A stretch of 64,000 nt of DNA from Rhytidiadelphus loreus (Eukaryota; Streptophyta; Bryopsida; Hypnales; Hylocomiaceae), in the NCBI GenBank assembly GCA_947034895.1, contig OX344763.1, positions 72,373,093-72,437,092 of the forward strand. The letters are read 5' to 3'. The position numbers and the translations under genes are program-made. The notes beneath the pieces were generated by a model, which was given only the letters and a program-made list of their open reading frames with translations, searched no databases and was not told the origin of the DNA. The stretch's first letter is position 1. Each line of letters starts with the position of its first letter. This document shows positions 1 through 64,000 of this stretch, piece by piece.

Positions 1-714
1 GATAGAAGCAAAAATGGAAAAAATTATGCAAAAACTAGCTAGTGAAGGCATCTCATATTACTTGTTGCAGTAGTGCAGTCTAAAACAACGTCATTTGGGA
101 ATGAGCATGCTTCAATCATCATTTGCAGAAAACAAGGATCCTTCTCTCGTGCCCCTCTCCAAGGTTTCAAGTTCCTATCCACAGTTAAAGTTTCTACCTT
201 TGTAAAATTCTATAGGACATTGTCACAAGCTACATCCACCCCTAATTTCTTCAAACTTGTTCACGGTTGAAATTTGAACTTAGAAAGTCCAACCCTAAGC
301 AAGTTCCTAACCAACAATGCAATTCCAAATCATTGTCTCTGCATGAAGCCATGAATGAAATCAATGAAGAGGTATGCCCACATTAGGTCCATATATTATG
401 CTAAATTAAAATTCACAAACTTCATTTAAAACCAAGGCTAACTAAAACATATGCATGCATACAATTTCAAAACTATCTAAATAATTATGTGATTTCTTTA
501 CAATTCTTTACTTCTTTACAATTACAATTGCAATTGTCCAAGACCACAACATAGCGCCTTTTAGATACCTTACACGATACAGTTGCCTTTGTCCAAGAAG
601 GCAAGATAGGATCTGCAAACAAAAAACAAAATTAAAATAATACACAAGTATAGTTTAAACAAAGAGGTACAAAAGGTACAAAAAATACTAGCAAACGGTC
701 ACCTCAAGCACCTT
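1..714. other. AT-rich stretch without a recognisable gene
   Basis: No reading frame here has a recognisable domain or codon bias. The sequence is AT-rich with simple T/A runs. I see nothing in it that I can name. Confidence 0.5.
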
Positions 715-1104
715 TTGCAACCCCCTTCTCCACCACTTCTTCCACCACATCCACCTCCATCACCTCTTCCACAACACCAACCTCCTTCTCCTCAACCACT
801 ACATCAGCCTTCTCTTGCAACAGCCCTCAGGTTCCAATCTTCTCCACCGCATTGTCCCCCTTCTCCTCTAATACCTCAACCACCATCCCCTCCTCCACCA
901 CAACGCCTCCTTTGGCTTCTTGTTGTTGACATCAGTAGTCACAACTTTCAACAATCCAATGCAACAATTGTCGACCACTCCTATGGGCACATCTTGAAAA
1001 CAAGCAATAACAAATATGCATTCATAAGTATGATGATACTTCTAAATCACCTGATTTTACAAATAAAGAGGCAAGTGTCCACTTTATTTATGCAATACAA
1101 ATGA
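715..1104 (+). other. Low-complexity CCT/CCA-rich tract, Pro-rich in one frame
   Basis: The stretch at 715-905 is a degenerate pyrimidine-rich repeat built from CCTCCACC, CTTCTCC and similar units. One plus frame reads as a Pro/Gln/Leu-rich peptide, but this follows from the base composition and no domain is visible. It lies tail to tail with the minus-strand relic at 1132-2400. I read it as low-complexity DNA rather than a gene. Confidence 0.4.
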
Positions 1105-1131
1105 TAGAGGATTATAATTCTAGCCACTAAA

Positions 1132-2400
1132 TCAAACCTTGTCCGCGACATTCACTTGATTAGGACGAACCGAATCAGGACTCAATGGGCTCAAATCCTC
1201 CAGAGTATCATCCCTAATAGTGTTATGCATCTCCAGAGTTGAATTCATTTGGATCACTCCAGGTGCAATAGGGTTAGTTCCATCCTTTCGTTGAATTGTG
1301 GAGTAATGGACACCACCATCATGAACCTCCAGATTTTGAAATTTGATCCTCAAAGAACCAGAAGTGTAATCACCAGCCAATGCACAACTGAGTAATGCGG
1401 AAGTTGTATTTCTTTCTTCTTCAATCCCACAACCCTCATCATCTAACATCTCACAATCTACCAAAGTCCGGGAAGATACATTATTCCCCTTCATTGTTCT
1501 CTCTGACTCTGTAAACCTAGCAGTCAAACTCTGCTTGAATTTATACGTTGCAGTCTTCGGAACCTTCTTTGGCTTAGACTGCTTTTTACGACTATTTCCA
1601 AAAAAGGGATTTTCATACAAATCCGAAATCCTTCTCTTCTTTTGTTTACTCGTTCCCTATATTGAGACATTAGACACTATTGGTTTGGTAGGAATGCTCT
1701 TTGTAGGAGTTGGATTCTTCAACTTCTTAGGCTGCAAATTGGGTGGGGGAGAGGTCACCTGTAGTAATGATGAAGAGAATATCAAATTTGGTTCATTTAG
1801 AAACAATCATGAAACAAACATCTGAAGCACTCCAGATGAATAAATGTCATACGATACTTATTTTTTGAGTTCGACGTTGTTGAGGCGACTCATCGCTCTT
1901 CTTGGAGTAGTTGTCCTTGGAATTTACCGGAGTTTCAATATTACTTGCCAATCTTTCTTCCATATCGGTCGAGGACTCTACAAGGGGATTGACAAAGAAT
2001 TGCTCCCTCATAATCTTTGCAATAATTTTTCCAATCTTCTCTGCCTCCGTAGAATTAAACACTTCCAACACCTTCATTCCGCCCCACTGGACCACAATAA
2101 CAATCACTTATCAATTTCCTCGAGTACAAAAAATTCAACCTAAAGCAAGAGCAAATCAACATTCCATTGATCTTACCATACCTAGATGAGTAATCTCAGG
2201 ACCCCTGTTCACTTTCATAAGCACCATGTCACCCCTAATTAACCCTCCAAATAACACAAGTGTAAACAATGCCCTTAAGTATGGCACACCATGACGCCTC
2301 TATGAGCTATTAACATCTTGTAGGATATCTTTAGCATCCTACACAGCTTCGATCACTTGAATGGAGGGGAAGTAGTAGTTGAAGCGGCTACGTGCATGTG
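1132..2400 (-). pseudogene. Decayed minus-strand gene fragment, unidentified family
   Basis: Two minus-strand open stretches (1132-1620, about 160 codons; 1847-2107, about 86 codons) lie in line with a third at about 2160-2400. The third reads as a coherent, globular-looking peptide containing GDMVLMKVNRGPEITHLGM but is broken by two in-frame TAG codons. The 1847-2107 part contains GGMKVLEVFN followed by a charged stretch rich in E and K. The 1132-1620 part is Ser/Thr-rich and probably disordered. No family is recognised. The stop codons and the lack of a clean start argue for a relic. It could be the 3' part of a transposon gene. Confidence 0.35.
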
Positions 2401-4262
2401 AATGTTTCTAACTCCACCCTTAAGTCAAAAAATTGCACATAGGTTCTAGCAGCATAAGTTAGTAAATTGTATGGGTGAAATGTAAACATAGTGTTCTTTG
2501 GCCTTCCAAGCAATGGACACTTTGTTTGTTATGTGATAATTTAATTCTATCTGCTTCAAAACAATCTAAACGTTAAGCGGTTCAAGATCTAGATGAGTAA
2601 GCAAATCCTAATCTAATGTTAAAATCTATCTAAGCTAACTTGTAGAACACACTTTGTCCTTTCCAAAATGGTAAAGCAAGTCAAATTTTGATGTTCCTAC
2701 TAAAAGATATTGATGGATGAAATCCGTCCCTAATTCTATCCTAAAAACTTCATCTGTTAACTAAAAATAGCAAATGAATTCTAAATAAATCTAAATTTCA
2801 GGGTTAATTTGTTAATTAATTTAACTAATGGATTTTTGAGAGAAAACCTAGTTTTAACCTATTTTTAGATTTTTCATCCAAATTTAAGTCAAACTTCATC
2901 CACACTTAACTCCTTTAAAATCAAAGTAATTTTAGAGTAAAAGTTGGTTTTGGAATTTTCAAAAGATTCCCTAAATGATTATAGTCTCAAAAGATTCTTT
3001 AGTTATTCTTTAAAAATATTCCTAAATGTTCTTGTATTAATCCTACTCCTAAGTTATAATTCTAAAATTAGTAATTTTGGGGGGTTTTATTATTTTTGTG
3101 AGGAAAGTGATAATTCACCTTTTTACCAAGGTAAAAAACAAGAATTTTGGATTTCTAGGTAAAAACTTATGGATGGATGAAAATTTTCTTTAATTGGACA
3201 TAATCCGTTCCTTCAATAAGTTTTATAGAAAATAAGGGGATAAATTAGGTTTTACTTCCCCCAATTATTCTAATATTTCCTAGATTCCTAAATTAAATTA
3301 GATTCTTTTTGAGATTCTTTTGGACGAAATTAATATTCCCTTTCCAAAGTAATTCAAAATTCATCCATTTATTACTTCCACAATTTTAATTAGGTTTTCA
3401 AAGAATTTTAGCGATGTTCAAACTTTTACGTAGCAATTGGAATTCTAAATGTTAATTGTGATTGAAAAGCAAAATTAAAGAAAAACAAAGTTAGAAATCA
3501 TACCTCAGTATCGAAGATGTCGGTGGATCCATCGTCGCAAAATACCATCATAATTGTCTCCTCGAAGTCCTCCATTGTCTTTCATGAATTTGCAAAGTTC
3601 TAGTGAGTTTTTGATTAATTGTTGTTGAATTGTCATTCTAAAAACCTATCTAAAAAGTCCAATTTGTTAGTTTTGATAATAGTTTTGTTTTAGAGTTTTT
3701 ATTGTAAATTCATTAATTCATTTAAATTCTCTAATTCTAATGAATAGTGATATTATTCTTTTGCCAATTGTTTAATAGTTTTTAGTTTAATATTCCAAAG
3801 ATATTAGTTGTTTTTTGTTTTTATCTGTTTGGCTTATTAGCTTAATAAAACAAAACTCTAAACAACAAATTTGGCCAACTAATACAATTGGCATCCTAAT
3901 TAATAACTACCAAACAACTAAGTGAATAGTAAATGGAATAAAATCCAACAACAAAGCCAACATGAATAGTAGGATTCTTTACCTTAATGATTTTTTAATA
4001 CTCAAAATCCCTCACGTTTTCTAATTCATTCCATTCCATTCCTTGTTATATTCTTCTCTCTTCCTCATTCATTCTCTCATTGTTTTTGAACTTCAAAGTT
4101 AGCTATGGGAGTAGTATTCTTCCGAGAGAATGAAAGAATTTTCCAAAGATTGTTGAGAGAAATTTGATCAAAATCCGGGTGTGGCGAGCAACAACCGACC
4201 CTTTAGAATTTTGATGATGAATTTTGAGACTGTCAATTAGTTAAGCAACGAGAGCTTGCTTA
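2401..4262. other. AT-rich intergenic DNA
   Basis: A long AT-rich stretch, with many TTTAAATT and AATTTTAG runs. The short plus frame at 2944-3162 is Phe/Leu/Ser-rich, as expected by chance in such DNA. No coding or RNA feature is supported. Confidence 0.5.
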
Positions 4263-4454
4263 TTGGACTTCAGTGTTTGCTTACTGGACTCAGTGTGTGC
4301 TTATTTGTTTCAGTACCGTCTGTTGTTGCCTTCAGGGTTGCTAGGACGCCGAGACGCCGAGACTTGCGTCCGGAACCCCCCGGACGTCCGGATTTTTCAG
4401 GTTTTACCTGAGGTAAAAAAAAAAGTTACCTTGCCCAACGTCGGACGATTTGTC

Positions 4455-4580
4455 CAGGGCTTTCGACGGCCTGGCCGATCGGACGGCCAGGTCCGATCCG
4501 ATGGCCTAATCGGACGGTCTGATCGGATATCCTCTTCCCATGGTCTGATCGGATGGCCACATCTGATCCGACAGCCTGGT
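4455..4580. repeat. Degenerate GATCGGACGGCC short tandem repeat
   Basis: About 125 bp are built from variants of GATCGGATGGCC and GTCCGATCC. GC content is well above the flanks. The Arg/Gly/Ser-rich frames on both strands come from this repeat and are not genes. From about 4600 to 5220 the DNA is again AT-rich with no supported feature, apart from a short TGTGAGC run at 5118-5155. Confidence 0.6.
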
Positions 4581-5353
4581 CTAACCAAGCCCTTTTTCTG
4601 TCAAAAGTATAATCTATGAGTGAAAAAAATTTAGAAATAAAAAATTTAAATTTTGAAAAATCTTCGTGTTGCCCGATTTTCCAAGTTTTGAGTTACATGG
4701 GCATAACTTTTGTAGAGGGGTACCGATTGAGAAAAAAATTATATTCCACAAAGGTAATCCATTTTTCTATCTTCAAAAAAAGTTTAAGAAAATCAGGAGA
4801 AAAATTCAGCCCATAGGTACCAACCCAAAATCCATTTGTCCTCCGAAGGGACGCTTTGTCCTTTAGGGGTTCAAATGAGCTATGAAAAGAAATTGAACCC
4901 ATTGTTGAACTTCGGTACACAATAAGTTTTGTTTAGGGTCCCTATTGACGGTTATGAAAATTATTCTAACAAAAAGAAAAAAAAAAGGTACAAGGTCTAA
5001 ATACTAAATAGCGTCAAAATGCACGATGGTACTATTTTTTATATTTTTATAGAAATGCCATTTTTTTAATTAACAAGGATTTAGGCCCAAAAATTAACGG
5101 GGGTGCTATTTTGTGAGCCTTGGAGCCATGAGCTGTGAGCTGTGAGCTTGTGAGCAGGGATTTTTTTTTGGATTTTTTTGCAGTTTTCATCTTGTGGACC
5201 TATGACCGTGGTATAGGGTATTATGGGGAGAATATAAAACAATAAGGCAATAGTAGTAGTCTAGTAACAAAAGACAAAGATGGTATCAATGTAATGTGCA
5301 AGAAGAGTAGAGCATGGAATTGAAGAAATATAAAGAAATAGTGTAGATAGAGT

Positions 5354-6580
5354 TTATAGAATGGATTCGTGTACAATACTGCTAGAAGATCTGGATGCAG
5401 AACTCTCATGACTATCTGATGAATCACCATCAAACTCTATAGCCGAATCATCTATAAATAATAGAACTCGAGGATCAACAGTACAGATCCTACAAGACGG
5501 TTTTGGATCAAACATATCATACTGCAAAGCTAATGCCTCCGCATACGGTGGCAATATGAATGGCTTTGGGGGGCTACTGAGGTATGACCGGGCCCCATGA
5601 AACGGTCGAAGCTGTGACAACTTCATTTTCTCTGCTTGCCTACACAATAAACAAAACCATTGATTAAATCAAGGTACATGACAAATTCTAAAGGGTATCT
5701 AGAAAGAGCTTAGGGATAAACTTACTTACTGAATTTGGAAGTCTTCACGACATGGCGGATGGGAACTGCCTTGTCGTCCAGATCAAGCGACGGAGCTGCA
5801 TCCTGCTCCGGCTGGGACGGAGGATTGGCAATAATTCGAGTGAACGGGGCAAGGAGGGCATCAAAGATGGACTTCTCTGCTTCCAAGGCCACAATATGGC
5901 GACCTGTAGCACGATAAGCATAGATGGCTAAACCTGAAGAACAAGAAGCGAAGGTAAGCTTTCGAATAAAAATGTCATGTGCAATTGAGAGATTGGGATT
6001 TTCTATAGAATTAGGTATTGACACACCCATTCTCAAAAAATAGAATCAGGAACACGGTATATCAAAACGGTGTCTCGGTAATGAGACGACATTCACAAGC
6101 GGCCTAGTTTAAGATAATACTAAGATATTGTCAGAATCATGAAATCAGAACATTGAAATAAATTTAGCAAAGATAGAAAACGGAATCCGTAGACGTGCTA
6201 AAAATTAGAAAAAATTAAGTTGGAATGTAGATACTCCAAGCGAGGTCAGTGAACCATAAGTACAAGTAGTTTAGGGTTTTGGTACATGGTGGGAGAAATA
6301 CAAACCTATAGATGCTGTACAGTCCATGACGATATCACCCGGAGATGTAATTGCCTATACTAGCATTTGCATAATGGGCGTGCTTTCTCTCTGGGACCGC
6401 GCCAAGGGATGTTGCCATTTAAGGCCACATCATCTTTACCGCAAAAGTTTTGCAATATGTCGTCACGTCCCACATTCACACCTACGGCATCGTGCGCGGG
6501 TACGCTTCGAAATGAAAACCGTCTCCTAGAGCGACCACCTGGAGCTCTAATGTAAAGCGAAATAGTGAAACACATTGTCT
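5354..6580 (-). pseudogene. DNA-methyltransferase-like gene, minus strand, decayed
   Basis: Read on minus, an upstream part (about 6575-6370) contains LNGNIPWRGPREKARPL, which resembles the region before the glycine loop of N6-adenine/N4-cytosine methylases. After a frame change and an in-frame TAG, the frame continues as SPGDIVMDCTASI and stops at a clean GT donor near 6306. The acceptor CAG at 5936-5934 joins in phase to GLAIYAYRATGRHIVALE, at 5933 and below. The spliced product has the arrangement (V)hDxxAxxG..A..A..GR.xhhhE of motif I and the following strand of Rossmann methylases. The DPPY motif is not seen. A Ser/Asp-rich tail follows to 5722, with a further frame at 5647-5354. The frameshift and the TAG make it a relic. 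It is a different family member from the methylase-like domain in the two large elements. Confidence 0.5.
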
Positions 6581-6599
6581 GCAGTGAATTAAAACCAAA

Positions 6600-7360
6600 A
6601 GTAAGTTGACATGAAAGGTCAAACTGGATTTAAGATGCATATTGTAGTAGATGAAAATACACTAGTAGGAGCCCCTGTTTTTGTAGACGTTAGGGTTGAA
6701 CATGACTGTTTTTTATAACATAAAGTAGAAGATTGTATTTCTGCCAAGAAAGTCGGAATTCAGTGTGATGTTGCACTGGACACGTGCATGTCAGAAGAAA
6801 AACGTGGCACTGTTGAAGGAAACGGCTATGTCGCAGAGGATGCCTTACATGACGGAGATGCGTTCTGGTCGACGTCCATCATATTCGGAAGGTGCCATGC
6901 TGGCATGTGACTTCGCTTCACAACAAGTAAGTCACAGAGTGACAGTAACTTCCAATGAAGGTAAAAAGCTGTCTGGCTTCTGAAAGCACGGAAGAGGGGG
7001 CACTTCCAAGGTTAAATTTTTTTTTATATGGTTCCAGGTTTCAGGCTACATTTTTTTCCTTTACTTAAAGCTGTATGCTAGAGCTAGTAGGACCTGTTCA
7101 TAATTCATATATTATTGTTCATCATATATGATTCTCGTAAAAACATAATTTCTTTTCCATGTGCAATGTTCACGTGATATAGGGCGTCTACTAGCTACAA
7201 GTAGGCTTCCATATATTTTAGGATTAATTAAATGATACCGGATTATTGAACTCAACGATTCATTTTCAAGTTTGCTTGCACTTTTACCTATTTTATTTTG
7301 TTCACTATAAAGCAATATATAAAGGAAGACAGTGGGGGGGAAAAAAAGGAAGGAAAAAAA
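6600..7360. other. No supported gene
   Basis: The frame at 6765-6983 has no recognisable domain. From 7000 onward the DNA is AT-rich and leads into the microsatellite. I see nothing else. Confidence 0.4.
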
Positions 7361-7798
7361 ATATATCTATATATCTATATAGATATAGATATAGATATAT
7401 AGATATATAGATATAGATATAGATATATAGATATATAGATATATAGATATAGATATAGATATATAGATATAGATATAGATATATAGATATAGATATAGAT
7501 ATAGATATATAGATATAGATATAGATATAGATATATAGATATAGATATAGATATATAGATATAGATATAGATATATAGATATAGATATAGATATATAGAT
7601 ATAGATATAGATATATAGATATAGATATAGATATATAGATATAGATATAGATATATAGATATAGATATAGATATATAGATATAGATATAGATATATAGAT
7701 ATAGATATAGATATATAGATATAGATATAGATATATAGATATAGATATAGATATATAGATATAGATATAGATATATAGATATAGATATAGATATATAT
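7361..7798. repeat. TAGATA microsatellite with a perfect 20-bp higher-order unit
   Basis: About 440 bp are made only of ATAG/ATAT/GATA steps. From about 7540 to 7790 the array is an exact 20-bp repeat (ATAGATATAGATATATAGAT), about twelve identical copies. The left half is less regular and starts with a short stretch in the opposite orientation (TATATCTATA). The 153-residue Ile/Ser/Tyr frame on minus is a by-product of the repeat. Confidence 0.95.
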
Positions 7799-8902
7799 CA
7801 TGAGGAGTTCAAGCATAGAGTTCAACATTTTCTCAGAGATTGTGAATAACCTTTACATATCTTTCATATACTGTCACATTCTTGGTTTTTATAAAATACA
7901 GAACTTGAGATGTATGTTTCCTATATGAGTTCTAATTCAAAGCTTCAAAGGGTAGAGTAAGTAAAGTTTAAAAGGCTTCAAGGATAACGGTTTGCTTTGT
8001 GTACCCAAAAATGTTGTCTAATGCTTGGGGGTGAGTCCATTGCATTGTGTCAAACGACTTCAAGTTTTAAATATAATAAAGTATGGTTTCACAAAATGTG
8101 GTTCAAGTTGCCTACACTTTAAATGTATGAAGAAAAAAAATTTCATCACAATCAAAGAATTTTAAGAATTTTTAATGAATTTTTAAGTTGGAAAAGCATG
8201 TTTTGTCTCGAGTACCTCGAATCCTAAAAAAAACACATTCGGAATATCATATAGTTTTATTTTAATACCATTTCTGGATGTGACTTACATTAAGTGGTCC
8301 GATACATGAGAAAATGAATTTTATTAATAAATTTTTTATAAATTCTGCACTATGATGCTTGCAAATCCCAATTTTCAGCGATTTCTTTCACCTGTAAGAG
8401 AAGATTCAAAAAAGTTCAATATTATTAAAAAAAAGGATTATGAATATACATCTTCACTTCTGTCGATGCAAGACTTTTTAATTTCAATTGTAGAATCTTC
8501 TTATTTCATCAAAATGAATAAAATCATAAGTTCTCGAAGTTTACAACAAATATAAGTTAATGAGTGTGTCCAGAAAATGAAACACAAAGCAAACTATTAC
8601 CCTTCAGTAATACTGCATCCAATACACTTCCTCGGTGCAGCTTTGAAGTTCAACGGGGGTATGTTCATTGGAGTTTTGTCCTCGGATATTAGTTGTTGCT
8701 TCCGGTGTGGCATTAGGGTTCCTAAGATCATTCAAGTATGTTCTTTGTCCATGAAAATGGACTATAGCTAGGAGCCGTATGCTTTTCAGAATACACAAGC
8801 ATTTGTACGCCTTCGTACGTTGCTATACAAAATGAAGGGTTAAAACTACATTCTTTGGAGTCGTACAACATTCTTCTCTATTAAGTATGCATTTCCGCAT
8901 TA
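7799..8902. other. AT-rich DNA left of the outer transposon
   Basis: Short frames at 8352-8555 and 8577-8771 show no domain. The stretch ends at the left terminus of the outer element at 8903. No gene supported. Confidence 0.45.
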
Positions 8903-9166
8903 AAGGGCTTATTTGTTAATTTGTGACAAGTTGGGGTCTCATTTTAATGCATTCTATATTTAGAATGCAATTAGTATTCAATAAATTGAGACTCTTCAAT
9001 AAATTAAGACTTCAAAATGTTAAAATATTTTTTTATAGATTTTTCTAGTTCTAGAAAAAGTATCTCCAACCAACAATTCACTATTTCATTCCTTAATTTA
9101 TTCATTAATATCTATATACAATAGACCATGAACTTATAAATTGAAACATTTCTTTAAATTGAGACT
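8903..9166. repeat. Left terminus of outer element with sub-terminal GAGAC repeats
   Basis: The terminal repeat is followed by GTCTCATTTTAA and by sub-terminal copies of (T)AAATTGAGACT at 8981-8993, 8999-9012 (one mismatch) and 9152-9166. The first 60 bp align with the left end of the inner element at 17634, including the shared tail TCATTTTAAT..ATT..TATATTTAG. Confidence 0.7.
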
Positions 9167-9433
9167 ACCTTTAATCCCAAAAAATCATCCCCTTACTTCT
9201 CACACCAAACTTTTTAAATGAAAGACTTCAATCAAATACAAATTGAAGGCACAAGTAAATGTAATATATACAAAAGCTATAAGAAAGGGGAAATATTTTC
9301 TATTAATAGAAATAAAAATGTTACATATCTGCCACATCATTATAGAAACAATCAAAGAAACAACTACAAACATTGAAATGTAAAACCACATGGAACTTCA
9401 CTTCCTAAAATAAACCACCAACAGACCTACAAA
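9167..9433. other. 3' flank of outer transposase gene
   Basis: AT-rich DNA between the left terminus and the stop codon of the minus-strand transposase gene. It probably holds that gene's 3' untranslated region. No independent gene. Confidence 0.4.
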
Positions 9434-12303
9434 CTATTCCTCGCCTTCTGCGGAAGACACTTCGTTCTCCGAATTAGAGTTAAAGGCCGTTAGGGATGAT
9501 TTGATGATGTTCATTTGCATCTTCGGAATTGTAACTTTTGTAATAACTTGAGGTTGATCTTCAGCCCCCCTTCTTCCACATGGCTTGAAAGCTGTCATGA
9601 TACAGTCTGTGTTGGACCAGCACGGAGGGATTACACGATCCTCGCGCCACACATTCCCAGCTTTAGTGACCCATCTAGCATACATATCCATATTGATGTA
9701 ACGACTTGAAGCAGGCGTCCAATACTGGATTTGGATCAAATGAACATGTCCGGGATTTGGATTTGGATTTGTAAGAGCCCTCGCAAGCCAAAATGGTTTT
9801 GGGTCGTCATCTGCGGGGCGCACTGCAACAAAATAACTTGCAAACACATCACGATCAACATGAAATGAAGGACGTGGGCGGTCACGCCTACGTCCAATGA
9901 AAGGTGCATCCTGTGCAAACTCTTCACGTATTGTACCATCTCTCTGCATTTGGTCTTCCGGTTCATTAGTGATCCTAGAAGCTGGCCAAAATCCATCTTG
10001 TAATGTCTCACGCACCTGTAGAGGGGCATCTAGGGCAGATCTCACACCTTTCCAGTAACTTTTTATAGGGTCAATCTTCCTCCTGAACTCTCCAGATTGG
10101 TCGTCGTCTGACATTGCACTCCAATGAGCAATAAAACCATTCAAACCCTTTTTGATCTCAAGCAATGCTTTCATATGTTGTGGAGGCAGTGGGAGCGGAC
10201 TATCGCTTGGTATTAGGGGACACCCGTCTTCAGTCTCCGACCACAAGCGAATCCCTTTCTTGTGTAGTGGTAGCCAATCCTTGTCGGTACAAAGATATTT
10301 ATACTCCATAATCGGCCAACCACTAGAATCCATGTGGAACTTGAACTGCTGGCCCGAGGAATGACCTTCTAAAAAATCCCCACCTGTTCCCAAGTACCCG
10401 TGCACAAATCTTTTGAAGTTAGGGACTTCCTCGATGAGATGAGGAATTACCGGGTGGGATTCACAATCCATGAAGGACTTCATGAGTCTTGGAAGTGTCT
10501 GGTAATCATTGGTCTTCAACATGTTGCTCCATCGACCAAACAAAGCATCAATGTCTTCATGTGTGTGTCCAACTATAAGGAAGTTGATGTATATCTCGCG
10601 GAAAATGCCTTTGAATACAAGTAGAGAGCAAAAAGCAAAAACCCATCGGTTCTTGTTGTCTCCCGATGCATTGTCTAATTGCAAAGTCAATATAGGCGGT
10701 AGGGGCTGAGCGGGAATAGGTTCTTGTGGAGGAACGAGGGAGTCCAAGCAAATTCCCCGGCCTACTAGTACAGCCTTGGTTAACATGGATTGGTCATCGT
10801 CCTTAGAAAATAAGATCCTTGATGTATTTTTGGGCGATCCCTCAAGATCATGCAACAATCTACCAATGGAGCCAATGGTGTGATTGGAGTCTGTTGGAAA
10901 AATGTCTAACCCATAGTGCGCATACCGAATGTCACCATGACCATGAGCAATCATACCGGTCACAGCAATAGGCATTTTCATGAAAGAATCCGTCACTTTA
11001 GTCTTGTGAGAAAAGTGAGGAGAAGCAGTCTTGGAGTGATCCATTTATCATGGATGATGCAGAGCATCCTCTCAGGATACATCATGGAATACTCTCTATT
11101 TCCGTAATAGAGTTCCCGATGTGCCTTCTGCCCTGAAAGGTGTGTGGTCAGAATTCTCTCCCATTTGTCTTGCGCAGTAGATAGAGGAGTACAAGCGCCC
11201 TTCAACTGCCTATATGTATCGCACATACCACACCTCGAAAAAGTATCTCCTCGTGCCTTCGGAGCAAACTTAGGGAAAGACGCACGACGGATGTTACTCA
11301 ATCCACTAGAAGAAATCGGTGACAAATTAAACGCAACATTTGCCTCATTGATTTTTGGTAATTGATCACTCCAACGGAAGGCTGATGGCAATACCATTGC
11401 AGGGACTCTTTCCCCAGATGCTAAAGTTCTTGTCTTGTGCGGCATTGCTTCAGCTTCACTTACAATCAGCATTCGAAGTGTGACAGTAGCTTGTACAGTT
11501 TGCGTGCGTGGTTTTTTCAACCCCAAATTCCCATGGGCTTTAGCTTGCATCCTAGATTTGGCCTTCTCTTTGTACCTGTAGAATGTAGCTTTCGAAATCC
11601 CATGTATTGTCCACCAAGCAGTGGGACACACTTCAAAGTTCTTCAAGGTAATCCAATCCTTCCCATCCTGGTCCTTGTGCATTTGTCGATGAACTTCAAG
11701 AAGGCACTTCTTGCGATTATACACACCATCGATTACATGTAGTTGAGAACGTATGGCTTGAATTTCTCGACGCGGAAACGGCTGCAAGCAATTCTTGGGG
11801 CAACATGGCTTTGTGGACACTTCAGTGATCGCGCGTGTTGTGAAAAGCGATTCTTTTTTGGGAGGAACGTCTACCTCTGACCTCACACGAGAACTTTCAT
11901 ACGATCTAATTCCCACACGACCACAGCGGTTCAAAGCATTGACAGCATTGTTATAAATGCTAGTTTGATCATGGTCGTATAGACTAACACCATTCAAAAA
12001 CACTCTTTTAATGTGCCAGGAGTGCATGGACCACATCCACCCTGATGGTACTTCATCCTCGCACAAGGACTCAGCAATCTGAATTGCCACACGATCGTCA
12101 CCAAGAGGTTCACCATCCATGTCAATGACGAGGTCCGCGTCAACGCTTCGACAAATCCCATTCGCGACGTCATCACCAGCATCGTTCCTCAAGGTGACGC
12201 ACTTCGAGATCCAAGACGGACGAGGAATACCATCGCAAGGTGCGACACCATCAGGAAGAACAGGCACCGAAACGGTAAAGTCATCTGGACCATGGATGTC
12301 CAT
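9434..12303 (-). pseudogene. DUF7869-type transposase-like protein, outer copy, one frameshift
   Basis: Two overlapping minus frames (12303-10993 and 11044-9434) join into one protein of about 955 codons, collinear with the inner copy at 18193-21043. They are separated by loss of one A: the inner copy reads HDK-MDHSK through GATAAAATGGAT, whereas here GATAAATGGAT shifts the frame near 11044. I chose the start MDIHGPDD at 12303 because it is shared with the inner copy (MDFHRPHE) and directly follows a splice-like TTGTAG. Visible parts: a putative zinc cluster (CGMCDTYRQLKGAC), the RNase-H-like core LQLDNASGDNKNR followed by GHTHEDIDALFGRWS, and a C-terminal PFWLARAL..IQYWTP..W..DRVIP region. 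These are hallmarks of the DUF7869 family of transposon proteins. Exact catalytic residues are not certain. An assembly indel is an alternative to real decay. Confidence 0.75.
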
Positions 12304-12368
12304 TCTACAATACAAAGAAGTTATCCATGTCAGAAGCAAGAGACAAATGATAAATGAAGTCATACAAC

Positions 12369-13526
12369 TTATCCTCGACTCGAAGGTAATAATGAATCAA
12401 CAGAACCGACGGAATTCCGAACTACACAACGAGCATCTCACAAAGGATCTCCAGCACACACCATAGACTGACAAGCAATATTTTCATCGATGCAAAGAGA
12501 ATGTCATGATCACAACAAGGAAATATGAAATAGAAATCCAACAACGAATAAATCCTCACAGTCATATTAATACCAATGAACTCAAGGTACATTGAAATCG
12601 TCCACATTACCTGACAGACTAAAACCATCCCAACAGGCATATCAATACCAATGAACTCAAGGTACATTGAAATTGTCCACATTACCTGACAGACTAAAAC
12701 CATCCCAACAGGCATATCAATACCAATGAACTCAAGGTACATTGACATAGTGAACACATAGCCGTCGAGGACCAGTCCATCTATATTTTACCTTCGAGTT
12801 GAAGGTAAGTCAAGGATCTAGTAAATTAAAATCAGGACAGATACCTTCGACTTGACGAAAAGTCAAGAAACTAGTAAGTGAACATGAGATCACTCACCTA
12901 CCTTCGACTCGAAGATAACTAGATCATGGAATGTACACTACAATTGTTAAACTGTTGGGAACACAAAGTTTCAACAATAATACTAACTGTGTTTGGTAAG
13001 GACTGACAACATTACTACATGTATAGTGTAATTGGGTCATTCCAACATTATTACGAGTGTCGTACGGAAACAAAATTTAGAACTTTGAATTAAATAAAAG
13101 GAACTACACTAATTATCACCCAACAATATGTCAGTCTTAGTGCAATTCAGATTCACTAATTACCCTCGACTCGAGGATAAACTGGTGTGTCCCACAGCAA
13201 GTCGGTTGTTTCTTACACCAATTTTTATTTCAAAAAATATCAGAATACGACAATTTCAAATGTATTTCTGTCAAGAGAATAGAAATGGGGGAAAATGAAC
13301 AAGTAACTTCTGTATCCTGATACAATGACCTCATGATTGCACCATAGAGTGAGCTCAAAAATATTCTACCTTCGACTCGAAGATAAATTACAATATGAAA
13401 TGGAAGGCAAGCGATTCGAAATTTAGACAATACTGAATGATTAATATTTCAAATTAATTCCTTATCTTCGACACGAAGGTAAATGTACGTAGTCCTCAGA
13501 TACCTCTATCTTCGACTCGAAGATAA
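12369..13526. repeat. Cluster of eight 21-bp palindromes upstream of outer transposase gene
   Basis: Copies at 12369-12389, 12788-12808, 12841-12861 (degenerate), 12898-12918, 13160-13180, 13366-13386, 13462-13482 and 13506-13526. Most have arms ending CTTCGA and TCGAAG around a central C or G, and flanks TTA(T/C)C and GATAA. They lie in the presumed 5' untranslated intron of the minus-strand gene. Confidence 0.9.
12569..12745. repeat. 75-bp tandem repeat, about 2.3 copies
   Basis: AATACCAATGAACTCAAGG recurs at 12569, 12644 and 12719 with nearly identical sequence between. The period is 75 bp. It lies between two palindromes in the presumed 5' intron of the transposase gene. Confidence 0.9.
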
Positions 13527-13529
13527 AGT

Positions 13530-14340
13530 ATCCAACTCTACGGAGTCGCTCACAATGATTCCCTAAATTTACGCCTTAATATTCGGAGCGTTGGATTTGG
13601 GTTCTCAGAAAATGACTCTAATTACAATGAAAACGGTTTCATGACCAAGATATCGATTGTGTGAACTTCTAACATGCGGTGACCTATCTGACTAGTTTAA
13701 CATACTCAAATCAAGAAATATGGAATGGAGAGGGGAAACAGAAGGGACACTCACGCAGAGTCCTTCGATATGAAATCAAATGCGGCCTCAGAAACTCGTT
13801 AGCTCTTCGCAAAATCATAAGCACACACTTGGAAATGAATGCAAAACTTCCTACTAAACTAAGAACTATATATTCAAAGCAGGAGCGACATGATACATGT
13901 TTGCACGAATTATTCTCAGCACGGCGGACCTTGTATGTGAGCAACGGAATGGGAACACTGGCAGCAATTGGGAAACAAATTGGAGAAGACTAGGCGGGGA
14001 ACAAATGAGGCGGCAAAACCTGAAAATTCAAATTGAGAGGACCCGTCAGAGAATATGTCAGTCATGAATTCATGGAAAAAGCGATAGTAGATGCCACACT
14101 ATTTTCTACTAGAAATGCGCGACTGCGCAATAGTTCGAGTGAATTAGGCGATGTGAGCTGGAAAGAGAATGTACAAGTCAAACCTAGCTTTTTTTGGAGC
14201 AGATTTTTTTGGGCATTCGCTTAATTCTTGGTGGTAAATGGAATTGCACGTTGGTAGAAAGTTTCTAAATTTGAAGCGATCTTTTTCAGGATTGCCGACA
14301 ATATATTCTTTTGCATAAAATAGGGTTTCCATCAATAAAT
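13530..14340 (-). promoter_or_regulatory. Putative 5' end region of outer transposase gene
   Basis: Palindromes stop at 13526. At about 13995-14040 the motif GAGGCGGCAAAACCTGAAAATTCAAA resembles GAGGCGGGAAACACAAATTCAAA at about 22130-22155 in the inner element, at a comparable place upstream of its transposase gene. I infer a shared 5' untranslated or promoter segment. The plus frame at 13679-13993 has no known domain and no counterpart in the inner element. Low confidence. Confidence 0.3.
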
Positions 14341-14395
14341 GTTGAAAAAGAAAGATTCACTGGGATCCTCTTGTAATTCCTTCCATAGTGAAATA

Positions 14396-14464
14396 GGGTT
14401 TAGGATTTAGGGTTTAGGATTTAGGGTTTGGTGTTTAGGGTTTGGTGTTTGGTGTTAGGGTTTT
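14396..14464. repeat. Telomere-like TTTAGGG interspersed repeat
   Basis: About 65 bp of variants of TTTAGGGTTTAGGATTTAGGG and TTTGGTG. This is the plant telomere heptamer in degenerate form at an internal site. It supports a land-plant origin. Confidence 0.7.
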
Positions 14465-15560
14465 TGTGATTAAATTTCTCCACGTTTTAATTCTAAGACT
14501 TAAAGAAACTTACAAGACTAAATATCTTATTCCGCCTACGCATTCAAAGTGTATTCAATGAACATTGAAAAATAAAAACAATTTTGTTTATTCTCTTCAT
14601 TGAGACCTAAACCAATATCTTATAGAAGGAAAATGTAAAAGTTGAGGTTTGTTCTGAAATGTAGACCACAAAAATTCGCAAAATGAAGCCTTCTTTTATC
14701 TAAAGGTATAATTTTCTTTAAGTTTGTATTTTAAATAAATACAACATCTATAACTAACTTTACAAACTTGTACAATAAATTAATTGTTTTCACTCATGAA
14801 ACTTACTTAAGTGCATGCATGGGATACTTGACAATGATTTATTAAGTGTTTGAACCTCCCTGTCAACTTTGATTATTAATGAAAGATAAAAATAATTAGT
14901 TTAAGCATACTATTGATTATAGTCAGTGGAAGTGACTATGACTATGATTCATACTAGTACCTAATTCAAGGAAAGGTCAATCATGATTTATACATTGCAA
15001 TGTCATAGGACAATAATGGTGCAACTTGATGCCAATTAAACGTCAGACTAATAATGTCTTCCATAGACACAATGAATGATAGACAATCATATTAAAATAG
15101 TGGGAAAACAATTCTTATAAATATTTGTTTTGGAAATGAAAATAGTACAATTATAATTGTAATGCCCCTAAACCCATTGCGTAAGGCAATATTGATAATC
15201 ATTCATTCAAACAATAGTGAGGCTTAAACAACAAAAATCATGCCCAACAATTTTCTGAACCCCAAATCATTAATGCCATGGAAGTTGCGTGAAAAAAAAA
15301 ATAGAAATAAATTAATAGTTACGATTTAGACAATAGTATTATTATAAGGCCTACAAAACAAAAACCATGCCATACAATTTCCTAAACCCCAAATCACTAA
15401 TGCTATGGAATTTGCGTAGGAAACAATCAACGGAAATAAATTAATAGTTACGTACAAGTTGCAAATGATTGTGTAGGAGGTGTAGGATGCATGGCCGTCT
15501 CAAATAAACTTAAAGCACTACTAATTTTTTTTCTTTGAGATTTTGCATACTATGGATTGG
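14465..15560. other. AT-rich palindrome-free middle part of outer element
   Basis: No coding signal. Two related segments (around 15200-15290 and 15345-15445, sharing CATGCC..CAATTT..TGAACCCCAAATCA/CTAAACCCCAAATCAC) show local duplication. Confidence 0.4.
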
Positions 15561-15567
15561 AAAAGAT

Positions 15568-16190
15568 GTTGTGCAAGTTGCAATTATTCCTAAACTAATT
15601 CACATAAATATGCAATTCATGATCACTTTAATGACCTTGTACTTGAAACTAAAAAATAAGGCAAGAATCAGCCCTTGTTAATACGATGTACTTCAATAAC
15701 CATAAAAATATAAAGTCATGAACTTCATTTAAAAAAAAAATGAGAAACATGTAAGTTGTGCAAGTTCCAATTATTCCTAAACTCACGAATTCAAAAAAAT
15801 ATATAATTGGTGGTCACTTTGAATGGCTTACTCCGTGAAATGGAAAATTGGTGCATGAACCTTGCCCTGTACTTTAATGTCGAACAAGTTGTAATCTCAT
15901 GAAATTGACGTAAAGAAAAATTGGAAACACGTTGTGCAAGTTCCAATTATTCGTGAACTCACGAATTCAAAAATATATATAATTGGTGGTCACTTTGAAT
16001 GGCTTACTCCGTGAAATGGAAAATTGGTGCATGAACCTTGCCCTGTACTTTAATGTCGAACAAGTTGTAATCTCATGAAATTGACATAAAGAAAAATTGG
16101 AAACACGTTGTGCAAGTTCCAATTATTCCTAAACTCACGAATTCAAAAAAATATATTATTGGTCGTCCCTTTAAATAACCTTCTCCTCTA
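15568..16190. repeat. About 176-bp tandem satellite, three to four units
   Basis: The segment starting TGGAAAATTGGTGCATGAAC occurs at 15841 and 16017, a 176-bp period. The segment GTGCAAGTTCCAATTATTC..CTCACGAATTCAAAAA occurs near 15758, 15935 and 16112. A more degenerate unit starts near 15568. The array is AT-rich and non-coding, inside the palindrome-free middle of the outer element. Confidence 0.85.
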
Positions 16191-16679
16191 AACTATAAAT
16201 TAGGACTATAATATTGGAAACCATTTACTTAAAATAATGTTCCAAAGTATATAAAGTCATGAAATTCATAGAACTTGCAATAGAGTAGGAGGTGTAGGAT
16301 CCGTGGCCATCCGAATTAAATTCAAAGTAACCACTATCTACTAACTTTTTTGCTAGACGTGTTACATGAGGTGGACCTTCTATAAGGTTTTAGGGGAGAA
16401 ATAAGAATGTCTGTGTTTTTAATCATTTTTAAAAGTTAGGAGTTGAGGTTTATTAGCATGTAGAATTTTGAGTCTAGTTTAGTATGTATAATTAGGACAA
16501 AAATGTATGTATTCATCTTCGAAATCAGGGATAGAAGAATGAATCTTCTACAATTTTTTGCTTCCAATGAATTTTCTTGATTTTTATAACTAGATGTCGT
16601 TACACGGTTTCAAAAAGAGTTTAGGGTTTCTATGGTGGCCAATCTAATGTTGAAAAATTAATATTAAGAACCCCAATCT

Positions 16680-17075
16680 GAATAACTTGTTTACAAACCT
16701 GCATCACTAATAATTCTGCATTTCTGAGTAACTTGGATTTTTAACCTACATTATCTCCAAACTTGTATCATGAACTTGCATCCGAACCTACATTGCGACC
16801 ATCCATTCATAATTTGCATTCCGAACTTCCATATTGAACTTCTATTTTGAACTTGCATTCCAAAGCAACATTTAGAAATAGTATTGAATTTAGAATTTGC
16901 ATTCGTAACTTTGCATCCCTAACCCCTAAATCCGAGCCTGATCCGGAACCTACATTTCGAACTTGCATTGGTGGTTCGGCAACGCACACCTGTGTCCTGA
17001 ATTTAGAACCCGAACAAATGTCCCGAACCTAGAACCGACCCCGAACCTTCGATCCCGAACCACATTTGGCGGCTC
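16680..17075. repeat. Degenerate GAACTTGCATTCCGAACCT minisatellite
   Basis: Short units of 14-20 bp built around (C)GAACTTGCAT, CCGAACCTACATT and CCCGAACC recur through about 390 bp, with GC rising to the right. Frames read through it on both strands are not genes. Confidence 0.6.
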
Positions 17076-17179
17076 GGCGAAGGTTTGGGGGTTCATCACC
17101 CTCCGCGACTCGCGGAAGGTGATCTCCCCGTTGTCCTGCACGTCGTCGCGAGTCCGGATACCTCCCGCCGATTTGCATT

Positions 17180-17331
17180 TTGATCTTCTCGTTTCTCCCC
17201 GCGGTTCCTGATGTCGCTCCGTCGTTGCTAAGCGCATGGTGCTACGGAAGTGCTGTCCTCGCTTGCTGTCCGCGCGTCGAGATTCTGAACTCTTGTCCCT
17301 GCGTGGTGATCCCGAAGTTCTCCCTTGGAAT
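17180..17331 (+). other. Possible 5' untranslated exon of the outer ParB/methylase locus
   Basis: A GC-richer stretch ends in TTG|GTAAGAG, a strong plant donor, at 17332. It lies about 300 bp left of the inner element's insertion point and on the strand of the ParB/methylase gene of the outer element. I infer a first exon, now separated from the rest of the gene by the inner transposon. RNA evidence is lacking and it could be unrelated. Confidence 0.3.
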
Positions 17332-17633
17332 TGGTAAGAGAACACACTGTTTTCTCTTGTATGTGGTGATCTTCTTTGTGCAAGTGTTTCGGGGTTGGGT
17401 TGGGTATGGGGTAAGTGTGTGTGAGTATGGCAAGGTGTCTGATTTTTGTGTTTTTGGCGGTGTTTTTGAGTGGCATTACAGGGAGTTCTACTCGTCGAAG
17501 GCGTAGTTTGTTGAGGATGTAATGGGATTTAGGGTGTGTTGGGTGCAAGTAATCCTGGGAGTTTTCTCTTGAGTGTTCATTTCTATTTTGTGTGCGTCTT
17601 CATTTGCGGTGTTTTGGAGTGTTGTTCTCGTGA

Positions 17634-17899
17634 AAGGCCTTATTCGTTAAAATGAGACAAGTTGCAGTCTCATTTTAATTCATTCCTATATTTAGGTTCA
17701 AGAAATCTTTCATTAAATTGAGATTGTTCATTAAATTGAGACTTAGAAATGTCAAAATATGTATTTGATTATTTTTCAACCATTAAAAAATAATGGTTAA
17801 AATTCGAAATCACATTTGGATTCACAAACTTATTTGTGAAAAGGAGAAAAAAATACTCAAAGACATTATAAAGTGAGACATTTCTTTAAATTGAGACTT
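17634..17899. repeat. Left terminus of inner element: terminal repeat, hairpin and GAGAC repeats
   Basis: After the terminal repeat, TTAAAATGAGAC (17647-17658) and GTCTCATTTTAA (17667-17678) form perfect 12-bp inverted arms around an 8-nt loop. Sub-terminal copies of TTAAATTGAGACTT follow near 17712 (variant ending GATT), 17731-17744 and 17886-17899. The right end has GTCTCAAAAT and GTCTCATTTTAA as direct copies at about 36760-36790. Confidence 0.8.
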
Positions 17900-18192
17900 A
17901 AAAATGTCAAAGAACTAATCTACATATTCGAGGTATGTCCAACTTTGATATGAAACACATGAAAAATAAACAAAATATATCAAAAAATTAGTTAAATATA
18001 AAGTTTGAAGATGCAATAGTATGAAATAAGTTTACTATTAATAGAAATAGGATTTCCTTACTTACATAGCCACACTATCATAATAAAACAAATACATATA
18101 TGATCATTGATCAGTTGCAATGATCATTCTAATTGTAATTGAACTACCAAAACAATAGTCTACTAGTAATAGAACTATGAACTATGAACTAA

Positions 18193-21043
18193 TCAATCTT
18201 CTTCCATAGAGTCATCATTAGTTGCAGTTGTCGTAAAGGCCGCCACTGATGCCTTTATGATATCAATTTGCAAACTTGGAATTTTCACTTTTGGATGTTT
18301 AGTTGTTTCACGAAAACGTGGCTTCCAAGCTGTCATGATACAATCTGTATTTGCCCAATCTGAAGGTATTACGCGATCCTCACGCCACACATTCCCTTCT
18401 TTGGTGTCCCATCCGGCATAGTTCACCATATCAATGTGCCGATCCGAAGTAGGTGTCCAATATTGGATTTTGATCTTATGCATATGCCCCGGATCTGGGC
18501 TGGGAGCCGTAATGGCCCTGGCAAGCCAAAATGGCTTCGGGTCATGATCTGCAGGACGCACCACAACAAAAGAACCTGCGTGCGTATCACGATTAACACG
18601 AAAGGAAGGACGTGGACGATCACGTCTACGTCCAACAAAGGGTGCATCCTCTGCATCTTCTTCACGCAATGTGACATCTCTTTGCATTCGATCTGTCTCG
18701 TCAGGGGCGATCCTCGAAGCTGGCCACAATCCATCAAGTAACACCTCACGCACTTGAAGAGGAGCATCCAAAGCACTTCTGACGCCTTTCCAATAATCTT
18801 GTAGTGAGCCATTCTTCCGCCTAAACTCTCCAGTGTAATCGTCATTTGCCATTTTGTTCCAATGTCCAACATAACCATTCAAGCCCTTCTTTATGTCATC
18901 AAGAGCTTTCATCGGTTGAGGAGCCAAAGGTAGAGGACTACCACTTAGCACTATGGGAAGTCCATCTTCACTCTCAATCCACAACCTAATTCCTTTGCCA
19001 TGCTCTGGCAACCACTTATCGTCTGTACACAAATTCTTATACTCCATCAAAGGCCATCCTGAAGAATCCATGAAAAACTTAAATTGTTGGGACTTCGAAT
19101 GTACTTCAAGATAGTCCCCACGAGAGCCCAAGTAACCCTCCACAAATTTTTTGAAATCAGGAAGCTCCTCAATGAGATGAGGAATCACGGGATGCGTTTC
19201 ACAATCCATAAAGGATTTCATGAGCAAAGGAAGTGTTGGGTAGTTATTTGTCTTCAATCTTGAAGACCATCGACCAAAAAGAGCATCAATGTCTTCGTGA
19301 GTGTGTCCTACAATGAGGAAGTTGATGTACACCTCACGAAAAATGCCTTTATATACAAGCAAAGAGCAAAAGACAAAAACATATCGATTCTTGTTGTCCC
19401 CTGAAGCATTATCCAATTGCAATACTAATACTGGTGGGAGAGGTTGAGCCGGAATCGGTTCTTGTAGAGGTGGAAGGAGGGAGTCCAAGCAATTCTCTGC
19501 TCCAATTAGAAGTGCCTTCGTCAAGGTGGATTGGTCTCTCTCGATAGAAAATAACGTGCGTGATGAATTCTTTGGCGGTCCTTCCAAATCACGCAACAAC
19601 CTTGCAATGGATCCAATGGTATGATTTGAATCAAATGGGTAAATGCCCAAACCGTAGTGTGCATATCGCACATCTCTATGACCATGAGCAATCATACCTG
19701 TAACAGCAACGGGCATTTTCATGAAGGACTCTGTCACTTTGGTCTTGTGAGAAAAGTGTGGAGAAGACGTCTTTGAATGATCCATTTTATCATGAATGAT
19801 GCACAACATCTTCTCTGGGTATGTCTCGGAAAAATACCGATTTCCGTAGTAGTATTCCCTATGGGCCTTCTGCCCGGCAACATGGATATTCAAAAGATTA
19901 GTCCACTTATTTTGTGTCTCCGAACACACACAAGCACTCCTCAATTGCTTGTATGTATCACAAAGGCCACACCTAGCGAAAGTGTCTCCACGAGCCTTTG
20001 CAGCAAATTCTGGGAAAGAAGCACGGCGAATGTTGCTCAAGCCACTAGAAGAAATTGGTTGCAAGTCAAGTGATGCATTACACTCATTGATTTTTGGTAA
20101 TTGCTCATTCCAACGAAATGTAGAAGGTAGAACCATTGATGGGACTTTCTCCCCAGATTCTAATGTTCTTGTCTTGTGTGGCATTTTATCTGCATTAGAC
20201 TCAATAAGTTGTCGAAGTGTGGCGGTAGCTTGAAGAATATGCATGCGGGGCTTCTTTGATCCCACATTTCCATGGACCTCAGATTGCTTTCCAACTCTGG
20301 CCTTTTCTTTATACCTATAGTAGGTAGCTTTTGCAATCCCATGAATGATCCACCACGCTGTGGGACACACTTCCCTACCTTTCAAAGTTATCCACTCCTT
20401 GCCATCAACGTCTTTGTGGATTTGCCTATGCACCTCTAAAAGTGTCTTGTTGCGAGCCTTGAAGTCATAATCTCCATAGAGGTCAGTCCGAATTGCTTGA
20501 ATTTGCTCATGAGGAAAAGGCTGCACACAATTTCTACTGCAACATGTTTTCGTGGAAACTGTTGTGATGGATTCCATAGTGAGGAGAAACTCTCTCTTAG
20601 GAGGCACAACAGGATCAACCTTCTCACGAGTTGTTTCATATGATCGAACCCCTTTACGAACTCTTCTGTTTGAGGCGTTTGCAGCCATGTTGTATATATA
20701 GGTCTGGTCATGGTCATACAAATTTACACCATCGTGGAGAAACACTTGTTTAATGTGCCAAGAACGCAATGACCACATATTTGCAGACGAGAACAACTCT
20801 TCATTCAGACTCTGCAATCTGAATGGCAACTCGATCATCACCAAGAGGCTTCTTATCCATGTCAATGATCAAGTCCGGGTCAACATTTTGACAAACACCC
20901 CTTGCGATGTCCAACCCCTCTTCATTTCTTAGAGTGATAGGCAATGACACCCATTTTGCACGAGGAATTCCTTCGCAGGCCTGAACACCAACTGCAAGTG
21001 TAGGAACTGGATTTACAAACTCATGAGGTCTATGAAAATCCAT
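18193..21043 (-). CDS. DUF7869-type transposase-like protein, inner copy, one frameshift near 20815
   Basis: A minus-strand frame of 890 codons (20865-18193) is preceded in another frame by the true N-terminus (21043-20802). The start MDFHRPHEF at 21043 directly follows a TTTTCAG acceptor, as in the outer copy. One base is missing near 20815, between QIAES and NEELF, relative to the outer copy (QIAESLCEDEVP). Domain order, numbered from 20865: zinc-like CGLCDTYKQLRSAC near residue 298, HDKMDHSK near 360, RNase-H-like strand LQLDNASGDNKNR near 482, GHTHEDIDALFGRWS near 520, and a C-terminal PFWLARAI..IQYWTP..W..DRVIP region near 800. DUF7869 proteins occur as transposon ORFs with an integrase-like core, so the likely role is DNA cleavage and joining at the element ends. 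The single indel may be real or an assembly error. Confidence 0.75.
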
Positions 21044-21073
21044 TCTGAAAATACGAAGACAAATAGTTAGAAT

Positions 21074-21610
21074 TATTGTCGACTCAAGGATGACAAATTT
21101 CAATGCAGAAAGTCAATATACAGGAAAAGTAAGTCCCTCAGTACATGGCAAATGCAAAGTAAGAGAAAATGATACAAATGTTTCAGCATATCGTGTAAAG
21201 GACAGAGGTCAATACTACATCGTCGACTCGATGATAAAGTATACCCACGATTCTAGGGTTTATAGTAGGATTCCAATTTATCATCGAATCAATGATAGTT
21301 TATTATTTCACAATAAACCACACATGTACTGTGATTGCTACCAGTTGATTTCGATAATGATGTTGGATTGTTTAGCAATTTCTTAACAATAGTAATCTCT
21401 TTGACAAGAGGAAAATTATCGTCGACTCGAGGATAATATACTGACTCTCAACCTAGAAGCTATTCGGTAACTTCACTGTTAATTATGATAATATACTTCT
21501 TAAGTTTTTCTAGCAGACGGGGTCTTATCATATCGTCGAGTCGATGATAATTTTTTTTTATTCAGAATCACAATATTGTTGTCAATTTGTTATCCTTGAG
21601 TCGATGATCC
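21074..21610. repeat. Cluster of six 21-bp palindromes upstream of inner transposase gene
   Basis: Copies at 21074-21094 (degenerate), 21217-21237, 21278-21298, 21416-21436, 21530-21550 and 21590-21610. Arms here are mostly CGTCGA or CATCGA with TCGATG, unlike the CTTCGA type of the outer element. They lie just upstream of the transposase start in the presumed 5' untranslated intron. Confidence 0.9.
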
Positions 21611-21619
21611 CGAGAAATG

Positions 21620-23900
21620 CGGCTAAATATTCGGAAGCCTCCATGTTCATACGTTCTTCACATTTTCGTCATGAGGAAATGATTACACCTGAGAGGCTGC
21701 ACTACAAAAATGTTTCCATACTCCCATCCTATACAGTACTGTCAAAACCAATGACATAGTGCACACTATCAACCTCCACATCTCTCTACATTCACTACAA
21801 GGTTATTATGTAAACCCAATGCAGTTCTATAACAACGCAAATGACATAATGACTCCGATGACATAATGACTTTGTCAATGCCAACTGGAGAAACCTATAA
21901 TACATCACATACAAACAAAACAACATCAAGTAGGAACCACAAATGAGCAACACCATTCGTTTAGTGCAGAAAATCATACCCAAACACAATCACTCGACGA
22001 CAACATGCACTACTCTTCACTCCAAACGACTGAAAATGATGCGCATCAGTTGGTGGTGTTGAACTTGCTTCCGAATACGGAGGGAGAGAAAGAGAGAGAG
22101 GGCGGGAGTGAGATATGGCGGGATGTATGAGGCGGGAAACACAAATTCAAACGGAAGTTTCCAAGTTTAGATTTAGATCCGCTTTCAACTTTGGCTGATA
22201 TTCCCGTCTCTAAAAGGTGCTTCCATTAACGATGTCACCTAATTTTGGACACGGAGAAGTCCTTCCAAGAAGGCTGCTCTAGTCCACGGATTCTACAATT
22301 GGAGGAAATTCCGTGGTTGCCAGCCTGCGAGCGGGAAAAAAATTCTAAAGAAGTAAAAGAAAAAAGAAAAAAAAAAGATTCATTGGTGTCAAAAAAAAAA
22401 AAAAAGCAAAAGATAGGAACCTATGACCCTGGATTTAGTTAATTTTTTAGTAACATAAATGTTAGTTGATTTTCCTAAATTTCGAATGAATTACAAACCT
22501 TTGAAAATAAAGAAAATTGTAGTATGCAAATTTTATAGATTTCTATAAAAAAGTGTAAACAAAAATGAATCCTGAAGCACATGTAGGCACTAAACATTCG
22601 AAGCAATCTTTGTTTGTTTGTTTGTTATGTTCAAACCTCCCAAATTGAAGGATCCCCCGATTGCATGTTGCGTACCGTTGGAAAGCCCTCGGCGAGGACA
22701 TTTTTTTGTGACGTTTTGACACATAGTGCAAAAATTCTTTAATTTTGAAGTTATTTATGGATTAAAAAAATTTTAAAATTATTTTTATTCTTGATTTCAA
22801 TGTGCTTGGTTCCGTTAGAAAACCCTTTGCAAAGAGGCCGTGGTGCATACATTTTGTTTCTTGATGTTTAGACTCATGATACACGAATGAAGTCATTCGT
22901 ACATTACAAAATTTAGAAAACTACTTTTAAGTTTGTTTTCATTGTGGCAACGACACAGGACCCTTTAGTAATAATTAAAATCAATACAAAATACACTGGC
23001 TTATAAGATTTGTCAATCTCACAAGTCCAATTTCTACATGTAAAAGTTTGGAAAGCATATGTACAAGTTTGCAAATACACTTTAGATTTGTAATCTATAA
23101 ATTTTTTTTGCTCTTGACCATTTTCTAAAAACATATACAAGAATGAAAATATATAAAATTACAACAGGCGCTCTACTTTAAATTCGAACACCTATAAACT
23201 CATGAGTTTTTCACGTGAAAGAATTTGGAAAACATATGTACAAGTTGCAAATAATTTTAGATTTGTAATCCATTAAAATCTTTGATTTGCTCTTGATCAT
23301 TTTCTAAAAACATATAGAAGAATGAAAATAACTAAATTCATGACAAATATAAAATATAAGTGACGAAGAAATTATGTGGTCATATATGCAACATCCTTCA
23401 AGTATTAGTAACTTATTCGAAGCATTTGGCATCTTCTTATATGTGCATTGTATGGGATATAGAGTTTGATTAGTTTTTCTTAAATACAGGGCATGAGTCA
23501 TTTTTTATTGCAAGCATCAAAATTGGATAATAAACAATAGTGACCCTTTCCTTGCGCAAAATAACTTTTACTATTTAATTTCATTAGGCCATGTGTAACT
23601 GTTGTAGTTTAAGAAACGAAAGGCCAAAAAATAAAAGAGAAATTGAAAACAAGAAAATAAAAGAAATATTTCGATGTTGTAAAGTACAGAATAATTAAAA
23701 TTTCATGAGGAAACTAATTTTATGCTACTTGTTTGCAATCTTCAATCCGCCAAAGAATTCTACTTTCATATGCCATATGTTATTGTCTAGAAATCGTAAC
23801 TTCTAATTGAAATAAAATAATTTAGAAGATATATATATACACTTGATGGCTTTTAATTAGGACTTCAAGGCTTATAAACTGCAACGCTTGGTTCATTTGC
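21620..23900. other. Palindrome-free middle of inner element, left part
   Basis: At about 22080-22160 lies a purine-rich stretch (GAGAGAAAGAGAGAGAGGGCGGG) followed by a motif shared with the outer element; this may be the transposase promoter or first exon. The rest is AT-rich. Small frames (22245-22442, 22543-22731, 22913-23140) show no domain. Confidence 0.35.
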
Positions 23901-23902
23901 GT

Positions 23903-24805
23903 ACAAAAATGCATGAAAGTACCATAAATTAATTATTTCCATGAATTCTAAATGTTCAATTAATCTTGAACTTCTAGTCTTCTACATATTTTTATGATTC
24001 CATTTACTTAATTTATCCCATGGCTTGTGGGCTTTATTATTTGTCAACTATAGTGCCTGATTCAATTAATTAAAAGTTCCTTGGCGTCCAAAAATGCATG
24101 AAAGTACCATAAATTAATTATTTCCATGAATTCTAAATGTTCAATTAATCTTGAACTTCTACATATTTTTATGATTCCATTTACTTAATTTATCCCATGG
24201 CTTGTGGGCTTTGGTATTTGTTAACTACAGCGCCTGGTTCAATTAAATAAAAGTTCCTTGGTGTACAAAAATGCATGAAAGTACCATAAATTAATTATTT
24301 CCATGAATTCTAAATGTTCAATTAATCTTGAACTTCTACATATTTTTATGATTCCATTCACTTAATTTATCTCATGGCTTGTGGGCTTTGGTATTTGTTA
24401 ACTACAGCGCCTAGTTTAATTAAATAAAAGTTCCTTGGTGTACAAAAATGCATGAAAGTACCATAAATTAATTATTTCCATGAATTCTAAATGTTCAATG
24501 AATCTTGAACTTCTACATATTTTTATGATTCCATTTACTTAATTTATCCCATGGCTTGTGGGCTTTGGTATTTGTTAACTACAACGCCTAGTTCAATTAA
24601 ATAAAAGTTCCTTGGTGTACAAAAATGCATGAAAGTACCATAAATTAATTATTTCCATGAATTCTAAATGTTCAACTAATTTTGAACTTCTACATATTTT
24701 TATGATTCCATTTACTTAATTTATTCCATGGCTTCTAGGCTAACCTTCAGTATTTGTTAACTAGGGTAGAGGGCTCATTGAAAGATATGATTCTTGGAAT
24801 ACAAA
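23903..24805. repeat. 177-bp tandem repeat, five units
   Basis: CAAAAATGCATGAAAGTACC recurs at 23904, 24089, 24266, 24443 and 24620. The spacings are 185, 177, 177 and 177 bp, and a decayed sixth start lies at 24802. Units are very similar, with only scattered substitutions. Each includes CCATGGCTTGTGGGCTTTGG. No coding frame. Confidence 0.95.
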
Positions 24806-26920
24806 AATCCATATAAGTACTTTGATTTTGTATAAGTATTTTTTCTAAATATTTCTTAGTGTTCGTATAAATCCCCAAACTATAAAAACTCATTAAAGGT
24901 TTGCGGTTGTAAATGTTGTCAGAAGTTGAAAGTTTATTTAGAAAATAATCATAAATTGAATACATTGAGTGCAAGCTATTTTTTTTTATACATTATATAT
25001 AACAAAAATGGTACAGTCCATCGTATTTTGGATGCAGGAAATGTCAAATGTCATGAAGAAAGATTGAAAGAGCATGTAGATTTTAAATAATAGAAGTTTT
25101 GAAAGAAAACAAGGAGAGCACTATCAATTATGCCAAACATAAGTCACAAATCATTGTACCAAGTGGCACACATTCAATATCTAGTACAATTATGAATGAC
25201 AATTATAACAGTAAATGTCTATTTATGGTGACTAACTATTTTGAATGAGTGGTGAAACGGAAGAAGTTAATTTAAACTACTAGTACGTATGATTGTGAAT
25301 TTGAATTATTTGTTATATTAATTAACTATATAATTTAAATCCATAAATATTCATTTGCCATCCAATGCAATTCTGATAAGTTTGTGAACTTCACTTAGCA
25401 CGAAACGAAATCAACAAAATATTCATTTGCATTTCTGCTACAAAATATATGCTAAAGATATCTGAATTGTGGAACTTCAATTTTAATAAGGTACTAGTAC
25501 TAGCATTATTTATATGTGTTTAGAATTATATTTTAAAGTATTTTCATTCTTGTAAAATTATTTGAAGGCCATTTTTGAACAATATAATCTATGATTCTAA
25601 AAAATCGTAGTTTACTTTTAAAAAAAATATATAATTGATTCATTCTAATTTCTAAAGAACAAAGTCTTACTTATTTGGAAATAGTCTATTTCATTGGTTT
25701 ATATTTTTCAATGGACACTTTGTAATTACTGTAGAGTAGAAAAAAAATAAAACCATTTAGGATTCACAATTAAGGATAATTAAGAACCAAAATTCCTCTA
25801 AAAAAAAAAATAGTGTGGAATCAACTTTTGTTTAGGTGGAGGACTAAAGTTTATTTGGAAGAATTTTGGACTAACATTTGATCTTGCCTTTACATTCTCT
25901 AATTTTCTTAAATACATACCTAACTTGGATTCTTTTTTCATCAATTTCTCAGAACATCATGCAATTAAAAGTACAACAAATTCTAACGTAAGTTCTTTAT
26001 CTTTTTTTTGGACTTTATAAATTTTCAATGTGTTCTTTCTCGCAAGACACTAAATCATGCTCTATTATGAAGTGGGCCAATAGAGTAATTTGGGGGTTCA
26101 TTGGGGTACAATAAAAATTAAATCCTCATATTTTGAGTTCTGGGTATGGTCTCTACAGTGTGAAAAGTTTAGTTCTTCTTCAACAATCAATATTCAAAAA
26201 TTATAAATATAACCTATAGGTTTCAAGTACTTAACGTCTTCAAATACTTTAAGTAATGGCACTTGTAGAACTAAAATAATTACATAGAACTGAATTGTTT
26301 TCAATGAAAACCTTTTTAATACGTGGTATACATTTTTATACCTCATACGGCCAAAACACATGCGCAAATTGCTTAACTTTAGAAAAATAAAAATACTGTA
26401 CAAGATGTTCTTTTTTTTTAAAGAATTTCGAAGATAAATAGTTGCATTTCTATTCTATATAGAAGAATTCACTGTCATGCATTGGACATTTAGTGTCCAT
26501 GGTAGCGTTACAAGGCTAAGTGGTTCACAATCAAAGGTTACAACATACATAAACTCTTACGCGCTTTTACGTTTATATTCTGGACGATGAACAGAGGTCT
26601 TGCAAGCGTTGTTTCATCCAACTACCTTGTCATTAAAACAGATGTAATACTTGAATCTTGAGAAAACAAGCTTCTTTTATGCACAATTTCATGAAATTCT
26701 GGTGAATGGTGTTACTTTTCAAAGATATAAGCAATTTGGTAAATGGTGTTACTGTACAAAGGTATAAGCAAAAATGTGTCCAAATTTCAAAAAGAATCTA
26801 TTTGTTAAGGGGTTAAATATCGATGAAGAAGTTAGACCTTCGTACGAAGGTAGGTTCGCCCCTCAAAGCGAATATACCCTTAGGTCCGGGTAATTATCAA
26901 CCTCAGGCGAGTATAGATAC
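24806..26920. other. AT-rich non-coding DNA in inner element
   Basis: Short frames (24747-24974, 26194-26403) are compositional. No domain, RNA gene or palindrome is seen. Confidence 0.45.
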
Positions 26921-26929
26921 CGCTACAAC

Positions 26930-27370
26930 GGGCGTGTATGATTGACAGCACGCCGGGTATGCTTAACAGAGGGCGGGTATGAGTGGTTTAGTCGGGTATG
27001 AGTGAGGGGGTCGGGTATGAGTGAGGGGGGCCGGCCTCGGCCCTATGTCCTAGGGGGATTCGGGGTTCCGCCGAGTAGGCCATGCCCTGCCCGGCCAAGA
27101 AATAAAAGGAGCTCCCTGTATTGAACCGATTTTTGGAAATTTCTGCACTACCCTGAAGTAATTTGGGGCCTCTGATTGCAAATATGAGTTCAGAATTTCA
27201 AAAAAAAAATTTGTGTAAAAAATAAAAAATTTCAGTGTTTTGCTACGGGTAGGGGCAGGTAGGTGGAACCCCGAATCCCTCTGGGACATAGGGCCGAGGG
27301 GGGGCGGGTGTGGTTGAGGGGGGCGGGTATGATTGAGGGGGGCGGGTATGGAAGCGGGTACGGGCGAGAA
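26930..27370. repeat. G-rich GGGTATGANTGAGG minisatellite carrying a foldback insert
   Basis: Units such as GGGTATGAGTGAGGGGG and GGGCGGGTATGATTGAGGGG flank an inverted repeat whose 35-bp arms (27035-27069 and 27265-27299) match with three differences. The arms read CCTCGGCCCTATGTCC..GGATTCGGGGTTCC and its complement, around about 195 bp of spacer. The right flank has repeated G3-G6 runs that could fold as a G-quadruplex on the plus strand. Confidence 0.8.
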
Positions 27371-27599
27371 TGAGTGTCAGGCGTTAGGGTTTGGCGCTCC
27401 GTGTTGGCGCTGAGTTTTTTGTTTTCTGCCGTGCTGCTTGGTCTTCCTCCGTTCTGATCTTGTGGAGTGAGGTCTTGGCAAAGGTTGGAGTGAGCTCTTG
27501 GCAGAGGTTGGAATAGCTTGAAGGATTTGGAGGAGCTCAGCGTTGCTTGGCGGAATCGGCGCAACTTTGAAGCAGCTTGGAAGAGCGCAGATGTGTGAG

Positions 27600-28260
27600 G
27601 TATAGTCTTTCTCGCCTTCGATTTCTGCGTTCGATTTTAGGTGATCTTCCGTGCGTTGTTTGAGGGACGCCTTGTGCAACTCAAGCAAGCTGTGTTGTTT
27701 TCGATCGCCTTGTGTGATCTTCCGTGAGTATACCTGTGCGACGTGGGTTTCGTTGTTTTGAATTGCTTGTATGTGATCTTCCGTGAGTAGTGTGTGACAG
27801 GCTGTGAGATCTTCCGTGAGCAAGCTCCTGTTCAGATGTTATATGAATGCACAAACCTCAAGCGAGCTGTGAGATCTCCTGTTCAGATGTGTTCTTCCGT
27901 GAGTAGTGTGTGACAGGCTGCGAGATCTTCCGTGAGCAAGCTCCTGTTGGAGGGGTTATATGAATGTACAAACCTCAAGCAAGCTGTGAGATCTCCTGTT
28001 CAGATGGTGCTTGTGAATGTTTGGAACTCTATTTTTTATGTTTTGCTGTGAATTTGTTGTTGGGATACCAGGAAATTTTCCAATGCACGACAAATTTTGT
28101 TAAATTTTTTTGACATGCTTGCACGTTTGTAGGTCAGTGTGACAAAAACACAATTGTGTTGTTGATTAGCGTGTACATACACTTTGTCGATTTCTGGCTC
28201 CAGGTAAGTCATTTGCTTGAATAGGAATTAGGGTTTAGGCATCCAAATTAGGGTTTAGAG
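27600..28260 (+). promoter_or_regulatory. Putative 5' region of inner ParB/methylase locus with 116-bp duplication
   Basis: GATCTTCCGTGAG and TGTGAGATCTCCTG recur many times. A larger segment starting TTCCGTGAGTAGTGTGTGAC is duplicated at 27779 and 27895 (116 bp apart). It lies directly upstream of the palindrome cluster that precedes the gene. I infer promoter or untranslated first exon; the minus-strand frame at 27377-27823 is a shadow of this repeat. Confidence 0.35.
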
Positions 28261-28296
28261 TTTACCAAACACGACAACAATAACCTGCACGAGAAT

Positions 28297-29080
28297 ATAT
28301 CCCCGATGCGACGATAAAACCCTTTCTTCAAAAGGCAGATATGGTCACAAGAGTGGGAAATGGAGTCACCCACTAATAGAACAGGAACAGAGAACTCCGT
28401 CAATTATCCTCGACTCGAGGATAACATATGACCCGATGACACCTACAATTTTCAATCTATAAAACTCACAATTCACTAAAAGAAATTAAATTTATAGTCT
28501 AATAAAACTTACAAAGCAAAAAACTAAAACAAAGATTATCCCCGAATCGACGATAATCCGAGTGATTTATAGACTCAAATCACACAAACGAACATAGGAT
28601 TCTAACTTATAAAAATACCAATGAACAACACTAAAAAACAAATTTTAAAATTTTAAAAATTTAATCATAAATAGTTTAGGCACACCTAAATTGTAAGAGC
28701 TTATCCTCGAGTCGGTGATAATAGAACCGATAACATAACAAACAAGAGCTGCAAAGATTAGATTGTTCACATCGTCGTATGGTGATAAAAACAGACGAAA
28801 CGATGCGCGCCATTATTAAAAAAGGATAAAAAAACTGACAAATAAACAATCTGGCCAAAATAAATAAGAAGGAAATTATCATCGATACGATGATACTCAA
28901 ACTCATGAGCAACTACCACGACCCACTGTAGAAATTAGAATTAATGCAATCCCAGAAATCACCAAATACAACACAATCACAAGAAAAAGCACAGGGACGA
29001 AAGCATTCGAAAACTATTGAAACATTTTAAAATAAGTGAAACAAAATACTAAGAATTCATTATCCTCGCATCGACGATAA
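28297..29080. repeat. Cluster of seven 21-bp palindromes upstream of inner ParB/methylase gene
   Basis: Copies at 28297-28317, 28404-28424 (perfect: CCTCGA-C-TCGAGG), 28536-28556, 28701-28721, 28768-28788, 28876-28896 (CATCGATACGATG) and 29060-29080. They lie in the presumed 5' untranslated intron, which ends at the acceptor TTGCAG at 29117. Confidence 0.9.
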
Positions 29081-29127
29081 TGAATCACTGAATGACCTAC
29101 ATGTACATTGATTGCAGGTACAACACG

Positions 29128-32100
29128 ATGGAACCAACAGATGGGTATGACTACTCGGCAAGCGGGCACCATCTACTTCCCTTTCAGAATCCAATGAAGG
29201 ACGAACCCTTCATTGCCGAGATGGAGGACACGTATGGAACACTCTGGGAGTTTAAGGACTACATCTCGACGTGGTCATTCGGAGTGAATCGGTTCAAGAA
29301 TTACGTCTTCCTCCGTTACCGTGTCCGAGGGACAACTACATTCATGCCCTGGAACATTAAGGAAAAAATCACGTTAATTGAGGAGCACAATCAAGACTAC
29401 GTTGTCATAGTGCTCCGTGAGTGCGATGACAAAGGAAATCCTGGAGATCATTTTCACTCAATTGTCATTGACGTAAATTCAGAGCACGCAAAATTTGATC
29501 TGGATAGCCTCATGGACTTTCTCAAGGGATCACAAATGGAGTCCTTGAACGACCAATTCGTGAAATCAGGATACGTTCCTTGGCTGAACACCACGGCAAA
29601 GTCGATTGCCGCGAGACTGCGCATAATATTCCAGACGCTAGATCGATATGCACTTGAACATGTCGAGGCGGAACCGGCAATAGGTCGCGCCGCTGCTCAA
29701 GGACGACGGAAGGAGACCGAGTTACTAACAACACCAACAACTGTCGAGGGGGTGTCGGGAGGGAGAGCTTCAAGGCCGGGACAAACCAGATCCGAGCCTC
29801 AAAAACGAGACTCAGCACCCTCTGAAGAAGCAGGGCCATCCAAGAAAAGAAGGAAAAGTCATCCAGGTGGACCTGCTGGTGCAGGTAGTTCGGGATCAGC
29901 ATTGACGACAGTGTCGGCTGGTCCAACAACTTCGTCAGCTCCAGTGCTTGAATATGAGAAGTTTGCAGAGATTCAGAAGAACTTCTGGGCGGAGCACAAA
30001 AACTGCTTCCTATTCGATGATCAGTCCTTGCAGGTTGACATCGACCAATGCATATTGGCTCTTCCCCAGTATGTCATTCGGACCCTACAACGGGACATTG
30101 TCGATGCGAACAAGAAAGAACTCATTCAGTACATTGACATCAAACAACGGCAGAAGCTGTGTCTCACTCCAGTTGACGGCAGAAATAGATTATTGAAGAA
30201 AAAGCCTGAGAACTGGGATGATATTAAGAATGGTCGATTCATGATTATCAACGGCCAGCACAACATAACAACTTCCCAAGAACTCCAAGAAGGAGGATGT
30301 GGAGAGGCGAGGAAGGTAGAACTTCAGAGATGGGATGCTTATATAGTGTGGACGCTCGATCCCGCTAAGCTCAGGGGTATCTCGAAGTTCTACAACATCA
30401 CCAATCATTTGGACCACGCCCAACCAACCTGGGGGAACCAAATGATCAGCTGCAGGCAGATATGGATGGCTTACAAGCGGCCAACAGACACCCGTAGCGA
30501 AGCTCAGACACGGAAAAATGAAGTCGTGTTTCACCTGAGCAATTTCAAGGTACAGCCACGTTATCACCGATTCGGTAATAATAAGAACCATCAATTCGAA
30601 TGAACAATCGATAGAAACATTTCATTGGTCATTCAACAAAAATAGAATACGATTCAGCCAGTATTAATTTCACTTAGCAAGTGTTAATGTGCTTGTTTCA
30701 ATATGCTAACCTCATCCTCGAGTCGAGGATAACCTGTTCTGGCTATTCAATACGATATGTTCATTCTAACATTATCTACTACCGGATCTTGCAGAGTTTT
30801 ACTGATGCGGTAATCGAGAGGTTCCAGAATATTAATCCCGAGAGGGATGGTGCCTTAATTAATGGAACCGCGGATCTGAAACCTGAAATCCAGATCATTA
30901 CGTTGCCTAATGATCTTTGGGCAATGTGGGAGACGTTTCTCACAAAGCACTCCGAGGGCGAATTGATTGATCCATTCTACCTGACAATGCACAAGGACGT
31001 GAAGGGATTCAAGCTGAAGAATCACTCTTTGAAAAGAGAGTTCTTCAAACATTTTGGGCACTTCACTGACAAAGACTACGGGGTCAATGCGCAACACCTG
31101 ATCGGTCAAACCCCGGGGCGGAAGGCTTTGTACCCGAAAGTATCCGTCGGGGTTCCCAAATTTATTGTTCCTGACAATATGACGCACAAAGACTGGATGG
31201 ATCGGAGGAAGCGCAAGAAAGTTGTGCTTCAGGACTTGATGGCAATCAAGCCAGCCTTAAAATTTTTTGATAGTGCGGGTAATGTTGTCCATGAGACGTG
31301 GCACTCTTGGAAGGCAAGGCACAGGTTCACTTCAGCCTCGTGGGATTTCCTGCTCACGCACCCGAAGGCAGAGTACTTCAAACGGCGTCTGCGCAACGAT
31401 GCATGGCTGAAGCGGGCGAAGGACCTTGAGAAGCAGTTTCCCGAGGTCCATCACATGTTCGTGCGGTTCATGAAGCTGAAGTACCAACTTCCTGAACCTG
31501 TTGGAGGGGTGCAGATCAGGGGGATAGATTACAGCGCGAAGGCGTTGATGACGAGTTCCAATTACCAATATCACCCCCTAGAAGTCAACCTGGCTGTCGT
31601 GGATATGAGAGAAATCCCTATCCACAAACAGGGAGGCAACCCCATGGAGCCCTTCCTCCACTTCCTGAAGAATAAACTCGAGCCAGAAATGACAACGCCA
31701 AACGTGTGGCTATTCATTTTGAAGCGAAGAGACGAAATCAAGACTGCAACAGTTTTTGCAGGTTTGCACCTCAACGAGTACGAGTGTGCGATGTCGAAGT
31801 ACGTACCGAGCAGAGCAGAGCTGTTAGACAACATCTCAACGCGCGCGACCGCTCCAGACGTGCCACTCCTGTTCCTTTTCAAAAAAGGAAACAAATTTGC
31901 GGAAGCGGCTCGTACCTTGTTCAAAACGAGGTACGTGACGTCGGACCACAACGTGTACTACTACGAATTCGGTAGGAACACGGAGGACAAGTGGAGATTC
32001 GAGGCCTCCGAACTCCGAATGGAGTTCTACCTCGACATCTTGCAGCTATTTGCGCAGCCCAAGGAAAACGTTTTGGGCATCTACACGGGAGCCAAGTTCA

Positions 32101-33602
32101 TGCTGGCTGCCAAGGTATAAGACATTGCCACAGAGGCTTCTGTTATCACCGTGTCGGGGATAAGCCTCCTAGAATATTCAATTTGAATGTCATTACTACA
32201 TGTTTTTTCATCTATCTCGTGTGGTTCACAGGCCGGACTTATCCTCGAATCGAGGATACCCCTTGTCCTAGTTAATGACATGTCCTGTGTGTGGCAGATG
32301 TTCGGGGCGTTCTTCTATGGATTTGTTGATAAGGAAGACGTCAAGACCTACCTCAATGTCTCATACTTGGCAAATAAGATGGACAAAAATGATTTCATGA
32401 TGTCCAATTCACCTTATTCGATGCTGTATGAGAAGCCACCTTCACGTGAACCTATCGCGGATGACTCGAGCCCCCCCGCATCGCCACCGATGACTCTTGT
32501 GTCTCCGGCGGTTCATAGTGACAGGGAGACTGATGGACCGCAGCCAAGATCTGACCCCGTTGTCGAGGGTATCGATGAGTATGGAACAAACACATTCCAG
32601 ATTTTCATGTGGATGGCCTCTCCTGGAGTCACACCCACTGATAGAACCGATCCTGCGGTTGAGGAAACGGCGACGGAGCCGGCTGCCCCTCCAAGGTCCA
32701 CTCGACGTGCAAGGACCAATACACCTGTAGATACCTCAGCGCCTGCGAGTTCCTCCGCGCCTGTAGGGTCCGATGTACCGGCTACACTTGTCAATGAGTT
32801 TCCGGTTGATGAGGGCATGGAGACGGACTCTGAGTTCGATCGGCAGCGTGCAGCGAGCGGAGGAGGGGGGCAAAGGAAAACTCAAGGGTAGGAGGATGTC
32901 GACGCTCTCGGTGACAAACCCCTCATTACGCAAGAGGGCACACAAGAGAAAGCGCCTGAGATCATTGACCTGGGCGATGACGATGACGAATTAGATCACC
33001 CTCGAGGGTCGGACGAGGACGAGGAAGATCTAGACGGCCCTCCCAAGGTGACGGAAGTGAAGCCTCTCGTTTTACCTTCTGGCTTTGTTGTGAAGGTGGA
33101 GAAGGACTTCTGGAAAAATGAGGAGGAGAGGAGGCAGAGGAGGATCGACCATTTCAAGCAAAGAGAGGCCGAGAAATTGGAAAAGGAGGCGAAGGACAAA
33201 GCATTGGCTGAGGCCAATGCGAAGATTGTTCAAATGCAGTTGGATTCGCGGAGAGAGATGGACAGTATCACTTCTCAGCTTGCAGAGCTGAAGAAAATGA
33301 TTAGTTCACAAGGGAATCAAGGGGTGCCAGATTCCTCTCCTGCATCTCAGGCTCCTCCGCCACCACCTCCTCCTTCCTCCTTCACTAATCCATCAGGGCA
33401 TAATGAGGTTATCCAGTCAACGCCGGCATCTCAAATGCCAAACGTCTCCTCCCAAGACCAAAGCAAGGTCGAGGCCCTCCCTAAACTCCGCAACGTCACA
33501 GAGGCTGCCAAGGATTATCCTCGACTCGGTGATACTGCCCAAGCGCTTCCTGGGACATCGGGTGGCAAGGTTTCACAGCTCCCATGTCAAGTATCGGAGT
33601 AG
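29128..33602 (+). CDS. ParB/Srx-like plus DNA-methylase-like protein, inner copy, exons 1-3
   Basis: Exons 29128-30549, 30795-32114 and 32298-33602, all joined in phase 0 at GT..AG sites shared with the outer copy. The start ATG at 29128 lies 10 bases after an acceptor. Exon 1: an unrecognised N-terminal region (residues 1-180), a low-complexity linker, then a domain with GRFMIINGQHNITTSQEL near residue 371, resembling the G-x-H-R/N-x-x-A box of ParB/sulfiredoxin-fold proteins. Exon 2 ends in VLGIYTGAKFMLAAK, which with exon 3 (MFGAFFYGFVD) matches the glycine loop and following strand of N6A/N4C methylases (FxGxG..AA..GR.xhGhE). At the catalytic DPPY position it has AVVDM, so methylation activity is doubtful. 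Exon 3 is Pro/Ser-rich with a coiled coil (33100-33300). An in-frame TAG at 32889-32891 interrupts exon 3. The TAG at 33600 is shared with the outer copy. Confidence 0.65.
30550..30794 (+). other. Intron 1 of inner locus with one palindrome
   Basis: GT at 30550 and AG at 30793-30794; the outer copy has its intron at exactly the same codon boundary (after K, before SFT). It carries a palindrome at 30712-30732 (CCTCGA-G-TCGAGG). Confidence 0.8.
32115..32297 (+). other. Intron 2 of inner locus with two palindromes
   Basis: Splits the methylase-like glycine loop between AAK and MFG, as in the outer copy. It carries palindromes at 32143-32163 and 32239-32259. Confidence 0.8.
33515..33535. repeat. 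21-bp palindrome inside coding exon 3 (inner)
   Basis: TTATCCTCGACTCGGTGATA codes for YPRLGD within the exon. The outer copy has a perfect palindrome at the equivalent place (42647-42667) coding for YPRVED. Confidence 0.85.
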
Positions 33603-33605
33603 GTC

Positions 33606-33770
33606 ATGCCGGAAATCCAACCGCCTTCTGATCTTGACGATGAGGAGAGAGTGGACTACGGAGAAGACGAGAAGGATCCAGAGGACGATATCCCGATGGA
33701 ATCCGGGGGCGGGTCGTTGGAGGTCCCTGTAGAAGGGAGGACTGATTCTCGACCGGCCGATACTACACAG
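33606..33770 (+). CDS. Acidic downstream segment after the shared TAG (inner)
   Basis: Directly after the TAG at 33600 the same frame restarts with ATG at 33606 and runs to a donor ACACAG|GTACAG at 33771. It encodes an acidic peptide with ERVDYGED, matching QVDYGDYDD in the outer copy. Phase 0 at the donor allows joining to exon 4 (34098). It is either the N-terminus of a second protein (acidic segment plus FCP1-like domain) or the continuation of the first by readthrough or splicing. Confidence 0.45.
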
Positions 33771-34097
33771 GTACAGACCTCTGACCCTTATAAATTCGAT
33801 TAATTGAAGGAATTCTCCTGGTCCAGTGTGTTCGTAGTTTCCCGAACTTAATTGTACTCTCGCTTCGTGACAGGAATGCGAGCCCCGTCCTTGATTACCT
33901 GGCGCAAACGGCGTTGACGGAGATTCCGTCTGTACAATAGTGTAGCATAGTGTTGACTCTGCATTTTTGGCGGCTTAGTAGAAAGACGAGTTTTCGACAT
34001 GTATTATATAATCTATGTAAATAAAATACGCGCGTTTATTTATATAAGGTGCAAGTCCATCTAATTGTATCCCACTGTCCATGTTTTTTTGGCTCAG
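33771..34097 (+). promoter_or_regulatory. Intron 3 with possible poly(A) signals (inner)
   Basis: Contains TGTAGCATAG near 33940 and CTATGTAAATAAAATACG near 34015. The outer copy keeps TGTAGCATAG (about 43190) and TTGTAAATAAATATATATGCG (about 43255) at the same relative places. TGTAA-type elements suggest an intronic polyadenylation site, so one transcription unit could make short and long messages. Confidence 0.35.
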
Positions 34098-35095
34098 CTT
34101 CAAAAACATGAAAGCGTACACCGTCCACTACAAATGAAAGCACTTCCTCTCGAGAGCCCCCGGTCGATTAGTGGAATTAAATGCATCTCTCAGCTTTCTG
34201 GCTCTGCAACTTCTGCATTTAACCAGGTACCTCCCATTCTTCGTTGTTTTGTTTTGATCAAGTAGAATCGGAGGGGTCGAAAGAGGTGGAGGCCAGGATT
34301 GAACGTCCTATGATGCCTCCACCGCGGAGGAAATGGCTGAACATTGTCTTCGACCTGAACGGCGTGTTGTGCCAGACGGCGCAAAAATCATATGGCGAGA
34401 AAATGAAGCCCTACAGGCTCGAAGACAATGTTCTCTGCCATCGGAACCCCACGATCATCGGCCCCAAGGTGGTTTTCGCTCGGCAGAATCTCGGCGAATT
34501 CCTCCGGCAGGCTTCGGAGATTGCACATAGGGTCATTGTGTGGACCACCATGTTGAAGCGCAACGCTGAACCGATCGCGGGGCACTTGTTCTCGGGCTGC
34601 AGAACCCCTTACGATATCCTAGGTTAAGAGCAGAGCACGAAAATAGAAATCGCTAAGGGAAAATACTTCCATTTGAATAAACAAGTGCATTTCATGAAAG
34701 TGCTTTCGGACAGTTTGTTCACAACTAATGGTGGGAGGCCGAGCATTGACTCGTCCAACACCCTTCTCATTGACGATAGTCCTCACAAGAGTATCTGCAA
34801 TGAGAATGGGAACGCGATATTCCTCAAGTCCTGGGATCACACCTACCGGAGGGACGACGTTCTCTTGGGCATCCTCCTTCCTTGGCTTCGGCGGTTGCAT
34901 TCATCTTGTCCGGACGGCGGATTGTTGAAATATGTCAACGAAAACCGAATCGGTTTAAACCCGCTCGAACGTGATGACTATAACATGAAGGAGGTCATAG
35001 AGGGCATGATGGAGTCGGCCGAGGTCATGGGTTCGCGATTTGATCTTCGGGATATAGGCCTAGTGATAGAAAAGAAACGCAGCCGAAAAAAATAG
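34098..35095 (+). pseudogene. FCP1-like HAD-family domain, inner copy (exons 4-5), damaged
   Basis: Exon 4 (34098-34226) is exactly 129 bp, as in the outer copy, and codes for a short basic segment (HRPLQMKA..SGIKC). Exon 5 (from 34262) codes for an FCP1/NIF-type HAD domain: motif I is FDLNGVL (34349-34367), with Asn where active HAD phosphatases have the second Asp. A motif IV-like LLIDDSPHKS lies at 34761-34790 and PWLRRL near 34890. Known FCP1-type enzymes dephosphorylate serine/threonine, but the changed motif I makes activity uncertain. Damage: the acceptor before exon 5 reads CAA instead of CAG (34259-34261), and TAA at 34625 replaces the outer copy's CAA (Gln). The ORF ends at a TAG at 35093, at the position matching the final stop of the outer copy. 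Confidence 0.6.
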
Positions 35096-35324
35096 ACTTC
35101 CGTATAGACGCGCATTCAAGGGCCCAGGCATATCGTATTTTGTATTTTATATTCATGTATTCAACATTTATAAATTGTAAATAATATATATTGAGTTCTT
35201 TTTCATCTTTCATTGTATTCTTCGCTTTTTCTTGGACTCTGCGATGTATTCCATGTTTCCTTCCTTTAACAACTGGAGGAAAATGTGTGTGGGTTTGCAC
35301 AATCCACACATTTACCTATTGCAG

Positions 35325-36239
35325 GTTGAAGGTCTCTGTTTTGTTAAAACAGCGAAAAGGCAGAAGCTCTTGAGGAGTCTCCTTTCCGGTTCCATGAAGT
35401 CGGTGTCCACCAAGTCCGAATCGAAAGGCGGGAGCTGCGATACGGTTCCCCTGTCTAAGCCCTATATGTTGCGTTCAGCCACAGATGCCGCCTCGGCTGC
35501 CATAGACTATTCCAAGGGGAACGTCGAGGACGGGGTCGTAGACAGCCCCCCCAGTCGCGGACCGGGCAGGACTCCCATCTGCTCCCCTTCGCCGTTGAAG
35601 TGAGCATCCTCGAGTCGTGGGCCGTCGCTGTTGCCAGGTTTGCGGACGGACAGAGGGACGAGCCGCAAACTACAACTTCCTCTCGAAGACACACTCGGTC
35701 ATCCTCGAGGCGAGGATGTCGTCTCCGATCCGTCCGCACTGCCTATTGTCCTCAAGGTTGGAGTGATGTCATTGGATGGGGTTGAGGACGAGATGACGAT
35801 TCCAAGTCCCAGGCCGTGTGCTGCGAGACGCTTACCTCGACTCAACGATAACTGGACTTCCTCGTCTAAGTTGACGATCCCCAGACAGTTACCGTCCGCC
35901 GACAGTCTTTTCCGTCATCGAAATCTTAGAGAACTTCGACGGTCTCTGGGCTCTACATCAACTAGTACTGGGTTTCCGTACGGAAACAATGCGAAAGTAT
36001 CGTTGCCAACCGTGCCTCCGCGAGGATCAAAGTCTCATTCAGCTTCGGAAGTTCCTCATGCCACATACAATTCGAAAAGGAAAGCCAATGGATCTCATAG
36101 TCTAGGGCTATGTGATGCTGTGGATAGTACAAGCAGGCCGCAATATCATTCTCGACTCGAGGATATCTTGAGAGGCCGCACAATGCTGAAGGCAAAAGAG
36201 ATTGAGAAGAGCAATTGTACATCCAAGAGCAATACTTAG
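35325..36239 (+). pseudogene. Ser/Pro/Arg-rich disordered protein, inner copy, one TGA
   Basis: An exon starts after TATTGCAG at 35324, as in the outer copy, and is open to 36239 except for TGA at 35601-35603. The outer copy has CGC (Arg) there. The conserved block is DSPPSRGPGRTP(I/V)CSPSPLK (35541-35600); later blocks are PSADSLFR and YHSRLEDILRG. The composition is typical of intrinsically disordered or chromatin-associated linkers. No known domain. It may be a final exon of the ParB/methylase locus or a separate small gene; the stop of exon 5 and TGTAAATA-type signals between them favour an alternative 3' product. Confidence 0.5.
35604..36166. repeat. Four palindromes inside the Ser/Pro-rich coding exon (inner)
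   Basis: At 35604-35624 (half decayed), 35699-35719 (CATCCTCGAGGCGAGGATG), 35832-35851 and 36146-36166 (CTCGACTCGAG). They encode recurring peptides of the type PRGED, PRLND and SRLED. Three have palindromic counterparts at equivalent sites of the outer copy (44841, 45070, 45383). Confidence 0.8.
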
Positions 36240-36803
36240 GATAGCGTGTCTAATTTTTGAAGCCTCCTGCTTCTATGATTTTTTTCTATAATTACCGTGG
36301 TAAATACACATTGAAAAGTGCTTATAAAAGTGCAAGACTTCATGTAAGACAACCATCCGATTCTAAGCCTTGCTTACTATAAATAGAATGTAAATTTTGG
36401 ACATAAAAAAATTTTAGAAAAAAAATAATATGCTTCTTCAATTGTACTTCGATTATACAAAATTGTATATCTTGATCATTGGTATCGTAGACTTCAATGC
36501 ATTTTGGGAGCAAAAGTCACATACTTTGTATTTTCTAAACACCAAGTGAATTGAATATATTGAACTTGCCACTACAAGTTACTTCTCTTTTACTAGAGCA
36601 TATCGTTTGAATGTATGACTTCCCGTGTGATTGTGCACATCCACACCTTTGGTTTAAGACATTTAAGTCAAAGTTCATAATTCTTGTCGACGATCGGCTC
36701 AATTTTTCATAGGGTTCAACAACTCTATGCTCTACACAATAGCGCTACTCGTTTTCAAAGTCTCAAAATGACCATTTCGTCTCATTTTAACGAATAAGGC
36801 CTT
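36240..36803. other. 3' flank and right terminus of inner element
   Basis: AT-rich 3' region of the Ser/Pro-rich ORF, ending in the right terminal repeat. The last 50 bp (from about 36754) align with the right end of the outer element (about 46008-46057), including (A)AAGTCTCAAAATGACCA and CGAATAAGGCCTT. Confidence 0.7.
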
Positions 36804-37500
36804 GTGAGCATAATTCTCGACAGACTACCACAGACATCAGGAAGCTCGCGGTCTGTGAATATCGGAAGCTGCAAACCTCTGGATTCTCGGCGGGTTTATT
36901 TTTGCGGCCGTTCAGTTCTTCATCTAGATTCTTCCTCAGTTTGAGGTTCTCGCAAGTCAGGACGCCTCAACTTGGACGAGGTTCGCTGAAGAATTTCCAG
37001 TGTTGGTGGAGGTAGACGGCGTTCTCGTGCTACTGCAGGAAGTTCAGGTTTGTTTTTTTGCTTTCTCTTTTCCTTACCTCGTTTCCACATGTGCTTACTA
37101 TGCAAAGCCGAAGCACTTACTGTTCATATTTTCAGTACATTGTAGTTACATTCTAGTTTAGGGATTAGGGTACAGTGAGACAAGGGAGGTAGTTGTTTGT
37201 GGAGGTGTTGTGAAAATCAGCAACTCAGTTTACTTATGCAGTCTGTCCATTCCTGTTTTCAGCTATGTTCATGTCTCTGGCTTAGGATTTACAAGTGTAT
37301 TGTTGGTGTATTTCACGCATTGCTAATTCATGTTTAAGATTGAGCTGAATGTCTGCAACCAAATAGACCTATAGGAATCCAATTGCACTATACATACATT
37401 TAGGTTCAGGGTATGCATTATTGTAGGTTGAGGGTTTAAGAGCTAGGGTTTACGCAGGAGACATTGAAGTTTTAAGTGAAGATCACATAATTGAAAACAC
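36804..37500 (+). promoter_or_regulatory. Outer element resumes: 5' region of outer ParB/methylase locus
   Basis: Starts with the putative GTGA duplication. A GC-richer stretch (36840-37050) ends in GAAGTTCAG|GTTTG, a possible donor near 37047. Telomere-like TTAGGGTA occurs near 37165. No coding frame with a known domain. It is probably an untranslated first exon and intron of the gene starting at 38160. Confidence 0.3.
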
Positions 37501-37521
37501 AATGCTCGAAATGAATGTAAA

Positions 37522-38115
37522 TTATCCTCGACTCGAAGGTAAATTAGAGTTGAGGATAATCATTTCATGGTGTATGATATGCAGCCAATTCAGCAGTCCA
37601 GTCTGCAAATCGATTACCCTCGAGTCGAAGATAAAAGACGGGCAATATAAACCCCAGCAACAGACTGAGAATATCACAATAATTTTAACATTATCATACT
37701 CACCATCGGGTTTACGGCCTTAAATAGAAGTAGAAATGCTCTTCTAAAATAGAAAATATTGAAAGCGACAATTTTTAACATATAATATCATGCAATCAAG
37801 TTACCTTCGAGACGAAGATAACATGATTAAAACGGAAAATAACCACAATTAGTCGGTCTATAAATTCAAGTACTAAATTTTAATTAATGGGGAATGACAA
37901 TTAAAATGCTAAACACCATAAATATATTTTGAGGTCATGAAATTCGTGCACACAAATGTAATAAACACGACATTAAAACATTACAATGATTCTGCAATTT
38001 ATCTTCGCCTCGAAGATAATTCTGAAGTATCTAGTTACATACCGTATTGCCGCCGCCATTAGTAAGTGCTCCGAACATTCTATGCACAACTAAATTACCC
38101 TCGACTCGAAGATAA
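37522..38115. repeat. Cluster of five palindromes upstream of outer ParB/methylase gene
   Basis: Copies at 37522-37542, 37614-37634, 37801-37821, 37999-38019 and 38095-38115. Arms are mainly (C/T)TCGA with CGAAGATAA, like the cluster at 12.4-13.5 kb of the same element and unlike the inner element. Confidence 0.9.
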
Positions 38116-39591
38116 TTAACAGTGGCCTCCTAATTCTACAGACTTGATAACGTAGCAATATGGCGGAAGGAGCGGATTATAACTACTCCAGCACGCTGGC
38201 ATTCATGGAACCATTTATAAATCCGCTTGGAGACGAGCCCTTCATTGAAGAAATGCCAGAAACATTTGGAGACCTTTGGCAGTTTAAGGAGCATGTAACC
38301 GCGTGGTCATTTGGCTTGAACCAGTTTCAAGACTTCGTCCATCTACGGTACCGTGTCCAAAATCAGTCGGATTTCTTCCCATGGCATCTTCAAGAGAAGG
38401 TCACGAACATTGACTCCGTTCGCGAGAACTTCGTCGTCATCGTGTTGTAGGAGGCACGTGAAGATGGCACAGACGGGGAGCACATTCACTCAATCGTAAT
38501 GGATGTGAACGCAGGGAGGTTGAAGTTTGACATGGAGGAGTTGGAGTCATTTCTCCAAATTGCAAAGTTAGACTACCTCATAAACACATTTAGAACTGCC
38601 AAATACATACCATGGATTGACGGAACCGCTAAAGTAAACTGCCGCCGGCTTCTCAACATTTGGAAATCCATGGACAAGCATGCTCGACAATATGTGAAGT
38701 CATGACCGCCTATAGGTAACCAAATGAAAAAGAAGCAAAGGCCATCTCTTGAGGGGCAGCCCAGTGGGTCAACTCCCCTACTGTCGAGCAGCACAGCCAC
38801 CGGTCAGGGACAAGTTCGGTCAGAGCCGCGGAAACGTGCAATGACTCAGTCCGTTGACGGAACGCAGGTTGGAGGCTCCAAATCTAAGCGACCGAGGGCA
38901 ACTGGAGCTGCCACAGTAACTGCTGCTGGAAGCTCCGAATCAGCTCTGACGAATGTTGCACAGCCAGAGGAACCCATGAGTCCCAAGGATGACGCTGATA
39001 AGTTTGGCCACATACATCGAGACTTCTGGGCTATGCACAGAGGTTGCTACGTTCTAGGTCAAGATCCGAAAGTCGTCGATATAAAGCAGTGCATCCCAGC
39101 GAGAGACGACTATGTCATCCGGGATATGGAGGACCGGATTTTAGAATCCGTGAAGTGCAACCTCATTGCGTTGGGCCACATTCGGGAGCGTCAACGATTG
39201 TGTCTGACTCCAGTGGACAAACCCAACAATCTCCTGAAGGAGCCACCCAAGAAATGGGAGGAGATAAAGGATGGGAAGTTCATGATCATCAATGGTCAGC
39301 ATAGTGTGCAAGCTTCTAAGGATTTGCAGAAAGAAAAGTGTTGTGAGCAACGTCGAGTTGAACTCAAGACTTGGGAAGTGTACATTGTGTGGACCCTTGA
39401 TTCATCTAAAATTGGTGAATATATCGGAGTTCTACAATTCGACGAATCACCTAGACCACGCCCAACCAACATGGGGTAGCCAAATCATAAGCTCCCGCAA
39501 CGTCTGGATCAATTGCCTCCGACCGACTCTTCTTGCCGATGAGCCGGTGAAGCGAAGAAATGCGTCCGTTCTCAGTGAAGGGCAATGGAAG

Positions 39592-39774
39592 GTATGTTCT
39601 CCTGCCCATTTACCCTCGACTCGTAGGTAAATTTCTTAGTTCTACGATCACTTCTATTGATTCATTTGTTTACTAGTTCGGCTTTCTATGAAATTGCGAA
39701 TGAGTTGCATTATCTTTGAGTCGAAGATAATTGCAGAAGTACTCTAAGCTCACAGACTGCCTTTTTTGCTGTAG
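39592..39774 (+). other. Intron 1 of outer locus with two palindromes
   Basis: GT at 39592 and AG at 39773-39774. Palindromes at 39609-39629 and 39710-39730. Confidence 0.8.
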
Positions 39775-41100
39775 AGTTTCACTAATGCAGTGGTTAAGCG
39801 ATTCCAAAATATTAATCCCGAGAAGGAAGGCAAGAATATAAAACATGCCGGAGATCTCAAGAGCGAGATCAAGATTATCACCCTTCGTGATGATATTTGG
39901 AGGCTCTGGAAGGAGTTCCTCACCAAGTACCCCGAGGGCTATCTTGTTGAGCCTGTCACCCGGCAGCTCTTTCGGGACTTGGATGACTTCAGTCGGAAGT
40001 CATTCTTCTTGAAGAGAGAGTTCTTTAAGCATTTGGGTCACTTCACGGACTGTGATCTCGAGACTTTTGCAAAGCACCTCCTCAATCTAACCGAAGATCG
40101 AAGGCTGAAGCACCCGAAGGTATCCATCGACAAGACAAAATATCTTGTCCCGGATAACCAAACAGCGCAAGATTGGGTAGAGCGAAGAAGAAAGAAGAAA
40201 ATCATCCATGAGGAGTTCATGACAATAAAACCTAGTCTGAAACTACGTGATGAAAACAACGACACAGACTTGACTGTCTGGAGGTCGTGGAAGAAGAGGC
40301 ACAACTTCTCGTCGTCAACGTGGGACTTCCTCCTATCCTATCCAAAACCGTCATACTTCAGTAAACGGCTTACAAACGACGCTAAGTTGAAGCGGGCCAA
40401 GGATCTTGGCGAAAAGTTCGCAAACGAGGCAACGATGTTTGAGAGGTTCATGAAGTCCAAATATCGCCTCAAAAAACAAACTGGCGGATTTGAGTTCAGA
40501 GGCTTGGACGCAAAGTCCAGAGTGCTAGTCACCACTGGAATGTACAATTACATTAGTCGGCAGCTTCACCTCGCCGTACTGGACGTCAAATACATGAGCA
40601 GGCCCACCATCCCTGATAACACGTCGAATTTGGATCCGTTCCTAGAGTACGTGGCTGGTAGTCTGGAGCCCCAGGCGACAGAGGCAAGTGTCTGGCTATG
40701 GATTCTTGGCAGAGAAGAGGACTTCAACGCCGCATACAAGTTTGCGACGGTCGATATGCCGGACTTCGACATCGTGAAGTCCGTTTATATTGCATCCCGT
40801 GCGGAGCGGTTGGACAGTGTGTCCAATCGGTTTAAAACCGCTCCTGACGTGCGTATGCTCTTCCTCTTTAAGAGAGGTGATAGGCATGCCAACCAAGTGC
40901 GCGACAGAGTGAAGGCGGAATACCGTCCTGCCGAAATCCTATATTATCAGGAAAGTAGGTACAACAACGAGGCAAAGTGGAGGATATATGCCTACGAACT
41001 CCGAATGGAGTTTTACATCGAGATGCTCCAGTGCTTTGCAATTCCTGAGGAAAATGTCCTGGGTATTTTTGCTGGAGCAAAGATTGCGTTGGCGGCGAAG

Positions 41101-41401
41101 GTGTGTTTATCTTCGACTCGAAGATAATGAGTGACCTTCTCATGCTAATCTCATTTAATTATTCTCATCTATAGGCAATCCTTTATCTTCGTCTCGAGCG
41201 TAATAGCTCTCATGAATCCTACACCCTAAACTTCGTGTGTTGCTGTCTACTGGCCTTGACTCTCCTGAGTTTCCCGATAACTCATATGAAAATGCTAATT
41301 ACGGTATTGCAGATCTCTTGTGATTTTGTAGGTCCGTAGTTTATCTTCGTCTCGAAGATAAATTCTGCAATCTAACATTTGCGTGTTTATATGGTTTTCA
41401 G
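41101..41401 (+). other. Intron 2 of outer locus with three palindromes
   Basis: GT at 41101 and AG at 41400-41401. Palindromes at 41107-41127 (perfect: CTTCGA-C-TCGAAG), 41183-41203 and 41341-41361. Palindromes make up about a fifth of the intron. Confidence 0.85.
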
Positions 41402-42525
41402 ATGTTCGGGTCATACTATTATGGCCTGGTCGATACGGACATGGGTACGGTGCATCGTGCTATGACCAAATCAGCTGAGTACTTGGATTTGAATGATTTC
41501 CTGCATTCAAATTCACTGTACTCGGTCAAGTACTTGAGGCCTCTGTACATCGAAGCGCCTGTACTTACATCTGTTTCTCCGCCCTCGGTAGAGGATCTTC
41601 AGTCTCCCATTACCAGTAGTGATGAGACTGATAGTGCAGCTGAGGAGGGGCGGAATGGAAGTGGTGACGAGGGGGATAAGTCAGGGAGTGGGGATGGCGG
41701 CGACTCACCTAGTTCAGAACCAGCTGACTTATCTAGAGATTCGACACCATCGGTGGATGCTAGTTACGCGGGAAGAAATGACGAGTCACCCCCTCAAGAA
41801 CATAGGGTCTCTGACGTTGGCATCGGAGGCCTAGACGAGTATGGCACCAACGCCGATGCCATGGTGCAATGGGAAGCTCAGCCTCGATTGGATGGTGAGT
41901 TGCCCAAAACGTGTGGTCGAAGATATCGAGACGGACACGAAGTTCCAAGAGCAGCAACGCTTGGAGCGCTTGCGGGAGAGTCGCGAGTTGGAGAAGAAGT
42001 CCGCTTCGAAGACCTCTGGAGGCGCCGAGGGCCATAGTCGTCAGGGTCGCGAGGGTACAAGAAAGCTGAAGTCGAAGGTGGAGCGAGTCGTCGAAAATCT
42101 GAGCGACATTGACTCAGACACGCTTCCGCACTCGTCGGATTTCGATGACAGTGACAGCGACGACGGCAACATTCCCGACATCCCCCCGACTCCCATCCCT
42201 GGAAAGATTCAGATTGGGTGGTGGCAGGCGATGGTCGAGCGGAAAGCCAGGAAGGCAGCGAAGAGGATAGCAATCCAGGTAGAACTGGACAAAAAGGACA
42301 AACAGATCGCAAACGTTCTCTTCGCCAGCAAGGAATCGAAGGCCAAGAGCCAGGCCACAACGGAACGGCTGGAGGTTCTGGAAAAACAAATGCACGACTT
42401 CTTTGCATTTAAGGTATCCCAGACAGCTCCAGTTCCGAGCCTGACACCCTCAGAGTCTGCCCGTATCCCCCCTCCCTCCACACCGGGTCTGTCGCAGCAG
42501 GCCCATGAACTGGTCTCCGGGATCA

Positions 42526-42667
42526 TGGATCCTCGACACGAGGGTACTCCAACCAAGAATCCTCCACCTACACAGGCAGGTGATGGACTCGATCCTGGGA
42601 GTCGTCCTGTTTCCTCTCCGACATTAGCTGGTCAAGTTCCTGGGATTTATCCTCGAGTCGAGGATAA
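42526..42667. repeat. Two palindromes inside coding exon 3 (outer)
   Basis: 42526-42546 (ATCCTCGACACGAGGGTA; peptide DPRHEG) and 42647-42667, perfect over the full 21 bp (CCTCGA-G-TCGAGG between TTAT and ATAA; peptide YPRVED). Confidence 0.9.
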
Positions 42668-42755
42668 ATCTGAAGTGGGACCTTCCTTGCCCCTAGATGA
42701 GAGGGTTGGTGATGCTGCTGTGGATGCTCCCTAGCGCACACCGTCCAAGCAGGAG

Positions 42756-42917
42756 ATGGATGACACGAATCCTACTAGTATTGCCGACCAGGAACAAGTC
42801 GACTACGGCGATTACGACGACTTCCTGCAGGACAATACTATCGACGGGGGAGACGAAATTCCTTCTGATGCTCCATCACAGGATGGAGGAGATCAGCAGC
42901 CTAACGGCTCGGTTGAG
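42756..42917 (+). CDS. Acidic downstream segment after the shared TAG (outer)
   Basis: In the frame of exon 3, 21 bases after the TAG at 42732, an ATG opens an acidic stretch (QVDYGDYDDFLQ) that runs to the donor GGTTGAG|GTATG at 42918. It matches 33606-33770 of the inner element in content, phase and position. It can be joined in phase to exon 4 at 43334. Confidence 0.45.
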
Positions 42918-43333
42918 GTATGCTCTCCTGATTTGATTTTACTTTCTTAACCTGTGTACATTGTCAATGCATAGAGGTCACCTCTTCTTTGTCGATCCCG
43001 TAGTCTCCGCATTCTGATTTGATTATCCTCGACTCGAGGGTAAAATTAAGAGATGTAGGTGAGTCGCTCTTCTTGTCACTTATAGTCTATGTATTTTGCT
43101 TGACAGGATGGTCCTCTTTGATTGTTGGGCGTTGATATCTTGACAAAGTCGTCTTCGCAATGCCCCGTGTAGACTAGTGTAGCATAGAAATCACTTGTGA
43201 TGTTTTCCGGCCTCAGATGTGGGTGGCATCGTCGAAATGTATCTCTCTAATATTTGTAAATAAATATATATGCGATTCAATTTCCATACGCGTCGATCTA
43301 ATTGTATTTCCCTGACAATGTTATGTTGCTCAG
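42918..43333 (+). promoter_or_regulatory. Intron 3 of outer locus: one palindrome and possible poly(A) signals
   Basis: A palindrome lies at 43023-43043. TGTAGCATAG and TTGTAAATAAATATA recur at the same relative places as in the inner copy. Confidence 0.4.
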
Positions 43334-44324
43334 CCAAACATTCCTAGAAGTTTGCACCGCCCGATGGCAATGAAAGCTTTTCCTAAGGGGAGCAAGCAGT
43401 CGATTAGTGGATTTCAGTGCTCCTTTCCATTGTCTGGCTCACCTGATTCTGCATTCAAACAGGTAACTCCATTTCTATGTTGTCTTGATTTAATCAGGTA
43501 GGATCTGAGGGAACCGGAGAGCTCGTGCCGCGGAATGTCTCGCCGATAGTGCCGGACCGGAGGAAGTGGCTGAATATAGTGTTCGACCTAAACGGAATCT
43601 TGTGCCATTGCGAGCCCAGATCGTACTCTAAGAGATTTAAGCCGTATAGTGTCGAACAAAATAATCTCTGCCACTTGAACCCCACCCTTGTAGGACCCAA
43701 GGCGGTATTCGCCAGGCAAAATCTCCGCGACTTCCTGCATGAGGTCTCGGAAATCACGGCGAGGGTCGTTGTCTGGTCCTCCATGAAGCACTCCACTACG
43801 GAGATGGTGGTAGAGCACCTATTCAAGGGGATCAGGGCCCCATTCGAAGTTCTGGGACAAGACCATTGTAGGAAGATTGAGATCTTCCGGGGGACTTTCC
43901 TCCACTTCGATAAGAAGCCGGTCTTCCTAAGGTCCTGGCCAAGCAAGTGTTCACGATGGTGGGTGGAGATGAGGCCTTTACCACAAACAACACCCTTCTC
44001 ATCGACGACTCTCCCAAAAAGAGTGTCTGCAATGAGAAGGGGAATGCCATATTCCTTCGCTCCTGGCGTCATAGTCATTGGTTGGACAACTTCCTCATGG
44101 GGGAACTTCTGCCGTGGCTCGGGCGTTTGGAAATGGAATGTGAACCCAGTCGTCTGCGGGAGTATGTGCAGGTCAACCGGATAGGGGAAAGGCCGTTGGC
44201 CTATGTATCCGAGTATGTCTAAGGCATTGTCTCGGCGATGAGAGATTCCGCTCAGAATCTCGGCTCGCGTTTCAAACTTCCTGGGTTCGATGTGGTTATA
44301 GAGCCGGATGGACATAGGCCTTAG
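43334..44324 (+). pseudogene. FCP1-like HAD-family domain, outer copy (exons 4-5), frameshifted
   Basis: Exon 4 is 43334-43462 (129 bp, 43 codons). Exon 5 starts at 43498 after an intact AATCAG acceptor. HAD motif I is FDLNGIL; the motif IV-like block is LLIDDSPKKS. Relative to the inner copy one base is missing near 43929 (TTCCTAAGGTCCTG), shifting the frame between PVFL and VLAKQVF. A TAA at 44220 interrupts the C-terminus, which continues as GSRFKLPGFDVVIEP and ends at TAG 44322, level with the inner copy's stop. Confidence 0.6.
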
Positions 44325-44543
44325 ACTAGTCTTCTGCCCCGCCATCCGACAGTGCACATTTTGTAATTTGTGATTGTATATTCTCTACATTTGTATAATT
44401 TGTAAATAACTATGTATCCGGTTCGGAATTTACATTAAAAGTTGCGCGTTTCTGTCGTCTTGGATTTGGGTTCGTGTCATTTGGATTGGGACTTTTGGGT
44501 GGTGAATGTATAGGAAACTTCTGTAATTTCTATCTTCTTGCAG

Positions 44544-45467
44544 GTGGGAGCTCAGAATGTGGGAGACTCGCCCAAGAGGTTGAGGATGACAAGGAGCCTC
44601 CTCTCTGGATCGGAGAAGTCGCTCTCGATGTCGTTCGGATCGGAATCGGAATCCAAATCTCATGGAGGGACGTTCATGCCGTCAGTGTTCTCCGGCCTTT
44701 TCATGATGCGCACGGCCGAGGACGCTGCTTCTACGGCCATTGACTTCTCCAAGGGGGACATGGAGGACGGCGCCGTGGACAGCCCTCCAAGCCGAGGTCC
44801 GGGGAGGACCCCCGTTTGTTCTCCGTCCCCGTTGAAGCGCGCATCCTCGAATCGAGGATGCTCGTTCTCCCCAACACCACAGAATGAGGCGGGGACCAGT
44901 CGAAAACTGCATCTTCCCGTTCGTGGGGGCAGTCAAGATCCTCCACTGCAGGATACTATTTTCACGGAGTTCGACCGCCCAAGTGTCCCCGTCGCAACTA
45001 CGAAGACGATGTCATTCCCGGGAAGGTATACAAGGAGTGACGAAGTGGGTCCTCCAAGGCCGGCTCGTTTGCCTCGCCTCGAGGGTAATCGACCAAGCCC
45101 TTCACTATCTAGAGGAGCTAGGCAGTCGCCCTCAGCCGACTCCCTATTCCGTCAAAGGATTATACGAGACCAAAGGCGATCTCTGGACTCCAAATCAACT
45201 GGATCTGGACTCCCGTATATAAGCAATGTGAAGTCAATGCTCCCAAGGCCGCGTCCTCATGGGTCAAAATCTTTGTCCACTTCAGAGGTTCCACGAAGCA
45301 CCCTCAAGTTGAAGCGGAAGGAGAGTGACTCTCAAAGTGTGGGCTTCTGCGGAGCGGTGGATGGTGGAAGTGGGCCCCATTATCACTCTCGGCGCGAGGA
45401 TATATTTAGAGGGTTGGCAAAGCTGAAAGCGTTAGAGGCAATTAAGAGCAATTGTACAGGCAAATAG
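44544..45467 (+). CDS. Ser/Pro/Arg-rich disordered protein, outer copy, open
   Basis: An exon begins after CTTCTTGCAG and is open for 308 codons to TAG at 45465. It shares DSPPSRGPGRTPVCSPSPLK, PSADSLFRQR, SEVPRST, HYHSRREDIFRG and a C-terminal KSNCTGK with the inner copy. No ATG is needed if it is a downstream exon; the first internal ATGs are at about 44586 and 44628. No domain is recognised; it is highly basic and Ser-rich, suggesting a disordered nucleic-acid- or chromatin-contacting protein. This is the only part of the outer locus besides exon 2 that has stayed open. Confidence 0.5.
   Translation: MGAQNVGDSPKRLRMTRSLLSGSEKSLSMSFGSESESKSHGGTFMPSVFSGLFMMRTAEDAASTAIDFSKGDMEDGAVDSPPSRGPGRTPVCSPSPLKRASSNRGCSFSPTPQNEAGTSRKLHLPVRGGSQDPPLQDTIFTEFDRPSVPVATTKTMSFPGRYTRSDEVGPPRPARLPRLEGNRPSPSLSRGARQSPSADSLFRQRIIRDQRRSLDSKSTGSGLPYISNVKSMLPRPRPHGSKSLSTSEVPRSTLKLKRKESDSQSVGFCGAVDGGSGPHYHSRREDIFRGLAKLKALEAIKSNCTGK
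44841..45403. repeat. Three palindromes inside the Ser/Pro-rich coding exon (outer)
   Basis: 44841-44861 (GCATCCTCGA-A-TCGAGGATGC, perfect), 45070-45088 (CCTCGCCTCGAGG) and 45383-45403 (CTCTCGGCGCGAGGATAT). Each has a homologous site in the inner copy. Confidence 0.85.
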
Positions 45468-46057
45468 CGACTCCTTGGGATGCGATAATATTTTTGGAAG
45501 CTACAAGCTTCAAAGCGTCCCTTACTATAAATAGTATGGTAAATAAAAAATACAGAAAGAAGACGTACGATAGTTGAATGGTTGCTTGAACAGTAAGCAT
45601 CTAATTTTGTAGGTCATTTAGATTTATATGACATTGTTAGATTTACTTTGTCCATTGGATAAAATTACTTTTTGAGACAGTTAACAGTAGTGAATGTATA
45701 TTCACCCGCATTTCCATCTACTTCTCAATTCTTGACACTAAACATCTAAATGTTTTACATCATGTCCATCTTTTTAATTCCACATTGTTTTTATTTGGGA
45801 AGGGGACAAGTATGTTAAGGAATTACACTACAACTGTTTGCTCTCACATGAGAGGTTCGTTACACAGTAGATAAGAACCCACTACCACGGCATTAGATTT
45901 TGGCACCTCACGACCATCACCCACCCTATTGTAAAAATAGGTTCAATATTTTCTATTTTCCTTTGAGTTTGACAAGTATTACTTCATTAAAGCTTCACAA
46001 CCTTATTTTCACAGTCTCAAAATTGCCAAATTGTCTCAAATTAACAAATAAGGCCTT
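45468..46057. other. 3' flank and right terminus of outer element
   Basis: AT-rich 3' region ending in AACAAATAAGGCCTT at 46057, the right terminal inverted repeat of the outer element. Confidence 0.7.
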
Positions 46058-46248
46058 TTAGGGGTATCTCGTGGTACTCCTAATTTCGGTTTTGGGTTCA
46101 TTAGTATTGAGTGCCTGCCCATTAGAAATCAACGCCTGCTGATTTCTACAAAGCGGCTACCCATCAATATTGAGAGCTTACCGAAGTCTGGTCGATCTTG
46201 GGGCTATCCCTGATCATGAATATCAGAGGCATTGCCACGTTTCAGTAA

Positions 46249-46352
46249 GTGAAGACCGAAAGTAGGGGTACCGCGAGGTACCCCCAAAACCCCAGTCGGG
46301 TCCGACTTGGGTTTTGGGGGTACCTTGCGGTACCCCAACTTTCGGTCTTCAC
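46249..46352. repeat. Foldback element copy 1 (104 bp)
   Basis: Near-perfect inverted repeat: GTGAAGACCGAAAGT at the left and its complement at the right. The inner arms are GGGGTACC-GCGA-GGTACCCCC followed by CAAAACCCC, and the centre is AGTCGGGTCCGACT. It can fold into one long hairpin. Confidence 0.9.
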
Positions 46353-46728
46353 CTATACAAAGAAGAGAAATAGTCTATATTTTTTTTTTAAACTACTGCC
46401 CGTACTAGCGGACTAGGGGAGTTCAAGCTGTGCCACTTGCTTCACAGCAAGCTTCCATGTACAACAAGATACTTTTTTTTGGTTCTTAAAAAAAGACGGG
46501 AATTTTGGGGTCAGACTTAGCGGCAAGAAATTCGAGACTAAATAGGGTTAGCCTGCAAATGCAAATTTAGGAATTTATTTTGAAAAACAAGCCACGTTCA
46601 GACAACGGAAGATCGTGATCGTGGTTCTTTCTCATGAATATGCCTTTCCTGCAACTTCATTAACAAAACATACCTTCCCTGCAACTTCAGCAAAACAAAG
46701 GTCATTGAATCTTTAATTTCGGGAAAAA

Positions 46729-46824
46729 AGATCAAAAGTTGGGGTACTGCGAGGTACCCCCAAAACCATAGTCGGGCCCGACTCAGGTTTTGGGGGTACC
46801 TTGCGGTACCCCAACTTTCGGTCT
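46729..46824. repeat. Foldback element copy 2 (about 96 bp)
   Basis: Same structure as the copy at 46249: GGGGTACTGCGAGGTACCCC, centre AGTCGGGCCCGACT, right arm GGTACCTTGCGGTACCCC followed by AACTTTCGGTCT. Confidence 0.9.
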
Positions 46825-46829
46825 CCACC

Positions 46830-48400
46830 CCAACAAAGGTAATTAAAATTTAGAAAAAAATAATGTACCTCCCAACGGACTAAGCGACTTCAACGTATTC
46901 TACCTACATCTACGACGTGCATCTTCAACAATATTCTAGATCTAGGACGACTGTCTACATCCAGGAAAACTAGTGCATCGATTGTGAGAATCGGGTTCAG
47001 ATAAGCTGCCTTAAATTCAACGTGGTAGCATCGGGGACAGGCTGCGTGACAAGATCATGAAGAGAATTTCGAGGTCAGCCTGCGCATGAAATTCTGAAAT
47101 CCGACTAGTTCGAGGTGAGCCTACGCGTATAACTTTCAAGTCCGACTAGTTTGGAATCAAATTGAGTGAGATGAAGAACCCAATTCTAAAGCTTGTTTCA
47201 ACTCCGGAATGTGAATCATCATCGCTACACGACATCATTCAGGTTGCGAGAAGGACATGTGCGATGTGAGCTTCAATGTTGCACACCTACACTAGATGCC
47301 GAAGCAAGAAGCAGGCCAGTGCATCATCTCGAAAATTCAAGAAACTTCCAGTCATTTTGCAAATTCCCTTTGAAATGATCTATAGCTATATCAAACTCAA
47401 AATCTAGACGGGATCTCCATGCATCGGCACATGCAGATATAATGAGTGAAATTTTTTGAAATTAGAACCTCAAAAGAAATGTCGGCACTCCACGTTCAGA
47501 ATGTTGATCATACATATGGGACCCTTGTGGTTTGGACAGCTTGGTGAGACCAGCAATCAAGTTCGCAAGCCAGCAGCATCTCAGGAATGACAATCGTTAA
47601 TTAATGATTTCCCAACGTGCAGTTCAATAAGCCAACTCATCAAGATCTCCGAGAACACATGCAATTAAGTTGAGGAACCTACATTTCAGCATACAAGAAA
47701 ATATATCAAATTCAAAATCATTATTCTCACCTCAGTGGGAATGTGCAGATGATCAGGATTTGCGGGTACATCTTCGGCTGAAGACCTTTCTTCTTCCCTG
47801 GAACGCGACCTGGTGTTCACATAATGCAGACCCTCCTCAAAACTGCCTGGCGTGACTGTCGCTGCGAGCAAACACAAAGAGATGGCAGAATAAGTGACGA
47901 GACAACATATATTCAAATCTTGTAGCACGTCCCACGTAACTGGATGACATTTAGAATGTGAACGTGTGGTTCACGGGTAATGAAAGGCTTGGCACCAGGT
48001 GCATCAGTGCATGCACTTGATTCCCGGAAAGGTAAGTCTTCCGAAATCACAGGTAGTTCTTGATTTAGAATAGATGCTTTCTGTAAAGCTAGTGAAATAG
48101 AAAATTCTCCCCATTTTATGTGCGAGTTCCCCATTAACATTTTAAATACTTGCCAAAAAGCAGTGCAGGTACCACGCTTTGGTCACTGCTGGCAGGCGGC
48201 TACAAATATCCATCAACGTCCAGAATTGGATGGAAGCTCCAACATAGGAGCATTCTTACGGTGACGTCGTGGAAGATTCCGTCTACGGATTTCACAAAAC
48301 GCCAAATATTGCTAAATGTTGTCAACCGTATCAAAGTAGGTGAGATCTGTTTATATTAAAACCTGACAACCGTAATTGTCGGAATCCGTAATAGCTTAGT
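46830..48400. other. Region without a supported gene
   Basis: Frames at 47193-47378, 47670-47928 and 47913-48140 are short and show no domain or conserved splice pattern. They may be fragments of a decayed gene on minus (47686-48140). Nothing firm. Confidence 0.4.
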
Positions 48401-48689
48401 ACGGACCTTAATAGACTAAGAAAAATTAAAATAGATCAAAATGGAAAAAAATTAGTTTAGGCATAGACTAGCGGAAACAAATAAATACTTAGAATTAGTT
48501 TAGACTACGTTCCGGAACCAGTACGGAAGCATGACGGAACTTGACATCCGGGTGGACGGATTCAGGAGCCGGAACGCAGGAAACTGGAACGTAGGAAACC
48601 GGAACGCAGGCATTAAATTCAGTAGCTTGCGGCGGTAGACTAGGGATACGTTACGGCGTACCGTAGCCTGCGTTCCCGTTACAGTGAAC

Positions 48690-48730
48690 GTTGGGCGCAG
48701 GAATTCTATATAAACCTAGTTCCTCTTCAT
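48690..48730 (+). promoter_or_regulatory. TATA-type promoter of the gag-like gene
   Basis: TTCTATATAAACC at about 48705 lies about 110 bp upstream of the first ATG (48821), followed by a pyrimidine-rich leader. This is a plausible RNA polymerase II core promoter. Confidence 0.45.
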
Positions 48731-48820
48731 TTCTCGCCCTCTTTTAGTTGCTTTGCATCTGGCTGATAGTGAGAGAAAGTGTGGTGAGTTAGGGTTACGG
48801 CGATAGGAGAGGTGAGACGG

Positions 48821-50728
48821 ATGGCAGGGGTTAGTACATGGTATATAGTACCGGCCCGGAAGATTAGTCCGGTATATCCGGAAGATCCGCTGCACCTGCG
48901 GCATTTAGAGGACGATTTGATTGTCTTAGGTTGTGCAGGTCTGCTGAAGAAACCCTGGAACGTCCAGAGTGACCAGGTGCTCCGGGAGTTGGCGGTAGGT
49001 GCTCCGAACCAATACGACCAGACCGTACGTGGGCATCCGGACCAGTGGACAGAGGAGTTGTAGGCGGAGGTGTACGGGTTCTCCCAAACCGGAAGCGGAT
49101 TCGCTGCCCGGACGAACCAATACCACCAGCACAAGTTCGTGAACCCACCACACGCGAAGGAGGGCTACGCGATCAAGGACTGCCGGGACGAGAGGCACAG
49201 GCGATTGCTCCGGTTTCTGCTACCGATCCTGTACCCGGACAAGAGTTCCCGGGTTACGGTAACCATGGCCAACACGATCTTCGGGGCGTTTCAAGACCGG
49301 GTCGTGAACTGGGGCCGGATTGTGGCGAGCGTGGTGGGGCGCTGCACCGGGAACTTGGCGAAGAACAAGCCGAACCCGCTCAGCACGTACCTGCTCCACT
49401 TTTACCAGCACCGGGAACTGTTGACGGAAGACGAGGCGACGGATTATGAGACCGGTCTCATCATGCTCCAATGCAACTGCTCTGACAACGAGGAGCAGGA
49501 GACGCAGGAGTCTGAGGATGAGGAGGAGGAGGAGGAAGCCAAGCCAGAAGTCAAGCCGGAGATCAAGGAAGAGAAGCCGGAACCGGAACCGAAGCAGACA
49601 CAGAGGGAGAAGGAGGAACGAGAGCAGGCATCGGGAAGCAAAAGACAGAAGTCTACACTTCCGGCTGCTAGAGGTAAATTCCCGGGTCCCTTTCTCATCC
49701 AGGATAAACAGGAGTGGGAAGGACCACGCTTCTTCAAGTGCGGAGAAGAGTGGATCCGGACCGCGAAGGATTACCACGACAGGCTCACGGAGATCGTACT
49801 CCGGTCCGCGGAAGTGGTGAAGTGCGAACCGGAAAACCTGGTGGACGTGCTGAAGGCGTTACCGGCCGAGTCGAAATGGAACGAGATGAGGACGGAAATC
49901 CGGAACTTGAAGACAGAACGGGACGCGCTAAAGGGGAAGCTGATCTGGACGGAAGGAGAGCTGCACCAGTCTCAAGGGGCGACGCAAAAGGCATACCAAG
50001 CGTTCCAGACCTTCCAGAAATGGATGGTCAGTCCGGCGGACCTCTATCACAAGGCGGCACTATATGACGAGATGCAGAAGACGTCCGCGGCCCTCACCAA
50101 CACGAAGATAGTCCGGGTGATGGTGGAGATGTCTGGAAGAATGGAGGCATCGTTGAAGGAGTTCCGGTCCATGATGGCGAACATGGATCCGAACAAGCCT
50201 CTTGACTTCGGGGGATTTCCGGAAGTTCCGGATGTCATCGCAACTCCGGCAACTCAACCTCCCATCTTGCCCATCAGACGGACAGGTCAGTTTGGGTCAC
50301 TGATCCACATTGTCACTCAAGGGGGTCCCTCATCCGGATTTCTGGGTCAGGATATGCCGGTCCAGAGCAGTTTGGATGCCCAGATCGACCTTGTCCAGAA
50401 TCTGGCACGGACGCATCCGGAGCAATTCAAGGATATCGAACCACCTCCACCGATGCCTTTACCTACACCGGATCCCATCGAGATATCGGAGGAGGCGGAA
50501 GTAGAGGAGGCAGAAGTGGAGGAGGCAAAAGTGGAGGAGGATCCGAAGTCATTGGAGAAGGCGGACCGGTCTCTCGTCCATACGGACGAGACAGATTCTG
50601 ACAGTCCTCCTGTCCGGAAGACGTCGATCATCACCCGGGCGTCCCTCCGTACACCCCAAGGCAAGACCAACACCCGGGGACAGTTAGGATTTGACAGTAG
50701 TTCGAAGAAACAGCGAAAGGGAAAGTAG
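48821..50728 (+). pseudogene. Gag-like retroelement protein with one in-frame TAG
   Basis: A single plus frame of about 636 codons from ATG 48821 to TAG 50726 is broken only by TAG at 49061-49063 (GAG TTG TAG GCG GAG). N-terminal part: LHLRHLEDDLIVLGCAGLL, GAPNQYDQTVRG, then after the TAG VYGFSQTGSG, NQYHQHKFVNPPHAKEG and DERHRRLLRFLLPILYP. From residue 220 it becomes Glu/Lys-rich, with a coiled coil (about 49870-50040) and a Glu/Val repeat (EEAEVEEAEVEEA) near 50500. Comparable proteins, as I recall them, are the gag-like ORFs of plant retroelements in seedless plants, where the residue at the TAG is Trp, so TGG to TAG is likely. No zinc knuckle, protease or reverse transcriptase is visible, so a non-autonomous element is possible. 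No long terminal repeats were identified. Confidence 0.5.
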
Positions 50729-51790
50729 ATAGTTAGACTGATAGTGTTTTTAGTTATCTTTTTGTTAGACTTAGAGTTCCGGGTCTTAGTCAGAACCCGG
50801 ATTCCGGATTTTCAGGGGTAAGTTTCAGTTAAACTTATCCGTCCAGACTTTTAGGGCAGTTTAGGATGGTGTTTAGTGGCACTTTCCGCGGGTTTTACGG
50901 CATGTTGTTTTGTTTATAAAAGGAAGGGACCGCTTGTGGTCCTTCATTCCTTTTCTTGCTATTCCTTATTTTGAGCAGTAAATATATGTGTGCATTTTTA
51001 TTGTCTTTTTACTCATTGCCTTAGTTTTCTTTGTGGGTCCTTGGTTTCCTTTTCCTTGGGAGTTTGAAGGTTGCTTGGGCGCTTGCTTGAAGGTTTTGGC
51101 TACAGAGTAGAGAGGTGGTAAGGAGGAGTCCGGATTCAGGGTTTCCCGGATCTGTGAACTGTGTGTTGTCCAGAGAAGCGGTTTTAGCGTGTGTAGGAAG
51201 TTGTGCGGAGTCCGGCGTTGGTGGTGTAGGTGCGAGTCCAGAAGGCCAGGGAGGGTTCCGTGCGGAGATAAGCAACCGTCTGTGGAAACCCCCCGCTCAC
51301 CCGGAAAGTTCCGTCCGTCTGCAAAACACAAGTTGGAGTGCTAGTACCGGACCCCGTCTCAGTTTCTGGGTAAGTCTTGTATTTGTCGTTGTAGCAAAGG
51401 GTGTCGGGTTGTATTCTGAGTGACCTGCTTCTGGAGAAATCCGAAGTTGTGAGGGTCAACCAATCTGTTCCTTGTTTGTGACGGAAAGATCTTTGGGTAC
51501 GTGTCATTAGGAAGTTAGAGTTAGTAAGATACAAAGAGTGGTGTTGTCCTTACCCCTCCGTAAAAGTCAGTGAGGACCCTCTGAAGGTGAAACAGAGGTA
51601 TCGAAAATCGTGTGTGTAAGTTACGGATCTGGTGTTTGTGATAATCCGGATCCGGTAGAGAGTCCGGATAGAGAAAGAATCCGGGTAGGGAGTGAAATTT
51701 GAAGTAGTTACAATAAACCGGATTAGAAGGAATTTAGAACACCCTCTGGGGTTCCCTGGGACGATATTCCATGTCATCTTGCCACTTTGT
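50729..51790. other. 3' region of gag-like gene, rich in CCGGA motifs
   Basis: TCCGGA, CCCGG and ATCCGG recur many times in non-coding sequence here and in the leader (48500-48650), as well as in the coding part. A TATA-like TTTATAAAAGG occurs at 50914. Frames on minus at 50966-51777 have no known domain. It could hold a terminal-repeat remnant, but I could not match it to the 5' side by eye. Confidence 0.35.
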
Positions 51791-53340
51791 TGTGGTTAAA
51801 AGCGCTTACTACAGTATTACGCGCACGACAATAATCACAAATGCAAGGATGTAAAATAAAATTTTGGAAATCTGAAAATGATGGCTAGAATCTTTAGTAT
51901 ACTGGATCTCAAACTATATTGCCATATTTTAACATTTTTTTTTATCTAGTGCTAACTTTTTTTTCCACATGGTTTGGGCAGCATTCATATTCCTATGGTG
52001 AATAACATACCTTGCATTGAATCACAAGCATAGCACAAATTTCACAAATAAGTATAACATCAAAAATATTATTTAAGTTCTAACAGTTATTGAAAACCGA
52101 TATAAGCATTGTCATTAACGAACAGTGTCAATTTTTAACACAGTTCTCTATGATCAGTGTTCATGATAAGCCCCAATTTAACTTCTTAATGGATGGATTA
52201 ATCTCCAGAAATGACGATTTTAGACAAACTATTATGAACTGTAATTTTGAAGAATATTTTGGAATCGGCATATCAATGAGAAATGCAAATTTTCATTTTA
52301 AAATTCTGTCCGTATGGTTAGATCTACTAATGCAATCAGCAATTGTTTTCTATAAATTTTGAAAAGAATATTTCAGAATTCATTTTAAAATTAAATTGGA
52401 AGTAAAAAATTATTTTTTCTTGAGTAAAATTTGTGGATCGGATTTTAAAGAAGGTTATCTTCATGTGCTGAGTTTTTAAATTTTTTTGCAATTTACATCA
52501 TTGACCTCATTTTTGCACATTTTATTTTGAACTGTAGACAATGCAAATTGGGCACTTGACATACTTCGTCATTTGTAATTTTAGAAGTGTTTATACTTTC
52601 ATGAAAGCAAGAATGAGACACAAACAACAATCTGAATGTGCCTACATCCTGAAAATGGATGTCAGAGCGCTCTAGGGTTAAGTACAAATGACACAAAGAT
52701 ATTTGCTCATACTCTAATTCAAATATGTACGTATAATTTTTTATTTTAATAGTATAACATACATAACATTTATGGAATAGAATAAACATACATTAAAATA
52801 CATTGATCATCAAATGAAATAGATTGATCAAATGTTATATTAAATATATTGACCATTATATGAATAGATCAAAATTATATAAAAGTTTTAAAAATTATAA
52901 TCTTATAGAGAATCCTCATCATATTATACTATTCTTCATCATAAAAGGCTTTTTGACAAATACAAACAAATCCTTCTCATCCATTACAAATGTACGTGTT
53001 ACAATCGAAAAGAACTTTCTAAGGTGGAATGACAAAATCAAAGCTATTCACAGATCATTTCTCCCATATCACACATATTTAGCTTTTAATATTGTATCCT
53101 CTTCATTCTACATAGTTTACATGCAACTACTGTTCGTATGCTCCTATAATGCTACTACAATGAAACATACTTCCGAACACATTAAATAAGGAAGAATTCA
53201 CTTTTTCAAAATACCAATCCTATAGATTCAATAGTTGTTGAAGGAAGGAAAAGAGATTTGAATGTGCTTACTTGCAGTACTATCTCATCTCTTGAAATGT
53301 CATGTACAATACTAGTGTCCTCTGACATCGCTTGTTGTGA
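51791..53340. other. AT-rich DNA without a gene
   Basis: Short frames (52090-52362, 52493-52789, 52824-53189) are Phe/Ile/Asn-rich as expected by composition. No domain seen. Confidence 0.5.
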
Positions 53341-53349
53341 GTCCAAGCT

Positions 53350-53589
53350 CTACACTTTGACATTCTCTTCGACACCGCTACCTCCAGCTTCAAAGCAAAG
53401 GAATTTCTGCAGGTTCCCTGTACTTGATTGAGCAATCTTGGACGCCACTCTCTTTGGACAATTCATTCTAGATATCCTAAGCGCTTTTGAAGATGAGAAA
53501 TACAAACAACTACGCCTCTTGCGTTTGCTTTTCAACTTTGGAGTAACAAATGTAACACTATGACTATCTTTCGGCATAAGCTCATACAT
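53350..53589 (-). CDS. Small basic hypothetical ORF, minus strand
   Basis: Seventy-nine codons with a KLKSKRKRR cluster and no known domain. Codon use is less AT-skewed than the flanks, and a TATA-like GTATAAGTA lies upstream on minus near 53690. It could be a first exon of a decayed gene. Weak support. The stretch from 53600 to 54318 has no further gene. Confidence 0.2.
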   Translation of the reverse strand: MYELMPKDSHSVTFVTPKLKSKRKRRSCLYFSSSKALRISRMNCPKRVASKIAQSSTGNLQKFLCFEAGGSGVEENVKV

Positions 53590-54318
53590 GAAAAGAACAA
53601 ACGTAAAAGCCTCTCGATAGCAAACGTTGTTTCAGAAAATAAGAATAGGAGAGTGTCTTATGTGGAGAAGTACAGAGTACTTATACACAAAAGCACAGTA
53701 GTAGCATCCCCTCATTGATTTCATTCCTCTGATGCGCCACCCCGAGAATTTAAAAGTTATAAGACCTTCACGTGGCGCCCTAATAATGTAGAAGTAATTA
53801 TAGCTAACATTTCATTTAAAGATCCATCCTTCCACTTGGTAATGTAAACTTATCCTTGACAATAAGCTTTCCTAGATTTTTGTGAAAAAGTAGAGGCATC
53901 TTTCATAATAAGTATGACTATGTCAGTTCAATTGATGGCATATATTGTAAAGGTCCTTGCCAAAGCCGCCCAAATGCTTTAAAAGTGACCTTTGAAAAAC
54001 GCGTTACTAAAGTTGGATTGTGGCTACTTTAGACATGATCTATGTACCCATTTATGGAAATGAATGTTAACCCAACTACTACATGTCCCTTGGTGGAAGG
54101 TGAACGCTAGAGCCGCCTAAATGCATTGAATGTCATGCTTTATAATAGTGTTAGGGAATTAAATTTTTGGCGGCTTCTTTGGTAGCCCCACTTACACGTA
54201 GTGCATGTCATAGAATCCACTATTCATGGAAATGTTGTGGTCTATTTTGAATGGATGTATATGCATACATGATGTACTACTTAACTAAGTTCAGTCATTC
54301 TCCACTTCAGTCTAAGTA

Positions 54319-57300
54319 TTGGCTTATGGAGTTTTAAGTTCTACACGAGTGTATTTCATCATCATGGCTTGTGTTAGAGTAGATGGTTATACGATTCCAC
54401 TTGTGTTTCCAGTTGAGGAGGGAGGATTTGCTAGAGTACTAAGTCATTTGCTTCATGTAAGGTTCAGATTTGTTGAGTCTTCCATCTACGTTGAAGAAGA
54501 GAGGAAGTCAGAATCCGGTGAGCACCAAGAGTCTGTTCCTGTTGTGAAGTCCGTAGAAGAGGGAGGCCATTGTTGGTACCTTCCTTTAGGAAACTATAGA
54601 GCTTATGGTCTTCCTCTTTCCATGATAGCCGCATCAACTGAGATTGTAAGTCGACAATCTGATAATTCGACAGTTGATATGCCACATGTCAACCATGCAG
54701 CTCTACCTAGTCCTCCTCATCCAGTTTTGCCAGTCCCTTCTCCAACTATAAGTCTTCGTGTGGTGAAGGTTGAGCAATTACACCCCATCATTGAGTTGTC
54801 TAGCGAATCGGAAGGAAAGTCACCTGATCTTACTCTACAGAAGAAACCACGTTGTTTAGAAAAGGATCCAAACAAAAAGCATGTTGTTCATTTGTTTTCT
54901 AGCACCCCATCAATTAGTCCTGCAACATCGTTACTGTCCCGTCCTCCGTTGTATCCAATTCCAGTTGATAGAGTAAGTATAATGGATTCTTTGAGAAGAC
55001 TAAGCGGCATGCATCGGTCTAGAAACAAATTGTCAACATTGGATTTGAATGCCATTAACTACCATCAAGTGCAATTCCTTCCACCAGTGTTCAACGGAGA
55101 TGTCATCTTCGAATTGCCTCCATGTCGGGTGTCTTCGTCTTCATCAACAACAAGGAATTTAGAAGGGATGGATAAGCGTTATGACGGGCATCCATGGTGC
55201 AAGGTATTGACCATGAACATTCACAACTCTGACAACTTGAAGTTCCGTAAATCATATTGCGCTGGTCATCTTGCTTGTATGAATCCAGAGTGTGATTACT
55301 TAAAGAGGGCTTCTAAATGCAATGAAACAGAGTGGACTGGTTACACGACCTTCCCATTTGCAGAAGGGGACAGTGCTCCCAAAGATTGTACGTTAGTTTG
55401 CAAGCTCTACAAATTGACACCTACGTACTTGCACACATGTGATGCTAGAATTTACTACTATTATAGTGAGAATCCAAAAATGAGTAGGGCTGCTATTCAT
55501 ATTGGAGATCATTCACACCCAGTAGCAAAAGGCATGTATAGAGATTCTACAGACAAGATTTGTGGACTCATAGCAGAGCAAGTGGCAAAAACACCAACCG
55601 CAATAAACTCGGCAATTGCTCTATCTGCTAGCAAAGATTTCTTGACAACGTATTTGTTTCACAACGGTGAAGGACAAAAAGAGATGTTGAGAGGACATGA
55701 ACTAGAAGAGGTTATGGATAGGTTTGAGTATTTGAGTAGTTCGAACATCCGCAATGTGATATCTTCCTTTCACTCTAACAACCGTGGCGACGTGATCGAC
55801 AACATTATGACCATGAAGAAAGAGTCAAAATTCAAGTTAATTCATGAGAGCGTCTTCCCTGGCCAAGGGAAGGAGAAGGTGTACATTTTCAAGATGCTCA
55901 CCGAAGGACCTGGAAGTGGAGTGGACCTAGTGAAGCGCATGCAACCGGGAGGGAATCTACAGAATGCGTGGATGATGTTTGACCACGTGAAGCGTGTGAA
56001 GGACTAGACCACAATGGCTTGCCACATGTACGATTCCGATTACAAGAAAGTGATGACAATTGCAACATGCGATATGCAATCAGAAGATCCTGAGGTACAA
56101 GTGCTTTTTTGGAAATGCTTGAATGCAGTCATATCACGACATGGAGTAGAACACCCGAATTTCAAGGGGTTCATGGCAGATAGTGCTATGGCCAATTGGA
56201 ATGCGGTTTGTATCATTTATGGTAGTGGTTTTGCAAATCAAAAAATGGAAAATCGCGAGAGGACTTGCTTGTTGCATTGGAGTACTTCACTTCAGAAGCA
56301 CACACAAAAGTACATCAAGGAAGCATTCCAACAACAACACAATGTACTGTGTAAACAATACAAAGATGCAAAGAGTATGGGGGACGCAGAGATGAAGTAT
56401 CTTGCAATTCGGTCATGGTGGTTATCATCTGGAGCTACAACTGAAGATGCACTTCAACACTTAGACGATTGGCTTGCCTTTTGGCATTTTTGTTATAGGC
56501 AATGGGGAGGCTTCATGCAAATGGTAAGCTCAATTTCCATTTGAGATTTACTATGTTTTGTGACATTGGGAAAATTGTGTTTGAATTTTATCTAAATTTT
56601 TTTGGTTGCAATTCTGGGTGAAGAGGAAGAAGTTCAAAGTAACCTGAACTTCATTTTTTTTTTTTTCCTAACAAAACCGGAAATGGGGGTACTGTGAGGC
56701 AACCCAAAAACCTCAGTTGGACCCGACTAAGGTTTTTGGGTCCCCACTCAATACCCCCATTTTTTGTTTATGTAAAAGGAAAAAAATATAAATATTGCCA
56801 TTTGAAATGGTTTGGATGTCTGAACGTGGAGTTGGATTTTCTTATAATGGTTGTTTCAGAAGGTTATATATAAGATGATCTTCAATTTCTATAGAATCAT
56901 CTTAACTTCATATAAGCCTTTCATTGCATTTTGTTCTGTAATAGTCCAACTGCAGTGGACTGTATTATGTTTTATTGAATGTCAGACCTTTAATGTATAT
57001 TATGTTGCATTTGTAGGGTTTGAGTTTGGAGGAGATGGCGGACATGCCTTCGTGCAACTTATCGGAAACCGTTCATAACAAGTGGCTTCAAATGTCTGGG
57101 AACCGAGGAAACAATTTATTTGACGCCACTTGCGATGACAGCATCCGTGCGTGGATGCAAATGACAAACTATCATGCTTACTTGAAGGGACATGCATCTG
57201 GATGTGGTCCATCAAAAGGAGAGTTGAAGTTGAGAGCTGCAAGACGTAGTGGAGATCCTAAGAAAATAGCAGAGGCATTGAACACATTACCGGGATCAGA

Positions 57301-58405
57301 AGGTGTTGGAACTTGCATACTCCATTTGGAAAGAGAAGAAGTATTTGGAAGCATGAAGAGGAAGTTGGACGTACCTATTGGCGATGCAGGAGATTCACAT
57401 AGACTTGATAAATTGAATTTTTCACAACCTTGTGTCAGAACGCGGTCCACAACAGTATTTGTTGATTCCTCTGGGGACAGTAGTAAACAACTTGAAGGCA
57501 ATACTTCTTCACATGTGACAGTTGCTTTTGAAAGTGATTGTGACACTTCAAAGTAGCACATTGCAAGGATCAGTCAGAAATCAAACGCAAAATGTCATGC
57601 TCAACAACGGGGGTCGAATATAAGGTGCACAATAAGAATTTCGAAAGGCCGGAAGGGGACACCTGCTCCCACCTATCGCGGAAAAAAAAAAGATTACAAC
57701 ACTGAGCGTGAGGTACTAGCAGATTTCTGGTTTTGTGCAGATGACATTAAACGATGTGTCAAAGGAAATAAGTGCAAGTGGATAATAGATTGACTTGAGG
57801 TACCAGAGGAATGGCATGTTTTAACTGGAACAAACCTAAGTCAGGAGGAGACATTATTACTACAGCATGCTGGCTTTTGACTTCAAGAGCGCCCTATCTT
57901 ATCTCCTTGTTGGTTCTTCAATATATCCAACATATTCAAGAGCGTATTATATGATCAGCCACCTCCACCTGATTGTCATATGTATCCAACAGTCCAAAAT
58001 AATCGAACAATACGGCGAATCACAAATGCACCAACTATAGAACATCGGATCAAGTGGAAGAGTGCTGGAAATGTTAAAGGAGAAATATTTGGTGTAACAT
58101 TGTTGCCATTTCCAGGGCTAGGTGCAATTGTATCATTGGAGACCTGGGCAGAGCATAACCGAAATGTGTACCGAATTACAATGGGTATGTATCCATCGTG
58201 CACTTGCCCAGACTTTATTAGCATGGATGTTTCATCTATTGACGGTCGCCAACAGTACGTGAATTGCAAACACTTATACTACTTGTTCTGCTACTTTTGC
58301 AAGATGAACATGGATGAGGACAAATTCATTCATGCACCAAGTTATAGCTTCAATGAATTGAAGCATCTTCTAGTTAAAGCAGGGATCATTACAATTCCAG
58401 AGTAA
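54319..58405 (+). pseudogene. MULE-like transposase (WRKY/GCM1-type finger, DDE region, SWIM), broken
   Basis: Exon 1 runs 54319-56523 in one frame, broken by TAG at 56005-56007. A donor at 56524 and acceptor at 57016 join in phase to exon 2 (57017-57556). After TAG 57554 the frame continues through further stops (for example TGAs at about 57792 and 57880) into 57980-58405. Parts: an N-terminal Ser/Pro-rich region; a zinc-finger-like block with HLACMNPECDYL, a downstream CARIYYY-type strand (CDARIYYYYSENPK) and IGDHSHPV, resembling WRKY-GCM1/FLYWCH fingers of Mutator transposases; a DDE-like region with FDHVKRVKD, TIATCDMQSED and GFMADSAMANWNAV; and a C-terminal SWIM finger CTCPDF..VNCKHLYYLF. 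The TAG after KRVKD probably replaces Trp. Several stops make it inactive. Flanking terminal repeats were not found by eye. Confidence 0.7.
56681..56764. repeat. Foldback element copy 3 inside the MULE-like intron
   Basis: GGGGGTACTGTGAGG..CAAAAACCTCAGTTGG and its complement CCCGACTAAGGTTTTTGGG..ATACCCCC form a hairpin. This is a diverged relative of the copies at 46249 and 46729 (same order of GGGGTACYG, CAAAACC, AGT-GG centre). Confidence 0.8.
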
Positions 58406-61400
58406 TCGTATCCACATAGTTATGTGTACTTCATTTGGTACAAATGAAATGACATTTAGTACCATTCACTAATCATTTGACGTGGATGTATTTCAAGAAA
58501 TGTATGCATTCTTGGAATATATGAGTGTCTGTCATTAGTGAATCGTTTTAGAGAATGAAGTTAAGAATGGCTAAGCCCTAAACCCTAAAGCCTAAATGTA
58601 ACAGTGGACCTATGAATGTTATATTCATTAATGTTCAGCGGCCTGTACTTTTGATTTCTATGCACTAGAAGAAACCCACGTCTAAAGTAATGTTTTTAAA
58701 GACAAGAAAATACGTTTCCGTGGACAGAGAAGGCGTCAGCTACAATGTCACCTAAAATCCGTTCCTATTGATAAGCCAAAAACGTGTCAAAATCTTTAAA
58801 AACAAGCATGTTTTATGATAACATCCCTTCAAATGTACAATTTTCAGCACTTATTTTCTGTCCAGTTGGATGACACATTGAGGCCAGGGCAGCCCTTTTT
58901 AATTTTAATTTTTTGGATTTTTTTAAATTTTTGGATTTTTTGGGTCAGCCCACTTTTTCCATCTCCACTAATGTAGAAAAACTTTTTAAATATGATTTCA
59001 CATGTTTTTTTGGACATCCACAATGACATGAGATTAATTTTTTTGAACATCATGTTGCATCATTGGTGAAGTCAGACATGAAAACGTCATAGACAACATC
59101 TTCTAAGACTTGTCCATGTTTTTCTAAATGTAAAATTACACAACTAAATATTTTTTGCAACATTCACTAAGACATGAGTTTGGACATCCAAGCAGTTTGC
59201 TATTGCATATTAAGCATGCCCCATACACAATACAAAATACAATTTACTATATACCAAACACAATACCCCAAATATATACCACACATGCACCATACATACA
59301 CCATTCACACACTGTACATCAAGCATATTTCTTGGCTTTAAATGCCTTTCATTTTCTATATACTGCAGTAGAAGACAAGTGATTTATACTGGGGGGTGGT
59401 AGGAGTGAAGACAAACCTTATGGGACATTATTCCTAAACCGCCCACGGAAACCAAAAGTATCCTCACATAGTTTCAAGTCCAATTTAAAGTGCTATAACT
59501 TTTGCATCTGATGTCCCAATTCAATAAAAATTGTTGGAAAATTTGCATTCTGTCTTCTTATTTGTGTGGTAAAATTTTCAGATCAATCCAAGATGTAATG
59601 ATTTTTTGAAAGCCAATCGAAGTTCAAAGGTTCAATTTGAGTTCACCAAATTGCATTTGATGGCTGTAACTTTGGGGGCTTGTATCTCCTTCATCTAATG
59701 TTTGTTTTCAATAAAATTTGTTGGGTTATGCTTTCCTTAAATTCTAGTTATTGTGGAAAAAATTTCATGTCAATCCAAGTTGTTTTGAATATTTGGGAGC
59801 AATTTGAAGCTTAAAATCCAGACATTTTTGGATTACAGTGAACTTTCGCAGTTTGTTTCTTCTTCATATGGTGTCCGTTTCCAATTATATTTTTTGAAAA
59901 AGTTGTGCATACTAGTCTAGTTTGTGTGGCTAATTTTTCATATGAATCCTATAAGTTACAAGTGACTAAGAAGCATTTTAGTAAAAGGAGGTTTAACCTC
60001 AAATGTTTTTTTTTCAAATTTTCTTGCTAAAACATTAGAATCTACACGGCCAAATGACTACAAATTTGATTCACATCGTCTACAACATATACACTACAAG
60101 ATCATATGGTTGAGATTTTTATACCTTACTGAAATTTAGAATTATAACAATTTAAAAGCAATGATGTTTTTAGGCCTCAAAAGGCCTTGGGCCTTCTAAG
60201 GTTAAAACATTAGATGAGATTTGGGGTGCTAGGAGGGCCATTTCTGGCCCGTTTGCGACAATGTTTCCCTAATAGACAAAGAACATTGCTATTAGAATTT
60301 CCTCTTTCAAAAAATAAAAATATAGTCTTAAAATGCAAAAAGAAGATGATTATTTTTGTTTTGAAAAAAAGAAATATGATGTGGCAGTCTTTGTGCCACA
60401 TTAGGTAGCTACTACAATGCAAATTTGGGGGTAAGGAACCCTGGAGAACTCACACCCCTACCAAGGGACTGAAACTCATCTAATGACACTGGAATTGTAT
60501 TGAAATTAAAAATTCAGACATAAACATCTTGATGCATAGAACATTGTCTCAATTAATGTCGCTAAAAGAATGGGGATGTTTGAGTTAACATTGCAAAAAA
60601 TGTAGGAATGTTTCAGTAGACATTGGCATGTTATAGTTGACATATCAAAAAAATTCTAGACATTTGAATTTGCATCTCAAAAATTATTGTTAATATTCTA
60701 AGAAGGTGTTAAAGTAAACTAACATGGCATGCCACAATAGGTGCCACATTCTTTTGGGGGGGGCTAAGCGTGGCATGTAATTGGCTATCCCTTGTTCCTT
60801 TCACACTTGGTCATTGTGGTCAATGTCTTACTTGATGCCCCAATAACTTCTAGAAACTTACTTGTAGTCAAACCATATTATAAGTTTTTTTTCTCTTACT
60901 ATAACTATTTCACTATTTAGATTATTGCATTCCAATTGCATCTTACAAGCCTTTACAAATTTACATTCTTCTTTGATTTTGAATGTTCTTCTACTTAATA
61001 ATTGTTTAATGAGTGAAAAAGAAGTATTCTTATTTTTCTTTAAATCATAGACTATTCACTATATTCCTTAACAAAACGAATGAAAAATGAAAAATGAATA
61101 CTACAAAAAATTTAGCGAAGATGATTGGAAATCTACATTTATAGTAGAATAAGATAGAAAAAAAACCCTTCACTTTCAACGCAAATATCTTGCAATGTAT
61201 ACAAGCATAGTTTCTTAAATATCTTCTAGATATTTTAATGGAAAATCCTAGGGTGATTGCAAAAAACTTTTAGATCAAACTATAGTCAAAGGTACCAAAT
61301 ACCATTATTTTGGTAGGAACTAGGTCTAGATGTATTTTTGAACTTTTGAAGCTCTGAATTACTTTGTTGTTGTAATTCTTTTAGTATTATGTGGATAAAT

Positions 61401-63527
61401 AGTACTGCAATATATTGATTTAATAAATTGGGGAAAGAATTTTATAGGTAAAATCCTCAAAAGGACATAAATTTAGTATCTATATTACAATATATGTCTT
61501 TAACAGGATATTTGTATTGAAATCTTTTAAACTGCTCAAGCATACAATTGTGAAGAGGGATTTTCAGTGATTAAATCTTGGATAGAAAATAGTGTAATTT
61601 TTTACATCATTGATTTATTTTTAACAAATCATTGATTTATTTTAAAAAATATATAAACATTCAATTTCAAATATAACTTACATAGGGCCTTTGAAGTAGA
61701 TAATATTTATGATTTTAAATCTAATACAATCATCATTTGAATTATGTTTTGTATTGATAGAGATGTCTACATGTTTTTACTTTTGAATATTATAGAAAAT
61801 TGAAGTATTTAAATTAAAGCAAAAGAGGCATTTTATATACTATCGTATGATTTTATATACATGTGATTTTTTGTAGTTGAATCATGATATTATTCATTAG
61901 AAATTAGACCCTTTTTCTAACATTGGAAAACTTGACTAGTTGACATTTGAACTTCAAATGGAACTTTAGCAAAGAATTTTTTATTTTTTGATGAAAAAAT
62001 AATATTATAGAAAAATATTATAAAAATAATAATATTATAGAAAAATATTATTTTTGAAAAATAAAATTCTTGATCTGCCTGAGTTGCCTAGTTATAAAAA
62101 AAGTTAACATATTCAACCAAAGCTTTTGATTCATATTTTCAAATGTCGTGATATTTGATGTACATGAAAGATATTCTTTGTTTCTACCTTAGGCCCAAAA
62201 TATGGAAATCTCTGATCACAAGTACCTATCTAAAATTGCTATGTTGCCAAAATTGTACCCATTAGCTATTCTTGCTAACATACCAAAATAACATTTCCAT
62301 AGTTCCTTATGATGTCTGAGATAACATCGCCATTATCCAGGTAGGGAAGTTGTAATTTTTTTAAAAAGCGGGCAGCCTTTCACTTTAGTCCAATTACAGA
62401 AGTTTTGTAATTCAATTTAATCATTTCCAAGCTGCGGATGACGAAGTAATCAAACATTCACTTAGGTGTCACTAAAAAACATCATAATGTTGTTGTTAAT
62501 GACTAAGAGAACATGGATGGCAAATGAAACATCCCATCGTTTCATTACAGAAAACCCCATGCAACGACCGGCATCGTACAAAAATGGACTTCCCTATGAA
62601 AAAACAAACAAACATCCATGTTTTCCACAACACCACCCATTTTGTCACAACGTCACCACTGACAGGGGTTTCTTATAGTGATGTAAGTTCATTATGATCC
62701 TTTTTTTATTTCTTTTTTTGGTTTTCATTTATATTTCTTTTTTTAAATGATTTTTTTTTTCCAATTTCCTTCTGTTTTCATTGTTTATTTATTTATTTTA
62801 ATCACACTCTATTTTTTTTTTGAGGGGGGGATAGGGTTAATAATCCCTAAACCATTTCCATTGCTTACTCATTATATATTTATCTTTTTTTTTTCCACAT
62901 TGGTTTACACATTATTTCCATTTGGAGGGGGGGGAGAAGCCTCTGTACATTTTTATATTTTTCTCCAAAATACAGGTCTTTTCTTAAAGGTGGAGCATAT
63001 TTGCGAAAGGTCAGTGAGCCTTCAATGTAGTGACCTCAGTTAAAATCCCGTGAGGCTATAAAGTATACTAATGGCCAAAATCTCTATATTGGGTTTAGAG
63101 TGATTGATCATGTACACTAGCAATAGTAGAGGCTAGGATATATGTACCGACCTCAATTTTTGTAAGTAAATTTGCTTAATATATTATAGTATATTTATTA
63201 GAGAAATTGTAAGTGGGTACCTATTCGAATTGTAGTGTGACAACTGAATTGTTCAACTGGAAACAAAGGTTTAAATATTTTACGCAGAATATGGAAATTC
63301 TAAATTTAGGTACAAATATTCTATAAATCCACGGTAATAGGGGGAGCGGTTATGGGTCCTAAAATTTACTAAAAATAGAAAGTTTTTTTGAACTTCAAAA
63401 TTTTTTTACAAAAATTAATTATATTTGTGAAAATCTTGATTTAATTTTTTTTAAGGCTCCAAGCTCACAAGCTTCACACTTGCAGCTCACAAGCTCCCCG
63501 CTACCCGTTCGCACGCTAGCGTTGTTG
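58406..63527. other. AT-rich DNA without a supported gene
   Basis: Contains CCCTAAACCCTAAAG near 58575 (telomere-like), a CATAC/AATAC low-complexity tract (59215-59320), a local AT palindromic duplication (AATAATATTATAGAAAAATATTAT, two copies near 62000-62055) and long T/A runs at 62700-62900. Frames in this part (58844-59053, 59155-59382, 60210-60422, 62466-62678, 62747-63043) show no domain. Confidence 0.5.
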
Positions 63528-64000
63528 ATCCTTGAGTCTATGAATAATTGCAACTTGTTCAACCTGTTTCCCATTTTCTTTTATATGAATTTCATAAGAT
63601 TCCATATAAAGTACATGGCAAGATTTGAGCTCCAAATTTTAATTCCACGTAGTACGCCTTTCATAGAAACCATCAATTACATATTTTAGTGAATCCTAGA
63701 GTCTATGAATCATTGCAAATTGCACAACCTGTTTTCCATTTTGATTTACGTGACTTTCATAAGATTCCATTTCTTTCGGGACTATAGTATATACAAGATT
63801 CTTGCCCCAATTTTGAATTCCACGAAGTACGTCTTTCAAAGAGACCATTAATTACATATTTTAGTGAATCCTAGAGTCAATAAATCATTGCAATTTGTAC
63901 AACCTGTTTCTCATTTTGTTTTACGTGAATTTCATAAGATTCCATTTCTTTGGACACTAAAGTACACGCAAGATTCGTGCTCTGATTGTTAATTCCACGT
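63528..64000. repeat. 165-175-bp tandem repeat running off the window end
   Basis: GAGTCTATGAAT-type starts occur at 63534, 63699 and 63874. Units share CAACCTGTTT, TTCATAAGATTCCAT, AATTCCACG(T/A)AGTACG and ATTACATATTTTAGTGAATC. At least 2.7 units are present and the array continues past 64000. Confidence 0.9.

Follow-up and report, generated by a model that had tools for sequence, protein, structure and literature searches.

Family-specific palindromes in DUF7869 transposons of a moss as candidate recognition sites for a transposon-encoded protein

The 64-kb stretch of Rhytidiadelphus loreus DNA analysed here (the window) carries numerous 21-bp palindromes inside two nested DUF7869 transposons, and palindromes of this kind are linked to DUF7869 elements in every place sampled in the genome. 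We propose that they are probably family-specific recognition sites for a transposon-encoded protein, most likely the accessory protein M, with a role in anti-silencing.

Palindromic sites in the window

A pattern scan of the window allowing up to three mismatches gave 29 matches, against 0.02 expected. A matrix trained on these matches and refined in three rounds found 45 palindromes of 21 bp at 11.5 bits or more, a cut-off chosen to yield at most 0.5 sites per simulated window; at 12 bits the window also has 45 sites, against 0.4 in 15 Markov-1 simulations. Because the matrix was trained on the window, confidence is lowest for its weakest sites (14-17 bits). The initial annotation, which had described about 45 dispersed palindromes confined to the nested elements, is borne out on both points: 45 were found where about 0.4 were expected, all within 12369-45403, and the matrix scan detected none in the window's flanks (1-12.3 kb and 45.4-64 kb). 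Its description of the sites as quasi-palindromes also stands, with the correction that perfect ones are few: all 10 arm pairs form in 4 of the 45 sites, and 8 or 9 pairs in 28. Rfam gave no match at gathering scores.

Both elements encode a transposase (T) with a DUF7869 match (E 2e-44 and 7e-43) on the minus strand and M on the plus strand, between the located ends. By protein, inverted ends and 4-bp duplication they are DUF7869 transposons with AAGGCC ends, the outer one now being without a clean duplication (ATTA/TTAG). Target duplications of 4 bp were found at the inner element (GTGA) and at two sampled loci, L019 (AATA) and L029 (ATTT); an AAGGCC-type end (up to three mismatches) occurs in 10 of 20 sampled stretches, and both ends in 2. 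The TGAGAC repeat, TTAAATTGAGAC, is a second motif at the element ends, distinct from the palindromes. The features are as follows, with palindromes from the matrix scan and the strand given for genes.

8902..46058, outer element (DUF7869 transposon), inverted ends AAGG[GC]CTTATTTGTTAATTTG, split by the inner element
8936..9165, TTAAATTGAGAC repeats (up to one mismatch) at the outer element's left end, copies at 8936, 8981, 9154
17647, 17667, 17713, 17731, 17886, 36779, 46033, further TTAAATTGAGAC copies (up to one mismatch)
9437..12300, minus strand, T1, outer transposase (DUF7869), frame change near 11.0 kb, no palindrome
12369..13526, 8 palindromes upstream of T1 (12369, 12788, 12841, 12898, 13160, 13366, 13462, 13506)
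17633..36803, inner element, nested in the outer, ends AAGGCCTTATTCGTTAAAATGAGAC, target duplication GTGA
18196..21000, minus strand, T2, inner transposase (DUF7869), 891 aa in one open frame (18196-20868) and a further N-terminal part, for which the analyst chose the limit 21000; no palindrome
21073..21610, 6 palindromes upstream of T2 (21073, 21217, 21278, 21416, 21530, 21590)
28297..29080, 6 palindromes upstream of M2 (28297, 28404, 28536, 28701, 28876, 29060)
29128..30549, plus strand, M2 exon A, ParB/sulfiredoxin-like by a weak fold match, no palindrome
30561..30732, 2 palindromes in M2 intron A/B (30561, 30712)
30795..32114, plus strand, M2 exon B, methyltransferase-like by a weak fold match, no [DNS]PP[YFWH] found, no palindrome
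32143..32259, 2 palindromes in M2 intron B/C (32143, 32239)
32298..33771, plus strand, M2 exon C, low complexity, in-frame stops, 1 palindrome (33515)
34301..35094, plus strand, M2 NIF/FCP1-like exon, no palindrome
35326..36239, plus strand, M2 last exon, palindromes at 35699, 35831, 36146
37522..38115, 5 palindromes upstream of M1 (37522, 37614, 37801, 37999, 38095)
38161..39591, plus strand, M1 exon A, decayed, with stops, no palindrome
39610..39730, 2 palindromes in M1 intron A/B (39610, 39710)
39775..41101, plus strand, M1 exon B, no palindrome
41107..41361, 3 palindromes in M1 intron B/C (41107, 41183, 41341)
41402..42918, plus strand, M1 exon C, frame change near 41.9 kb, palindromes at 41878, 42527, 42647
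43023..43043, 1 palindrome in an intron that follows M1 exon C and precedes the NIF exon
43501..44324, plus strand, M1 NIF/FCP1-like exon, no palindrome
44545..45467, plus strand, M1 last exon, palindromes at 44841, 45068, 45383

Placement of the sites

With exon and region limits set by the analyst, and the 5' regions drawn around site clusters, the 5' regions together with the A/B and B/C introns (4,518 bp) hold 34 of the 45 sites, one later intron holds 1, and the weakly conserved exon C and the last exon hold 10. None lies in the 12,787 bp of conserved exons, which comprise the two transposases and exons A, B and NIF of M, and neither the spacers nor the outermost 0.5-0.6 kb of the full elements in the window (2,253 bp in all) contain any. 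The reported absence from the transposase coding regions and the middle spacer is therefore correct. Sites had also been placed in all internal introns, which holds for introns A/B and B/C and not for the NIF/last-exon introns of both copies or the inner element's C/NIF intron, where there are none; exonic sites do exist, in exon C and the last exon and not in the conserved exons. Most of the 10 exonic sites can be read by eye in one frame, as an xPRxxED-like peptide, and they may represent a peptide repeat. Both M copies in the window contain stops. A splicing signal was rejected because exons, the DNA upstream of genes and gene-less elements have sites too.

Genome-wide distribution

The genome-wide scan that the initial annotation had suggested as a check gave 6,231 sites, against 10 for a reversed-pattern control. 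We sampled 20 consecutive stretches around listed exact matches, the looser matches among the 6,231 lying outside this sample. T or M is present in 16 of the 20; of the remaining four, one adjoins a stretch with T or M, and three hold short gene-less elements. None of six control stretches contained a palindrome site, T or M. All 10 exon-B loci in the sampled stretches have sites in both adjacent introns; across the sample, no site falls in exons A, B, NIF or T and one falls in the last exon, exon C being unscored. A viral collection contained one contig with one exact match, which we judged to be chance.

Two of the gene-less elements, one 378 bp and the other about 257 bp long, have intact ends and inner repeats and carry 3 and 2 palindromes, respectively; the third is a remnant. 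Copies related to one of them are dispersed at 91-100% identity. Palindromes also occur in tandem units of 37-122 bp.

Spelling of the sites and the accessory protein

The spelling of the palindromes is family-specific and tracks the lineage of the accessory protein. Within the window, position 6 is T in 27/50 cases in the outer element and 0/40 in the inner, and position 4 is C in 20/50 and 0/40, respectively (permutation p 0.0002). Beyond the window, where two M1-like and two M2-like elements were compared, the M1-like ones have C at position 4 in 29/92 and T at position 6 in 57/92, against 0/30 for both in the M2-like ones; A or G at position 6 occurs in 18/30 M2-like and 2/92 M1-like cases. 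Locus L023 was left out of this comparison because its M2-like grouping came from the sites alone and would have been circular. That the spelling follows the accessory protein fits sites for an element-encoded protein, and the suggestion in the initial annotation that such a protein binds them gains support, at the level of sequence, from this spelling and from the linkage in 16 of 20 stretches. T also co-diverges, since the same elements encode it; identity between the two copies, by part, is 23-56% for M and 65-72% for T. In a third family, the bases at positions 6 and 16 of a site vary together (49 paired, 32.4 expected), a dependence that independent half-sites do not predict.

Palindrome peptides (TCGANTCGA) were found in 17 of 85 read-through tails of database ORFs (shuffle mean 0.40), and 120 ORF cores contained 2 such windows (shuffle 7.84). 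This search for any TCGANTCGA palindrome was post hoc, because LARVEL- and FSSSRAK-like tails had first been noticed by eye, and the shuffles serve as its control; earlier, narrower peptide patterns matched 11 of 85 tails (12 hits), 1 of 72 heads (2 hits) and none of 120 cores. A single change on the tree suffices to explain arm types A and B, as assigned by the analyst, with P0155 (DRRVDD) departing from type A in an outer base and the arms only partly fixed by P0134 and P0161; P0185 and the P0163 head, which fit neither type, and P0231 (type A, too short) were omitted. The second word inferred from the protein tails, TTTAGCTCGANTCGAGCTAAA (type B), occurs 680 times in the genome (control 0). 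Both type-B stretches that were cut contain M exon A, which matches Ceratodon M better than the inner M (E 5e-50 vs 4e-37 and 2e-12 vs 1e-6). N-terminal extensions of T homologs yielded 1 palindrome peptide in 21 ORFs, a sample too small to use.

M evolves fast and appears to combine an FCP1-like domain with ParB-like and methyltransferase-like domains, the latter two called from weak fold matches. In Foldseek searches with exon A (low-confidence model, mean pLDDT 38.5), KorB and sulfiredoxin rank first at E 0.1-0.3, and Pfam detected no ParB-like domain in M. With exon B (low-confidence model, mean pLDDT 48.0), acetyltransferases mostly lead the first search and MTA1-type methyltransferase complexes take ranks 3, 12, 17 and 20; methyltransferases lead only in a second look. 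A PDB sequence search with exon B (44 rows) returned only two arginine methyltransferases, at E 0.7-0.85, in the SAM-motif region. The catalytic motif [DNS]PP[YFWH] was found in none of 128 relatives, some of which are partial sequences. Exon-B relatives in viral contigs gave 43 pattern matches, none of them confirmed.

Proposed role and alternatives

We infer protein binding, M rather than T as the binder, and an anti-silencing effect. M would bind the TCGANTCGA core and the outer arms as a symmetric dimer and so mark the promoters and introns of its element as self. Promoters and introns marked in this way would escape host silencing, keeping the transposase and M expressed, the element ends would remain open to the transposase, and gene-less copies with sites would benefit in trans. 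A more specific version, in which each family's TCGANTCGA spelling is read by its own ParB-like pseudo-methyltransferase as a self-recognition code that shields from silencing, we advance tentatively, leaning slightly against it.

The main rival is that the transposase itself binds the palindromes to assemble or regulate transposition, as En/Spm TnpA does with its repeats. The high site density upstream of T, the palindromes retained by the two gene-less elements with intact ends and the dispersal of relatives of one of these speak for it, whereas the terminal DNA of the window's full elements has the TGAGAC repeat instead of palindromes, and the spelling shifts where M shifts most, T being more conserved. 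We regard this role of T as unlikely. The palindromes of gene-less copies would also be compatible with a direct part in transposition.

We consider it quite improbable that M has methyltransferase activity on adenine or on N4 of cytosine and uses it at the palindromes to mark the element that encodes it.

A neutral tandem or dispersed repeat hitch-hiking on the element would account for the tandem arrays, and in the L011 array spacers and palindromes are alike to the same degree. In L010 and L016, however, the 21 bp of the arrays are more alike than the spacers, like intron places are occupied in 10 of 10 loci, and sites persist though the non-coding flanks of the two copies are only 0.37-0.57 identical, a comparison in which homology of non-coding sites is not proven because the two-element alignment is drawn to the palindromes themselves. 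We consider neutrality very improbable.

An RNA hairpin, acting for instance in splicing or export of element transcripts, had also been considered in the initial annotation. The location of many sites in introns and 5' regions would suit it, and the arms pair by construction, with position 6 co-varying with 16. Yet in transcript sense the non-standard pairs number 26 A.C vs 21 G.U in the window, and two other families have 45 vs 35 and 18 vs 14; co-variation of the arms does not reach significance in the inner set (p 0.36) and is weak in the outer one (p 0.013), the apparent signal with both families pooled (p 0.0004) being in part a family effect; and gene-less elements contain sites too. 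With co-variation mainly at one position and A.C mismatches at least as frequent as G.U, the hairpin was rejected on pair types and weak co-variation and is hardly credible.

The way in which transposons distinguish self from host and evade silencing has been worked out in sequence detail in few known systems. If protein M does read the palindromes against silencing, sequence-specific anti-silencing would have been invented independently here, with short gene-less elements living off the self-recognition system, and the sites would be the first cis sites for ParB-methyltransferase accessory proteins within the part of the literature surveyed. As sites, family variants, likely reader and gene-less beneficiaries occur in one moss genome, protein-site co-evolution is directly testable.

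Comparison with known systems

En/Spm TnpA, whose sites cluster at the element ends, is linked to demethylation. En/Spm and the moss elements share many short sites for an element-encoded protein (a proposed one in the moss), but the ends of the window's full elements are without palindromes. The TnpA analogy drawn in the initial annotation, taken as a close one, is not supported for the big elements, whose sites avoid the ends. The Lanisha DNA transposons were described by authors whom we take to be those of the Ceratodon genome. These elements (Maumus, McDaniel, Carey 2020) are EnSpm-like according to an excerpt of PMC12730594 and, judged by that citing description, probably belong to the same superfamily as the moss elements. 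CACTA/EnSpm elements have 5'-CAC..GTG-3' ends and a 3-bp duplication (PMC12730594, same excerpt). The moss elements, with AAGGCC ends and 4-bp duplications, lie outside that definition.

In the alga Ectocarpus, the accessory protein of Sola1-1_Ec32 has ParB-like and DNA methyltransferase domains and has been proposed to bind its own transposon, as stated in passages of PMC12477816 that mention no target sites; 'palindrom' has no match in its main text. Both systems, so far as that text describes the algal one, place the accessory gene opposite the transposase within a giant DNA transposon, and the ParB-like and methyltransferase-like domains would be common to both if the weak fold matches of the moss protein hold; the moss differs in transposase superfamily, in an extra FCP1-like domain and in that the catalytic motif was not found. 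For the proposed action of ParB-methyltransferase proteins on the transposons that encode them, the moss palindromes supply concrete candidate target sites.

VANC contains DUF1985, and the VANDAL transposase is of the Mutator kind. The moss proteins are unrelated, with a DUF7869 transposase; Pfam found no DUF1985 in the M exons, the 44 exon-B rows or three full-length Ceratodon relatives, at E limits of 1, 0.1, 0.1 and 10. VANC acts in anti-silencing of Arabidopsis VANDAL21 and VANDAL6, according to excerpts of Hosaka et al. 2017 (PMC5735166) and Sasaki et al. 2023 (PMC10398659), and on that basis both systems have a short motif, dense in the element, found both ahead of the transposase gene and within accessory-gene introns, with subfamily variants and gain through tandem repeats, and a transposase more conserved than the accessory protein. 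The motif also occurs in other elements, AT9TSD1 in Arabidopsis and gene-less copies in the moss. The VANC motif is 9 bp long and arrayed in a single orientation, whereas that of the moss is a 21-bp palindrome. The moss elements thus have the traits of a VANC-type motif (dense non-coding placement, subfamily variants, tandem gain), its rarity outside elements being judged from the window flanks and the six control stretches. By analogy, the moss sites may work as in VANC anti-silencing, with unrelated parts.

Host elements and distribution of the palindromes in the window

The window carries two nested DNA transposons, delimited by self-BLAST and inspection of the ends (AAGG[GC]CTTATT..), the inner one with a 4-bp duplication, GTGA. 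Each contains a DUF7869 transposase gene, T, on the minus strand and a multi-exon accessory gene, M, on the plus strand (T1 and M1 outer, T2 and M2 inner). The exons of M are, in order, A (ParB-like by a weak fold match), B (methyltransferase-like, likewise by a weak fold match), C (low complexity), an FCP1/NIF-like exon and a last exon. Stops or frame changes are present in T1, M1 and M2.

8902-46058, outer element
17633-36803, inner element, within the outer
12369-45403, range of the 21-bp palindromes
14394-14463, outer element spacer, TAGGGTT in about 10 copies
15568-16176, outer element spacer, tandem repeat of about 176 bp
23901-24741, inner element spacer, 177-bp tandem repeat, 4.7 copies
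34301-35094 and 43501-44324, plus strand, FCP1/NIF-like exon of M
46249-46838, directly outside the right end of the outer element, GGTACC-palindrome-rich repeat
54316-58405, run of open frames
56673-56764, the same GGTACC-rich repeat
63528-63999, right edge of the window, array related (68-78%) to the 176-bp repeat, inverted

The arrays of the 176-bp repeat are satellite-like, and TAGGGTT is a rotation of the plant-type telomere unit. Copies of the GGTACC-rich repeat are both direct and inverted. The open frames at 54316-58405 resemble another transposase by eye, with no convincing Pfam match.

A pattern scan of the window for the odd quasi-palindromes (arms TTATCYTCGA and TCGARGATAA around one central base; 3 mismatches) gave 29 sites, with 0.02 expected. 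A matrix derived from these 29, at a score level chosen for at most 0.5 sites per simulated window, gave 45, every one at 12369-45403, as the initial annotation had claimed in describing about 45 palindromes confined to the nested elements. The window contains 19 generic 21-bp odd palindromes with 9 of 10 arm positions paired and sequence that is not of low complexity; 15 of these are members of this family. In the site-bearing parts, each of the 25 most frequent 10-mers is a fragment of the palindrome.

By compartment limits that we drew ourselves, most of the 45 sites (34) are in the upstream regions of T and M or in introns A/B and B/C; a later intron has one, and exon C and the last exon together have 10. 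None falls in the 12,787 bp of conserved exons, for which the probability under even placement over the element is 6e-9, and none in spacers or terminal DNA. The reported absence from the transposase coding region and middle spacer holds for both transposases and for the spacers. The element ends carry a separate motif, TTAAATTGAGAC, in 10 copies with at most 1 mismatch in the window.

Genome-wide association with T and M

A genome motif scan, proposed with the initial annotation, links the palindromes to elements of this kind in the places sampled. With up to 2 mismatches, the pattern has 6,231 matches in the assembly (407,041,205 bases, 489 contigs) versus 10 for the reversed pattern. We opened 20 stretches of 10 kb around every listed exact match on one contig (0.44-36.74 Mb), some of which abut and so are parts of one element. 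T or M was detected by tblastn in 16 of the 20, one of them (L014) with only part of exon A, versus no site, T or M in six control stretches at round-number positions. Stretch L011 has sites and no gene, and adjoins L012, which carries M. An element end (up to 3 mismatches) is present in 10 of the 20, and a scan ignoring the variable positions gave 216 sites in their 200 kb versus 4 in shuffled sequence of that length.

The placement within genes recurs. Sites flank exon B on both sides in 10 of 10 exon-B stretches: one or two precede it at 69-212 bp, the position of intron A/B in the window, and the first site after it lies about 5-30 bp beyond the exon end, corresponding to intron B/C. Over all 20 stretches, with exon C not scored, the T, A, B and NIF exons contain no site and the last exon one. 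Several loci contain tandem arrays with units of 37, 40, 44, 73 or 122 bp; in L010 and L016 the palindromes are more alike than the spacers, and in L011 the spacers are alike as well.

Among the protein relatives, the full-length ones of M that were found are 8 Ceratodon purpureus proteins (1,291-1,463 aa), 6 with a precomputed FCP1/NIF domain; the named relatives come from Ceratodon and Physcomitrium, in keeping with a moss host. Because relatives of T and M share contig sizes in five cases (46150, 50733, 348180, 460842 and 493283 bases), the database suggests that the two genes are linked elsewhere too. Phosphatase activity of the FCP1/NIF-like exon is doubtful, since its sequence has DLNG in place of the expected DxDG motif.

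Spelling of the palindromes differs between families

Outer half-sites in the window mostly follow TTA[CT]C[CT]TCGA, and inner half-sites TTATC[CAG]TCGA, with T at position 6 in 27/50 outer versus 0/40 inner half-sites and C at position 4 in 20/50 versus 0/40 (p 0.0002, 5,000 permutations). Two further elements, whose M is M1-like (87-93% in exons A and B), extend over four stretches, of which two abut and hold T only. These elements have C at position 4 in 29/92, and T at position 6 in 57/92 and A or G in 2/92. The corresponding counts in M2-like elements (61-62% in exon B; two elements) are 0/30, 0/30 and 18/30; the family comparison covers few elements, and sites of one element are not independent. 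In a third family (L012, L015, L016, L018, L022 and L026), position 10 is G or C in 118/216 half-sites, and sites often have the centre TCGG-N-CCGA; of 69 distinct sites, 18 have positions 10 and 12 paired, versus 23.9 in shuffles. Arm positions 6 and 16 co-vary in several site sets, which may reflect two site subtypes. The CpG steps of the half-sites are retained in 82/90, in line with selection or low methylation.

Relatives of exon B in the database are often single-exon ORFs that read on into the next intron. We generated every 21-bp odd palindrome that has a TCGANTCGA core and searched these ORFs for the peptides that it encodes in three frames. They occur in 17 of 85 tails (19 windows, against a mean of 0.40 and a maximum of 3 in shuffles) and 2 of 72 heads (3 windows; shuffle 0.05), and in 120 domain cores there were 2 versus 7.84 in shuffles. 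Leaving out two matches that fit neither, the peptides fall into two arm types, type A (TTATCNTCGA), which is that of the window, and type B (TTTAGCTCGA). In a quick tree built from 90 exon-B cores, a single change suffices for the 11 type-A rows, which include the window copies, and the 7 type-B rows. All type-B rows fall within one group of 44 rows and the type-A rows within the remaining 46, a division with SH-aLRT 99.

The type-B word has 680 matches in the genome of the window and none for the control, a prediction that is not fully independent, as some source ORFs may derive from this species or a close relative. Two 3-kb stretches around such matches, L036 and L037, contain 5 type-B sites apiece (up to 4 mismatches) and no type A. 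Exon A beside their palindrome, TTTAGCTCGANTCGAGCTAAA, is closer to Ceratodon M than to M2: 28.6% over 420 aa (E 5e-50) versus 24.4% over 435 (4e-37) in L037, and 24.6% over 232 (2e-12) versus 25.3% over 150 (1e-6) in L036.

Candidate binding protein and comparison with known systems

We propose that the palindromes would be target sites required by an accessory protein of the ParB-methyltransferase type, most likely M; the identity of the binder and the purpose of binding are what we infer from sequence. The rival to M is T, which would bind the palindromes in a direct role in transposition. T co-diverges between families as well as M, and short gene-less elements are compatible with such a role. 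Besides L011, three of the 20 stretches had neither T nor M by tblastn. L019 contains a 378-bp element (4768-5145; duplication AATA; 3 palindromes) and L029 one of about 257 bp (4733-4989; duplication ATTT; 2 palindromes), both with TGAGAC repeats and the same kind of ends; L013 holds a remnant, 82% similar, with 2 palindromes. A search with the L019 element, scoring 40 of 116 candidates and hence giving lower bounds, yielded at least 55 matches, two of them 28-bp scraps. The other matches, at least 53 in at least 40 places by manual count, are 91-100% identical, which suggests recent spread.

According to PMC12477816, ParB plus methyltransferase proteins of algal transposons have been proposed to bind the element that encodes them and to modify it. 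The closest working model is VANC, the anti-silencing protein of Arabidopsis VANDAL elements, although its defining domain was not found in M. As described in PMC5735166 and PMC10398659, the VANC motif lies in accessory-gene introns and upstream of the transposase, varies by subfamily, is gained in tandem and also occurs in other elements, and its binder is less conserved; the palindromes described here share these features of layout.
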